A DNA stretch of 64,000 nucleotides, from positions 25,075 through 89,074 of the forward strand of contig JAHDCR010000004.1 in the NCBI GenBank assembly GCA_020629795.1, written 5' to 3'. Both the position numbers and the translations under genes were made by a program. How positions within the stretch are numbered: the stretch's first letter is position 1; every line of letters begins with the position of its first letter. The notes below the pieces were generated by a model. It was not told where the DNA came from. It ran no database searches and saw only the letters and a list, made by a program, of their open reading frames with translations. Origin of the DNA: Candidatus Altimarinota bacterium (GTDB taxonomy: Bacteria; Patescibacteriota; Gracilibacteria; BD1-5; UBA6164). Positions 1-64,000 of this stretch are shown here, in pieces.

Positions 1-2055
1 TGATGGACGACTGTTACTTTTGCAGGAGGCCCATATACTACTCCAGTTATAGTTGGTCGTAGCAATACTCATAATGATCCTGCTGAGGCTCTTGTATTTG
101 AATCTCGAAATTTGACGAGTACTACAGCGCAGGTGAGACTCTGTGATTCTCAGGCATCAAACGCAACTGATTGTGATACTCACGGGGTTGAAACAATATG
201 ATATATAGTAGTGGACGCAGCTCAAACGAGTAGTGTAGATTGAGTGGAAGCTGGAGTATTTTCTGCTGATGAATCATTTGATACGGTCGGATGATCAATT
301 ACAACAAGCTATGGAGAATCTTTTTCTCAAATACCTTATGTGTTTACATCTATTCAATCTACAAACGGAAGTAGTCCTATAGTAACGAGAGTGAGTGCCT
401 CGAGTATTTCAAATTTTACAGGATGAATATGTCAGCAACAATGATCAGAAGATGCTTGTAATGGGACTCATCCCACAGAAACCTTTGGGTGGATTGCAGT
501 TGATCCAAGCGTAAATCCATTTTTTAGACAAATGGATATCGGGACCTGAGTTTCTACTACACCATCTGATGTATGGTCTACAGCTGTTTTCTCAACGAGT
601 TTTGTCACTACACCAATTGCTATTTCTCAGACAGTAACAAATAATTGAGGTCAGGATGCACAGATTGATGAAATACAGAGTATTACTACTTCAGGGATGG
701 AGTTTAGGTCATGTGAGCTTGATAACGATGATGATTGTGATACTCATGCAATAGATGATATTAGATGGATGGCTATAGAGCAGGGAGTTTTTGCAGATGA
801 ATATGTTCTGGATAAAACGCATTATAGATGGTATGAAAATAATAATGCTAACACTCCAATCACTCCTTTAGCAGCTGAGAATTCTAAGCTTAATATTATT
901 CCGTGAAATAGGCAAGTTCGTCTCAGGATGCTAATACAAAATGGAGAACCAGAAGTTCCTGCCTGAGTACTGAGCTTAAAACTCCAATACGCAAACTCAG
1001 CGACATGTGAAACTGCCCCTAGTTGGACGGATGTATGAAGTCTCTGATGAGGAGAAGATTGGCTCATGTATGATAATGTATGAGTTACGGATTGAGCAAC
1101 GCTTACAAATTCTCTCTTGTTTGGATGAGGACACATACTCCAATCGTATAATGAATCTATCCCAACTATAAGTAATCCAAATGCAATACCTGTGAATCAA
1201 TGGGCAGAGTGGGATTTCTCACTCCGTAGAAACACTTTAGCATCAGGAAATCAGTATTGTTTTCGAGTGGTAACTGATAATGATAGCGAAATTGAGTATT
1301 CGAGTTATGCTATTATTGATACTACTGATACAGTGGTTCCTGTTATAAATTCTTATACTCCAGATACAGATAGTCTTATCCCAATTTGAAATTTTGAAAT
1401 AACTTATAATTATAGCGATGTAGACTCTGGTATTGATACAGATAGTGATATTATAACACTCCAAAGATGGGATGGAGCTACATGGTGAGCTAATATCGCA
1501 GGAACATATATATCACTTGATAATATATCCTCAACAGATGCTCTCTATAATGTTACAGGATTACCTTATGGACGTTATCAAGTAGGATTTCAAATATCAG
1601 ATAATGCATGAAATTCTGCTTTTGAGATTCATGAACTCTATGTGGATGAAGTCGAATTTATAATCTCTCAGGCAGAAGTAGAAATAGATACTATTTTTAC
1701 TGATAACACAAAATACACAAGCGACGATACTCTCACAGTTACGGTAAAAACTGTCGGTGCAGCATTTGATGTCGTTATGGAGCAAACAAGTGATATGAGT
1801 AATGCAGGGGAGATAATTCCAGACTGGGATTGAAGCAAAGGATTTTGATATGAAGAAGCTCCATTTGGTAGTGTAAATTCATTTGGATCTGGAGTTACTA
1901 TTGCTAGTGAAGTGAGAGATTTGAATATAAACGGAGAAAAATATAGCTATACTTATGACTTAAAATATTCAATTCTTTTAGATATGTTCGAGAGTTATGG
2001 AGCATGAGACTATCAGGCAAATTTAGATTTTCATATAGAGCTAGATTACAACTAG
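1..2055 (+). CDS. Large surface protein with lectin-like repeats, C-terminal part (5' end outside window)
   Basis: Frame 1 is open from the first base to TAG at 2053-2055 once UGA is read as Gly, giving 684 residues of a longer protein. The first ~280 residues hold three or more copies of a ~90-residue module. Each copy has Cys-rich DxCDTH/NGTH-like stretches and a hydrophobic GWIAVDP or GYIVVDA strand, which resembles the H-type lectin fold. After HYRWYENNN comes a different beta-rich domain, followed by Ig-like segments with VTVKTVGAAF-type strands. No C-terminal membrane anchor is visible. An extracellular adhesive role is an inference from the repeats and composition. Confidence 0.75.
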
Positions 2056-2065
2056 AAATTGATAA

Positions 2066-2111
2066 TTTTCCTAAAAAACATACACTGCAAGTATATAGTT
2101 TATTAGGAAAA
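2066..2111 (+). terminator. Imperfect hairpin between surface protein gene and rsmA
   Basis: TTTTCCTAA (2066-2074) pairs with TTAGGAAAA (2103-2111), with AAAC/GTTT extending the stem after one mismatch. It lies between the upstream TAG and the rsmA ATG at 2114, so it may end the upstream transcript or form an rsmA leader structure. Confidence 0.45.
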
Positions 2112-2113
2112 AA

Positions 2114-2926
2114 ATGAGTTTAGAAATCATACAAAAATATAAAATTCTGGCAAAGAAATCACTTGGTCAGAATTTTTTAGTGAACAGTGAGATTATAGAT
2201 GAAACAGTAAATATTATACCAGTTGCATGAAATAATATCATTGAAGTATGACCAGGGTATTGAGCTCTCACAGAAAAGTTATTAGAGCAAAAGCCAGCTT
2301 CACTTCATCTTGTTGAGCTTGATCGAGATATGATAGAAATCCTAGAAGATAGATTGCATTTATGAGAATTAAAATCTTGAGATGTAGATTTTAAAATTCA
2401 TAATCAAGATGTTTTAGATTTTATCCCTCAGTTTTGAGGGTATTCGGTGATAGCGAATATTCCATATTATATAACTTCACCAATTCTTAGGCATTTTCTC
2501 TATGACTTGGAAAATAAGCCTGAAAATATGATAATCCTCATGCAAAAAGATGTAGGAGATAAGATACTAGGAAAATGAAAAAATAAATCATCGGTCCTGA
2601 GTTTAATGATAGAGAAAAAATGTAGCGTATCTGAAGAAATATTTGTCGCAAAAGAAAATTTCATACCGGCTCCAAAAATAGAATCTTCAGTATTACTATT
2701 TGAAACTCATGAAAAATATAAAAATATTGATGATGAAAAATTTTTAGACATAATCAAGAAATGATTCCTTGCTCCTAGAAAAAAACTTATAAAAAATCTA
2801 GTGTCTTGATGATTTGATAGGTCTAAAATAGAAGAATATTTTTGTCAACAATGATATGATGAAAATTTAAGAGGGGAGGATTTAAATATTTTTCAGTGGT
2901 GTGAATTAGTTAAGAATCTCTATTAA
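2114..2926 (+). CDS. rsmA: 16S rRNA (adenine1518/1519-N6)-dimethyltransferase RsmA/KsgA
   Basis: The 270-aa product matches RsmA length. It dimethylates two adjacent adenines near the 3' end of 16S rRNA, using SAM, late in small-subunit assembly. Visible motifs are SLGQNFL near residue 16, the SAM-binding EVGPGYGALT at about 44-53, VELDRD as motif II and the catalytic NIPYYI at about 115-120. Two of the motif I glycines are encoded by UGA, so the protein is only intact under code 25. The ATG lies directly after the hairpin at the end of the preceding gene. The CGA in ELDRD sits at a position usually Arg in this family. Confidence 0.95.
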
Positions 2927-3044
2927 GGTTTATTTTTGATATATCACCTAATTAAAAGTAAAATTTAATGTCAATAAAGACAAAGATATTATAATTATAG
3001 ACAGATAAGAATTACAAATATTCTATAATAGACAGATTAAAAGT
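2927..3044. repeat. Decamer ATAGACAGAT repeated upstream of a glycosyltransferase
   Basis: This 118-base AT-rich gap holds ATAGACAGAT at 2997-3006 and again at 3028-3037, exactly 31 bases apart. A third copy beginning ATAGACAG occurs at 4661 in front of the methyltransferase gene of the same cluster. The function is unknown; a regulator-binding site or processing signal is possible. Confidence 0.4.
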
Positions 3045-3875
3045 ATGTCAAATATAATAAAAAATAACCCAAAGATATCAGTAATTATGCCTGTCTATAA
3101 TACTGATAAATTTGTATGAGAGGCTATTGAAAGTATATTAAAGCAAAGCTTTAAAGATTTTGAATTTATTATAATTGATGATTGTTCTACAGACCAATCA
3201 TATCAAGTTTGTAACGAGTATGCAAAAAATGAATCGAGAATTAGACTGTATAGAAATAAAGAAAATATATGAATTAGTGAAACAAGAAATAAATTAATAG
3301 AATTATGTAAAGGTGAATTTATTGCTACTCAAGATAGTGATGATATATCAGTAAATAATAGATTAAAATTAAGTTTCGATTTTCTCATACAGAACCATGA
3401 CTATGCAGTAGTTTCTGGCAATAATATAATAGTAAACCAAGTATGAAAAACTATAGGGGCCAGAATATATAGTAACAATATAAAAAAAACTATACTTAAA
3501 AAATCCCCTGTTTCGCAACCATCAAGTATGTTTGTGAAAAATGTTTTTATTCAAGTTGGTTGATACGATAGGAGTATAAATTATGGAGAAGATTATGATC
3601 TATGGTTAAAAATATATTCAGTTGGATATAAAATAAAGAACTTAGATAAATTTTTAATTAAATACAGACTGCATGGTAATCAAACCAAATCTACTAAGTT
3701 AAGGCAAACATTAAAAAATACAATATTTATTCAAAAGAGAGCTATTAATAAATATAAAATAAAAGCGAGTTTATCTGATTATATCTATCTTTTCTTGGAA
3801 AAGTGTTTATTATTTTTACCAGAAAAATTTGTTTTATTCTTTTTTAAAAAAACAGCGTATAAAAATGCAAAATAA
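3045..3875 (+). CDS. Family 2 glycosyltransferase
   Basis: A 276-aa GT-A-fold enzyme that should transfer a sugar from a nucleotide-sugar donor to a growing surface glycan. The N-terminus shows the GT2 signature ISVIMPVYN. It is followed by IIIDDCSTDQS (nucleotide-binding Asp residues), the metal-binding QDSDD near residue 100, and GGYDRS...GEDYDLW as the acceptor/catalytic-base region. YRLHGNQTKS near the end is also typical. The stop overlaps the next glycosyltransferase start by 11 bases, so the two are probably translationally coupled. Donor and acceptor cannot be told from sequence. Confidence 0.88.
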
Positions 3876-4659
3876 AGAACTTAAGCTATCAATTCTTATT
3901 ACAACAATAAATGAGTGAATTTTTAGGGTTAAAAATGATTTACTTCCTCAATTGTTAGATGTAGATGAAATTATAATTTCTCATCAGATTACAAATAAAT
4001 CTATGAAATCTCAAAAAATAATATTTTGAGATAATACAAAGTACTATTCCATGTTTAAATCAGGATTGTCTAAAAATAGAAATAATGCTTTAAGACATGC
4101 AACGTGAGATATTTGCTACATTTGCGATGATGATCTCACAATTATGCCCAATTTTGCAGAGAATATTAGAAAAATTTTCCAGGATATAAATATAGACGTA
4201 GCAACATTTCAAGCAGTAGATGAATTGAATAACAAGCATTTTGAAGTTAATGAATGAAGGCATAATAACTTATCTATTTTAAAAGTATGGAGTTGGGGTA
4301 TTACTTTTAGAAGAAAAGTGGTTACTAGTAAGTGAATAAAATTTAATGAGAATTTTTGACTTTGAACCAAATACCCAGTTTGAGAAGAGAATATATTTTT
4401 ATCTTATTGTTTGAAAAAATGATTGTCTGTAATTCATACTGATAAGGTAATTGTTTTACATCCAAGGGAAAGTAGTAGTATCAGATATTCGAAAAATCTT
4501 ATAATTTGAAGAATTCAATTGTGGAAAGAATTATTTTGAGTATTTGGATGAATATTCGCTATTTTTTATTTTACTCTAAGTCATCATAAGTACTATAAAA
4601 ATGAATTTACGGTACTTAATTTTTTCTTTTTAAGTTGTAGCTGACTAAAGAATATATAA
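3865..4659 (+). CDS. GT2-like glycosyltransferase
   Basis: 264 aa, overlapping the upstream glycosyltransferase by 11 bases. The N-terminus LSILITTINEG and the central GLSKNRNNALRHATGD followed by CDDDL match the GT-A pattern in which an RN..A motif precedes the DxD-like metal site. A second acidic patch, YPVGEEN, resembles the ED region of GT2 enzymes. It is heavily dependent on UGA codons, with more than a dozen in frame. It lacks the canonical DDxSxD loop, so it is a divergent GT2 relative. Substrates are unknown. Confidence 0.75.
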
Positions 4660-4701
4660 AATAGACAGGGAAACATTATTTTTAAAAATATAGAACTTTA
4701 T

Positions 4702-5787
4702 ATGGATACACTCGTTAGCAAAAGATATAAATATGATGGAAAGATTCCTTTTTATTTTTCTAAAAAAAGAAAAAATAAGATTCGAGAATTTGAAGAAAAA
4801 AATTCATTAAGAAATAAAGACACGCAAGCTTGTTATGTGTGCTGATGAGAAAATTTTACTAAGTTGTGAGAAAAGGATAAGTATTGATTTTACTATCCTG
4901 TTGTTATTTGTCATACTTGTACCTTAGTGCAAACAAATCCATACTATTCTTGAGAAGAAGTAAATATTTTTTACTCAGATTACTTTAGGGAAGTATACAT
5001 GTGAGTTCCACGAACTCAGAAATATATTTTTGAAAATAATATTAAGAGAGGTGAAAAGGTAATTAATTTTATACAGAAAAATACTTGATTAAATGTGTCA
5101 TCAAAAAAAGTGCTGGACATTTGATGTGGTAACTGATGAATTCTAAAGGCATTTCAAAATAACTCTAATTTTTGTCTTTGAATCGATTTATGAAGTACGT
5201 ATTTTAATCTATGAGTTGAACAGTGATTAGATTTACGTCAATCTTCATTAAAATGACTTTTGGATTCATGATATAAGGAGCAATTTGATATTGTTGTTTT
5301 TTCACATAATTTAGAACATTTAATCAATCCAAAAGAGGAATTACAACTCCTAAAGAAAATTATACATAAAGACTCTATAGTTTTTATATCTGTTCCATGA
5401 CTCTTTTTTATGGAAAATAATAACTTTGATTATGTTGGAGAATATTTTCAAAATGCTCATAAATCTCATTTTACACTTTCAACACTTCAATACTTAATGA
5501 AATATGAGTGATATAAGCTTATTCATTGAGATGAAGAGATTCAATCAATATTTATGCTCGGTGATGATGTGCAAAAAGTCCTGACGAAATCAAGTGATGA
5601 AATTATTACTAGAATTAAGGACGTTGAATCTATTTATGTAGAGAGGTATAAGAAACTAATGTTTATAAAAATCGTATATTTTATTTTAGATAAACTATGA
5701 TTACGAATATTTACTCTTGCAGTGTTTAGAAAATTATGAATTACAAAATTTTTTAGAACTTTTCTTCTTTGAAAAGATGTATTATAA
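4702..5787 (+). CDS. Zinc-ribbon SAM-dependent methyltransferase
   Basis: A 361-aa protein combining an N-terminal zinc ribbon (Cys44-x2-Cys47 and Cys70-x2-Cys73) with a Rossmann methyltransferase domain whose SAM loop reads LDIGCGNGG at about 138-146. The sequence FDIVVFSHNLEHLINP is the usual motif IV region of class I methyltransferases. This architecture is common among sugar C- or O-methyltransferases in polysaccharide clusters, which fits the glycosyltransferases on both sides. The 3' end overlaps the next gene by 11 bases. Confidence 0.82.
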
Positions 5788-6691
5788 AACAATAGCATAT
5801 TTAATTCAAGCCCACGGAAATCCTTCTCATCTTTTAAAGCTTGTTACAAAGCTACAAAGTTTAGAAGTCGACTTTTTTATTCATGTAGATAAAAAAACTA
5901 ATATAGTTCCTTTTGAAGAAGAGCTTAAAGGTATTGATAATGTTTTTTTTGTTTCTGAACGTGTTTCTGTTGTTTGGAAATGATTTTCACAAGTTTTAGC
6001 TAGCCTTAACCTTATTACTTTAGCTTTGAATTCAAAGTATGAATACAAGTACTTTACTTTAATAAGTGGTGTAGACTATCCTATTATTTCTTCTCAGGAT
6101 ATTGTAGATTTTTTTGATTCTCAAACATATAATTTCTTAGAATATGAAGAAATAAAAGAATCTAAAAGCTACATAGATTATTTTAAGAATAAACAACTCT
6201 GGTTTAAAATTTCGAAATGGCATTACTATGACACTCTTAAAATTAACTGGTGATGTAATCAGTGAAGTTTTAAACATATGCTATATAGAGGATATATTTT
6301 TTTAAATATTTGTATTTTAAACATCTTTAGTAAGAAAAAAAATATTGATACAACTAAGAAATATTATTTTTGATCATCATGGTGGAGTTTAACAAAAGAA
6401 TCTATAGGGTATGTTTTGGATTACTCTAAAAAAAATCCAGAATTTAATATGTTTATGAAGTATTGTGATGCTTCTGATGAAATATATTTTCAAACTATCC
6501 TTTTAAACTCTCCATATAAAGATATTTGTGTGAATGATAACTTACGATACATAAATTGGAGTAAGGATAGAGAAGGCCCTGCTATATTAGTTGAAGATGA
6601 CTTTGAGGAAATAACGAAATCTTGAAAAATTTTCGCAAGAAAATTTTCTTCCGTAAGTAGAAAATTAATAGAAAGATTAAATAATCAATAA
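5777..6691 (+). CDS. GT14-like (core-2/I-branching) glycosyltransferase
   Basis: 304 aa. The start IAYLIQAHGNPSHL, the following FFIHVDKKTN and the later YFTLISGVDYPI and GSSWWSLTKE are hallmarks of the bacterial Branch (GT14) family. ASDEIYFQTILLNS resembles the family's C-terminal acidic motif. GT14 enzymes do not depend on a DxD metal site. It likely adds a branch or xylose/GlcNAc-type sugar to a surface glycan; the donor is unknown. It ends a four-gene overlapping run on the + strand and converges on a GT8 gene with only 4 bases between stops. Confidence 0.82.
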
Positions 6692-6695
6692 AAAT

Positions 6696-7595
6696 TTATC
6701 TATAGATTACTAGTTTATTTATTATTGATATAATTTTCTTTGGAATTATTTTATAGACTATATATATAAGTAAGTCTTTTTGGTTGATGTGTGGTTTTTT
6801 TATTGGGATAGAAAGTTCATTTACATACTTCCAAAATTTTTTTTGATAGTTTTTATGTATAATTGCTGGAGATATATAGAATAACTTTCCTCTTGATGCG
6901 TAATGATGTATAAAAGCGTTTTCGTCATATTTTTCATTCACAATAGAATTAAATTTATCTGAAATATATAATGTAGAAGAATTATAAGCTATATTTAATG
7001 CATCTTGATCAGCGAATATGTATTCATATTTTTTAAATACCTCGATGACATCAGACATAAGGGATCCTCGTATTTTTTTGAGGTTAACTATAAGTACTCA
7101 TGCATTTATATATGATTTTTTTTGCAATCAGAGATCACGTTCTTTTTTTCTTGAAAATGGAATGTATGGATCTAAAACTCATGCTATTGAATAACCGCTT
7201 ATGTCAGTATTTATATAATCTTCATAAAAATTTCTATGGATAATAGTATCAGTATCTAAATAAAGTAAATTTTCGACTGAAGTAGGTAATAGTTCACCAA
7301 AAAACAATCGTAAAAAAGTTCATGGATTCGCAGGAATACTTTTACTCATCATAAAACTCAAGTTTCTTTCTAATCTTTCAGGGAAAAATATAAAAGTTAT
7401 TTCAGTTTTATACTCTTTTACGATATTTTTAATAAATTCTAGATTTTCGGGATGAATTCTATAAATTATTATATATATGAGAATATTATTATTTGAGTGA
7501 TTACGCAACAAAGAAGTAAGAGATATTCATAAGAGAGATATCTGTTCTTTATTATGTAAACTCTTGTTGTCATTGAAACAATATACTATGTTCAT
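6696..7595 (-). CDS. Family 8 glycosyltransferase
   Basis: 299 aa. GT8 enzymes are retaining galactosyl- or glucosyltransferases of LPS and surface glycans. LLYLDTDTIIH at about 111-120 carries the DxD metal site. SGYSIAGVLDP, INAGVLIVNLKK and FADQDALNIAY follow in the family order. The ATG at 7595 overlaps the end of the upstream polysaccharide pyruvyl transferase-like gene by 10 bases, so both belong to one minus-strand operon. Convergent with the GT14 gene; this is the only convergent pair in the window without an evident hairpin. Confidence 0.88.
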
Positions 7596-8584
7596 GAGAG
7601 TCTATCTTTAATTTTTTTAATTTTTTCTATTTTTTCTTCCTCAAAATTAAGAGCTGATATTTTCCAGTCTATATTTTTAATTCATAACATATATTGAATA
7701 TTAAAATATATTTTGAGAAATACTGTGTATAATAAATCTCAAATAGTGAAACCGTACCGAACATTGATATTTAGTAGTGGAATTTTGCTAAGTGTAGGAC
7801 TTTTTCTTAAAAGGCCTAAGTGTCTTCTGCTCCAATGCACATAAGGGTGGATATCAATAAATCTTTGTTTTAAGCGCTTATTGTTTTCTCAAAACATAAT
7901 AACTGGTATTCACATAGCAATACACGGCATAGCACAATGAAATCTACTTGTAACTACTAATTTTGCATTATTTTTATAGTATTCTAAAATATCCTTAGAA
8001 ATAGAGAATTTAGTCTCATTAGATATAAATGGTCAATGCGAAATTACATGACTTAAATACTCGTAGTCTTTGGTTTTTTCTGGAGTAGGTGTATACTTAT
8101 CAACATCTACTAATATAATTTTTTTTGCATTTTTTTCTTGTTCTAATGTTCTTCTTTTTAATAAGAGAGTGATACATTCATTATTGATAGCTTGAATTCA
8201 ATGTTTTATAAAGATAGCTTCTGTATCTGCATCACGACAACCAATAGGTTCAAATTTTTTGAAATAGTCTATATTTTTTTTTGTAAAAAATTTTTCTTCG
8301 ACTTTTTTACTTTTTCAATAATCAAGCTCAAGGTGGAAATTATAAAATATTGGGGTTATACTTTTATGAAATGGAAAATTTTTCTCAAAATTATTATCTT
8401 CAAAACAAAAGAATCAATTTATAAATACTGTAATATTTTTTCATATTCCTTTATGTAGTTGATTTTGATCTATATTAGAAACTGAATATCATAAGTCTTC
8501 TAGTATTTCTTTTGTTACGTATGATTGTATATTATCACCAATATTGTTTGAATGATCATATCAGATAGTGTATATTTTTTTCAT
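7586..8584 (-). CDS. Polysaccharide pyruvyl transferase family protein
   Basis: 332 aa. The family transfers pyruvate ketals, or acts in related reactions, on exopolysaccharides and cell-wall polymers. The N-terminus is IYTIGYDHSNNIGDNIQS, with the GD..Q pattern of the family. EPIGCRDADTEAIF matches the IGxRD motif. The C-terminal signature TSRFHCAMPCIAMGIPVIMFG near residue 220 is diagnostic. Start and upstream stop overlap as TAATG, showing translational coupling to the flippase gene. The in-frame UGA codons disrupt it completely in the ORF track. Confidence 0.85.
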
Positions 8585-10080
8585 TATTTTTTTGTTAGAG
8601 AAAGGATAATTTTTTTATTGAGAAAAAAGTATATTCAGAACCATATTAATCATATTCAGCTAATGAACAAAAATACTATTAGACGATTTTCTAAAAGTAA
8701 ATATGGAGTTATGAATAAATGTATTAAAAATCAAAGAATTCAAAATAATCATATATGTTTTCCTAGAGATGAATAGTTTAATCATACTCGCATTTTCTCT
8801 CAGACATAAATTTCTGATAATACCCACATTATTATCCAAGATAATCATGTCATAATTGCAGCACCATATACTCATAAATATTGTATGAGTATATAGTTCC
8901 CAATTACATTTATAAATATTGTAAATATTATTATATAAAGCCTATTTTTTATCTTTCAAATCGTAGCTAAAATATTAAAATTGATTTGTAGTAAAAAATT
9001 AAATGTAAGTAATAGGATTGAATATTTTAGAATTTCTCAGGAGAGTAAAAAATTTTCTCAAAATAAAACATATGCAATATAAGTTGCAAATACAAAAAAG
9101 AATATGTTTAGAGAAATTCATAAACTACATGTAAAATCTTGTAGATTTTTCTTAATTTTAATTATATCTCTACTCTCTTTATTCTTAGAATATAGTTCAG
9201 AAAATACTGGTAATAAAAAAGCAAAAATAGGTGCTATGAGTATAAATGGTATACCAATAATACTAAGGTAATTTGTATAGTATCAAGCACTTTCTGTACC
9301 TAACAATACAATTATCATCTGCATATCAATTTGTGAGAGTATAGTTGAGGCTTGAGCTCATAAAAATACTATAAATGCATAAATAAATATATTTTTAAAT
9401 TCATCGAAATCTATCATAATTCTTTCAGACTTCAGGTAAATCTTATAATATTTATGATAGAAAATTATTCAGGATAATAAAAGTCAAATATACAATCAAA
9501 TTATCCATGCGTAGCTAAACTGGATAATAGTTCATTCACTAAAAAATAAAATTATTATTACTGAAAATAGTATAAAACATGATCTTACAAATTCCATAGA
9601 TTTCTGTAAAAAAGTATTTTGTACTGACAAGAAGAAATTATTTATTAATTGAAATGTGTTAATTCATAAAAAAAACATAGAAAATACTTTTATTATTTGT
9701 CATGAGATATTATTTTCAAAGTAGTGTTCTCATAGTATTTCTGATCAAAAAAAGAATATGCATGCAAGTGTTATACTAGTAAATCATTGTATGATAAAAG
9801 CTAATAAGAGAAGAGATTTTATTCTTGCGAATTCTTTTTTGTTGTAATATTTGGGTAGATAGAACAATAAGCTTTCTCTTATACCAAAGTCAGAAAATGA
9901 AGAGAGAAGAGTGATAAGACTTATTATTCCATATATAAGTCATATGTCTCATACGCTTAAATTTCCCGATAGTATAATTTTTACTATATATCCAATCGGA
10001 GCAATAATAAAACTGAATAAATAGAGCCAAAAACCCTTTTTTAAAAATTTTTCTCAGAGAGATGCATGTTGATCAATCAA
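8584..10080 (-). CDS. Oligosaccharide flippase (Wzx/MATE-like)
   Basis: A 498-aa polytopic membrane protein with the hydrophobic pattern of Wzx-type flippases, which move lipid-linked glycan units across the membrane. I walked the whole frame and found no TAA or TAG before the stop at 8584-8586. The segment GLIYGIISLITLLSSFSDFGIRESLLFYLPKY is characteristic of the family near the N-terminus. No ATG is in frame at the 5' end; TTG at 10080 is the best start, with ATT or ATA codons as alternatives. It lies just after the terminator of the malic enzyme gene and is coupled to the pyruvyl transferase-like gene by TAATG. Confidence 0.8.
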
Positions 10081-10119
10081 AATATGATATTTATCTATTA
10101 ATTGGAATTTAGTATATAC

Positions 10120-10155
10120 AAAAAAATATCTTCCAAAAGAGGAAGATATTTTTTT
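10120..10155 (-). terminator. Hairpin after malic enzyme gene
   Basis: Perfect 15-bp arms (AAAAAAATATCTTCC and its complement) with a 6-base loop. It starts 11 bases beyond the malic enzyme stop on the minus strand and ends in a T run. The flippase gene begins about 40 bases later. Confidence 0.85.
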
Positions 10156-10166
10156 ATGTGTAAAAC

Positions 10167-11300
10167 TTATGCAATACTCTGAGCAATTAAACCTGCTATT
10201 CAATCTTCAAATGGTCATGGAATGATTTTTTCTGGACTTGGATTTTCAACTGCAGCTGCTAAAGCCTGAGCAGCAGATATTTTCATATCATCAGTTATTG
10301 CATTCACTCAAGCTGCGAGTGCTCATTTAAATATTCATGGAAATACGAGAACGTTGTTAATTTGATTCGGATAGTCTGATCTCCCGGTAGCTACAATTTT
10401 AGCACCAGCTTCATACGCAAGCTCAGGCATGATTTCAGGATCAGGATTAGCCATTGCAAATATAATAGCATCTGTATTCATAGACTTTACCATATCTTGA
10501 GAAAGTGATTTTGGTGCAGATACTCACAGGAATACATCAGCTGAAGCTATAGCTTCACTGAGAGTTCCAGAAATATTATTGGGATTTGTGATGTTAAGTA
10601 TTTTTTGTTTTTCATTATTTAAATCTGTCCTGGATTTTGATACGACTCATTTACTATCGCATGCGATGATATCTGTTACACCATAGAGAAGTAAGAGTTT
10701 TATAATAGCTGTGCCAGCAGCTCATAGCCCATTGACCACTACTTTAATATCTGATTTATTTTTCCCAGTTATTTTCAGGGCATTGATAAGTCCAGCTAAA
10801 CATACGATAGCAGTTCCGTGTTGATCATCGTGAAATACTGGTATATCTAGCTCTGCTTTGAGTCTCTCTTCTATCTCAAAACATCTAGGTGCTGAAATAT
10901 CTTCAAGATTAATTCATCAAAAAGTTGGAGCAATATTTTTAATAGTTGAGATTATCTCCTGCGTATCTTGAGTATCAAGTACGATTGGAAACGCGTTTAC
11001 TCAAGCAAATTCTTTAAATAGAGCACATTTTCACTCCATAACTGGAAGGCTCGCTTCAGGTCCTATGTTTCAAAGTCATAGTACCGCAGATCCATCTGAA
11101 ATAACAGCAACAGTATTGCCTTTGAGAGTATATTTTTTTGCGAGTTTAGTGTCTTTGGCAATTTCCATACATGGGGCAGCAACTCATGGAGAGTATACTG
11201 TTGCTAAATCTTCTTTACTTGTAATAGGAGTTTTTAATTTTGTTTCAATTTTTCACTGAAATTTTTCGTGTAGTTCTAACGATAATCTGTTGTAATCCAT
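10167..11300 (-). CDS. NAD(P)-dependent malic enzyme
   Basis: 377 aa, the length of the short bacterial form. It oxidatively decarboxylates malate to pyruvate with reduction of NAD or NADP. Visible features are [14 protein letters not shown], the metal/substrate segment [32 protein letters not shown], the dinucleotide-binding loop VVNGLGAAGTA and the late [10 protein letters not shown]. The cofactor cannot be assigned with confidence. It appears to be monocistronic, with its own hairpin terminator. In a reduced organism it may be one of few routes to pyruvate and reducing power, which is an inference. Confidence 0.93.
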
Positions 11301-11406
11301 AATGTAAATTATAATTTTAAATTTGTGACAATATTATAAATAGCTTTTTGTAAAAAGCTAAAATATTATAGAGAATAAACTATAAAAAACCTTAATAAAT
11401 GTAAAG

Positions 11407-11423
11407 TTAAGTTCAGAACTTAA
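11407..11423. promoter_or_regulatory. 17-bp palindrome in the 181-base gap upstream of the GT-C-like gene
   Basis: TTAAGTTCAGAACTTAA is symmetrical around a central A, which suits a dimeric regulator rather than a hairpin. The rest of the gap (11301-11481) is AT-rich, with a small TAGCTTTTTGTAAAAAGCTA hairpin at about 11341. Confidence 0.35.
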
Positions 11424-11481
11424 TTTTTACAATATAGAGAAACTCCTTATTGTAAGCCTTAATATTTATATATTATTTTTT

Positions 11482-14400
11482 ATGAAAAATTACCTTTCTC
11501 TCTGAATTCTGTGGACTATATGAATTCTTGTTATGTTTTTTTACTATATTTGATATCCATTTCACGGAGAAACAAAAGATGTGTTTTTTTATTTATATGT
11601 ACTACTCGTTTGAATTATATATGGTTGATATAAAATCTTACAAAACTTTAACTCGCTAGGGTATATAACTATTAAACCATCTTATTTAATATGAGGATTC
11701 TTGGTTCAATATTTTTTAGTTTGTATTTATTTCTTTGTAGTTTCTTGACCACAAGCAGGTCTGTGAATTATCTTATTTACTAAGAGTATTCTATATATTT
11801 TAGTTGCAGCTACTATATGGATGAGTTTTTATTGTCTTTGAAAAAAAATATTATCTCTACATGAAAATATTCATATCAAGGATCCAAATATAGAATCCTT
11901 GGTCTCTCTTGGTCTTTGATTTATAACTACTATGTTTTTTATATTCATAGCTGCTAGTATGTGAAGATATGACTTTATCACTATACTTATTATATTTTGA
12001 ATCAGTATAGGAATATCATTTTCTCAGTGGAATACTATTTTTTACAATTTTATAAATTATAAAAAAGAATATCTCAGATCACCAAATCAATTTTTATGAA
12101 ACACATCTTTAATAATAGATGAATTATTATTTCTATTTATTACATTTTTACTTTCTGTTAATTTTTTATCTGTTTTTAGACCATTTCCAATTGGTTGGGA
12201 TGATTTAGGAGCATATATGAATTATCCTAAATTACTATCAGGAGCAGGGGAGCATATTGCAATAGGGAAAATGTATCTCTGGGAATTATATACTTGAATT
12301 TGATTTCTTGCGGGAAGCCAAACATTTGCGTTTTATCTCAATTCTTTTGCCTGAGTGATTGCTGTAATTGCAATTTATCTTTCCATTAATACTTTTACGA
12401 GATTTACCAAACAAAAGTATAACTTTTGACTCTTAGCATCGAGTATATTTCTTATGATGCCTATGGTTGTGTTTCAGGTAGCAAAAGATATGAAAATAGA
12501 TGTGGGGCTTTTTTCATTGAGCGCAATTGCTCTGAGTCTTTTATATTATTTACTCTTTTCAAATAGTAAAAAGAGCTATATTCTTTATGGAATTTTAGGT
12601 CTTTTAGTATGAGCTGCTTTTGCTATAAAAGTTACTTCATTACTCCTTTTGCTCTGAATAATAGCAGCAGTATTTTATCATACATATAAAATACGAGGAT
12701 TTATAGTATTTGTTCTCCTATTTATAGGAATATTCTCGATAGCAAATTTGTGGTGACTCATGAATGTGGTCATTCCATGATCTGGAAATGGTTTAATGCA
12801 ACTTGGTTTTTTATGCAGTTGACTCTCAGTTGCTTGATTTGCAGTATTGTTATTTTGAAAACAATCAGGCTCAAGTGAAAAATCTTGAAATATATTTGTA
12901 GCTCAACTGCTGAGCCTACTCTTATGATTTATAATTGCGTTAACTCCATGGATGTTAAAGCATATTTCAGAAATCCCTAGTGATTTTACTCCTGGTGTCA
13001 CAACACTTATATCATGAATCTCAGATAAGTATGATATTGATTATTCTACTATTTATAAACAGGACGAGTTAGAACTAATTCAATGAGTATTAGAGTCTTG
13101 AATTAGTGCTTCTTGAACAACATCAAATGAAGATTGGGGGAGATATTTTTGATATGAGAAAGGTATAAATAATTTTCTCAAACTTCCATGGAACTTAACA
13201 TTTCAAACGAATCAAAAAGGAGAATTTACAGATATTACATTTTTGTTCTTAGCGCTAATCCCAGGAACATTTTTATTTTTACCATATAGAAGAGAAGAAT
13301 ATAAATATCCGGTCATCGCAGCAATAGTTTTATGAATGTTATATTATGTGCCTTCTCCGATTTCTTGATTATTTACGAATGTTTTTTCTACTATAAATTT
13401 ACCTAGCTGATACGGTATTATTATTTGATTATTTTTATTACCAATATTGTACTTTTCATGGGCTTTAAATAAAGAAAAGAAAGCTACAAATTTCTTTCTT
13501 GTAAATCTCTCTTTCCTTACTGTCTATATGTGACTTTGGGCAATATCATCATATGGAGTTGTTTGGTATGGTATAGTTATGTATTTTGTACTTATACTAT
13601 TAATAGTTATATGTATTTTTTCTTCAGCTGAGAATGAAGAAACTCACAGATATGTAAGTTATAGTGTGTTGTTATTTGTTTTTATATATGCTTTTGGTTC
13701 AGCTATACCACACGGTATTTCAAATATCAAAGCTGCTGCATATACAGAGTATAAAGTATGAAATTTCAATGAAGAAGTCTCTTTGATGAGTTATCATCCT
13801 GAATATTTTTCAATAATGTATGAAATTAATGTATCAGATGATAATAAACAAGAGTTATTTATAGACTACAGAAAACGTCTGCTTGTGGCACTAAGTTCTA
13901 CAGATGATTTTGAGCAAGTATTGCCTCAAATACAAGCATACACGTCTATGAATGAGTTACACAAACTTATAGTGGAACTTGCAAAAGTTGATTTTCCAGG
14001 TGAGAATATTGACGCAGCAATCACTCAATTACGTCAAGAATTATACGACTTGGTAATCTATACTCCTAAGGAATTTAAAAATACTAAAAATATATATAGA
14101 GTCTGAACATTCTTAAAATATTTTATATCAGAAAACAATACTAGACTTTTTGAAGACGGTCTGATTACTCAGTTTGCAAACTATATTTACAATGATGAAG
14201 ATGAAATAGTACTTGATAGATTTGATAAGCTTGAAATAGATTATATTTTATTAGATTTAAATGCAGCAACTATTGATAATGATCCTGCTAAAAATCTCAC
14301 AAAAAGGTATGAAGATTTATTGAGTTTTCTCAAAAATCCTCAAGTAGAACTGATAGAAACAGATAGTATATGTCTGAGGCTAGCAATCGATAATTATAAA

Positions 14401-14670
14401 ATAGAGCAAAACTTAGAAACTTATATGTGACTTGCATCAGTAAATCATAGTTCTGAATACTCTCAAGCACAAAAAAGAAATGCATGTTTCTCATTTATAC
14501 AAAAAGTAATTTCAAGTGAGCAATCACTCCAGATGCATCCATATTTGAATGCCTATAGAAATGCAATCATTTGAGCTGAAATAGATTTAAATGATGCTGA
14601 AATGGTAATATGAGCATTACATCAACTCATTAGATGAAACTGATATAAGGCACTTTTTAAAATAAACTAA
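11482..14670 (+). CDS. Large polytopic membrane protein, GT-C glycosyltransferase-like
   Basis: 1062 aa. Roughly the first 750 residues are dense in hydrophobic helices; the last ~300 form a soluble domain. The loop FRPFPIGWDDLGAYMNYP carries an acidic pair in the position typical of GT-C enzymes, which use polyprenyl-phosphate sugars at the outer face of the membrane. No closer family name can be defended from the sequence. It is transcribed alone and ends in a strong bidirectional hairpin. A role in glycan transfer is inferred from topology and from the nearby glycan cluster. Confidence 0.72.
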
Positions 14671-14709
14671 AATAAAAAATAAGCTTACAAAGTAAGCTTA
14701 TTTTTTATT
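14671..14709. terminator. Bidirectional hairpin between GT-C-like gene and DtxR-type gene
   Basis: Perfect 18-bp arms with an AAA loop and A/T runs on both sides. It starts directly after the + strand TAA at 14668-14670, and the minus-strand stop at 14698-14700 lies inside the right arm. Confidence 0.9.
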
Positions 14710-15114
14710 GTTTTCTAGAAAATTTTCGAGCTTTCGAGTGATGTGTGAGGATATCAGGTGTTCTATTTTACAAGCAGTGATAATTGATTCTTCTTGTTTT
14801 GCTCCTAGTACTTCAGTGAAAAATTTTATAAATAAATTCCTGTTTTTTTTAATTTTTTCAACAGCACTTTTCCCAAGTTCAGAGAGGAGTATGAATCTAT
14901 TTTTATCTTCCTCTATAAGTCATTTTTTCATGAGTCATTTGAGTCAAGTGGAACAGCTTCATGCTGTGATTTCTAATTCTCTTGCTATATCAACACTTCG
15001 AGCATATCACATGTCATCGTGTAATTCATCGATTGCTAATAAATAGTGCGCTGCTGAGTGTGAGATACTATTTTCCTCAAACTCTTTCCAGACTTGGCTT
15101 GTTTCGTGAGACAT
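14698..15114 (-). CDS. DtxR/MntR-family metal-dependent transcriptional repressor
   Basis: 138 aa, matching the two-domain MntR-like form without an SH3 domain. The winged helix reads AIDELHDDMGYARSVDIARELEITAGSCSTGLKGLMKKGLIEED. The dimerisation and metal region has FFTEVLGAKQEES and ACKIEHLIS, where the Glu and His match metal ligands of the family. It should sense manganese or iron and control metal homeostasis. No metal transporter lies in the window. Its final codon and stop are within the shared terminator hairpin. Confidence 0.88.
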
Positions 15115-15206
15115 ATTATAATATTACAATAATAGATTATATTTTAATTATATAAAAACATTGAGATATTAATAATTAATTATTATTTTTTCAAAGAAAA
15201 AGGTTC

Positions 15207-16235
15207 TTAAGCAATAAGTCATTCTGCCATGCCTTTTACTGAATAAGATACTGTTTTAAACATATTTTTTATTATAGTTCATTCTAGTTTTGTTATTTCT
15301 GACCTGATTTTTTCTGCCATAATCGGGTTAACCTCTTCTGCGATTGGTAATATAAATATTCTCGTTTCTCTTAATTTTTTGAGTACTTTTTCTTCACTCA
15401 TGTGTCAAAGAGTTTTGAGATTATGCAGTCTGTCAGCAAGCTTAACATTAATAGATCTTAGACATATTTTTTTAAGCCACTCTTCAGAGTATTTTATTTG
15501 AAGTTTATTCGCTTCTCATTTTGAGTATTCATAAAATGTATCGAAATCTAAATACTTTTCGAAATGCTTTGTATTTCTAATTGATTTATATTTTCCTTTA
15601 AGAAAATTATATTTCTCTACTACATCGGGAGGTAAGAGTGTATCATCTATTATTTTTCATGATAGATCTAAGTTTTCCTCTCATATAAGTTCAAAACATT
15701 GCTCAAAAACTTTTTTTTCTTCTTCATTATCAATATATGTATCAAAGCTTGTTTTTGATATGATATGAACTCAAAATGCAATTTCTTTTCATTTGTGTGA
15801 TAGGGCTTTCCATAAGCTATGATAATCATGTGGTGTGTCTTCTATAATATCATGTAATAGTGCTACAAATATATCTTCAATATTTAGAGAATCTAAACTA
15901 GATTCCTCAGTAAGTATAAAAGCTGTTTCTAATAGATGGTAAAAATATGGAGTTTCATCACTTCTCAGACTACTAGAAAATAAATCATCCACCATAGAGT
16001 AAATTGATCTAAATTGCTTCCAAAGCTTTTTTTTATGCTCAGATGTTGGATATTTTGTTTCTTTGTTTGGAATTTTATCCCATATCATGTCCCACATAAA
16101 ATTTATTTCTTTTCCTGTTGGTAAAAAATGGGGATTATCTTTCAATATACGTCAAAAAATAGGATGCACTTCAATTTCATTTCATTGTGCTTGGTTATAG
16201 GGAGCGGGGATTGTAGTGGGATGTGCTCTTCTCAC
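15207..16235 (-). CDS. HD-domain protein related to (p)ppGpp hydrolases
   Basis: 342 aa. A histidine (HLLETAFIL) precedes the metal-binding FVALLHDIIEDTPHDY, and the downstream VKLADRLHNLKTL is the second conserved HD/ED region of RelA/SpoT hydrolase domains. No synthetase domain is visible, so it may act as a small alarmone hydrolase or another phosphohydrolase. The ORF track starts it at a TTG (16145), but the frame is open to GTG at 16235 just after an in-frame TAA. That start adds 30 residues and is my choice. I checked 15207-15800 for in-frame stops and found none. Confidence 0.78.
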
Positions 16236-16333
16236 TATTTATAAATATATATTATTCAGTAAAATATACTAAAAAACACAAATATTGCAAATTATAATAT
16301 TTATGTTTTTAATAATTTAATGAAGATTTAATA

Positions 16334-17482
<1,149 letters not shown>

Positions 17483-17491
17483 AAATAATCG

Positions 17492-17532
17492 AAAAAAAAT
17501 ATCTTCTAGAGTATAGGTAAGATATTTTTTTT
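17492..17532 (-). terminator. Hairpin between HD phosphohydrolase gene and tgt
   Basis: AAAAAAAATATCTT and its complement form perfect 14-bp arms around a 13-base loop. It begins 2 bases past the HD-gene stop on the minus strand and precedes the tgt start by 9 bases. Confidence 0.8.
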
Positions 17533-17534
17533 GT

Positions 17535-18128
17535 CTAACTTTGAGATACTCTTTGTGATTTGAGCTCTTCGAGATTTTTTAAAAGTTTTTCGTTTCTTTC
17601 TTTAATTTGAGTATCAGTATAAAATACATGTCATCTGACTATATCGAGTGAAGCGTGGTGCCAATCTGGGTCTTTGATTTTAATATTTTTCATAAGCTCG
17701 AGCTCTCTTTTTATTTTTTCATTTATATCAAAAAAATCTTCTCTTCCTAGATTGTCCATATCTGCGTCTTTGATAATTTCTTCCAGTAGGTTTTTTGGTT
17801 TAGCGCTCGGAGCAGTTGCTAGAATTATTTCTTGTATGGTTTTTATTTTTTCTTCTGGGTATAAAATAGTCCTAAGATAATTTCGAGCAATCTTTGCTCA
17901 AAAAGTTTCATTATTATCATACTCAATAATAAAACCAGTATCGTGAAATAAAGCTGCAATAGTAATCATTTCAATTTCATCCTGACTACATCATTCCATT
18001 GTAGCAAGATAAATTCAACGCTCCATAACACTGAGTGCATGATCATATTGATGATAGTACATATTCTCAAGTGGTATGAGGAGATAGTTTACATATTTTT
18101 TAATATCTGAAATAAGTGCTTTATCCAT
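17535..18128 (-). CDS. HD-domain phosphohydrolase
   Basis: 197 aa. The pattern YYHQYDHALSVMERG, then ITIAALFHDTGFI and a later KDADMDNLG, gives the H...HD...D metal ligands of HD hydrolases. It probably hydrolyses a nucleotide or cyclic nucleotide; the substrate cannot be named. Its ATG is 7 bases from the stop of the upstream RseP-like gene, so the two are likely co-transcribed. It ends in TAG followed by a hairpin. Confidence 0.8.
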
Positions 18129-18135
18129 GATTGTT

Positions 18136-19488
18136 TTAATCAGTAAATATTTTTATAATATCATTATACGCTATTAAAATTGAGAGAGCAATTAATAGGA
18201 GAAAAAATATAACGTGAACTAAGTTTTCTAAATCTCATGAAAGTCGAGATTTTCAAAATATTGTATCTACGGCACTTCTGATCCACAATAATAATAACCT
18301 TCATCCATCAAGAGCAGGGATTGGAAGGAGATTAAAAACTCATAGATTTACTGATATTATAGCTCAAAGAATTATGAGTATCGTAACTCAACGACTCATT
18401 GATTCTGTAATCACTGTGACAATTCCTATAGGTCCAGCAACACTTTCTATAGCCTCTTGTCTATCCTCTGGTGTTTCTGGTGTAAAGATATTTTTTACCA
18501 GCACTCCAAGTCAAGACAGTGTCAGTCGGATTTGCGCATATGTCTCTGATACTCCATATTTTACAGAATCCACTCATCAATACTTATATATAAAATCTTC
18601 ATTTTGATATATATTTGGTGAAAGGTATGCTCCAATAAGCCCATCATCTCATAATGTAATTCCAAATTCTTTATTTTCAAAATATCTAGGGCAATTTGCA
18701 GTATCTGGACACTCTGGAGTTGACAGAGTTAGTGTGATTGCATTATTCTTGCTTGATTGAATGATTTTTTGCGCTCTAGCTATATCAGTAATTTTTTCTC
18801 AATTTATTTGCGTAAGAATATCTCATTGTAGTATATTTGCATTTTCTGCTAATGATCACTCAATTGGATACAAAATTATACCTTCATCCTCTATTAATAT
18901 TCATTCTTGAATTGCATCTTCATAGCTAGGAATTATTTTAGAAGGAGTGTTTGTTTCTATAAAAGTATTTACTCAAACTGGTTTTACTCATATGAAAAAC
19001 AATGCAGAAAATATCACAGCTGCGAGTATAAAATTCATTACTACTCCTGCAAGTAGTACAGCTGATTTGGCTAAAATATGCTTTTCATAAAAATTTGCTC
19101 ATGTTTTTTGGTTTTCTAAGCGAGCTTGTATAAATTTTCGTTCTTGTTTAGTGATTGCTATTCATTTTTTTGTATAGATTTCATCTCAGGAATTTAGTTT
19201 TTTTCAGAGTCATTTTTGTGTTAATAGTTTTCATTTTTTCCCATAGTAACTGAGAAATAACTCAGATTCTCATGTTATTTTTACAAAACCTCCAAGTGGA
19301 ATCCAATTGAGTGAAAACAGAGTTCACTCTTTATTTTTCCAGAGTTTTTTCGCTCTAGGTGGTATTCCTAATCCAAACTCATCCACATGGATTCAAAATA
19401 TTTTAGCTGTCTTATAGTGTCCGTATTCGTGAAGTAATACTATGATTGAAAACATAATAAAACTCACAAGTATTCATAACAAAATCAT
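18136..19488 (-). CDS. rseP: Site-2 intramembrane metalloprotease, RseP/M50 family
   Basis: 450 aa, the usual size. A first membrane helix carries the zinc-binding HEYGH at residues 20-24. A PDZ-like domain sits in the middle (QGDILTQINGEKITD), and the C-terminal helix has NLLPIPALDGGR, whose Asp is the third zinc ligand. Such proteases cut membrane-anchored anti-sigma factors or signal-peptide remnants. No sigma or anti-sigma gene is adjacent. It is transcribed away from the 1340-aa orphan and appears to head a two-gene unit with the HD hydrolase. Confidence 0.92.
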
Positions 19489-19571
19489 AGAGTTGTTTTA
19501 AGTAATATATACTAGGCTCTATGTTATAAGTGAGTGAATATATTACAAGTTATTTTTATCTGAGTCTTTTT

Positions 19572-19600
19572 TTGATTTTTAGGCTATTTTATAGTATAGT
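19572..19600 (+). promoter_or_regulatory. Candidate promoter for the 1340-aa orphan gene
   Basis: TTGATT (19572-19577) and TATAGT (19595-19600) are separated by 17 bases, and the start codon follows 29 bases later. It lies in the 140-base divergent gap shared with rseP. Confidence 0.5.
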
Positions 19601-19628
19601 ATAGTTAATATTTTTTAAGTCATTAATT

Positions 19629-22600
19629 ATGACGGAGATAAATTGATCTCATAAGCCAGGTGAATTGGATGAGGAAAAAAATTCTTCTGGAAATAAAACA
19701 TCTCAAGAGAGTCTTATTCTCAAAGCATACAAATGATTTATTCAGCAAGGAATTGATACTCAAGGGGTTGCATTTATCAATAAGTTTGCTCACTTAGATG
19801 ATAACGATTTGTCCTATAAAGAGGAATTTCAAAAATATATTGATAGTAAAGAAGAGTTTATAAGTTTAGGAGATGATTTTAAGAACAAAATGAGTTTGTG
19901 AAAAATTAAGAACTTAATTTGACCAGAACTATGAAAGTATAAGGCAGAAAGAGCTATCTTTAAAAAATATATATTATCAAGTTTTGATATTTCAAATGAT
20001 GAGTATGAGAATAAATTTTGAAAAATAATTAGTAATATATGAATTTCAAAATTGAGAGATTTGCGTTGAAATACTATTGAAACACGTGCATATTTTGAAT
20101 GACTTGGTATGAGTTTTCCTCTAAATAGAGATATTAAGCAATTTCTAGATGAGCTCGATATTACTCAAAGAGTAGAAAAAATTAAGCCCAATTCCAGGAA
20201 GGATAGAGTAGAAATAGAATTAGCTTCTGCAAAAGAAAGCCTTGATGTTAATAGTGCAAATTTTGCTACAAATTTTTTATATTTACTTCAATATCTTTAC
20301 GAAGAAGAAGGTTTGCTATCATTTGATGAAAAATTGCAACTATTTAAAAAATTTGTTCCATCAATTTCAGTGATTCAAGCAAAAAAATCATGACTTATAA
20401 GTGAAGTTGAAATAGAACAATATATAAATGATGTAATTCTCTTTTGAGTTACATCAGATAAGGATCTATTATATCAAGGAATATATCAAGATATATCATC
20501 TTTAGAGATAGAGACGTCAAGATTGAATATATCAAATAATAATGATATTTCGAAATTAGTAAGTTATTGAAATTTTAAAGATTTTGCATTAAATCTTCAA
20601 AAAAATTATCATGAAATTAATTCCGACGGGCCGGTAAAATTTGAGTCTTTAATATCTGAAATTTCTACCAAATATCCTTCAAAAGTATCTTGATTATCTA
20701 ATTTTTCTCAGTGAAATATTTTAGAAATTGAAGTTTCAGACGATGGAAAAAACTACCATAGCGAGTATTATGAAATTTTCTCTATTTCTTCAAATTCAGT
20801 TCCGCAAAATCGAGTATCTCTTGTTAACAGGGGATGAAATGGTATATATACACCAAATGAAGAAAAGAAATTAGAACATAAATTTTATTCTGATTTTTTA
20901 GATCTAGTATGATTTGATAATGTAAAGAATGTAAACTTTTATTCAAAGGCTAATTTTGAACAAAAAGCTGTAAGTGGGGAAATAAAAGAAGATTTATGAA
21001 ATTTTCAATATCTATGAAGTAAGGATAAAGAGGCTAGGATGATTCGTCAAAGAAGAGAATTGGAACAAGCATTTATATATGATGGTATAATGGAGGAATG
21101 AGATGACTTTGATGTCATTTTTGATAATTTAACTTCTGAGCAAAGGCAAGATTATAAAATACAAATTGAAAGTTATGAATGATCTATAGACATTAATAGT
21201 TATAATATTCTTCAGGAGTTAAACACTATAGATACTGAATGAAGAGAATATGGATTTGAAGTTGGGACTAGCTTTACAACAAAAAATGATGAAGATCAGT
21301 ACACAATCACAAGTATAGATGAAAATGATTTATATTGAGAAATTGGAATTACTAATATCTGATGAGATACTCAGCTTATTAGCTTTGAAGTATTTTTAGA
21401 AACTTTTAAACTAAAACAATGTAAGAGAACAGCTAAAATTAACTCTGCAAATGAATTAGTTTCTTATGTACAAAATGAACAAAATATTTGGAGAGATATA
21501 AATTTTACTTCAAATACATTAACAAGTCAAGATTCAAAAGGGAATACATACCATAACGATTACCTTGTTGCTTCAGAGAAAGGGAATAAGTTTTGGAAGG
21601 ATTATGACTTACTCAAGATATGAGATTTTTCTTGAACTCATGTCACGGTTTATTTATGAAAACAATGAAAAGCTAATAAAGATAAAGATGACGATAAAAC
21701 TAATCCTGAATATCAAACAGAAAGAGAAAGTATAGATGTTCCTGTAGGAGTTCTAGCAACTTGGATTAAAATGTCATGACTTGAACCAAAAAATATACAG
21801 CAAGAAAATGCTAAAGAAGAAGTCTTACCTAACGGGCCCAAGATGAAAAAATGAGCTTGGAGTTATTATATTAATAATTTTGCTAGTATAACAACTATTA
21901 TATCTGCTTGAAAAAGATATGTAGAAATGTGGTCTGAATATCTTAAGCAGTGAAATGATGCCCAAGTTGCTAAGCTGGTTAGTAAAATACCTTGAATTAG
22001 TGAGGAGCAAAAAGCTGGTATGAGAATGTTGCTTGAGTCTGCTGAGAAGAAGAGTATGGAAGAATATATTGAAAAACTCAAAATTTTAGACTCTAAGGAA
22101 GCCACAGCTCTTATAGAAAAGTGGATTACTGATGTGAACACTTCAGAAGCCCAAAAAGAAGCATGACTGTTTTATATGTGTGAAAAATATTGAGTTTTAT
22201 ATGAAAAAGGTCCACTCATTAAACATAAGTGAACATTTCTTTGGTATACCACTTTGTGATGAAGAATATGAGATGAACTGTATAGAAAGGAAGAAGCCAA
22301 AGCAAAGAAATTAGGTATTCAATTTACCGAAGAAGATTTAGTATATGTCCTTTTAAACAAACAATGAAAAGAATCCAATGCAGGATGATTAAAACCAAAA
22401 CGTAGATGAAAACTCTATAAAGAATATGAGGCTATAATGTGAAAGTGAAGATGAGACGAAATTGAAAAATGAGAAAAAGATGCATCTAAAAAACGAAACT
22501 ATATACAGAGAGAGGAATTTGCAATAGAAGAGCTTGCAGATTGAGGTTGGCCAAACTCAATTTGAGCTATGAAAGCAGCAGTATGAAAGTGAGCTGATGG

Positions 22601-23651
22601 TGATGTAGCAAGATTAAATTGTATACCGTTTGTTATGATGGTATCTTGAGCAGCTAATTCATTTTTTCAAGAAAGTGCAGATGCTTTTAAAAACGGTATT
22701 ATTCCAACACAATTTTTTGTCTGAAAACAAACAACTATTGATTTATATGTTGATTGTGTTGAGCAGCTTATTGATGATATAGAGACTAATTTAGGTTGAG
22801 AATATATTGGTATGAAAAATGCCTATATTAAAGCTCGCTCTTCTTCCAATGAACATGATAGAGTTATGGCAGTTTATAAAACATTTTTCCAAAAGAATGA
22901 AAAATGGTGAGATACTCTTAGTAGGTCTTTACTTATGCTTAATACTCGTAGAAAAGATAAAGAGGCAGTTTTCGAAACCTGGATTGAGGATAATCAAGAT
23001 AATTCTACATATAGAAGTTATATGGAGACATTTAGAGGATGATTAAGTGCAACAAAGGATGAGCGCTTTAAAGAGGAATGAATTCTTAAAGATGGATTAT
23101 CTCCAGAAGGTTGAGTTGGAACTTGAGGAATTAGTAATTGGTATAGAAAAGATATTCCAAAACATTTCCTACAGCAGCAGAGCTGAGGAGTATGATTTAG
23201 AAATCAAGATATGTGAGGGCTGCAGTGGTGAGAAATATCAGCACAAATTGACTCACTTGCGGAAAACGAATATTTAGATAATAGCTATAAAAGACTTAGA
23301 ATTGGAAACATTCTTAAGTGACTTATGGATGGGCTTGCATTTAGTTATGCTCAAAGAGATTGAGTGCTGGATTCAATTCTGACTAATAGAGGGCATGTTT
23401 TTTACACTAAATTTAATCAGTGGTGAGTAGAGAGTACAGATTGGGACAAGTGAGATAGTAATTTTTCAGATGGCTCATTTATAAGATGAAACAAAATTAT
23501 TAATCGCTATTTAGACAATATTCTATGATCTAATACTCTTATGAGTCAGTCGGTGAATCAGCCTAACTTTAGTATCAACGATATTACTGAAATCACAGCA
23601 AAACAAGCAGCTAGTAAATTAACGAAAAATAATTCGGATAATGACTATTAA
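19629..23651 (+). CDS. Giant 1340-aa protein of unknown function
   Basis: Under code 25 this is one continuous 4023-base frame; with UGA as stop it falls into many scraps. I do not recognise the family. It lacks an N-terminal signal peptide and clear membrane helices. The N-terminal ~280 residues are charged and helical. A middle region (EVSDDGKNYHSEYYEIFSIS and similar) is beta-rich. The C-terminal half has basic, Gly-rich linkers and ends in KQAASKLTKNNSDNDY. It is probably intracellular. It is flanked by the rseP-type gene and a convergent pilin-like gene and ends in a shared hairpin. Confidence 0.8.
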
Positions 23652-23675
23652 AATAATCCTTTACAGGATTATTTT
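23650..23675. terminator. Bidirectional hairpin between the 1340-aa gene and the pilin-like gene
   Basis: AAAATAATCCT pairs with AGGATTATTTT around a TTAC loop. The + strand TAA (23649-23651) overlaps the left arm and the minus-strand stop (23669-23671) lies in the right arm. Confidence 0.85.
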
Positions 23676-24334
23676 TTTGCTTTCCAATTTGTTAGTATAG
23701 TACTCATTTCGAGTTTTTGAGTTTCTTGTTTTGCTCTGTCACTCCACTGAACTAATACTGTTACTTTTACCGAATCATTTGTATATTGGTCTGATCAAAC
23801 TAAGTTTCATGAGCTATCAATATAATCAACATTTAATTCTCTTGTATAAAATGGCTCTGTTCCTACTCAGTATATGATTCATCCTGATTGAGTATAAAAT
23901 CCATCTATACTTTCTTTTCTGATAGCAAATTCATTTCTATAAGAATCATCAGCGTAAGAATCTCAAGGTCAATATGTTCATAAAGCTAATCGAAACTTAT
24001 TCTCTGAATCTCTATATATTTTAAAGCCTTCGTTCGTATCATGTTGTATATAACTCGTTCCTCAGACATTTCCTATACAAGTTAATTCGTAATCAAGAAC
24101 ATTCCAGCAATTTTCGTAATCTGCACCATACAATTCCCAGTTTGTATCTCTAATATTAATAAATGCCTCGAGTCAGTCGCGAGCAATTTGTATTGCCTCA
24201 ATTCTGTTAGACGTAGAATCAGCGAGCTTTTGTGATGAAACAAGCAGTCAATAGACTCATGTTATTCCAGTAACTACAACAAGTAAAACAATCATAGATT
24301 CAATTATTGAAGTTGCTCGTAGCGAATATTTCAT
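23669..24334 (-). CDS. Type IV pilin-like protein
   Basis: 221 aa. The N-terminus is a short basic leader (MKYSLRA) followed by TSIIESMIVLLVVVTGITGVYGLLV. This gives a class III prepilin signal with Glu at +5 after cleavage behind Ala7 instead of the usual Gly. The rest is a beta-rich globular domain with Cys residues (YENCW, ELTC) that may pair. It should be inserted in the membrane and assembled into a pilus or pseudopilus. No other pilus gene is nearby, so it may be a minor pilin. Confidence 0.82.
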
Positions 24335-24405
24335 CAGTTTAATATAGAAAAATATTTATATGAAATCAGTATAAAAAACTTTTATAAATTCACAATACTT
24401 TTGGC

Positions 24406-24433
24406 TTTACAAAGATAAAAATTTCTATACAAT
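24406..24433 (+). promoter_or_regulatory. Candidate promoter for rlmN
   Basis: TTTACA (24406-24411), a 16-base spacer and TACAAT (24428-24433) lie 30 bases before the rlmN start codon. Confidence 0.5.
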
Positions 24434-24463
24434 CCCCGAGCCTTAACCTAAACGTTCAAAACT

Positions 24464-25540
24464 ATGACACGTTTTTCAATACATAATCAGACTCAGCTCA
24501 AAGAACTCCTTGCAGAAAATAAAATTCCTGCATTTAGATATGGTCAAATAGAAAATGCGATCTATAAGAACTTCATTACAGATTTTGATGAAATTCAGAC
24601 TATACCTAAGGATTTGAGAGAACTTTTAAAAGAAAAATGTTTTTATCAATCACTTGAAGTAGAGCATCAAGCTACTTCGAAAAATGACCAAACCAGTAAA
24701 TTTCTTTTTAGAACTACAGATAACCTTCTCATTGAGGCTGTTTTAATGCGACATCTCTCAGGAAGAAATACCCTATGTATATCATGCCAAGCAGGGTGTC
24801 CTATGGCTTGTACTTTTTGTGCTACTGGAAAATTATGACTTCAAAAAAATCTCCCACTTCATGAAATAGTAGAACAAGTAATGTATGCTGCAAAACTCGT
24901 AAATGATGAAGGATCTAAACTCAGAAATATCGTGTTCATGGGAATGTGAGAACCAATGCTTAATTATGACGTTATGAAAGAAGCAATTCATATGTTTACG
25001 GACCAAAAGAAGTTTGATCTTTCAAATCGTAGAGTAACAGTTTCAACTTGTGGTATTGTTCCAGGAATTAAAAAGTTTACTCAAGACTTCCCACAAACAT
25101 CACTCGCTATATCTCTCCACGCACCTAATGATGAAATCAGAAAGACTATTATGCCGGTTGATCATACCTATGATGTAAAAACTTTGATGGCTAGTTTAGA
25201 CGAATATACTGAAAAAACCAATAAAAGAATATTCTATGAATATATCATGATAAACGGAGTCAATGATCACCTCAAACTTGCAGATGAACTCGGAAAACTC
25301 CTAGAGTGAAGACTTGCTCACGTAAATTTTATTCCATACAATGCCTGAGAGGGAACAGCTTCAGATGGATATACTACAACTCCAAGATTTATCATAGAAA
25401 AATTCCAAAAAATACTTTCAAAATACGGAGTAGTTTCTACTATCAGAGCTACGATGTGAGATGATATCGATGCTGCATGTGGACAGCTTGCAAGAAAGAA
25501 GAAAGATGAAGAAAATGAAATAGAAAAAGCTCAGGATTAA
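24464..25540 (+). CDS. rlmN: 23S rRNA (A2503)/tRNA (A37) methyltransferase RlmN
   Basis: 358 aa. A radical-SAM enzyme that methylates C2 of adenosine. The cluster motif CPMACTFC supplies Cys112, Cys116 and Cys119. GMGEPMLNYD, STCGIVPGI, SLHAPND and INGVNDH follow in the family order. The late Cys in DDIDAACGQLA matches the methylated catalytic cysteine. UGA codes the second Gly in GMGEP, which breaks the ORF track there. The last codons lie inside the terminator palindrome, giving the C-terminus KAQD. Confidence 0.95.
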
Positions 25541-25553
25541 TCCTGAGCTTTTT
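25524..25553. terminator. 30-bp perfect palindrome ending both rlmN and the opposing orphan
   Basis: The palindrome runs AAAAAGCTCAGGATT and its exact complement. Its central TTAA holds both stop codons: TAA at 25538-25540 on + and 25539-25537 on -. Both proteins therefore end in the identical residues KAQD. Confidence 0.92.
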
Positions 25554-25995
25554 TATATCAAGAGAGATGAGATGGCCAATTTTTGTAATTAGTATATTCT
25601 AAAATGCTATCGATTATATCATGTATTTGTTTATTTGAAACCTTGTAATTTCTCAACATATTTGTAAGAGTTCCGAGTTGATCATATCTTATAGTTTCAC
25701 CATTTTTATATCTTTCTGCTAAATCTTGAATTTCAGTATCTGGATGGAATCATTCTTTATCAAGTGACATATATTTTCTAAAATCTTCTAAACTCATAAA
25801 ACCAGTTTCCCAATTATCTTGAAATGCAATTTCAATAATAGTGGCATAGATATGTGATAGAGGCTGCTTACATTCACTTATGAAATTTCTAATAGCTAAC
25901 AATTTCATTGCTTTTTCATTAGAAGATTCTCGTAAATCTTTAAGCATATATTGATTTGCTAGAGGAGGTGATGAGTTTACTGGTGCTTTGTTCAT
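25537..25995 (-). CDS. Small protein of unknown function (152 aa)
   Basis: The ORF track stops it at a UGA (25750). Reading UGA as Gly extends it to the TAA within the palindrome. It is a soluble, mostly helical protein with no signal peptide. Segments such as DLRESSNEKAMKLLAIRNFISECKQPLSHIYATIIEIAFQ and a C-terminal Trp/Tyr-containing stretch are visible. I do not recognise the family. It resembles in size and style the 98-aa orphan at 51343, which also ends against a convergent conserved gene. Confidence 0.7.
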
Positions 25996-26129
25996 GATTT
26001 ATAAGTTTTCACTCAAGTTATATATTGTAATATTAATTATATATATAATTTGTCAAATATTATTATAAGCTAACCTTTAGTATTTGCTATTTTTCCATAG
26101 AATACTGTCATTATAATTTTCTACTACAT

Positions 26130-27776
26130 ATGAAATCATTGATATTTAAACTGTTTTTTACGCTTATTTGAGGAGCTTTTATACTTCTCTTTGCTATGCC
26201 ATGGAGTTATTTTAATATAGAAGTTCCTTTTAGCTGACCAGATTATAAGCTATGATTAGATCTCAGTTGAGGTATCGAGCTGGATTATAAGGTTGATTTA
26301 TCAAAGGTCAAAGAGGAAGAGTGATACAATGCTCAAAGAAAGAGCTCTGTTATTGAGTGATTGAAATCAATTATAGATAAAAGAATAGAGACTCTTAATA
26401 TTAATGATTCAGTTATAACGAGTGCGAGTTACGGTGGGGAAGAGCATATAATAGTACAAATCCCCCTCAAATGAAATGATGAACTGCAAAGTAATGAAAA
26501 TATTGAAAGAGCGAAAGCAGCAATTTGAAAAGTGGTTACTATTGAGTTTAAGGAACTCAGAGGAGATATTACTCAGCAAGATATAGAAGATAGAAAAAAA
26601 TTAGCGAATACACTGTATGAAGAACTATTAAATTCAGGAGAGAATTTTTTAATTGAGGCTCAAAGAATTCAAAATAATAATGATAATATTGTGGTAGGTA
26701 CGAGCACGGATATGCTGAGTGATTTTAACACTGTTTCAGGCAGCTGAGAAATTTTAATGTTTAATACCGATGAAAATGGATATGCTTCTTCACTTCTAGA
26801 AGTGCAAAACATATTGGGTGAAGTTTGATACCTGAGTTATTTTCAAAATGATGAGGATATATATCAATATATATTTATCTCAGCTGAACCATCAATTTGG
26901 ATTGCAGCCCAAGATACTCAAGGAAGAGTATTAAATGATAAATATTTTGTGAACTCTTCAGTACAATATAGTGAAGCGTTTCAACCACTTATTGAACTCA
27001 CTTTTAACACTGATGGTGCAGAAATATTTTGAGAACTTACTAAGCGATTAGTTTGAGATCCAATGGCTATTTTTGTAGGTGGAGAGTTACTTACTGCTCC
27101 AACTATTAATGAACCTATACTCTCTGGTAGAGCCGTTGTTACCTGAAACTATACTCCAGATTCTGCGAAAAAACTCTCTGATGATATTAATATTTGAGTT
27201 GTGCCAGCTCCAATTTATCTCACAAGTGAGAGAACAATTGATGCAAGACTTGGTCAAAGTTCACTTGAGAAAATAATTTACGCATGATTATTATGATTTA
27301 TATCTATTTTACTTTTTCTTATCGTAGTATATAGATTCTCATGACTTATAGCTGCTTTAGCGCTATTTATCTATGTGGTTATTACCCTTGCTATATTAAA
27401 ACAATTTGGAGTCGTACTCACTCTTGCGTCTATTGCAGGTCTCGTATTATCTATCGGTATTGCTATTGATGCTAATATAATCATTTTTGAGAGAGTAAAA
27501 GATGAATTAAGAAAATGAAAAAATATTAGAGATTCTGTGAGAGAGTGATTTGATAGTTCGTTTTCAGCAATATGGGATGCAAATATTACAGGACTCATAG
27601 TTTCTATTATACTCTTTATATTCTGAATAAATCTTATTAAATGATTCTGATTTATATTAGGTCTATGAATTATTGTAAGTTTATTTTCTGTATTTTTTAT
27701 TTCGAGATTATTTGTAAGAATACTTTCGAGATCAAATATATCTGAGAAAAATTTTATTGGTTTATCTAAAAAATAA
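26130..27776 (+). CDS. secD: Protein translocase subunit SecD
   Basis: 548 aa. SecD works with SecF beside SecYEG, using the proton or sodium gradient to pull exported proteins across the membrane. It has an N-terminal membrane helix, the signature LGLDLSGGIELDY, the periplasmic P1 domain with APTINEPILSGRAVVTGNY, and a C-terminal membrane bundle with SIGIAIDANIIIFERVKDEL. No secF follows; bcp starts 2 bases after the stop. SecF is either encoded elsewhere or absent. It heads a six-gene + strand run. Confidence 0.92.
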
Positions 27777-27777
27777 T

Positions 27778-28242
27778 ATGACACTCAATCTAGAAACTAA
27801 ATATTCTGCTGTAAATAATTTATGAGAAGTTACAGAAATATCTCTTTGAGAAATTTTTAAATGTTCAGATAAAACTCTTCTCTATTTTTATCCAAAAGAT
27901 AATACTCCAGGTTGCACTGTGGAGAATAAAGATTTTTCTTGTATGGTTTCTGACTATAAAGATTTAGGTATTATACTTGTATGAGTTTCTAAAGATTCAG
28001 TGGATTCTCATAAAAAATTTATTACAAATCAGCAGCTTTGAATTGATCTTATTTCAGATCCTGAGCTTACACTTCATAAAGAGCTTTGAGCATATGGAGA
28101 AAAAAATAATTATGGAAAAATTGTAAGCTGAGTAATTAGATCAACATTTCTCTTTGACTCTAGTGGAAATATTCTGCAAGAGTGGAGAAATGTAAGAGCA
28201 AAATGACATGCTGCAAAAGTATTGAGGGAAATAGAAAAATAA
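27778..28242 (+). CDS. bcp: Peroxiredoxin, Bcp/PrxQ type
   Basis: 154 aa. A thiol peroxidase that reduces hydrogen peroxide and organic hydroperoxides. LLYFYPKDNTPGCTVENKDFSC shows the peroxidatic Cys46 and the preceding catalytic Pro/Thr. The usual resolving Cys five residues later is missing; Cys55 might serve instead. RSTFLFDSSGNILQEWRNVRAKGHAAKVL is the typical C-terminal half. It is separated from secD by one base and from the next gene by 10 bases. Confidence 0.92.
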
Positions 28243-28252
28243 AATACCAAAA

Positions 28253-29191
28253 ATGCTTACAAATGTACAACATTACCAGACTTTAATACTCTCATTTATA
28301 CTTTTTATATGAGTGTATTTTTTTTGACTTGATATTAGCCTTCTTGAAATAATTTCAGTTTTCTTTACGGTTATTATTTTAGATTTCTTATTTTTAAATG
28401 GCTTAAGGTTTTCTCATCAAAGTATTATTCCATACTCAGGAGTTAATGCTGCATTTTGAATTTGTTTTTTCCTGAGAAGTGAGGACATAATAATTTATAT
28501 TTTTGCGAGTGTCTTAGCTATATGTTGAAAGCACTTAATAACGGTATGATGAAGGCATTTTTTTAATCCATCAAATATGTGAGTATTTCTTACACTCTGT
28601 CTGTTTCCTCAATACACCTGGGTAAATACGCTCCAGTGGTGAAACTATACGGGTTCAGCTGGTATAGAGTATTTTATAATGCTACTATGTGTTATACTAC
28701 TTTGAGTATTTATTTCAACCAGAGTTACTAAACTACTGCATTACGAGTATTTATTTACGTACTTAGTTCCGTTTTTTGTAATTCATAGTATCTTGTTTTT
28801 TATTATTCCATATTATGAATCATTAACATCATATTTTTTATTTTTTAACATCTCGTTTTTTATATTCATATTTTTTATGATATCGGATCCAAAAACAATA
28901 CCTACAAAATCTGTTTCAAGAATACTTTATAGTTTTATCATAGTGGAACATTTTTATGTGCTCCAGTTTTTTATAAATGAAAGCTATTCAATACTTTGAT
29001 CACTTTTTGTATCTACTTTTTTACTTCCAATTATTTGGAAGCTAGAAAAATATAAGAATAACACTCAAATTAATACTTTTTTATTTCTCTATAACATTCT
29101 TATGATTATTGTCATTAGCTTTTGTATACTAGTTTATTGACAACCAGACTTAGTTTTTGATAATGTATGTAATCAATTAGTGTGTAAATAG
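28253..29191 (+). CDS. NqrB/RnfD-like polytopic membrane protein
   Basis: 312 aa with about eight to ten hydrophobic helices. LITVGGRHFFNPSNMGVFLTL and FMISDPKTIPTKS resemble two conserved stretches of the NqrB/RnfD family: the FNP loop and the SDP/TDP loop near the end. That family forms the ion-pumping core of Nqr and Rnf complexes. No other subunit gene is adjacent, and a covalent flavin site cannot be confirmed. It could serve as a stand-alone flavin-linked redox or ion channel protein. It ends in TAG. Confidence 0.68.
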
Positions 29192-29215
29192 TTATTATTT
29201 AATAATATTTTGATC

Positions 29216-29545
29216 ATGATTCCTCCAAAAATATATAGTTTCTTGTTTTTGTTCCTCGGGTTCGCTATGATATATTGAGCAGTAGTTTTAAGTGTATCTA
29301 CATTTTCTGAAAACAAATGAGAAAAGGCTGGAACATATTTTCCTACGGTAGAAGCGCAAATAAATTTTTTTCAGGATAAATTTTGAGCAAAAACTTATTC
29401 TTCAAGCTGAAGTAGTTTTTGGAGCTCTCCAGAGTTTTATAATCAGTCTTTTGGAGATGTGAAAGTTACACTGTGAAATGAACCTGCTCCTGTTCCAGGG
29501 ACAATAGGGGAAACAATAACAAGAATTTCTAGAAACTCACACTAA
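29216..29545 (+). CDS. Small membrane-anchored exported protein
   Basis: 109 aa. An N-terminal hydrophobic helix (YSFLFLFLGFAMIYGAVVL) is followed by a short extracytoplasmic tail rich in Ser, Gly and aromatic residues (TYSSSGSSFWSSPEFYNQS). I do not recognise the family. It sits between the NqrB/RnfD-like gene and two larger exported proteins with gaps of 24 and 6 bases, so it probably belongs to the same transcript. Confidence 0.72.
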
Positions 29546-29551
29546 TATATT

Positions 29552-31372
29552 ATGAAAAAATTATTAATACTCGCTTTTATATTTACAAGTATTTTTACCC
29601 AAACTCACGCAGGTTCAGAGGAAGATGCATGTTTTTTGCTTTTAAATGAAGCTGTATGAAATGACCAAAGATTCAAGGACTCAGATCTCATGCCAAACTG
29701 AGATTTGACGAATGTTTTATATGATGAGTCTAATAATTCATACTATGATTTTTGAACATATTCAAATTTCAGAGTAAAAAGAGCAGAAAATACTGCTAAC
29801 ACATGATATCCATATGGAGATGAATATTATTTTGAAGCAAGAAGAAATAACATAGGGACTATTATTGCATGAAATAATTATGTTATATCTCAAATATCTG
29901 GATTTTGAAGGGACTCTAATTTTGATTTCCCATTAGAATCAAAAACATGAACACCTTTTGGGGATAAGTACAAATTTAATGGTAATTTTTTTAAAGAATA
30001 CGTTCTATATACTCATCATGTTAATTCATATTCAGAAAGTTACCCTCTTATGAGCTGCGGAATAGTAAAAGTTACTCCCCTGTGATGAAGGACTTTTTCT
30101 GATATCAATGAATCAGGATATATGACGAATATCCTTAATGGAATTGAAAAACAAGATAATTTATGAAATAAGAAATGCGCATCTTGATTTGAATGAGAAT
30201 ATGTAAGTGAGTGAGATAAAGATTACTATAAAATGAAGGCAAATGTTTGCGTACAAAGCTATGATGAATCAGACTATTTAAAGCTTGAAGTTATTTCTAT
30301 TGCCTACGATAATGATTCATCTCGTTTAAATGAATATTATACCCATCCTCTTCAGGTTGAAGCAATGAGAGATAATGCAAATCATGCACAGTGATTGAAG
30401 TGAATTCAAGATGTATTTGCTAGTAAGCTTGTAAATGAGACTTGTTATAGTGTAATACATGGTTATAGATATAATTTACCTGAAAGATGTAATAATACAT
30501 ATGGCCCAGTGTCGTATCAGTCAAAAGTATTTAGCCTCTGAGATATATTATTTCCTGTAGCGAATGCTAATCTTGATATTTCAAATACTGAAAATATCTT
30601 TGAAGAAGAGGAAGATACATGATTGATGATACAATGAAATTTACCTTATAGATTATATGAAAAGTTAGAGGCTATTCCTGATGAAAGTTTTAGAGAATAT
30701 ATGCTTCTTGCTGTGCTCCCAAATTTTGAAGAACTCATAGCGCACAGATTAGAAAATGACGTACTACTAACTCCTTTTGAAGAAACATTTTTAAGTTGTT
30801 GATTAGATTATAATCAAAGATTAGAAGTCGTAATAGATTTTTTAGCTGACTTAGATACAGAGAATTTCTCTCTCTCTAATCTAGATTATACAAATGAATC
30901 ATTCTGAGATTGTATTATTCCATATCCTGATAAAGATAAAATTTCTACAGTTGTAGATGGATCATTTGATTCGAATAAACTTTTAGCAGAGAAACTTAGC
31001 GGTGTATATGCACCTCCATCTGATTCTCCTGAGGTAGGAGAGTATATTAAAATGAGAGAAGAATATCTTGCTGAATTAAATACAGCGATAAGTGATATAG
31101 AATCAAGATTTAATTCATGAGAAATTGATATAAATAGAGCTAACGTTTTAAAAATAGAGCAACAAGAAAAAACTCAAATGAAAATAGACTCATTAGATTT
31201 TTCAACGTGATCACTTAGTGATTTAGACTCTGAAATAATAGAGGAAACTCTATGAGATAAATCTGATAGAAATGAGAGTTTTGTAATTTATTATATTCTT
31301 ATTGCTATCTTGACAGGATTATGATGAGCTTTTATAGTATTCTCATTTTATAAAAAAAATAAAAATAAATAA
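29552..31372 (+). CDS. Exported protein with C-terminal membrane anchor (606 aa)
   Basis: A clear signal peptide (MKKLLILAFIFTSIFTQTHA) begins the protein. The body is rich in Tyr, Asn and scattered Cys. A helical stretch before residue 560 (EYLAELNTAISDIESRFNSGEIDINRANVL) precedes a single C-terminal transmembrane helix (YYILIAILTGLGGAFIVFSFY) with a short Lys tail inside. The topology is therefore outside with a membrane tether. Family unknown. Its stop is one base from the start of the next exported protein, which suggests the two are partners. Confidence 0.78.
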
Positions 31373-31373
31373 C

Positions 31374-34103
31374 ATGAAAAAAATATTATTTTCAATTTCT
31401 ATACTGTTTTTACTCATTGTACAAGTATCAGCATGATTTGATTCAAGTTTTACAAACATAACTTGAGATGAAAACTTTTCTAAAAATCCATGAGTAGATG
31501 AATTAAGAGTAAGTGAGGATTATTTTATAAACCCATTCTCTAACTCAGTTATTAAAAGAAATATAACAACTTGTACTTGAAATAATTGCCCGTGTTGAAG
31601 AAGTGGTTGTAGTTATACTACTTCATATACGGTAGATGGGAAAATATTTAACTCTTCCCACCCTAAATTTAAGAGAGCAAATCAAACAAGGAGGAATTGG
31701 TATTCTTATGGAGATGGGATAGAATCTAAAGTTAATTATTTACAAAATACTTATACGGAAGAGGATGATATTTATGTACCGAGACAATCAGTAAAGGTCC
31801 GTAGATATTATATAACTACCTTTCGGCATGATACCACAACACCAACCTGTTGAGAGGTAAATTATTATAATGACGATGAGCTTACAGAATCATTTACATA
31901 TGATTGATGATGGCTGAATCAACCAAAATACTTTACAATGACTTGTTTAGATAGTGAAACTGAGTGTTACTGTGCTCCTGATGATGAAAGTTGTGAAATA
32001 AGAGATGGTAAAGTTATATCCACTGCTCAACTTTTAGGACATAAGATTAATCCTAGGGTAAGTTTTACAAATAAAGTTAAGCTAACAGATACAACATGTG
32101 AACCTGGTGGAACATTTCAACAAGTACTTTTTGATCTTAAAACTCCACGATTTGATATAGCATTGTGAGATGAGTCGTTTAATCTAAACTCTTTAACATT
32201 GAGAAATTATAAAACTCAAAATTGAAAAATATTAGATGGGATAGAGACTCCATGAATTGTAGATTTTACTCGGTCAGGAAGTATAAATCAAATAGCTTGA
32301 AATACACTTGTTGATTTGCAATTAGAAGACTCATATTTAGAAGATTCTGTCCATTGAGTTTCTGGTTTAAAGTCATACAATTTTACTATCACTCGTCTTA
32401 CAAATCAGTCTTTTCAATCTATTTCTCCGGAAATTTTAAATGATTGTTCTCAAAATTATTCATTTACTAGTCAATACAATTCTAATGGAAATAAGGAAAT
32501 TTCTGATGTACGAGACTCATCATTTAATTGTAACGAGTTAACTACAGCAGGAAAATACGATTTTACATTTATTGCAACAGATTGGGCATGAAATGAAAGC
32601 AAGTCTAGTACAGAAGTAAATATTTATCCGGATAAAATTAATACTTGAGATTCGTTACTTGAAGTATTAAATTCTACTGCTACTCCATATGCTAATAATA
32701 TCGATAGTTTTGACTATAAATTAACTCTTAAAGATCAATATTGAAACCCAATTTTTGATACCCAAATTGAAAACCCTATACAAACTCCATTTTCTTGATG
32801 AAATACTATCCTATTGAGTAATTCTAATTCTGCACTTAGATATACATATCCAAATACCCAAACAAATGCTGATGGTGAATATCTATTCTCTGTGAAATCA
32901 TTACTTTTTTGAACTATAGATCATAAAATTACTTTTAATTATGACAATTGGGATGAAAACTATATACAAAATTGATTGAGTGAAAGAGTTTCTCTTTATA
33001 TAAGTAATACAGGTGATTTTGAAAAACCATTTTCTGCAGGTATTACTATGATTTGACCTTGAAATAATCCTGAGGTTTGAACTGAGCAAAATTATGAGAT
33101 AAATCTTGTTTATAATTGAAATGTAGAAAATATTTCTTTAGGTAATTTAAATATAAATCAGAATACTTTAAATTTTTCAAGCTGACATAAATTTTCAGAC
33201 ATTTCAAATCTAGATGATACATTTTCTTTCAATGATTTACAATGTAGCTTCTCTGGAGTGTTTGATGCTATATCATCAGAGAGTGTTCTTTCGGCTCCTG
33301 TATTTGATATTGATAATATGAATGTTAATTACAAATTAGCAGGAGAAGATATTCGTTATACACTAGATAGTTTTTGATTAGTCTGATGTGATATTTCAAC
33401 ACTTGGTCTTAAAACCATTTGATCAACACAATGAGACGGTAGATGAGAAATAACAGGTTGAAGTGCTAATTTCTCTGATGTTTCTACTTCAAGTTTGAGA
33501 GCTGACATTAGAAAAAATGCATATACTCTTATAAGAGGACTAAACTCAAATCAAACTGTTAATGGAGTGAGATATGTAGAGTGAGATGTAACGATATCTT
33601 GAGATTTAAATTATGAAACACTTATAGTAAAAAACTGAAATGTATTTATTTCTTGAAATCTTAATACTGCTTGAGATAATTTAGGTATTATTGTTCTAAA
33701 AGACGATTGATTTAATCTATCATCTGATTTTAATACAAATGGTAATATATATGTATCGAATACAGTTTCAACTATCAATGCTCACTTGTACGCTGATGGA
33801 ACACTTAGAAGTGCAGATATAAATGGTATTAAATATAGTGACACGGATTTATGAATAAAGCTACGAATGAAAGGTTCTTTATTTACTAGAAATACGGTTT
33901 GAGGTTGATTATTAGCTGGTGAAGGGAATTACATTTTACCAGGTGGCTCAACTACCTTAAGTCGTGAAATTGCTTCTATATATGATTTAAACTACATCAG
34001 AAGAGCGCAAGAATGTACGGACTCAGATGACTATTCATTTTTAGTTGAGTATGATCCATCTATACAATTAAACCCTCCTAAATGATTTGATGTGACGAAT
34101 TAA
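31374..34103 (+). CDS. Large exported beta-rich surface protein (909 aa)
   Basis: The signal peptide MKKILFSISILFLLIVQVSA is followed by an N-terminal Cys-rich region (CTGNNCPCGRSGCS, CYCAPDDESCE). Long Asn/Ser/Thr-rich beta repeats come next, and the end has parallel-beta-like runs (VKNGNVFISGNLNTAGDN, NGNIYVSNTVST). No C-terminal anchor is seen. It uses dozens of UGA codons. Family unknown; a surface or adhesin-like role is inferred. It is the last gene of the secD run and ends at a strong hairpin. Confidence 0.78.
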
Positions 34104-34143
34104 TATAAAATAAAAACGAGCTTAGCTCGTTTTTATTTTATAT
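34103..34143. terminator. Bidirectional hairpin between the 909-aa gene and murC
   Basis: Perfect 19-bp arms around a TTA loop. That loop is itself the murC stop codon read on the minus strand (34122-34124). The + strand TAA (34101-34103) abuts the left arm. Confidence 0.92.
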
Positions 34144-35474
34144 CTCATATTATCTATATCTCAAGCTCAGAGTAATAGTATAATACTTGAGTTAGGATTT
34201 TCACTGTCATATTGATCTATAGTATGCAGTGTTTGATCAATTCCTTTTCCATCAAAGACATGTTCATGCTTAATACTATTTACTAATATTTTTGTAGTCA
34301 TTGCTGCTTTGTCCTCATCATTATCTCGAGATTCATATATATTTGGTATTATAAGTGTATCTGCGAGTGAAAAACATGTCGTAAATCAATCTAGGAGTTC
34401 AATAGTTCTGGAATATTGATGAGGCTGAAATACTACATATAATTTTTTATCTGGATATCCAGATTTTAGGGCTGAAAGTGTAGTCATTATTTCAGTAGGG
34501 TGATGGCCATAATCACTCATGAGAATATTTCAGTTTTTAGTCTCTCAAATCCTTTCCATTCGTCTCCATACTCCTGAATAATCTTCTAGTGTTTCTAAAG
34601 CTATAATTTCAGGAATCCCAATCATAAAACTTACTATATAAGCAAGTTTTGCATCATAGAGTATGTGTTCTCAGGGGATATGCATTACTATTTCTGGATA
34701 ATTTTCAATATTTGATTCATGATTTTCATTTGGAAATATTGTAGAAAAATTATCGTTTCGAGCTATGATGTAGTGAATATCTTTTCTTTTTCAAATAAGT
34801 GTTTTACAATTTGTATCTTCTCAGTTTATGACACAAAAACCTCAAGGAAGAATATTTTCTATAAATTTTTCGTATGCTTTTATATAACTTTCTGGAGTTT
34901 TAAAATAATCAGCATGATCATATTCTATATTTGTTATCATAACCACGCTTGGTTTGTATGCTAAAAAATGCTCCTTATATTCACAAGCTTCTATAGTAAA
35001 ATAATTTTGCTCTCATCTTGTGAAAAAATTTTTACCTCAAAACTCTTTTAATAAAGTTCAGATGACAGCACTAAAGTCCTCCTTTGAACTTTGTAATATT
35101 TGAGAAAGCATACTTGTCGTAGTAGATTTTCCATGAGTTCAGGCAACAGCAATTAACTTGTGAGTATTTACTATTTCAGCGAGTGCTAGATTGTATTTTA
35201 ATATTTTTATTCAAAGAGTTTGAGCTTTTGAGAGTTCTTTTTGTGATATAGGTACAGCTTCACTATATATGACACGCTCAAAATCATCAGTTATTCTATT
35301 AGCATCTGATCAAATGATAATGTTACATCACTCAGATATAAGCGAGTGAATAAGCTGTGAATCATTAGTATCGCTTCCAAAGACTTCGTATCAATTTGAC
35401 AGGTAATATCTTGCAAGTGCAGAGACTCAGATTCATCATATTCCTACGAGATATACTTTTTTTCTTTCATTCAT
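34122..35474 (-). CDS. murC: UDP-N-acetylmuramate--L-alanine ligase
   Basis: 450 aa. It adds the first amino acid to UDP-MurNAc in peptidoglycan synthesis, using ATP. The N-terminal Rossmann loop is VGIGGIGVSALA, with three of its glycines encoded by UGA. The ATP loop is [10 protein letters not shown] at about 111-120, and the C-terminal domain has YGHHPTEI and LLGAGDID. The presence of murC, PBP1A and an LCP ligase shows that the organism makes or at least modifies a peptidoglycan wall. The pth stop is 5 bases upstream of its ATG. Confidence 0.95.
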
Positions 35475-35479
35475 ATTGT

Positions 35480-36001
35480 TTAGTTTTTTTTTAGTTCCTC
35501 TGAAATTTTATTATAGATTTCAGTATCAATATCTATTAATTCATCAGCTGTAAATTTTGATAGTACCCAGTCTGATACGTTATATTTTCAAGCTTCTCAA
35601 ACTCATACTTTTATTCGAGTCCAATCTGATTTAAAGTGCTGGATAATACTTTTTACCCCATTGTGTCATCAAGCACTTCCTGTTTCTCTCACTCTTATTT
35701 TTCAAAATTGCATAGATATATCATCATAAATGACAATAAAGTCATCTGCAGTTAGTTTATAAAAATTACATATTTTCACGAGTGACTCTCATGAGAGATT
35801 CATGAAAGTTTGAGGTTTTACTAACATAATTTTTTCACCTCCTAATATCCCTGAACATATTTCTGCTGTAAATTTACTTTCATACTTCCAATCGGAAAAT
35901 CAATTTTCTTGAGAAAATTTATCCAAGAAAATAAAACCGAGATTATGACGAGTCTCTCGATATTTGTCACCAGGATTTCAAAGTCCTACTATGAGTTTCA
36001 T
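35480..36001 (-). CDS. pth: Peptidyl-tRNA hydrolase
   Basis: 173 aa. It releases peptides from prematurely dissociated peptidyl-tRNA. The N-terminus [21 protein letters not shown] contains the catalytic His19 and Asn. [27 protein letters not shown] and GSAGGHNGVKSI complete the family pattern. The middle Gly of GLGNPG is a UGA codon. It is co-directional with murC at 5 bases. Confidence 0.95.
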
Positions 36002-36062
36002 AATTTGCAAAAAATACTACTAGAATTACGAGTAGTATAATCAAAAAAATAAAAGCTGAAAG

Positions 36063-36632
36063 CTAAAAGAAGCGCTTTATAATTTGTAGTTGAATCCAAG
36101 TTCAAAACCTTGAGAAATATTTAAAGAAGAAGTTTTTTGATGATTGTTCTAAGAGTCAGAAGTCGAAAATAAATATATTTTCTCAATCAGTAAAAAGATT
36201 ATGAATCGTGTTAGGATGTTTAATTATATCACTTCAAAGTATATCTAAAAAGAATCATTGCTGTTTCCACATAAGTTCATTTGCTACAATAATTCTTGCA
36301 AATTTAGAAACGAGTTTAGGATTATTATTTAAGTGTTGTTTCGTTAATTTTTCTCAGGGAATTTTTTCTTGCCTAATAACATAATTAGAATCTTTGTCTT
36401 TCAGAATTTCAGTTTTTGGGATAGTTACCATAGGACCGAAGTACTGTTTTATAAGTCTGAGTGCATCAACTACTTTTTCATAAGAGTCAGTATGTCTATA
36501 CATGGTATGTTTATAGAGTGCTGTAGGCATTTTATAAAAATGTTCTCACTCCTGAAAGACAAAATTTTCTCATAAGAGTCTCCATGAAAACTTTCATTCT
36601 GCCTGTTTTTTTATCTTTTCTGCTTGTTTCAT
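36063..36632 (-). CDS. Small protein-kinase-like protein
   Basis: 189 aa. A central VIRQEKIPGEKLTKQHL resembles the hinge region of kinase-like folds. Near the end, FFLDILGSD...TIHNLF and NIFIFDFGLLEQ look like a shortened catalytic loop and the metal-binding DFG of YrbL/WaaP-like kinases. The canonical HxD is not obvious, so activity is uncertain. Its ATG overlaps the recombinase stop as TAATG, so the two are translationally coupled. The target is unknown. Confidence 0.6.
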
Positions 36633-37864
36633 TATTTCATGAATTTTTTATGTATATTCTTGAGTTGAGGATTTGTAACATGAGTATATACCTGAGTAGT
36701 AGTAATGCTTGCATGTCACAGCATTTCTTGAATACTCCTTAAATCTGCTCATGCTCATAGGAGCGTAGTTGCAAATGAGTGTCTGAGTGTATGCGCTGAA
36801 ATATTTTTGAGTATGAGCGCTTGTAGTGAATATTTTTTAATCATACCAGTAATAAAAAAACGAGTAAGTCGCATATTTTCATCCTCTAAAATATCTATGT
36901 TATTCTTCCCAACATTATGTCTGATAAAAAGAGGGGAGAGATGATCATCTCTTGCATTTAAATATTCTTTTATAAGCGATGCAGCGAGCTGTGTAAGATA
37001 CACTACGCGGATTTTTCTTCACTTACCACGAACTGCGAATTCCAATGTTTCAAGATTAATATCTTTTTTATTGAGACTTGTTAGCTCTGAAATACGTAAT
37101 CCAGTAGAGTAAATACACATCATAATAGCGAGATCTCTTTTTCATATGATAGTACCTACATCTGGAGCCTTAAAGAGTCTTTCTAGCTCTTCATCAGAGA
37201 GAAATTCTACTCTCCTAGGTTCAGCTTTGATGAGATCTATTGATGTAGCACTGAGAGATTTTTGTCATTGTTTTTCAAGATATTTTAAAAAACTCCGAAG
37301 TGTTATCATATATGCATTTGCAGTTTTGATTGTTATCTTTTTTTCTCACTTATAGAGATAACTTCTAAATCATTCAGCCAATTTGAGAGTTATTTCTCAT
37401 ACAGTAAAATTGAAACTGTCTATATTTTTTTCTTCTAAATATTCTGAAAATTTTTCTAAATGTCTTGAATACTGTTCCACCGTCTTGAGAGATCTGTTTT
37501 TTATAACTTCGAGCCAATCTATAAAGTCACTACATGCCTCAATATAGGGGATTCAATCTATATTTTTTTCATAGTGATGTTCAGATAGCTTTTCAGGTGA
37601 AATTACTGGAATGACTCAGTTTGTTTCAGATATTTGTTTTGATCTTGCGAGAGACTTTTCTCAGAGTTTCAACATATACTGTATTCTATCTGGATTACAA
37701 ATGATACAATGTCACGTTCGAGTAATAAAACTGTGTTCTTTTTCACAAGGTTCAACTCAAATTGCAAAGAGTTTTCAATCACGTTTCATTTGAACTTTGT
37801 ATTTTTGCGGGAGCATATTACTTGCATCAAAAATAAGCGAACTATCTATAGAGTGTTCGCTCAT
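36632..37864 (-). CDS. Tyrosine recombinase (XerC/D-like) with N-terminal Cys/His extension
   Basis: 410 aa, about 110 residues longer than typical Xer proteins. The catalytic domain shows STGLRISEL (first Arg), AHTLRHSF (His-x-x-Arg), LGHASITTTQVYTHV (His and nucleophile Tyr) and a likely Lys in VRGKGRKIRVV. A SAM-like core-binding domain precedes it (SLKTVEQYSRHLEKF). The N-terminal extension has CEKEHSF...GHCIICNP, a probable zinc-binding unit. It may resolve chromosome dimers or drive site-specific inversion. It is coupled to the kinase-like gene. Confidence 0.87.
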
Positions 37865-37899
37865 GAAACTTTTATTTTGAGGAGAGATATTCACTGTTA

Positions 37900-38334
37900 T
37901 TAAATTTTTGATGGATCAAAGTCGGGATATTTTTTTATGAAATTTTGCATTGGTATAAATAAGTTATCTCATATAGATTTTACATCATCCCAACTCATCC
38001 ATATCCATTTTTCAAGTTTATGAGGTTCCATATTTTTCAAAGTACCAGAGAAAATCTTTATAACGGGCAGTAATGTTATATAGTGCTTGTTATCAGATTC
38101 CATATAATCATCAGTAAAAAAATCAAGCATTATGTTACTTTTTTGTGTATCTAGATTCGTTTCTTCTTTTAGTTCTCTTATAGCAGTTTCTTCAACTGAT
38201 TCACCAAATTCTTGGTGTCATCAAGGAAATGAGAATTTTCATTCTCAATGAGATCATTTTCGTTTTCCTATGAGAACTTTTCATTCATTATTTATAACTA
38301 TGATTCATACTCAAACCCTTACAATTTTTTCCAT
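37900..38334 (-). CDS. Nudix hydrolase
   Basis: 144 aa. The Nudix box GHQEFGESVEETAIRELKEET fits the GX5EX7REUXEE pattern that binds magnesium. It begins with IVRVGVGIIVIN and ends with WIWMSWDD, similar to MutT/8-oxo-dGTPase-like and dihydroneopterin-type Nudix proteins. The substrate, a nucleoside diphosphate derivative, is not predictable. It sits 11 bases after map on the minus strand and 35 bases before the recombinase gene. Confidence 0.9.
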
Positions 38335-38345
38335 AATATAGTATT

Positions 38346-39089
38346 TTACACAATAATTTCTGGACCATTTTCAGTAATAAGAACGGTATGCTCAAATTGG
38401 CATCAGATACTTCCATCATCTACATAAATTTCCCAATCTCACTCATCAGTAATTTTTCCAGATGAATATCAAAGTATAGGCTCTATTGCGAGAGTCATAC
38501 CAGCTTTTAATTTAGTACCAGTTCCTGGAGTACCATAGTTGTATATATATGGTTGTTCGTGGAGAGTTTTCCCAACTCCATGACCTGTTAAATCTCTGAT
38601 AATATGATATCAATGTTTAGAAACATAACTTTCTACAGCGTGACCTATATCTCCTACGGTATTTCAAACTAGGGCTTGCTCTAATGCTTTGTCTAAAGCT
38701 TTTTTACCCACTCTGAGAAACTCTCTTTGATTTGCATATTTAGTATCATCTCAAATGATAACCGTAAAAGCTGCATCAGTACATATTCCATGCTTTTTAT
38801 CTTTTACTCAGAAATCAATAGTTACAACATCTCATTCTTTAAAGATAATATCTGGCAGTGGACGACCATGAACTACCACATCATTGACGCTCGTTTGCAG
38901 CGCATATTTGTATCAGTAAACACCTGTAAATGCTGATACGACTCAAGCGTCACTACACATCTTAGCTGCTAAATCATCTACATCTTTTGCGCAAACTCAC
39001 GGAGCAAGCATATCTCTAATAGCATCAAATATTTTTTTATGGATTTTACCATTTTTTCTCATTATTTGGAGTTCTTTTTCGCTGAGCAT
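38346..39089 (-). CDS. map: Methionine aminopeptidase type I
   Basis: 247 aa. It removes the initiator Met from new proteins. Metal ligands are seen in TIDFGVK (Asp), TDAAFTV (Asp), LTGHGVGKTLHEQP (His), AIEPIL (Glu) and CQFEHTVLI (Glu). SVNDVVVHGRP carries the substrate His. The length is that of the short type Ia enzyme with no N-terminal zinc finger. It is followed by the Nudix gene at 11 bases. Confidence 0.95.
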
Positions 39090-39146
39090 ATGATTGTAAT
39101 AATTTTAATTGCTACAAGTATAAAATTTTATGAAAAAATAGCAATT

Positions 39147-40451
39147 CTAGTAGCCATCACATTTTCCATCTCACGTTCACTGTTTGTCACAGAGTTTTTC
39201 TGACAAGGATTTATTTTTTTGTAGTTCGTTTATTGACCTTACAAGTGAAGCATGCATTCGTATTATTCTTAGCTGAAGTTGTTGTGATCAAATATCCTGA
39301 GATTGTGAAAAGGGAAGTTGCTCTTCGTACATAGATTTTATTGAAAGAGCTATGTCTTCACTCGATTTGATTTCTGAATTAACCTGTGCTAGCTCTATAA
39401 TTGGCACTCTATCTCTTCACTCAAATTGCTGAGAAAGAGTCTCAGAAAAAGTATCAATAGTGTTTTCGATAGATGCTGATGCATAATTTGATGAATTAAG
39501 AGCAGGATTACTTCAAGATATAGATCACGAACCATATCTATTTAAATTATCTAATACAACATCAGCTTGTCCTCAAGAGATTCACTGAGATCATAAATAT
39601 TCTGAAAGCACTCTATTTTGAACAGCTGCATTGTTAGCAGGATTTCCACCTCTCATAAGAGCCCAAGCATCTTTCCATTTTTGAACTCAGGCCTTATATT
39701 CTCCATTTTTTATAGAAATATCTTTAATCTTTTGTGTTGTTTCCGACCAAGAGTTTCATTCACATTTACTACAGAGTCCAAGAGTTTCTTTGTTGTAATA
39801 TTCTTGCATTTGTGACTCAAAATCTGGAGATACAAGTATGAAATTTCTATTTTCTGCTAGAAATGCTTTATCTAATATAGAGCTTTCATAAAGTCTGATA
39901 ATTTCTCTATTGTTTTTAATGGCAGTTGTAAGAGCTTGTCATACGGATATTTCACCTAAATTACAACCATCTATGTCATCACAAAATATATCGCTTTTTG
40001 TTCCTGAAGTATTTCTTCTCGTCGATGATTCAAGTATATTAGTTAGTCTTTTAGATATGTCTTCAAGTTTTCTATGATCTCGCTTTACTTCATTTGGTAC
40101 TTCGTTTGTAATAGGAAGTGCAATTTTAAAATCAAAACTTCCGTTATAGTCATTGAAACTCAATAAGCTATTGATAGTTTGCAATAGTCTTTTTGAGGCA
40201 TTGAGGGCAGCTTCTCATTGAGCTTTAAACTGAGATGATTCATTTGATTCATTCTCTGTGATATTTGATTCAGCATCAGATAAAACCTCTAAAATATTAG
40301 ACTGTAGCGTTTCTACATTTGTAAAATATTCTGTAAGAACTGGAGCTGGAGCATCCGATATTTGGCACGAATTACTACATTCATCTGCAAATCACTTTTG
40401 AAATATACAGATAAATAGTATTAACAGGAGTATGTAAAAATATTTTTTCAT
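39147..40451 (-). CDS. Exported helical protein of unknown function (434 aa)
   Basis: The signal peptide MKKYFYILLLILFICIFQKGFA precedes a mature N-terminus with paired cysteines (DECSNSCQI). Most of the body is predicted helical (LQTINSLLSFND..., RKLEDISKRLTNILE), with further Cys pairs (CDDIDGC, CSKC) and a Cys-containing C-terminus. There is no C-terminal anchor. Family unknown. It lies 3 bases from the next upstream exported gene; both have the same layout and are probably functional partners. Confidence 0.75.
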
Positions 40452-40454
40452 AAT

Positions 40455-42047
40455 TTAAGGTGAGCGAGTTGGTATTTGCTTCATCTCTCAAAGATTTCCA
40501 GTAAATGCAAAAGTAAAATCCTCTATAGCCATTACAAATATTTCCAGCTCAGCAAATAGATCTGAGAACTGCTGTAAGTCTTTTGTTATTACTTCATTGT
40601 TAACAGATTGAGATACTATACGATTATTCTCTCTGAGAGCTGTTTGAAATGCATTGAGTTCATTAAGTCTATTTTCAGCGTATCATACGGGCATTCATCA
40701 TGCTGTTTGAAAGACTTTTTGTTCATGCTCGGTTGATCAAAAAATGGAAAGATCGTTCCGTCTTTCATAATCAAGTCCTTGATTTTTGTAGTAAACGGAA
40801 AGAAGGTTCTCAATTTCATATAAATCTCACTCTACATTTTCTTCTCTATCATTTTCAACATCAAGAATTGGTACAGGTTTTGAAGAAACATCTATTCAAA
40901 AACCTCTCAGCATACCTGGTAAGTCTTCAATGATTGATCAAAGTTCAAAGTTATTGGTAGTCTGTTTTCTTTGAGTGAGCGATGCGTTGGCTGGTTTTTC
41001 AATATGTTTTCAAGCTTTTTTCAAAACTGACTCAATAGTACTTGTTTCTCATCCAGCAAGTCCGTAATCACTTTTTTGGAATTCGATAGTGATACAAAAC
41101 CATCAATCACATGGAAATTCATCTCTTATGGGTGTGTAATTTCATGTTAAGCTTTCTCAGCCAAGAGTAGGTCCTGACCATCATCCTCCTATTGGAACAA
41201 TTCCTTCCGGATATTCCCAATATTGGGGGTTTGAAACATAAGGACCGTATCACTCTATATTTCAAATCAGGTCATTAACAAAATTATCATCTAAACCAGA
41301 TTGGTTATCATCACTACATACATAATTATGGTAATCCAAGTACTCAATAATATTTTCAGGCTCATCATCACTACCAACAAATATCTCTTCAATATCATCT
41401 GCAATTTCTTGAGTTCAATCTACTATATTAGTACCAGCTTCTATGATAGGATCATTGAAATTATCATCTACAAACTCCTGAACAGCAGAACTTATATTAT
41501 CATTTTCCAATCACTCATATTCTAATTTTTCACTGAATATAATAGTATCTATCTGGATAAGGTCTTCAACTAAATCAAATGGGGAATTTTCAATGTTTCC
41601 ATCACTATATAGACCAATTCTTTCAACTTCAAAGGTTTTTTCAGCTTTCGTTTCAGCTCTTTGAGTGTATGTTTCTCTGATATAACGTAAGGCATTACCT
41701 ACTCTCTCAGCTAATAGTGCTGGCACGTTTTCATCTTCTCATCAACATCTTTTTACGATTTCAGATATGTTATCATCTCCCAGCATAGTATCTATGTCTG
41801 CAGAGGTGTTGATGTTACAGGTAATGCCGTAATCAGCGAATATAGGAGCTAGAACTTCATTGATAGTTCACTCTCCTTGTCCGGTAAGTTCGTATTCATA
41901 CTGCTTTTGCTCAAGACCTTTATAGTTTTGATCTATTTGGCCATATATATCAAGACCTAAATCTTCTCACAGAAAACCATAAGAATAAGAACTACAAAAA
42001 AATACTCAAACAAGAGATATGATAAGTATTTTTTTTATGTGTTTCAT
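40455..42047 (-). CDS. Exported protein of unknown function (530 aa)
   Basis: The N-terminal signal MKHIKKILIISLVGVFFCSSYSYG is followed by a mature protein with few Cys (ITCNIN, KRCGG, VCSDDN, FPCDGWFC). A helical section (ALLAERVGNALRYIRETYTQRAE) is visible, and a middle part is rich in Gly, Pro and aromatics. It resembles its 434-aa partner in size class, export signal and position. Family unknown. It starts the minus-strand run that includes map and murC, or a separate two-gene unit. Confidence 0.75.
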
Positions 42048-42123
42048 GAATCAAAAAACTATAAAACAATACAACTATAGTAGCCAAAAAATACAAGATA
42101 TCACTGTTTTTTCTAAAAGGAGT

Positions 42124-42225
42124 TTGACTATATTTATGATTATATTAAAATAATTTTAACTTTTAACAAAAACCTCTTTCAAAGCAAGATGGTATTGCGT
42201 GAAGGTTTAAAATAAGGATATCGTC
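42124..42225 (+). promoter_or_regulatory. Candidate promoter and structured leader of the 42226 gene
   Basis: TTGACT (42124-42129) and TAAAAT (42146-42151) are 16 bases apart. A nested structure follows: AAACCT near 42170 can pair with AGGTTT near 42204, enclosing a small GCAA...TTGC stem. AAGGA sits about 10 bases before the ATG. This could be an attenuator or merely a leader fold. Confidence 0.4.
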
Positions 42226-42600
42226 ATGATTGAACGGAAAAATAGGCATTGGTCATCTCTACTAGGACCACTTTTACAGCCAACAGAGTGTAATTCATCA
42301 CAGAAAGGACTTAGTGGAGATAAACATAAAAAAATGATGACTGCTATGATTAGTTTTCGAAAACATCAGATTACAGATGAAGCAAGAAGACTTATTCCAA
42401 CTCAGTCACTTGAGAGGCTAGATGCTTTTCTTATGTTGCAGGCAAAAATTCTAATGCCATATATAGAAGAATTTTATCCTGAAGGTCTTAGTGATTATCC
42501 TGAAGTTGTTACTGCTCTTAATGGGTGAAATAAAACTTCAAAAAAAGTAAACCAGCCTAATTCGGGGCTGGTTTTAAGTTTTATCGATTCATCTATTTAA
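42226..42600 (+). CDS. Small protein of unknown function; UGA sits where a stop would be expected
   Basis: Under code 25 the frame gives 124 aa, ending at TAA 42598-42600. The first 100 residues (MIERKNRHWSSLLGPLL...) are basic and helical and contain five glycines, none encoded by UGA. The only in-frame UGA is codon 101 (42526-42528), followed by a terminator-like hairpin. Reading on makes the last 24 residues run through the hairpin and overlap the clpC stop antisense. The natural product may therefore be 100 aa, or the tail may be a recent readthrough extension. Family unknown. Confidence 0.6.
42549..42574. terminator. Hairpin between the 42226 gene and clpC
   Basis: AAACCAGCC pairs with GGCTGGTTT around an 8-base loop, followed by a short T run on each strand. 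It lies 19 bases past the clpC stop on the minus strand. Confidence 0.75.
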
Positions 42601-45166
42601 CGATAATCCCATCCTTACTTGCTGTAAGTGTAAACTTTTTCTTTGTAGATGAAGAGAGGATTTGTTCTGCTATTTGATCTTCTATTTGGTTTGTGAGATA
42701 TCTACGTATCTCTCTCGCACCAAACTCTGGATTATATACATCGCGAGCAATTCGCGTTATAACTTTTGCATCATACTCTAGCTCCATTCATTTTTCGTCT
42801 ATTCTTGTTGCGAACTTTTCTAATAGTAATTTTACTATTTTCTTAATAGCAATTTTATCAAGAGGATTAAACACTATTATATTGTCTATTCTGTTTATGA
42901 ACTCTGGAGAAAAATATTCTGGAAGAGATTCTTTTATTCGTGCTTTTGCTGCATCATAATCTCACAGTATTTTTTCCTCTTCGCTTTCAGAAATGGTGAA
43001 ACCTATTTGAGCTGCTTTTTCACTAAACTCGTCCTGACCAATATTTGAGGTCATAATAATTATTGTATTTTTGAAGTTAATTTTTCTTCATTTATTGTCA
43101 GTAAGAACTCATTCTTCTAAAATTTGAAGTAGGAGATTATATACTTCTATATCTCATTTTTCAATTTCATCAAAGAGAATAATTGAATAAGGTTTTTTTC
43201 TAACTTTTTCTGTCAGTAAACCACCTTCTTCATATCCGACATATCCAGCTGATGCTCAGATGAGTTTATTTGCTCCAGTTTTATCAGAGTATTCTGACAT
43301 ATCGATTTTAATAAGTGCATCTTCGTCACCATAGTATTCTCTTGCGAGAACTTTTACTATTTCAGTTTTTCAAACTCAAGTTGGTCCTAAAAATAGAAAA
43401 CTTCCAAGTGGTCTATGTGGTTCACCAATACCTGTTTTGTTTCTAATTATTGATTTAGAAATAGCAGAAATAGCGTCATCCTGAGCAATGATATTTTTTT
43501 TCATTTGAGTAGGAAGCTTTTTGAGTCTGTCTATCTCATTTTTAGATAGATTCGCAACTGGCACTCCAGTAGTGATTGACAGAACTTTGTGGATATCTTC
43601 TGCTTTTACCCAGAAACGCTTATCTTTCGGTATTGAAAATTTCTTTTTTAGTGAGCTGATTTCTGATTCAAGTTTCTTTTGTGTTTCTTTAAATGCAACG
43701 GCTTTTTTATACTGTTGAGAAATTACAGCATCTTCTATTTTTTTAGCATTTTTTGCCATTTTTTCCTTAATCTTTGTGATCTCTTTCTCATCATAATTGT
43801 ATTTCATAGATTTGAGAGAACAGGCTTCATCGATGAGATCTATTGCCTTATCTGGTAGTTGTCTATCTGTTATATATCTGATTGAGAGCTCTACTGCTTG
43901 CTCGATAGCTTCATCTGAAATATTGAGATTGTGATATTCTTCAAAAATTTCTTTGAGACCTGATATTATTTCTGTTGCTGTTTTTTTATCTGGTTCTCCA
44001 GCTACTATTTTTTGAAATCTTCTCTCTAGTGCTGGATCTTTTTCAATGTATTTTTGGTATTCATTATTAGTAGTAGCTCCTATAACTCTAATTTTTCATC
44101 TCCCCATTGCTGGTTTAAGAATATTTGAGGCATCGAGACTTCACTCTCCACTTCCTGCTCCAATTATGGTATGAATTTCATCTATAAAGAGGAGAACTTC
44201 ATTTTCGACTTTGCTCGCTTCATCGATAACTTGTTTAATACGAGATTCAAACTCACCTCTAAACTTGGTTCCTGCTACAAGTGTAGACATATCAAGTGAG
44301 AGTATGCGTTTATCTTTCATAGAAAATGGAACTTCTCCATTTGCAATTTTGAGAGCAAGTCACTCCACAATTGCTGTTTTACCAACTCAAGCTTCTCACA
44401 CTAAACAAGGGTTGTTTTTAGTTTTTCTGTTAAGTATTCAAATAAGTCTTTCAATTTCAACTTCTCTCCCGATAATTTTATCAATTTTACCATTTCTAGC
44501 TTCAGCTGTTAAATCATTTGAAAAGAAATCTAGTGCGGGAGTGCTCGATTCTATTTTTTCATTTTTTTGACTTGTATTAACATCAAAAGGAACTGATCCT
44601 GACTCATCTCACATAGCTCCATCTAAACTAGAAAATATATTTTCTGCGAGATTTCCAAATAGTTTTTCAATTGATTCGTCACTTTTTTTGTCTCATGCTT
44701 TTTGAGTACTCACACCATCAATCGTACCAAGCTTAAAAAGGTCAGATATGTTGGTCTCGAGGTCGCTAGGATTGATACCAATATATTCTAAGTAGCTTGC
44801 TAGCCAAGTATCATTCATGAGGAGTGACATCAATAAGTCTTCGAGTGTGGCTCGCGCTTTAGTGTTTTGAGCTGCGATTTTGACACTTCAAAGTATAATA
44901 TCTTTACATTTTTGATTCATTCCACTGTAGACTCCTTTTCTCTTTGAGGGAGCTGTGTTGAAAAGTGCTTTATTTATAATTTCAAGAGTGAGTTTTTTAT
45001 CAATTCCGTAGAGAGTAAGGATTTCGAGTATTCATCCATGAGCAGTTTCTAAAAGCTCTAAAAATATATCCTCTGGTCTAAGGTCTTTGAAGCCTACTTC
45101 TCGAGCTTTATTCTCAGCATTTATGAGAGTTTTTTTATATCCGTCAGAAAAATTGTTGTACACCAT
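42593..45166 (-). CDS. clpC: ATP-dependent Clp protease ATP-binding subunit, ClpC type
   Basis: 857 aa, class I Hsp100. The N-terminal Clp-N domain is followed by AAA+ domain 1 (Walker A GEAGVGKT, Walker B LLFIDEIH), a short middle coiled coil ([19 protein letters not shown]) and AAA+ domain 2 (Walker A GPTGVGKT, Walker B ILFDEIEK). Glycines in both Walker A motifs are written as UGA. It unfolds substrates for a ClpP-type protease; clpP is not in the window. The short central coil favours ClpC over ClpB. Confidence 0.93.
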
Positions 45167-45360
45167 GAGATTATTTTTGTTAGTTTTTTAGTAAGTGTCA
45201 GTAAGTCTAGAGTATTTTATATGCTTGTAAAGATAAGCATAAACATTTGTGTTAAAAAATAGACTTGAACTTACATAAGTAAATAATATACTTATTTTAT
45301 ACTATTTTCTTACAAGAGGGAAGTATAGTCACTGTACAATTTATATATTAATGATAAACT
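45167..45360. promoter_or_regulatory. Divergent intergenic region upstream of clpC, with inverted repeats
   Basis: This 194-base AT-rich gap is the largest in the window. It contains TATGCTT...AAGCATA (45220-45241) and several GTAAGT/ATAAGT/ACTTAT half-sites at about 45190-45206 and 45265-45297. No CIRCE or CtsR heptad repeat is evident. The repeats may be operators; this is unproven. Confidence 0.35.
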
Positions 45361-45819
45361 ATGTTTGGAAGAAAAATTTTGTTTCTCGCAGCCTGATATG
45401 TAGCTGGAAATGTCGTATCATCTGTATATAGCAACTCAAAGAAAAAAACTCAAAAAGTTCAATCTAAGGAGGATATTAAAATGATGGTTGAAAATTTTCT
45501 TCAAACTCAAAAAAATATGTTTTCCGATATAGAAGAAAAATATGTTTCAGATGAAAATAAAGAAAAATTAGCTGAAAAGAAAAAACAATTTGCAGAGTAT
45601 TCAAAAAAATACTTAGAACAATGAGAAAAACTTCTTTGAGAAGTTAAAAAAAGCAAAGAACTATGAAAAGAAAAAACAAAAGGTTGAGTTACCTCTTTTC
45701 TAGGATGAATTAGAAATCTCCTTTCAAAAGCAGAATCACACTTACAAACAGCAGAAGATAAAATATCAGCTGTAGATAAAACTGTAAAAAATACTAAGAA
45801 AACAGTCGAAAAAAAATAA
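45361..45819 (+). CDS. Small membrane-anchored coiled-coil protein
   Basis: 152 aa. A short N-terminal hydrophobic segment (ILFLAAGYVAGNVVSSVY) is followed by a Lys/Glu-rich helical body (FSDIEEKYVSDENKEKLAEKKKQFAEYSKKYLEQ) and a C-terminal TVKNTKKTVEKK repeat. The layout recalls YtxH-type small stress proteins, but I cannot make a firm match. It is divergent from clpC and ends within a 62-bp perfect palindrome. Confidence 0.72.
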
Positions 45820-45877
45820 ATCTAATATACTAAAAAAACAGAGGATATCCTCTGTTTTTTTAGTATATTAGATTTAT
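45816..45877. terminator. 62-bp perfect palindrome between converging genes
   Basis: Base-by-base pairing from 45816 to 45877 is perfect around the centre GAGGAT/ATCCTC, with no loop. Both stops lie in the arms: TAA 45817-45819 on + and 45876-45874 on -. Internal A/T runs of seven give terminator character on each strand. Confidence 0.92.
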
Positions 45878-48800
45878 CCAGGGAGAACTTCTAATTCTAC
45901 ATATGCATATCATTTATTAAAATCTGCATCAATAGCTTCTATTTTAATTTGATAGTTTCAAACTACTAAATCTGTAGTAGTGATCTCTTGTACAAATTCT
46001 CTTCCACTTAGACCTATTTTTATAGGTGTATCATCTATATATATATTTATCGATTTTATAGCTCATCTATCTTCTGCAGTACCTCTAAGATTGAAAAAAT
46101 TTCACTCGTAGAGACTGATTTTACCATCTATAGGGTTTGTGACAATGACAGTTGGTGGACTGTCATCACTCTTTATTACGTCAATAGAATAAGAAATTCC
46201 TTCTGCATAATACTCATTGTCAATTGCTCTAATTGTGAGGTCTTTTTTCCCAAGTGTTCCCATTGGTATATTTATATTTCCAGTGTAGAGACCGTTTGTT
46301 TTAGGCTCTGAAAGAGAAAAATTAGCTATTTGTGTATCATCAAGATATACTTCTATTTTTGATATGGGAGTATTACTTCTATATCAAATTTCTACATAAT
46401 TTGCACCATTTACCAGAGTATCTCAAGATTGAATTGTTGATCAAACTTCGATATTTCCTGCGAAATTTTGTCTTTGACAGATTTCATTACTGATTCTTGT
46501 AATATATTTTGAAGCATTCGGGACAAGATCATCAACTCATCATCATGCTATATATGCTTGTACTGGATTTTCCCATGCGGGATTATCTGGCCGTAGGGAA
46601 TTAAGTGATAAAAAATTTACATTTCAAATAGCTGATATAGGAGTTTGCTCATTGACTATACCATTACAGAGTAAATCTACTTGAATTGCCTTAAGGCTGT
46701 TATCAACCTCTCTTGGAACATTTTTAAATATAGATGAGACCATAAGATCTGACCCAAGCTGCTCAGAAGCTAGTTTTCATGAGAGTTTTGAAATACTTAC
46801 TTCCTTTACTCAATTTGGACGTTTCCAATCAAGCACTGGTTCATCGCTATGATAAAACTCCATAAAGTCTTTCCAGATAGGACCTGCAGCTTCTAGTCCA
46901 TTTCATTTGAAGTTTGTTTGCTCTCCATCATTATTTCATGCCCAAACTACGGTTGTAACTTGAGGAGTATATCAAACGGTCCAAAGATTTCTTGGTGCTA
47001 TTATCTCTGTTCCTCATTGTTGATATTGTTTTGTTGAAGTTCAAGTTTTTGCTGCTACTTTTCTCCCTCTCAAAGATAAGTAATTATTCCAGAATTCTGG
47101 TCTCGAAGTAGTGTCTGAAAGAATGTAATTAGTGATAAAGGCTGTACTCGTATCTATAACTTTTTCTCATATATTTTCTTCTAGATTAAATTCTTCTATA
47201 ACTAAACCTTGAGAATCAAGTATTTTTGTTACTGGTACAAGTTCTTTTTTGTATCATAGGTTTGCATATACACTATAGGCACTTGCAAGTTCCAATGGAG
47301 TCATGAGAGCTGTTCACAGTGACATTGAAGCTCCATAACTATATTCTCTTCCGTAGGTTTCAAAATACTCATCTTTAAATGACTGCATAGAAGAAACACC
47401 TAGGTTTTCCATCCATTTGATAATCTCGTTTTCTCATCCTGCAAGATAAAACATTTTAATTGCAGGTATATTTCTCGAGTAGTTGAGAGCTTTAGAAATA
47501 TCCATTCTTCCCATGAAGTTTCCATCAAAGTTACTCGGAGTATATCATCCTGGAAATGTAGTTTTCACATCATATACAGGAGTTTTGCTTCAGATAATTT
47601 CTTTATCTATTGCCATGGAGTAAACAAATGGTTTAAATGTAGAACCTGGCTGTAGTTTAGATGTTGCGATGTTAACATTTCACTTATTTTCTTCATCAAA
47701 ATAGTCTCTTCCTCATACCATTGCGAGTATCTCTCATGTTTGGTTATCCAAAGATATTAGTGAAGCATTTTGAGCTGCAAACTTTGTTTCATTACTTGCA
47801 CCATATTTTTCAACAAGCTCCTCTGCTTTATCTTGGAGTACTGGATCAAGAGAAGTATATATTCTGAGTCATCCTGTTTCTAGGATATCTTTCCCGTATT
47901 TTTCTTCTAAATATTCACGAACATAAAATACAAAGTGTGGGTATTTAATATCCTCACGATATGTTGAGAACTCAAATCCAATAGAAGTGAGAAGAGCATC
48001 TCTATATTGGTCAAAAGTGATATAGTCATCTTCTAACATTCTTCATAATATAAAGTCTTTTCTTCAAGTTTGATACTCAATTGTATTTGTCTCTCCCTTG
48101 ATTTTTATAGCATTGAGAAGAATTAGTAATTCAGAATAATCTAGAACGCTACATCCATCATTGTCGACTGATATATTTGTTTTTAATTTTTCCTTATCAA
48201 GTCCACATATAAGAGCTTTTGAGTCTGAAAATCTTTGCAATTTCCATCCTGATATAAATTCTTTTAGACTTCAAACTTCATCAGATCTTTCTTCTATTGA
48301 GCTTGGAGTTATCAGACTAATAGGACTTTCAGTATCATCTCAAGCATATATATATGGGTGTCACATAAGTCTATCAAAGTTACTATATGGAGAATAATAA
48401 CTTGGTCATTTAGGAAGTGAGGCAAGAATTGATCCCTCTAAAACATTTGCATCTTTTGCACTCTTTCCAAAGAATGTCTGAGCAGCTTGCTCTACTCCAA
48501 AAGCGTTACTTCAGTAAGCAATTTTATTGAGGTAGAGTTCTATAATTTTTTCTTTTGAAACATCATTTGTGAGCTTAAAAGCAAGATATATTTCCTTGAT
48601 CTTTCTTTCTAGCTTATCAAAAATAGTCTCATTAGAGCTTCTGTTTTCAATAATAGTATTACGAATAAGTTGCTGCGTGAGAGTAGAAGTACCTCAGAAT
48701 CCTTCGTTTTTTCCAATCACTCAGTATATACCAGCTCTTATGAGTCCAATAAAATCGACACCAGGATTTTCCCAATATCTTTGATCTTCTCAGGCAACCA

Positions 48801-49149
48801 GAGCATTGATAATATTTTCATTGATATCATCAAATCGCTTATATGTTCTCTTTTCTTGAAAAATTTTATACATTTCTCATCCGTCTCTATCATATATAAT
48901 AGAACTTTCTGCAATATCTAAATTTTCTAATTCATTAACATCCGGAAGAGGGGCAATGATTTTTTGATAGAGTATAAAACCTCATACTATAAGTATCAGA
49001 GAAAGACCTAAAATTCAATAGAGAAAAATCTTTCCAATTATTGAACGTTTTTGTTTTTTTATAGTCTTTTTTTGTGCGGTAGTTCTATATTTACGTTTTG
49101 TACTTCACTTAGAAGCTGTAGAAGTTATTCTTCTTTTTTGAAATGCCAT
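45874..49149 (-). CDS. Penicillin-binding protein 1A (bifunctional transglycosylase/transpeptidase)
   Basis: 1091 aa, long for the family. A basic cytoplasmic tail (KRRITSTASKGSTKRKYR) and one membrane helix precede the GT51 domain (GEDQRYWENPGVD, FGGTSTLTQQL). The transpeptidase domain has QPGSTFKPF (SxxK), YSRN (SxN) and AAKTGT (KTG). The last ~250 residues form Ig-like modules (GTLGKKDLTIRAIDNEYYAEG) that may reach the cell surface. It polymerises and cross-links peptidoglycan. The LCP gene lies 11 bases upstream in the same operon. Confidence 0.94.
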
Positions 49150-49160
49150 AAGTTTTTATA

Positions 49161-50564
49161 TTAAAAGCTGTTATCGTCAGCAAGGAAGATTTCTATCCTA
49201 GCATCACTATTTGGTATAAAAGGGGACGGAGTCTCTTGTATTTGTATATTTAATATCTCTTGGAGTCATAACAATGTACTGTCATCAGAATCTATTCCAT
49301 TATAATACAAAATAGAATTTTCAAACTCTTTTTCTCTATAGCTTTGAGTTCATGTTTCCTTATCAATTACAAATCAGTATGGACTGAGTGTATCTGCGAG
49401 ATTTCCTGCATAGAGTGGAATATTCGTGGTATTGTATATTATTATTTCTTTTGGGTTTGTGTATATTTCTGGATATTCATAAATGAGACTGCTAAAAATA
49501 TTTACTTCTTCAAAATCATCAAGATTATTCACATCAGATCATTTAGTAAGCAATACACTTGCTCATCAGAAATAATCTCTGATTGGAAGATATAAGAATC
49601 CTCAGCTAGAACAATCAGGACTTCATGAATAACACGTATCATTGAGATTAAAACTTACAGTTTTAGTTTCGTCCCATGATCTAATTTCAAGTCAGATGCT
49701 TACCATGTCAGCGAGTGACATATCAGTATCTACGTATTGAGTAAATAAGGTGTAGAGCTCTATGATTTTTTTTCTATCTTTGAAATATCAGAGTTCTCAT
49801 ACTTTTGAACGAAGTGACGCTATGATTTCTTGCTGCCTCAGTGATCTATCGAAATCTGAGGTTGAATGACGAGATCTCGCATACATGAGAGCTACTTCAC
49901 CATCTAAGTTCCAAGTTCATTTCCTGAGAATAAATGATTTATATCCAAGGTTTCCATCTGGATACTCATAATCTGCAAAGTTTTCCTCAAGTGTAACTTC
50001 TACTCAACCAAGCGTATCTACAATCTCTATAAAACCCCTAAAATCTACATTAAGGTAATAATCAATCTCTTGTCAGATAATCTCTCATAGTTTTTCTTTC
50101 AATTTTCATATTGCTAACTCCTCTCAAAGAGATAAGTTGCTTTCGTAAATACCGTTTATTCTTCATTTCCTCGTACTTCATGGATACTGAACATAGAGAT
50201 CTCTAGGAATAGAAAGCATCGAAATAGATTGATGCACTGGATTAATACCAGCGACGATGAGCGTATCTGTTAAATCTGGAGCATCATGACTCCCACCACC
50301 TCTTCATGTGAGGAGTATATATGTGATTTTTTCATCTTCTTCTTCTCATTCTCAGAACGAGATTGGAAAAGTGCTGATACCAGTTTTAGTCCCGGTTCAA
50401 GATGTATTAGCAAAATCAAAAATTTGAAAGCTCATAGAGTTTACAGCTCACACTACAAAGATTCACAGGCTGCAAATAAAAAGTACTCAAACAAAGGCAA
50501 GAGCATAGAGCGTCTTTTGTGGTCGAGATTCTTTTACAATTATTTTTTTCTTCTTAAAAAACAC
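49161..50564 (-). CDS. LytR-CpsA-Psr family glycopolymer ligase
   Basis: 467 aa. LCP proteins attach undecaprenyl-linked glycopolymers to peptidoglycan. A cytoplasmic basic start and one membrane helix (LYALAFVGVLFICSLGIFVVG) lead to the LCP domain: LTDTLIVAG, SIPRDLYV, GRINGIYES, LGGVEVTL and YARSRHSTSDFDRSLRQQEII. The C-terminal ~130 residues resemble an LytR_C-like domain. The start is GTG at 50564, just after an in-frame TAA. It fits the glycan gene cluster elsewhere in the window. Confidence 0.92.
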
Positions 50565-50733
50565 GTATTTTTGTTAGATATTTTGAGCGTGCAAACTATA
50601 TAAACTATTCTGATTTTTTCAAGTAAAAAACACCGATTCTTCACTGTATTTTTTGCTAAAATTTTCTATATTCATACACTTCTTTAACATGTGAGGAATA
50701 GTATCCTTTCTATTATATTGTAAAAATAATTAT

Positions 50734-51309
50734 ATGAAACACGAACTAATGGAATTACCATATGATAAAAATTCTTTAGAGCCTTTTATGTCACAAGAAA
50801 CTCTAGAATTTCATTATGGAAAACACCACAATGCTTATGTCACAACTCTTAATACACTTATAGAATCAACAGAGTTTGAAGATAAAACTCTAGAAGAGAT
50901 TATTACTTCATCTGAAGGGAAAATTTTTAATAACGCAGCTCAAATTTGGAATCACAACCTGTTTTGGAATACACTCAGAGTAAATGATGGTTCAAAACCA
51001 GAATGAAAACTAGCTGAGATGATAGGATCGAGTTTTGGAAGCTTTGAGGATATGAAAGAAAAATTTAAAGCTGAGTCACTCGGAAGATTTGGTTCTGGTT
51101 GGGTATGGCTGGTTCAAAAAGATGATAGATTAGAGATATATTCTACACCAAATGCTGAAAATCCTCTGACAGAATGAGGAACAGCTCTACTAGGGTGTGA
51201 TGTATGGGAACACTCATACTATATTGATACTCGAAACGATAGAGGCCAATACATCGAAAACTTTTGGAATATAGTTGATTGGGATGTAGTTGCTGGAAGA
51301 ATAATATAA
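50734..51309 (+). CDS. sodB: Superoxide dismutase, iron type
   Basis: 191 aa, cytoplasmic (no signal). Metal ligands are His27 in FHYGKHH, His in WNHNLFW, and Asp and His in [11 protein letters not shown]. The [10 protein letters not shown] stretch, with Gln rather than Gly-His, favours the iron type over manganese. CGA in DTRNDR lies at the conserved basic position and so reads as Arg. Few UGA codons are used. It is monocistronic and ends in a palindromic terminator. Together with Bcp it shows some defence against oxygen. Confidence 0.93.
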
Positions 51310-51320
51310 ATTTTAAACTA

Positions 51321-51344
51321 AAAAAAGAGCTTAAGCTCTTTTTT
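51321..51344. terminator. 24-bp perfect palindrome between sodB and a small orphan
   Basis: AAAAAAGAGCTT and its complement form a symmetrical unit 11 bases after the sodB stop. It touches the minus-strand stop at 51343-51345. Confidence 0.9.
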
Positions 51345-51639
51345 ATTTTCTAAATAATTGATCTAATTGCTTTTTTTGATGTCTAGATGGCTTTCTAGAT
51401 ATTAAGAAATCATATAAAGTTTTATTCCTTACTATACCTGGGTTCTCAAATATGATTTTGTACGCTTCTTCAAATGTAAGATTTTTTTGTATTGCTTTAG
51501 CAAAAAAATCTACTTGATGCTGATGAGTTAAAGCTCTCATTGCAAATCTTGTAGTAGCTGAAACTAAAGCTTGACTATTTGATTGAGGATTATTATCATT
51601 TCATGTTTCATGACTTCAAGTTCAATTAACTGTATTCAT
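51343..51639 (-). CDS. Small protein of unknown function (98 aa)
   Basis: The ORF track begins at an internal Met (51540). The frame extends upstream through UGA glycines to ATG 51639, giving MNTVNGTGSHETGNDNNPQS before the helical region (ALVSATTRFAMRALTHQHQVDFFAKAIQ). The end is basic (SRKPSRHQKKQLDQLFRK). It has a disordered N-terminus, a helical core and no membrane segment. Family unknown. Confidence 0.65.
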
Positions 51640-51774
51640 ATAGAAAATTATTTTTAATTAATGTATTAAAACTATAAATGTTATTTAATCAAATTTAATA
51701 ATTCTGTAATTAAAAATCTCGTCAATAAATTTCATTGAATTTCTTATTTTATTCTTATCAAGAATGCTTAAAAT

Positions 51775-51794
51775 ACATCTGTTAATTTAGATGT
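51775..51794 (+). promoter_or_regulatory. Small hairpin in the leader of the MoxR/Bat operon
   Basis: ACATCT and AGATGT pair across an 8-base loop about 20 bases before the MoxR start. A further ATTCTT-ATC-AAGAAT palindrome is at 51751-51765. Both lie in the 174-base gap before the operon and may be regulatory. Confidence 0.35.
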
Positions 51795-51813
51795 TTTAAT
51801 TAGTACAGTTTAT

Positions 51814-52752
51814 ATGCAAGAATTTTCAGAAAAAATACAATTATTATTAGACGAAGTATGACATGTGATAGTTGGGCAGGATTCATTAAAAAGAGATATT
51901 GTAATTTCCATGCTCGCTGGTGGCCACATATTATTAGAAGGAGCTCCAGGGCTAGCTAAGACAAGAACAGTTAATAGCTTTTCTGAGGCTTTGAAACTAT
52001 GATTTCAGAGGATTCAGTTTACACCTGATTTACTTCCAAGTGATTTAGTTGGTGCTAAGATTTATGATCCTGATGTAAAAGAATTCAGTATCAAAAAATG
52101 ACCAATTTTTGCTAATTTTGTTTTAGCTGATGAGATAAATAGGGCTCCTAGCAAAGTTCAGTCTGCACTTTTAGAAGCAATGGAAGAGAAACAAGTAACT
52201 ATTTGAGATACAACATTTAAACTCGATACTCCGTTTATAGTATTAGCAACACAGAATCCTTTAGAACAAGAGGGGACATTTCATCTTCCGGAAGCTCAAT
52301 TAGATAGATTTTTATTGAAAACTATTATAGATTATCCAACTCCTCATGAGGAGAAAAAAATACTTATGTGAGCCTTGAACAGAGAGGAATACAAGATTAA
52401 AAAAATATTCTGAAAAAAAGATATTATAGAATTTAAAAAACAAATTGAAAATGTTGAGCTTAGTGAAAGCATTTATGAATATATTTGTAGAATAATTCTC
52501 ACGAGTAGAGATAATTCTAAATATCCTGAAATTGTGTATTGAGGTTCTCCGAGAGCTTCACTGGCACTTATGAGATGTTCAAAAGTTTTAGCAGCAATGC
52601 AGTGAAGAAACTTTGTACTACCAGAAGATATAAAAGAAATGGCTTTCCCGGTTCTCAGGCATAGAATAATTCTCTCATATGAGGCAATGGCAGAAGCAAT
52701 AAGTCCTGATGATATGATACAAAAAATACTTAATGACGTTACTGTTTCGTAA
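51814..52752 (+). CDS. MoxR-type AAA+ ATPase
   Basis: 312 aa. Walker A is [11 protein letters not shown] and Walker B is [10 protein letters not shown], followed by the sensor region [24 protein letters not shown]. These are all typical of MoxR. MoxR ATPases act as chaperones with VWA proteins to mature or activate cell-envelope and metal-enzyme complexes. It heads a six-gene run (MoxR, DUF58, BatD-like, BatA-like, BatB-like, tail gene) with gaps of only a few bases. The genes are probably co-transcribed. Confidence 0.93.
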
Positions 52753-52755
52753 ATT

Positions 52756-53595
52756 ATGACTGATAAAAATAGGAAAAACATAAAGATTCAAAGTTCAAAG
52801 TATATGAATTCTTTGTTTGTCTGAAATTTTAAAGCATCATTTGCAGGTAAGTGAATCGAATTTCAAGATTTTAGAGAGTATACTCCATGAGATGATGCTA
52901 AATATATTGATTGGGCTCGATCAAGCATGGAGTCCTCAATGATAATGAGGAGATACAAAGAAGAAAAAAGCTCAGATATACTGTGTTATATAGATATGAG
53001 AGAGTCATATACATACCAAGATGGATTGAAGTTATGACTCATGCGTGATATCACTGATTTATTATATCATGCATCAATCTCAAGTAGTGAAAAGTTTGGT
53101 TGATATATAGATTCTAAAAGTGTAGTAGAATATATTGCACCTAAAAGAAATCCAAGTTCACTTCTAAAAATACATAATTTTTCATGAGATTTTCATGAGA
53201 TAACAGATACTTTAAGTATATCTGCTCTTATGAATCCTAAACTAAAGAGATCTATTATATTCATCATTTCAGATAGTATGAATATTGATGAAAAGAGTTT
53301 TAAAACAGCCTGACTCAAACATGATATTATATATATACATATTTCTTCTCATTTTGAAGATACTTTGAGTGAAGACTGAATATCATATCTTCGATGAATA
53401 TGATGAAATATATCAATTGATCTCAGTGACAAACAAAAAAAACTAGAATACCAAGAATTACGAGAAAAAACAAAAAATGAATTTAGTGTAAAAATAAAAA
53501 AAATGTGAATTGATAGTATGTTTTTAAATGAAAAATCGTCACTTCCATGAGAGTTTTTAAAGTTAATGAAGAAACGTTTAAATTATGTTAAATAA
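52756..53595 (+). CDS. DUF58 family protein
   Basis: 279 aa. The diagnostic motif FREYTPGDDAKYIDW is present near residue 55, followed by the VWA-like Rossmann region (ILCYIDMRESYT, IIFIISDS) in which the metal site appears incomplete. DUF58 proteins accompany MoxR ATPases. It begins 3 bases after moxR and overlaps the next gene by 11 bases if the upstream start is used. UGA codes one of the glycines in the central region. Confidence 0.9.
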
Positions 53596-54529
53596 TTATA
53601 AAAATATGAAATATATAATTGGAATAATAGGAGTTTTTATAATACCAATATATGCATTTGCAAATAGTCAAATAGATATAGAAACGAGTGATACAAATAT
53701 AGAGCTAGGAGATAGTATAACTATTACAGTAAGTCTAAATGACATAAACCTGCAACAATCAAATGCTGAAATATCACTCCCGTGAGTTGAAAACTTCGAT
53801 GTATTTTCTCAAAGTGTGTCGAATAGTTTTCAAAACATAAATGGAGTTACTCAAAATCTTACTCAGCTAATTATTCAGCTAACTGCTAAAAACACATGAG
53901 ATTTTGAGCTTGGGCCTGTAGAAATATTATGAGATGAAATACTTAGAGATAATGAAAAAATTAATATATCAGTTCGTAGCTGATGAGTTGCATCTCCATC
54001 TTCGTTAGCTCCTGTAGATATTCAAAATACTCAGGAAATAGAGCAAAATCTCACAAAGGAGGTATTATGATGATGAGAAGAAGATTTAAGAGGTCTCAGA
54101 GAATTGAAGTTTCCAGTTTGGGCACATGGAGCCTTTTTAGTGTTTTTTATTGGTGCATTTTATCTTTTACTCAGTTATGTTTTGAAATCTGATAAATCAG
54201 AAACTACCCAAGAAACACCAATAAGTCCAAGTGATAAAACAGATCAATATAAAATATATTTTAAAAATCTCTCTGAGGAAATATGAGATTTAAGTAGTGA
54301 AGATTTTTTTCATCAATACAACGTTGGACTTAGAAAAATATTTTGAGATTTATGAGTTAATAATCATTTTACTGCAACTCTGATGGAATTAACAAAAAAT
54401 TCAGACATAACAGGTGACTTGAAGTTTGAGCTGTTTAAAAAAAGTTATAAACATGAATACTCTTGAGTCAGTGTTTCTCAGCTAACTCAAAAAAAATATA
54501 TCGATGATATTCTTAGTCTTTTATCTTAA
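53585..54529 (+). CDS. BatD-like exported/membrane protein
   Basis: 314 aa. A signal sequence (YIIGIIGVFIIPIYAFA) is followed by an Ig-like domain (IDIETSDTNIELGDSITITVSL) as in BatD. One membrane helix (AFLVFFIGAFYLLLSYVL) and a cytoplasmic domain complete it. It is shorter than classical BatD. Starts are possible at 53585 or 53606; the later one leaves a more compact signal peptide. It probably couples the exterior to the cytoplasmic MoxR/DUF58 pair. Confidence 0.72.
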
Positions 54530-54531
54530 AA

Positions 54532-55536
54532 ATGAATATATTTCTATTACAAAATTTAGAGAGACCATGGGTATTTGTTATTCTTATATTTGTACTCGTT
54601 GTATCTGTAGCTTTAGTATTTTTAAAACCCAAGAATACTAATTTTACTGAAATACACTTGCTGCGACAGGTCTATCAGAAAAATACTATTTGGCAGTTTA
54701 TATTTACGCTGAGTATTTGTGTAATAAGTATTTGTAGTATTTTAATCTTATCTGGATTGTATGGAAATTTAGAAAAGCAAACAATAAAAAAAGAGGGGAT
54801 AGATATTCAAATTGTGTTGGATCTCAGTTACTCTATGATTGCAGAAGATATAAAACCTCGTAGAATAGATGCTGCTAAAGAAATGCTAGGAAAGTTTATT
54901 TGAGAAATTAATTCAGATAGAATTGGTATTATACTTTTTTCTGGTAAACCATTTCAATCTGTTCCATTAACATTTGATTATGATTTTTTACAAGATTTTA
55001 TAGAGGAAATAAGTGTAGATACCGTTGCGCAATCTACAAATATAGAGCTAGCTGGAACAGCGCTATGAGATGGACTAGTTCTTGCTAGTGACGTGCTATC
55101 AAGAGATTATCCTGAGAGAGAAAAAGTAATTATTCTTATAACAGATGGTGAGGCAAACAAATGAGTAGAACCTGAGTTAGCACTTCGTCTCTTAAAGCAA
55201 GAGGGGATTAAAACTTATACTATTTGAGTAGGGAAATGAGAAGATACGACTATTACTATTCCTATTGGAAATTTTGTCCAGAGAATATTAGTATCAGGAG
55301 TAGATGAGGAAATACTTCAAAAAATAAGTAACGAAACATGAGCCGCATATTATAGAGCTGACAGTAGTGATTCATTTCAAAAAATACTTGAAACGATAGC
55401 TCAGCTAGAAAAGACGGATCTTGAGTATGAAGTATATACAACTAAAAAAACTAAAAACATACAAATTTTACTGATTCTATTTATTTCACTATTACCACTG
55501 TGTTATATCTACTTTTATAAAAAAATTACTATTTAA
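54532..55536 (+). CDS. BatA-like VWA-domain membrane protein
   Basis: 334 aa. Two N-terminal membrane helices precede a von Willebrand A domain with an intact MIDAS: VLDLSYSM (DxSxS), a Thr in VAQSTNIELAGTALGDGL, and ITDGEAN (Asp). A third helix (IQILLILFISLLPLCYIYFY) is at the C-terminus. This is the BatA layout. Its stop overlaps the next ATG as TAATG, so the two VWA proteins are made together. Confidence 0.9.
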
Positions 55537-56345
55537 TGCAGAAAATTCATATACATATTTGGCAAAAAATACTTCTGGTTGTAAGTGTTTTCTTTGTCGT
55601 TTTGAGTTTAGTATATGAGCTATATTATAGTTCAAACATGAGTTTTCCTGAGGGGGAAAATAATATAGTATTTTCTCTGGATGTATCTCAAAGCATGAAT
55701 GTACTAGATATGTGAAACTACTCAAGACTCGATGCTGCAAAGAGAAAAATTATTGATATTATTCGTGAAAATCCTGAGAATAGCTACGCGCTCAATATTT
55801 TTGCTGGAGAATCTATGAGAATATTACCGTTTACGAATGATATAGGATTGATTTCAACTTTTCTCCTTTGACTTGATAGTCGTAATATTACAAAACAATG
55901 AAGTGATATACCATGAGCACTGAGTCAAGCCTATGAAAGTTTTAATGAGCTACAGAGTTGAAAAGTCATACTCTTAACTGATGGGAGCGATGAGAGTATA
56001 GATATAGATAATTCTATAAAGAAAAACTATAAAACTCAACAGATAGATCTTATAATTTTGTGAGTCTGAAGCTCAACTGGTTGATATATACCTTCTGAAA
56101 GTCCTCTAAGTCCATATAAAATGTATAATGGTAGTAGAGTCGTAAGTAGCTTAAATGCGAAGTGATTACGAGATATAGCTGAGGATATGGATGCAGAGTA
56201 TATCAACATGCAGGAGTATAATAATTACCAATCACTGTATTCTAAAAATACTTCATCAAATTTTCCTTTTGTTTTTCTCCTATTTGTACTAAGCTGGTCT
56301 GCCTATCTAGCACTCTTATATAGAAATATATTTTTAAAAATATAA
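55536..56345 (+). CDS. BatB-like VWA-domain membrane protein
   Basis: 269 aa. One N-terminal helix (ILLVVSVFFVVLSLVYEL) and one C-terminal helix (FPFVFLLFVLSWSAYLALLY) flank a VWA domain with FSLDVSQSM as its MIDAS start and ILLTDGSDES as its second Asp. It is shorter than the preceding VWA protein and is translationally coupled to it (TAATG). The pair probably forms a hetero-oligomer acting with MoxR. Confidence 0.88.
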
Positions 56346-56349
56346 AATT

Positions 56350-57033
56350 ATGAAATATAAAATCATCATACCAATTTTATTCTTAGCTTTGTTGTTAGGT
56401 ATGTTTTGAGTTTCTAAATATCTAAGATATTTAGATTTCGTAAATCTTTATACTAGTGAAAATTTTACCGAAATATTAGAAAATCAAACACTTCAATCAC
56501 CAGAAATGTTGCATAATTATGGACTTACTGCATTAGAACAGTTTAAAAAAGACGGTATGCAAAATATAGATAATCTCATTGAATCAAACAAATTATTTTC
56601 ATGAAGTTTACAAAAACAAGAGCACGAAAAAACGAGATTTCAATATGAGTTTACAAAGGCTTTACTAGATTTATTTAAACAACAACAAAAACAACAAGAA
56701 CAGAATCAAGATCAACAATCACAAGAAACTGATCAATGAGATACTGGTGAAGCTTGAGATGAAAGCCAACAGTGAGAGTGATGAGAAGATGAAAACTCTA
56801 CGTCACAATCTCAAAACGGACGAGAGAGTCAGTATTATTTAAATCAGTGAGAAGAGATAAAACCACTGAGTGAATGAGAACAAAAAAAATTAGATCAAAG
56901 TATTGAAAAGCTGAAATCAGACCAAATGAATAATCAGCAGTATTATGGAAAACAGCAGCAATTGACACCTTTTCAAGAAGCTTTTGATAGTGTATTTTGA
57001 ACTGTTGATAGATGAGGTGAAAAAGACTGGTAA
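56350..57033 (+). CDS. Membrane-anchored Gln-rich protein, BatC-like
   Basis: 227 aa. An N-terminal helix ([17 protein letters not shown]) is followed by a short helical domain ([31 protein letters not shown]) that could hold a TPR unit. A long low-complexity tract rich in Gln, Glu and Gly ([16 protein letters not shown]) follows. BatC proteins of other bacteria have the same TPR plus polar tail plan, so this is the probable counterpart. It is the last gene of the MoxR run and ends at a hairpin. Confidence 0.7.
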
Positions 57034-57034
57034 T

Positions 57035-57066
57035 AAAAAAGAGTAGATCATATACTACTCTTTTTT
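57035..57066. terminator. Bidirectional hairpin between Bat operon and ybaB
   Basis: AAAAAAGAGTAG pairs with CTACTCTTTTTT around an 8-base loop, 1 base past the + strand stop. The ybaB stop lies 19 bases beyond. Confidence 0.9.
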
Positions 57067-57084
57067 TATATTTAAAAGTATGTA

Positions 57085-57402
57085 TTACATACCGTTACCA
57101 AGTCCATTCATCATATCACCCATACCCATTCCTTGCATAACTCCTTGCATTTTTTCTCCTGCTACTTCTTGAGCTTTTTTCATTCCTTTATTTACTGCCT
57201 GAGCAATTGCCTTTTCTAGAGCAGCTTTATCTCCAATAAGTGTATCTGTTTCAAACTCTACTTTTTCAACTTTCATTTCACCATTTACAGTCACTACAAG
57301 ACCGTCAACTTCAGCTTCTATGAGTGTATTTTCAAGTTCTTTTTTTACTTTCATTGCCTCTTGTTGAAGCTTCATGAGTTCACCTGCTTTACTAAAATCC
57401 AT
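57085..57402 (-). CDS. ybaB: Nucleoid-associated protein YbaB/EbfC
   Basis: 105 aa, the standard length. It is a small homodimeric DNA-binding protein. Features are MDFSKAGELMKLQQEAMKVKKELENT, then VTVNGEMKVEKVEFE, and a Gly/Met-rich end (GMGMGDMMNGLGNGM). None of its roughly 14 glycines uses UGA, unlike most genes here. That fits high expression. It probably starts a transcript of its own. Confidence 0.93.
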   Translation of the reverse strand: MDFSKAGELMKLQQEAMKVKKELENTLIEAEVDGLVVTVNGEMKVEKVEFETDTLIGDKAALEKAIAQAVNKGMKKAQEVAGEKMQGVMQGMGMGDMMNGLGNGM

Positions 57403-57481
57403 ATGTTTAACATTAGTGTATAAATAACTCAGAGATTATAGTTCCAGAAATACATTTTTCAAGTGAAAAAATCTCTAATTA

Positions 57482-57510
57482 TTGCCAAGTGAAAAAAAAT
57501 GTGATATTCT
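57482..57510 (+). promoter_or_regulatory. Candidate promoter of the acidic coiled-coil gene
   Basis: TTGCCA (57482-57487), a 17-base spacer and TATTCT (57505-57510) lie 32 bases before the ATG at 57543. Confidence 0.55.
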
Positions 57511-57542
57511 AGTAAAGTAATATAACATATAAAAATATAATT

Positions 57543-58340
57543 ATGGCTACTGCTACAAAACAAGATGATGATTTACTCATCATTGCAGACGAAGAATCTA
57601 GCTCTGATTCTAGTGGAGATATTGAATTTTCATTTGATTTTGGAGAAGATACTTCAACAAAAGAATCTACAACAGTAAGTTCAGGTACTACAAGTGACAC
57701 TGCTGAACTCAAAACTGAAGATACTTTAGAGTCTATGCCTGAAGTATCTATTGTAGAAGAAACACCACTGAGCGAAACAGCTAGCATTTCAGAAGTAGAT
57801 CTCACTAGTGATGTAGATACTCCTGAAATCTCTCTGGGTATGGATGACGCAGCTACAGAAACTCCAGTAGTTGATACTAAACCAGTTGAAAATTCTGTAA
57901 ATGAAGATTTTTCTTTTGATCTGTCTGAATCAAATATAGATACTGAAGTAGTTTCTACAAGTATAGAAGAAACTACCAATAACTGAAAAGAATCAATTTT
58001 AGCAGAAGAATCAGTACTAGTACAAGAAACTCCTAAAGAGGTTGAGGTATCAATTGATGCAAGCAGTGAAGCATCTATGAATGATATTCTCTCAGCTACA
58101 ATTGCTAAATTAGCTGCTAGACAAGAATTGATTGCTACAAGTAAAGCAGGAAAATCTACTAAAGAAGAAGAAATTAAAGCACAAATTAAAGAGTTACAAT
58201 CACAAGTTTCTGAGCTTGAGGCTGAAATGAAAGAACTTGATAAAGAATCAGATAAAATTACAGCAAATATTACAGAGCTTGAAAATATGAAGCTTGATCC
58301 AGTGAAAGAACATAACTCAAAAAGAGTTACGAAGAAATAA
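57543..58340 (+). CDS. Acidic disordered protein with C-terminal coiled coil
   Basis: 265 aa. The first ~160 residues are very acidic and Ser/Thr-rich (DEESSSDSSGDIEFSFDFGED). The last ~90 form a coiled coil (KEEEIKAQIKELQSQVSELEAEMKELDKESD) with a basic tail. There is no signal or membrane segment. Only one UGA codon interrupts it in the ORF track. Family unknown; the acidic arm plus coiled coil suggests a structural or DNA/RNA-associated partner. The 281-aa ORF on the opposite strand is a mirror artefact of its composition. Confidence 0.8.
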
Positions 58341-58345
58341 AAAAT

Positions 58346-58391
58346 TAAAATCAATAAAAAAACAGCATGAGCTGTTTTTTTATTGATTTTA
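58346..58391. terminator. Bidirectional hairpin with 21-bp arms
   Basis: The left arm (58346-58366) and right arm (58371-58391) pair perfectly around an ATGA loop, with seven-base A and T runs inside. The minus-strand stop of the 623-aa gene (58389-58391) is the end of the right arm. Confidence 0.92.
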
Positions 58392-60260
58392 CCAGTTAGG
58401 TTTATAAGAACCTGGATATTCTTTATTTTTTCTATTATGTCTTTTTCTTTTTAGTCCTTTTTTTTCATGTACTTTTCTTTTTTTTGGACGACTATTGCAT
58501 GCTTTTAAATGTTCTTCAAAGTTTCATAAAATATTTATAGTTCCTATAAGTCTACTTGACTTAATAACCTGAATTTCTAGTCCATCTACACTTTTTAAAG
58601 CAGAGGCTGATAAATGTAGACCTTTGAATATGATTTTATCAGTGAGAAGTCTTTTAATCGTTCATTCATCTTTGATTGAAAAAAATTCAAGAACCTTATT
58701 CAGGGCAGTTCATATTTGTTGGATTTCAATAACAATGTTATCTGTTTTTTCCCATCAATCTAGAATATGTTTTTCTTCGGATACTTTGTACTGATCAAAG
58801 TATTCTCGTAGTTCATCTCTTTCTCTTTGTGATAACTCAAGTTGTACTTCTACGATATGTTCTGGAACTATACTTAGAGGATATTCTGATATAACTTCTC
58901 AAGATTCTGCATCAAATACTTTATATTTTTCTCATCTTTGGGTTGCGATTTCTATTCAATTTTGCTTTCTTGCATGTTTGTGAAGTGAACTCTCTTTTGA
59001 AGTAACTTTCCTTTCAGGTCAGGTGTATGTTTGTATTCATATTGTCTGACCATTCATTCAAGTATAATAAAAATCAACATGAAACTCTTCTTGTAATTCT
59101 AAGTTTGGTACACTGAAATTTCATTTAAGCTGTCTCTGTTTTGTTCCTGAACAGTAGTCAGCGAGTATACGTGGGAAAAGTCTTCATCACTGAAATCAAT
59201 CAGTTATATTTGCTACTAACGCTTTGGCGCTGTATCAATCAATATCTTCAATAGTCAGTATATTATCAGAGATATCTTCACATTGAGAAGCAAATCTAAT
59301 GATATCGAATACAGCTGCACGTATATTTCAGCTTTCTACAAGATTTAAACTTTTATCTCACCATAAAGCTCTTTTTTCTTTTGAATTTTTAAAATTACTT
59401 TCTTCTCATCCTCTTGTTTCCCAAACTCAAAATTGTGCTTGTACATATAATATAATTCTTCTTATTTGACTCTTTTTATATGCTTCAAAAAGATTCTGTA
59501 TTTCACTATAATGCGGTGCATTATGATTTTTTTCATTTTCTATATAAGATTTTATTTGATTGTATTGTGTTCTATTCAAAAGTTGCGAATAATCAAATAC
59601 AACTTTCTGGAGACAAGTGAGATTTTTTCTTTCTTCTACAGATGAGAAATCAGTAGAGACATAACTAAGTCATGATTCAGAAAACAAAATAAATCTGAAA
59701 ATTTTTCTTACAAAATCAGCATTATTTTTGCTTTGTTGGAATCTTGACATCATCAGTTGAACTAATTCATCTGAATCAGCAATAAAAAGAGTCTTTCAAG
59801 TTCTTGATTCTTGAATTCGTACTTGCCATAACTCAAGCCGATCTTGTATTGATCATAAGAAGTTACTATATTTTCAAATCGTTTCTGATAGCACTTTAAA
59901 TGCTTTATTTCTATTTTCTCATTTTAGTGATGTGACTTCATGAATAATAGCTTTCGGAATAAATGAACCATTAATTTTTAGTTGATATGCTCAAGTATGC
60001 AATGTGAAAAGACGTTCAATCTCTTGTGCTCAAATTTGCTTATTTGATTTAAGAAAATCAGCAGCTAAATGCCCATGTGGCAGTATTTTTACTCAATTGA
60101 TTTCTTTTGGGAAATCAGATTCTTTTCAGCTAGGAATCATTATGATTTCAATATCTGGATTTATTTGAATGATTCTAGTTATTTCACTAATATAATCTTT
60201 ATTTCAAAGATTGTAAATGAAATGAGAGTTTTTTCAAAGGTGCTGTGTATTTAAATCCAT
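58389..60260 (-). CDS. 623-aa protein of unknown function
   Basis: A continuous code-25 frame of 1872 bases. I do not recognise the family. It lacks a signal peptide and membrane helices. The N-terminus has beta/alpha alternation (IIMIPSGKESDFPKEINGVKILPHG), and a helical middle includes LGSIQDRLELWQVRIQESRTGKTLFIADS. The C-terminal tail is strongly basic (RPKKRKVHEKKGLKRKRHNRKNKEY), which suggests nucleic-acid binding. It is transcribed alone between two hairpins. Confidence 0.75.
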
Positions 60261-60328
60261 ACGTAAAATATATTGATGTATTCTTATATATAATATTTTT
60301 AATAGTATATCAGTCAATAAAAAAATAA

Positions 60329-60358
60329 AAAAGCTAGTAATAATTATTACTAGCTTTT
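60329..60358. terminator. 30-bp perfect palindrome downstream of the HAD-like gene
   Basis: AAAAGCTAGTAATAA and its exact complement, with a T run on the minus strand side. It begins 4 bases after the minus-strand stop at 60363-60365. It separates this operon from the 623-aa gene. Confidence 0.88.
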
Positions 60359-60362
60359 ACTA

Positions 60363-60956
60363 TTACACTTCCTCGATTTTCTTATATCCATCATTTCCAT
60401 CCATCTCTACAGACATGATTGTAAGCTTTGTTCAGAGAATCTTTTCTATGAATTCTCTGTATTCTATAAAATATTGTGGTCTGTCTTCATATACTATTAT
60501 CTCACTTGGAATATATCTCAGTTCAAAAAGTACATGTCGTATGAGTTCAGGAACTTTTTCAAAACCGTCTTTAGTCACTACAACTCTAAACTTATCAAGC
60601 TCACTGCAGCTGCGTACTTTCGCAAGTTGAAAATCTTTTGATCCACCAGCAGTCATGATGATATCTCTTGAGCTATCAAGTCGAGAGAGTATTTCAGTTG
60701 GTAGAGAGATATCACTGTAATAGTCTTTTAAAAATTGAGTCATTCCATATCTCTGAAATAGGTAGAGAGGACCGAGGTCACCTCTATTTTTTTGTAAGTC
60801 TGGTACTCATTCTAGCTGCTCATCTCGAGAAAATAATGTATAGTCAAAATCAGCTAGCTGAAAAATAGTATCTTTTTTCTCTAGAGTCTGAGCAAGCTCT
60901 ATCCAAAACTCTCACACTTGCTCTCATCAGAGTATTTTTTTATATAGTGGATTCAT
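60363..60956 (-). CDS. HAD-like phosphohydrolase
   Basis: 197 aa. FQLADFDYTLFSRDEQL contains the HAD motif I (DxDxT), with the nucleophile and acid/base aspartates. IIMTAGGSKDFQLAK fits motif II, with Thr as the conserved residue, and IIVYEDRPQYF is an acidic motif IV-like site. It is probably a small phosphatase acting on a nucleotide or sugar phosphate; the substrate is unknown. Its start is 7 bases after the tiny membrane protein gene, and it ends the ileS operon. Confidence 0.72.
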
Positions 60957-60963
60957 ATTTTGT

Positions 60964-61158
60964 TTAAAAAGTTATATGCATAGCGTATAAGAAAAAGAGA
61001 CACCATCAGATTGCTAAACCAATAGGAATAGAGAATATGAAATATAATATGTCATTGAAATTCCATTCCCAAAAATTTTTAGTTGCAGGAGCACATAGTT
61101 TTATAATAATAAAAACTCATATAACTGGTAAATAAATAATAAAATATTCTAGCATCAT
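60964..61158 (-). CDS. Tiny two-helix membrane protein (64 aa)
   Basis: Not in the supplied ORF track, because it is short and contains UGA codons. Two consecutive ATGs (61158, 61155) directly follow the ileS stop. Two hydrophobic helices are visible (YFIIYLPVIGVFIIIKL and ILYFIFSIPIGLAIGWCLFFLYAM), separated by a short Trp-containing loop. The frame is closed by TAA. The exact abutment with ileS and the 7-base gap to the next gene support it as real. Function unknown. Confidence 0.62.
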
Positions 61159-64000
61159 TTACTTCTTAATAATTATTTTCGCAGTTGTTTCTCAGAGCTC
61201 TATTTCTTTTTCAATATCTCAAGCAGTGAGAGATGTATCAAGAGTTGAGAGCGTTTCAGAAGTTATATCATAACTTGCGAGAATTGCCTCTAGCTCGTTA
61301 GTAACAATATTTAGGGAGATTCTATCATTCACTTCATATCCAGCCTCTTTTCGAGCCTCTTGTACGTGTCTCACGATATCACGAGCATATCCCTCAAGCC
61401 TTAATTCGTCTGTGAGCTCTAAGTCCATAGAGATAACCATTCCAAATCCTGATTCTATATTATCAGATTCTCCCTCTGTCATAAATGCGATTTCAAAATC
61501 ATCACCTTCGAGAATAAATTCTCATACTTTAACAGTATTTTCATCAATTTCTTCAAAGTTCCCAGATTTAGCCTGCGTCATAATTTCTTTCACATCTTTT
61601 CCAAATTTTGGACCGATGAGACGACCATTTGGTTTACAGATTTTCTGTGCTATGGTGCTTGAGTCTACCACGAGAACCTCTTTTACATTGAGCTCTTCCT
61701 TGATGATATCTTTATAATAATCAGAGAGGTTTTCTCCGATAGAAATAGAGCGAAGAGGCTGACGTACTCTCATTTTTGTATTTGTTCTCAGAGAGAGTCA
61801 AAGATTAATAATCTTTTGGCAGAGGTCCATGTCTTCGTTGAGTTTTTCATCAATCAGAGCAGTATCTGCAACAGGAAAGTCTGATAAATGAACTGATTCG
61901 TTCCCAGTTAAATTCTTATACATTTCTTCCGTGATAAACGGCATAAACGGAGCAACTACTTGAGAAAGAGTTACAAGTACCTCGTAGAGCGTTTCATATG
62001 CTTCGAGCTTGTCTCCATCATTTTCAGATTTCCAGAAACGTTTTCTCGATCTTCTGATGTACCAGTTTGTGAGGTTATCCATAAATTTCACGATAGGACG
62101 TGTCGCGTCGGTAATCTCGTATGTTTCCATCCCTTTTGTAACATCTGCTACGAGTTTATGTGTTTCAGATATCATCCATACATCGAGAGGGTTATTTCTC
62201 TCAGATTTTCCAGTTGGAGTGAAGTTATCAATATTTGCGTAGGTCGTGAAGAAGCTATAGGTATTCCACATAGGAAGAATAACTTTTTTAATCACTTCCA
62301 CTATTCCTTCTTCTTTGAAATCCATATTTCCACCATTGAGCAGAGGAGAGTTTGCCATATAGAATCTAATTGCGTCAGCTCCGTATTTTTTGATAGTTTC
62401 TTTTGGATCTGGGTAGTTTCCGTATGACTTAGACATTTTTCGTCCATCTGAACCCATCACGATACCAGTTGTGATAACGTTTGTGAAACTTCTCTTGTCA
62501 AAGAGTGCTACACCAACTACGTGCATCACATAGAACCAGGCTCGTACTTGACCGATATACTCAACGATAAAGTCAGCTGGATATGAGTTCTCCATTGGAG
62601 CTTTGTTTTCAAATGGGTAGTGCATTTGCGCGTATGGCATAGACCCAGAATCCATCCACACGTCGAGTACTTCTGGGAGACGAGTATAGGTCACATCACC
62701 CTCTTTCCACGTGATGTCATCAATAAATGGTCGGTGTAAATCTGTAACTTTCATACCTGAAGCATCTTCGATTTCTTTTTTACTTCCAAAGACCTTCATA
62801 TCTACTTCGTTTCACTCGCTGTCAGTTCCAATCCAAATAGGCATAGGAGTCCCCCAATAACGAGTACGAGAAATACACCAATCTGGTGCTGACTCTACTG
62901 ATTTGAGGAATTGACCATGTTTGAGATGGTTAGGTTGCCAGTTGATTCCTTCGTTTTCAGCTAATAGTCTATCCTTCATTTCCTGGATATTGATAAACCA
63001 AGAGTCCTGCGCTTTATAAATAAGCTTTGTCCCTGATCGTGGACACATCGCAACTCTATGGTTAATAGACTCTTTTTTAAAGAGGAGTCCAAGCTCTTTG
63101 AGCTTTTCAGCTACGATATCGTTTGCATCCTGATAATGCATCCCTTCGTAATCTGGGATTTCCTCTGTATAGCATCCAGCATCATCGAGAGCTGTTGAGA
63201 TATGTACTCACTCTTTTTGGGCAAGTTGAAAATCGACTTCACCAAACTCAGGAGCTTGGTGTCCAATACCGGTACCGTCTGTGTCAGTGATAAAGTCTGC
63301 GTGAAGTATTTTATGATTTTTCTCAGCATCGACTTTTCCAACATAGAAATCAAAGGGAGGAGTATACTTGAGTCCGATTAAGTCCTCACCCATAAAGCTT
63401 TCAAGGATTTCGTATTCTCGACCTTTAAATACCGTCTCTACTCTGGCAGTTGCGAGAATATATACTTTGTCTTCTGACTCTACTCGTGAGTAAGAAAGAT
63501 TTTTATTGAGAGCCATACTCATATGAGCCGGGATAGTCCATGGAGTGGTTGTCCACGCGATGATATAATCACCTGCTTGTACGTGTTTGTGTGACTCAGT
63601 AAGAGGGAACATCACCGTAACAGCTGGGTCAGATACTTCTTCATACGAATCATCCATTGCAACCTCAAAGTTTGAGATAGGAGTTGAGAGTTTCCATGAG
63701 TAGAGTGATACTCTTCGACCTTTATATACTCGTCCTTTTTCGTGCATTTGTTTAAAGACCCAAAGAACAGATTCCATATAATCTTGGTCCATAGTTCGAT
63801 ACGCATTATCCGTATCTACCCATCGTCCGATATGGTCAATATACCAATCCCACTCTGAAGAAACCTCTTTTGTATAGGTATAACACTCCTCTATAAACTT
63901 TTCGACTCCAAGAGCTTCAATATCAGCATTAGACTTAAGATCGAGTTTCTTTTGTACTTTTTCCTCAATAGGCAGACCATGACAGTCCCAACCCCATTTA
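61159..64000 (-). CDS. ileS: Isoleucyl-tRNA synthetase (N-terminus outside window)
   Basis: About 946 residues are in the window; the start lies beyond 64000. The enzyme charges tRNA-Ile. Visible are WGWDCHGLPIE (HIGH-region neighbour at the window edge), the editing-domain stretch around TTTPWTIPAHMSMALN, KMSKSYGNYPDP (KMSKS loop) and the anticodon-binding part NWYIRRSRKRFW. It uses only about six UGA codons in this length, far fewer than neighbouring genes. The stop TAA abuts the next ATG. Confidence 0.95.

Follow-up and report, generated by a model that had tools for sequence, protein, structure and literature searches.

The window, as we call the whole stretch of DNA analysed here (1..64000), corresponds to C20:25075-89074 of a 22-contig genome of 1,107,941 bases (1.108 Mb) that is 95% complete. 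Read in translation table 25, it holds about 52 genes. RsmA/KsgA (2114..2926, plus strand) is followed by an AT-rich surface-glycan locus (3045-10326) with glycosyltransferases, a methyltransferase, a polysaccharide pyruvyl transferase and a flippase-like gene. Tgt (16334..17482), MurC (34122..35474), peptidyl-tRNA hydrolase (Pth, 35480..36010) and a Clp-family AAA+ ATPase (42593..45166) all lie on the minus strand. Further along are an Fe/Mn superoxide dismutase (50653..51309, plus), whose glycines are seldom coded by UGA (3 of 16), and a Bat-type operon (51814-57033, plus), in which MoxR, DUF58, BatD-like and two VWA genes stand in a row. The small protein encoded at 57085..57402 (minus), which we take by eye to resemble the YbaB nucleoid protein, uses UGA at none of its 13 glycines. 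Next to it, a 265-aa acidic, Ser/Thr/Glu-rich protein with a coiled-coil-like end (57543-58340, plus) contains one UGA and matched no Pfam family. The isoleucyl-tRNA synthetase (IleRS, 61159..63999, minus), whose 5' end lies beyond the window, has UGA at 6 of 58 glycines. A scan of the window detected no Rfam family and no tRNA.

Reading frames, motifs and gene ends

With the standard stops, four stop-to-stop runs of at least 200 codons exist in the window; with UGA read as sense there are 50 (21,675 codons), 31 of them with at least 300 codons and the longest with 1,348. Opening TAG instead yields 4 runs of at least 200 codons, opening TAA yields 8, and shuffled sequence gives a mean of 0.05. 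Since these controls produce so few, the long frames are not a by-product of dropping any stop codon. A sequence-only reading of this DNA had held that UGA is glycine across the whole window and that this recoding alters every gene model. The second claim is borne out by the four long frames left under the standard code against 50, and in practice a standard-code annotation would break the window up. MAG assemblies can contain frameshifts, which would leave room for explaining the long UGA-bearing frames as degraded genes or assembly errors. The frames, however, stay open for more than 1,300 codons with TAA and TAG excluded, and UGA swaps with GGN between relatives; we give this explanation a negligible probability.

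All six motifs that had been named as carrying UGA at core glycines were located, with their UGA codons confirmed. The two Walker A loops of the Clp-family ATPase, GEAGVGKT and GPTGVGKT, hold two each (D1, 44396-44398 and 44387-44389; D2, 43376-43378 and 43370-43372). This protein had been called ClpC; its UGA-bearing loops stand as described, but it scores below all curated ClpA/ClpB cut-offs and is better termed a Clp-family ATPase. RsmA has two UGA codons in EVGPGYG (2249-2251 and 2261-2263), MurC three in GIGGIG (35436-35438, 35433-35435 and 35427-35429), Tgt one in DSGGF (17204-17206) and Pth one in GLGNPG (35978-35980).

Within 49 gene models picked by codon score, 708 UGA codons stand beside 649 GGN glycine codons, so that UGA supplies 708/1357 (52%) of the glycine codons in the window. 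Forty-three of the models end in TAA and six in TAG. These ends are partly forced by the way table-25 frames are drawn, and termination was therefore tested independently on outgroup C-termini. Among 94 conserved genes with an aligned outgroup C-terminus, 83 meet TAA or TAG within 10 codons, at a median distance of 2 codons. No convincing UGA stop was found in these 94 genes; the sole two candidates run on into a further domain, as domain fusions. Thus, of the earlier claim of 53 genes all ending in TAA or TAG, the ends hold, but the count is about 52.

The meaning of UGA and of the other codons

The genome was analysed as stretches totalling about 1.02 Mb, and the codon tests covered the window together with the first 716 kb of these stretches. 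As standard-code references we used 1.2 Mb from three RF2-carrying Patescibacteria, two of the same class (G162, G121) and one of the same phylum (G124). For each codon, the outgroup residue opposite it was tallied, with UGA masked as X in the alignment so that no residue was favoured. A first tally had placed UGA opposite Cys or Trp, an artefact of antisense frames that vanished once overlapping frames had been removed; the final tally excludes them.

Against the standard-code Patescibacteria, 655 of the 963 UGA positions aligned genome-wide face Gly, with Ala as the runner-up (54). Gly is favoured over the next residue by a log10 likelihood ratio of 619 in the genome stretches; in the window genes alone, where 76 of 105 UGA positions face Gly, the ratio is 71. 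UGA sites match Gly about as often as GGA sites do (68% and 70%). The check proposed by the sequence-only reading, retranslation in table 25 followed by alignment, therefore supports its claim for the window: the motifs are intact, and UGA did not fall at non-glycine conserved columns, one of the outcomes named in advance as refuting the claim.

Tryptophan was the obvious competitor, as UGA = Trp (table 4, as in Mycoplasma) is the commonest bacterial recoding of this codon and long open reading frames alone would look identical under it. However, UGA aligns in the outgroups with Gly, not with Trp, and all ten proteins that were rescanned with UGA as Trp lose Pfam score. The transpeptidase drops from 119.1 to 75.6 bits, the Clp-family ATPase (AAA_2) from 204.4 to 177.5, Tgt (TGT family) from 507.7 to 445.5 and Pth from 199.0 to 160.0. 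We regard table 4 as highly improbable.

All other codons that could be tested genome-wide are standard. ATG and TGG lie outside this test, because a single-codon residue keeps no profile once its own codon is held out, and for the window alone a handful of rare codons, each aligned at 4-6 positions, carry no information. An extended code, in which UGA is Gly and both CGA and CGG are Trp, has been described for the sister group Absconditabacteria, and CGG is read as Trp in some Gracilibacteria (PMC8629427). In the present genome, though, CGA faces Arg at 135 of 229 positions and the rare CGG at 14 of 21, and the tRNA with anticodon UCG is arginine-type (A73, A20). Since CGA and CGG are both Arg, the code is plain table 25; the extended code is very unlikely.

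UGA and GGN interchange among close relatives. In seven relatives, 38 of 41 cells aligned with UGA codons of the window IleRS are GGN or UGA. At the one RF1 column where most outgroups have Glu, a GGN-coded Gly occurs in several relatives in the order. Most relatives of the window IleRS, which share 74-88% identity with it, carry the name Candidatus Gracilibacteria. Some Gracilibacteria IleRS frames (L250, L286, L301) exceed that of the window by up to about 360 codons.

Release factors and a tRNA with anticodon UCA

The sequence-only reading had predicted that prfB (RF2) would be absent and that a tRNA with anticodon UCA would exist elsewhere in the genome, and both predictions came true. A single class-I release factor was found in the 95%-complete assembly. 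It passes the prfA cut-off (474.8 bits; cut-off 423.25) and fails that of prfB (286.8 bits; cut-off 370), and its gene (L001:877-1953) itself holds 7 UGA codons. The absence of RF2 rests on this 95%-complete genome together with its relatives. Among 60 genomes searched in the order, 52 have exactly one class-I factor, 7 have none and one has two, whereas each of the eight class members sampled outside the order has an RF2 above the cut-off. The genome with two factors (G022; 2.7 Mb in 500 contigs, assigned to the organism's family) carries a UGA-rich RF1; the contig that holds its RF2 (C153:10152-10478, L028) is free of UGA, and this RF2 is probably contamination.

Two features of RF1 were considered on their own. 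The tripeptide PET was rejected as a mark of the recoding: it occurs in 24 of 29 sequences of the order but also in 8 of 29 from standard-code Patescibacteria. The residue just before the RSQ motif is Gly, not Glu, in about half of the order; in standard-code RF1 it is Glu in 24 of 27, Gly in 1 and Gln in 2.

ARAGORN, applied one locus at a time, identified a 79-nt tRNA with anticodon UCA outside the window (C13:28328-28406, L216, minus strand). Its acceptor has G1:C72, C2:G71, G3:C70 and U73, which are the glycine identity criteria (PMC8629427). The tRNA-Trp has a CCA anticodon and a 5-bp anticodon stem, in line with what the 2026 paper on superwobble expects of genomes like this one (PMC13092985); with the glycine elements of tRNA(UCA), this also argues against UGA = tryptophan. 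The program labels tRNA(UCA) as tRNA-SeC, based on the anticodon alone, and this label is what might suggest that UGA is selenocysteine, or a site of programmed readthrough, in some genes. The tRNA, however, lacks a long variable arm, SelA was absent in a search of the genome, and UGA accounts for half of all glycine codons in the window. Such a reading is extremely improbable, even less likely than table 4.

The arms of tRNA(UCA) are unusual, and its T-loop reads TTCAAAC. The anticodon stem appears to have 6 bp, the 10-nt D-loop lacks adjacent G18G19 and the variable loop has 4 nt; this architecture is nearly invariant across the order. Of the 60 order genomes, 52 hold a full-length copy, and none of the eight class genomes with RF2 does. 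In 21 distinct sequences from 49 genomes, 99.4% of cells are paired, seven pairs show compensatory change, and neither any slid version nor any of 500 shuffles scores as high in covariation. The CUUCAAC loop is invariant, and so are the acceptor identity pairs and the outer two anticodon-stem pairs (C-G and U.G); for these outer pairs, the sequences are consistent with a stem of six pairs but offer no independent proof. In the literature that we searched, with Campbell 2013 outside that search, there is no description of this architecture, and we claim no novelty for it.

The partner tRNA-Gly(UCC) was not found in the assembly, only in a single-contig relative (G024), where it is canonical by inspection. 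The tRNAs for Ser, Pro, Asn and Ile were likewise not found in the 95%-complete assembly (G000). We rejected the idea that this is a biological oddity: since most of these five tRNAs lie in two tRNA clusters in G024, assembly gaps are the likelier cause.

What the codon means, which release factors are present, and the tRNA, its fold and its conservation are observations of this analysis. We conclude, with a probability of roughly 98%, that the organism is a Gracilibacteria-type patescibacterium that uses translation table 25, in which UGA means glycine throughout the genome and translation stops at UAA and UAG only. In the mechanism that we propose, RF2, the releaser at UGA, has been lost, and RF1 takes care of UAA and UAG. 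UGA would be read on the ribosome by the dedicated tRNA(UCA), presumably charged by the dimeric-type GlyRS that the genome contains. Since tRNA(UCA) is present and RF2 lost inside the order, with the reverse in the sampled class neighbours, the boundary between order and class places the switch on the tree.

Uneven use of UGA and comparison with known codes

The share of UGA differs between genes. UGA makes up 13 of 235 glycine codons (5.5%) in the genes for ribosomal proteins and elongation factors, versus 1,582 of 4,583 (34.5%) in the other conserved genes (Fisher p 1.6e-25). Its share drops as codon adaptation rises (Spearman -0.43, p 2e-8; reference genes left out), and the drop is concentrated in the top codon-adaptation quartile (15% vs 41-42%). 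Conserved glycine sites use UGA slightly less often than other glycine sites of the same gene, a modest effect (Mantel-Haenszel odds ratio 0.79; permutation p 0.014). The low UGA share of the window IleRS recurs in its seven close relatives; recent gene transfer was rejected as its cause, as Gracilibacteria homologues up to 88% identical are also low. No description of UGA avoidance in ribosomal-protein and elongation-factor genes was found in the literature searched, again with Campbell 2013 outside the search.

To judge from codon counts, the uneven use would fit selection for speed or accuracy. Because genes for ribosomal proteins and elongation factors largely avoid UGA, we infer that, among glycine codons, it is a slower or less favoured one. 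We suggest only tentatively, at rather less than even odds, that the tRNA is structurally specialised (the 6-bp stem with U.G, no G18G19, CUUCAAC) and no simple anticodon mutant of tRNA-Gly(UCC). GGN codons may be decoded more efficiently or accurately than UGA is by this tRNA, and translational selection may so keep UGA from highly expressed genes and, slightly, from conserved glycine sites. UGA is disfavoured in genes of the translation apparatus despite supplying half of the window's glycine codons; together with the odd fold of the decoder, this would offer an entry to how a captured stop codon settles in a genome.

The recoding itself is already known, as the sequence-only reading had noted. 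Code 25 was reportedly predicted in Gracilibacteria/BD1-5 by Wrighton in 2012 and by Rinke in 2013. Hanke and co-workers verified it proteomically in 2014, detecting by mass spectrometry 97 peptides unique to the UGA = Gly translation in a BD1-5 relative (PMC4032931), and the loss of prfB was stated for BD1-5 genomes by Sieber and co-workers in 2019 (PMC6851277). The present genome is another of that group, with an identical code: it shares UGA as glycine, the absence of prfB, the presence of prfA and low GC, shows every table-25 feature that could be tested and adds no new code. Since the Gracilibacteria code is established and proteomically validated, the discovery value is small.

The code of Absconditabacteria/SR1, which Campbell is said to have reported in 2013, likewise has UGA read as Gly by tRNA-Gly(UCA). 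There, CGA and CGG are also read as Trp (Shulgina & Eddy 2021, PMC8629427), whereas both are Arg here. In the table 4 of Mycoplasma and Hodgkinia, RF2 is also lost and a tRNA with a UCA anticodon takes UGA, but the amino acid is Trp there and Gly here. In architecture only, tRNA(UCA) recalls tRNA-Pyl, which has a 6-bp anticodon stem and has lost G18G19 (PMC7609411). The two differ in anticodon and amino acid, and unlike tRNA-Pyl, tRNA(UCA) keeps a full-size D-loop, a two-base 8-9 linker and a TTC T-loop.
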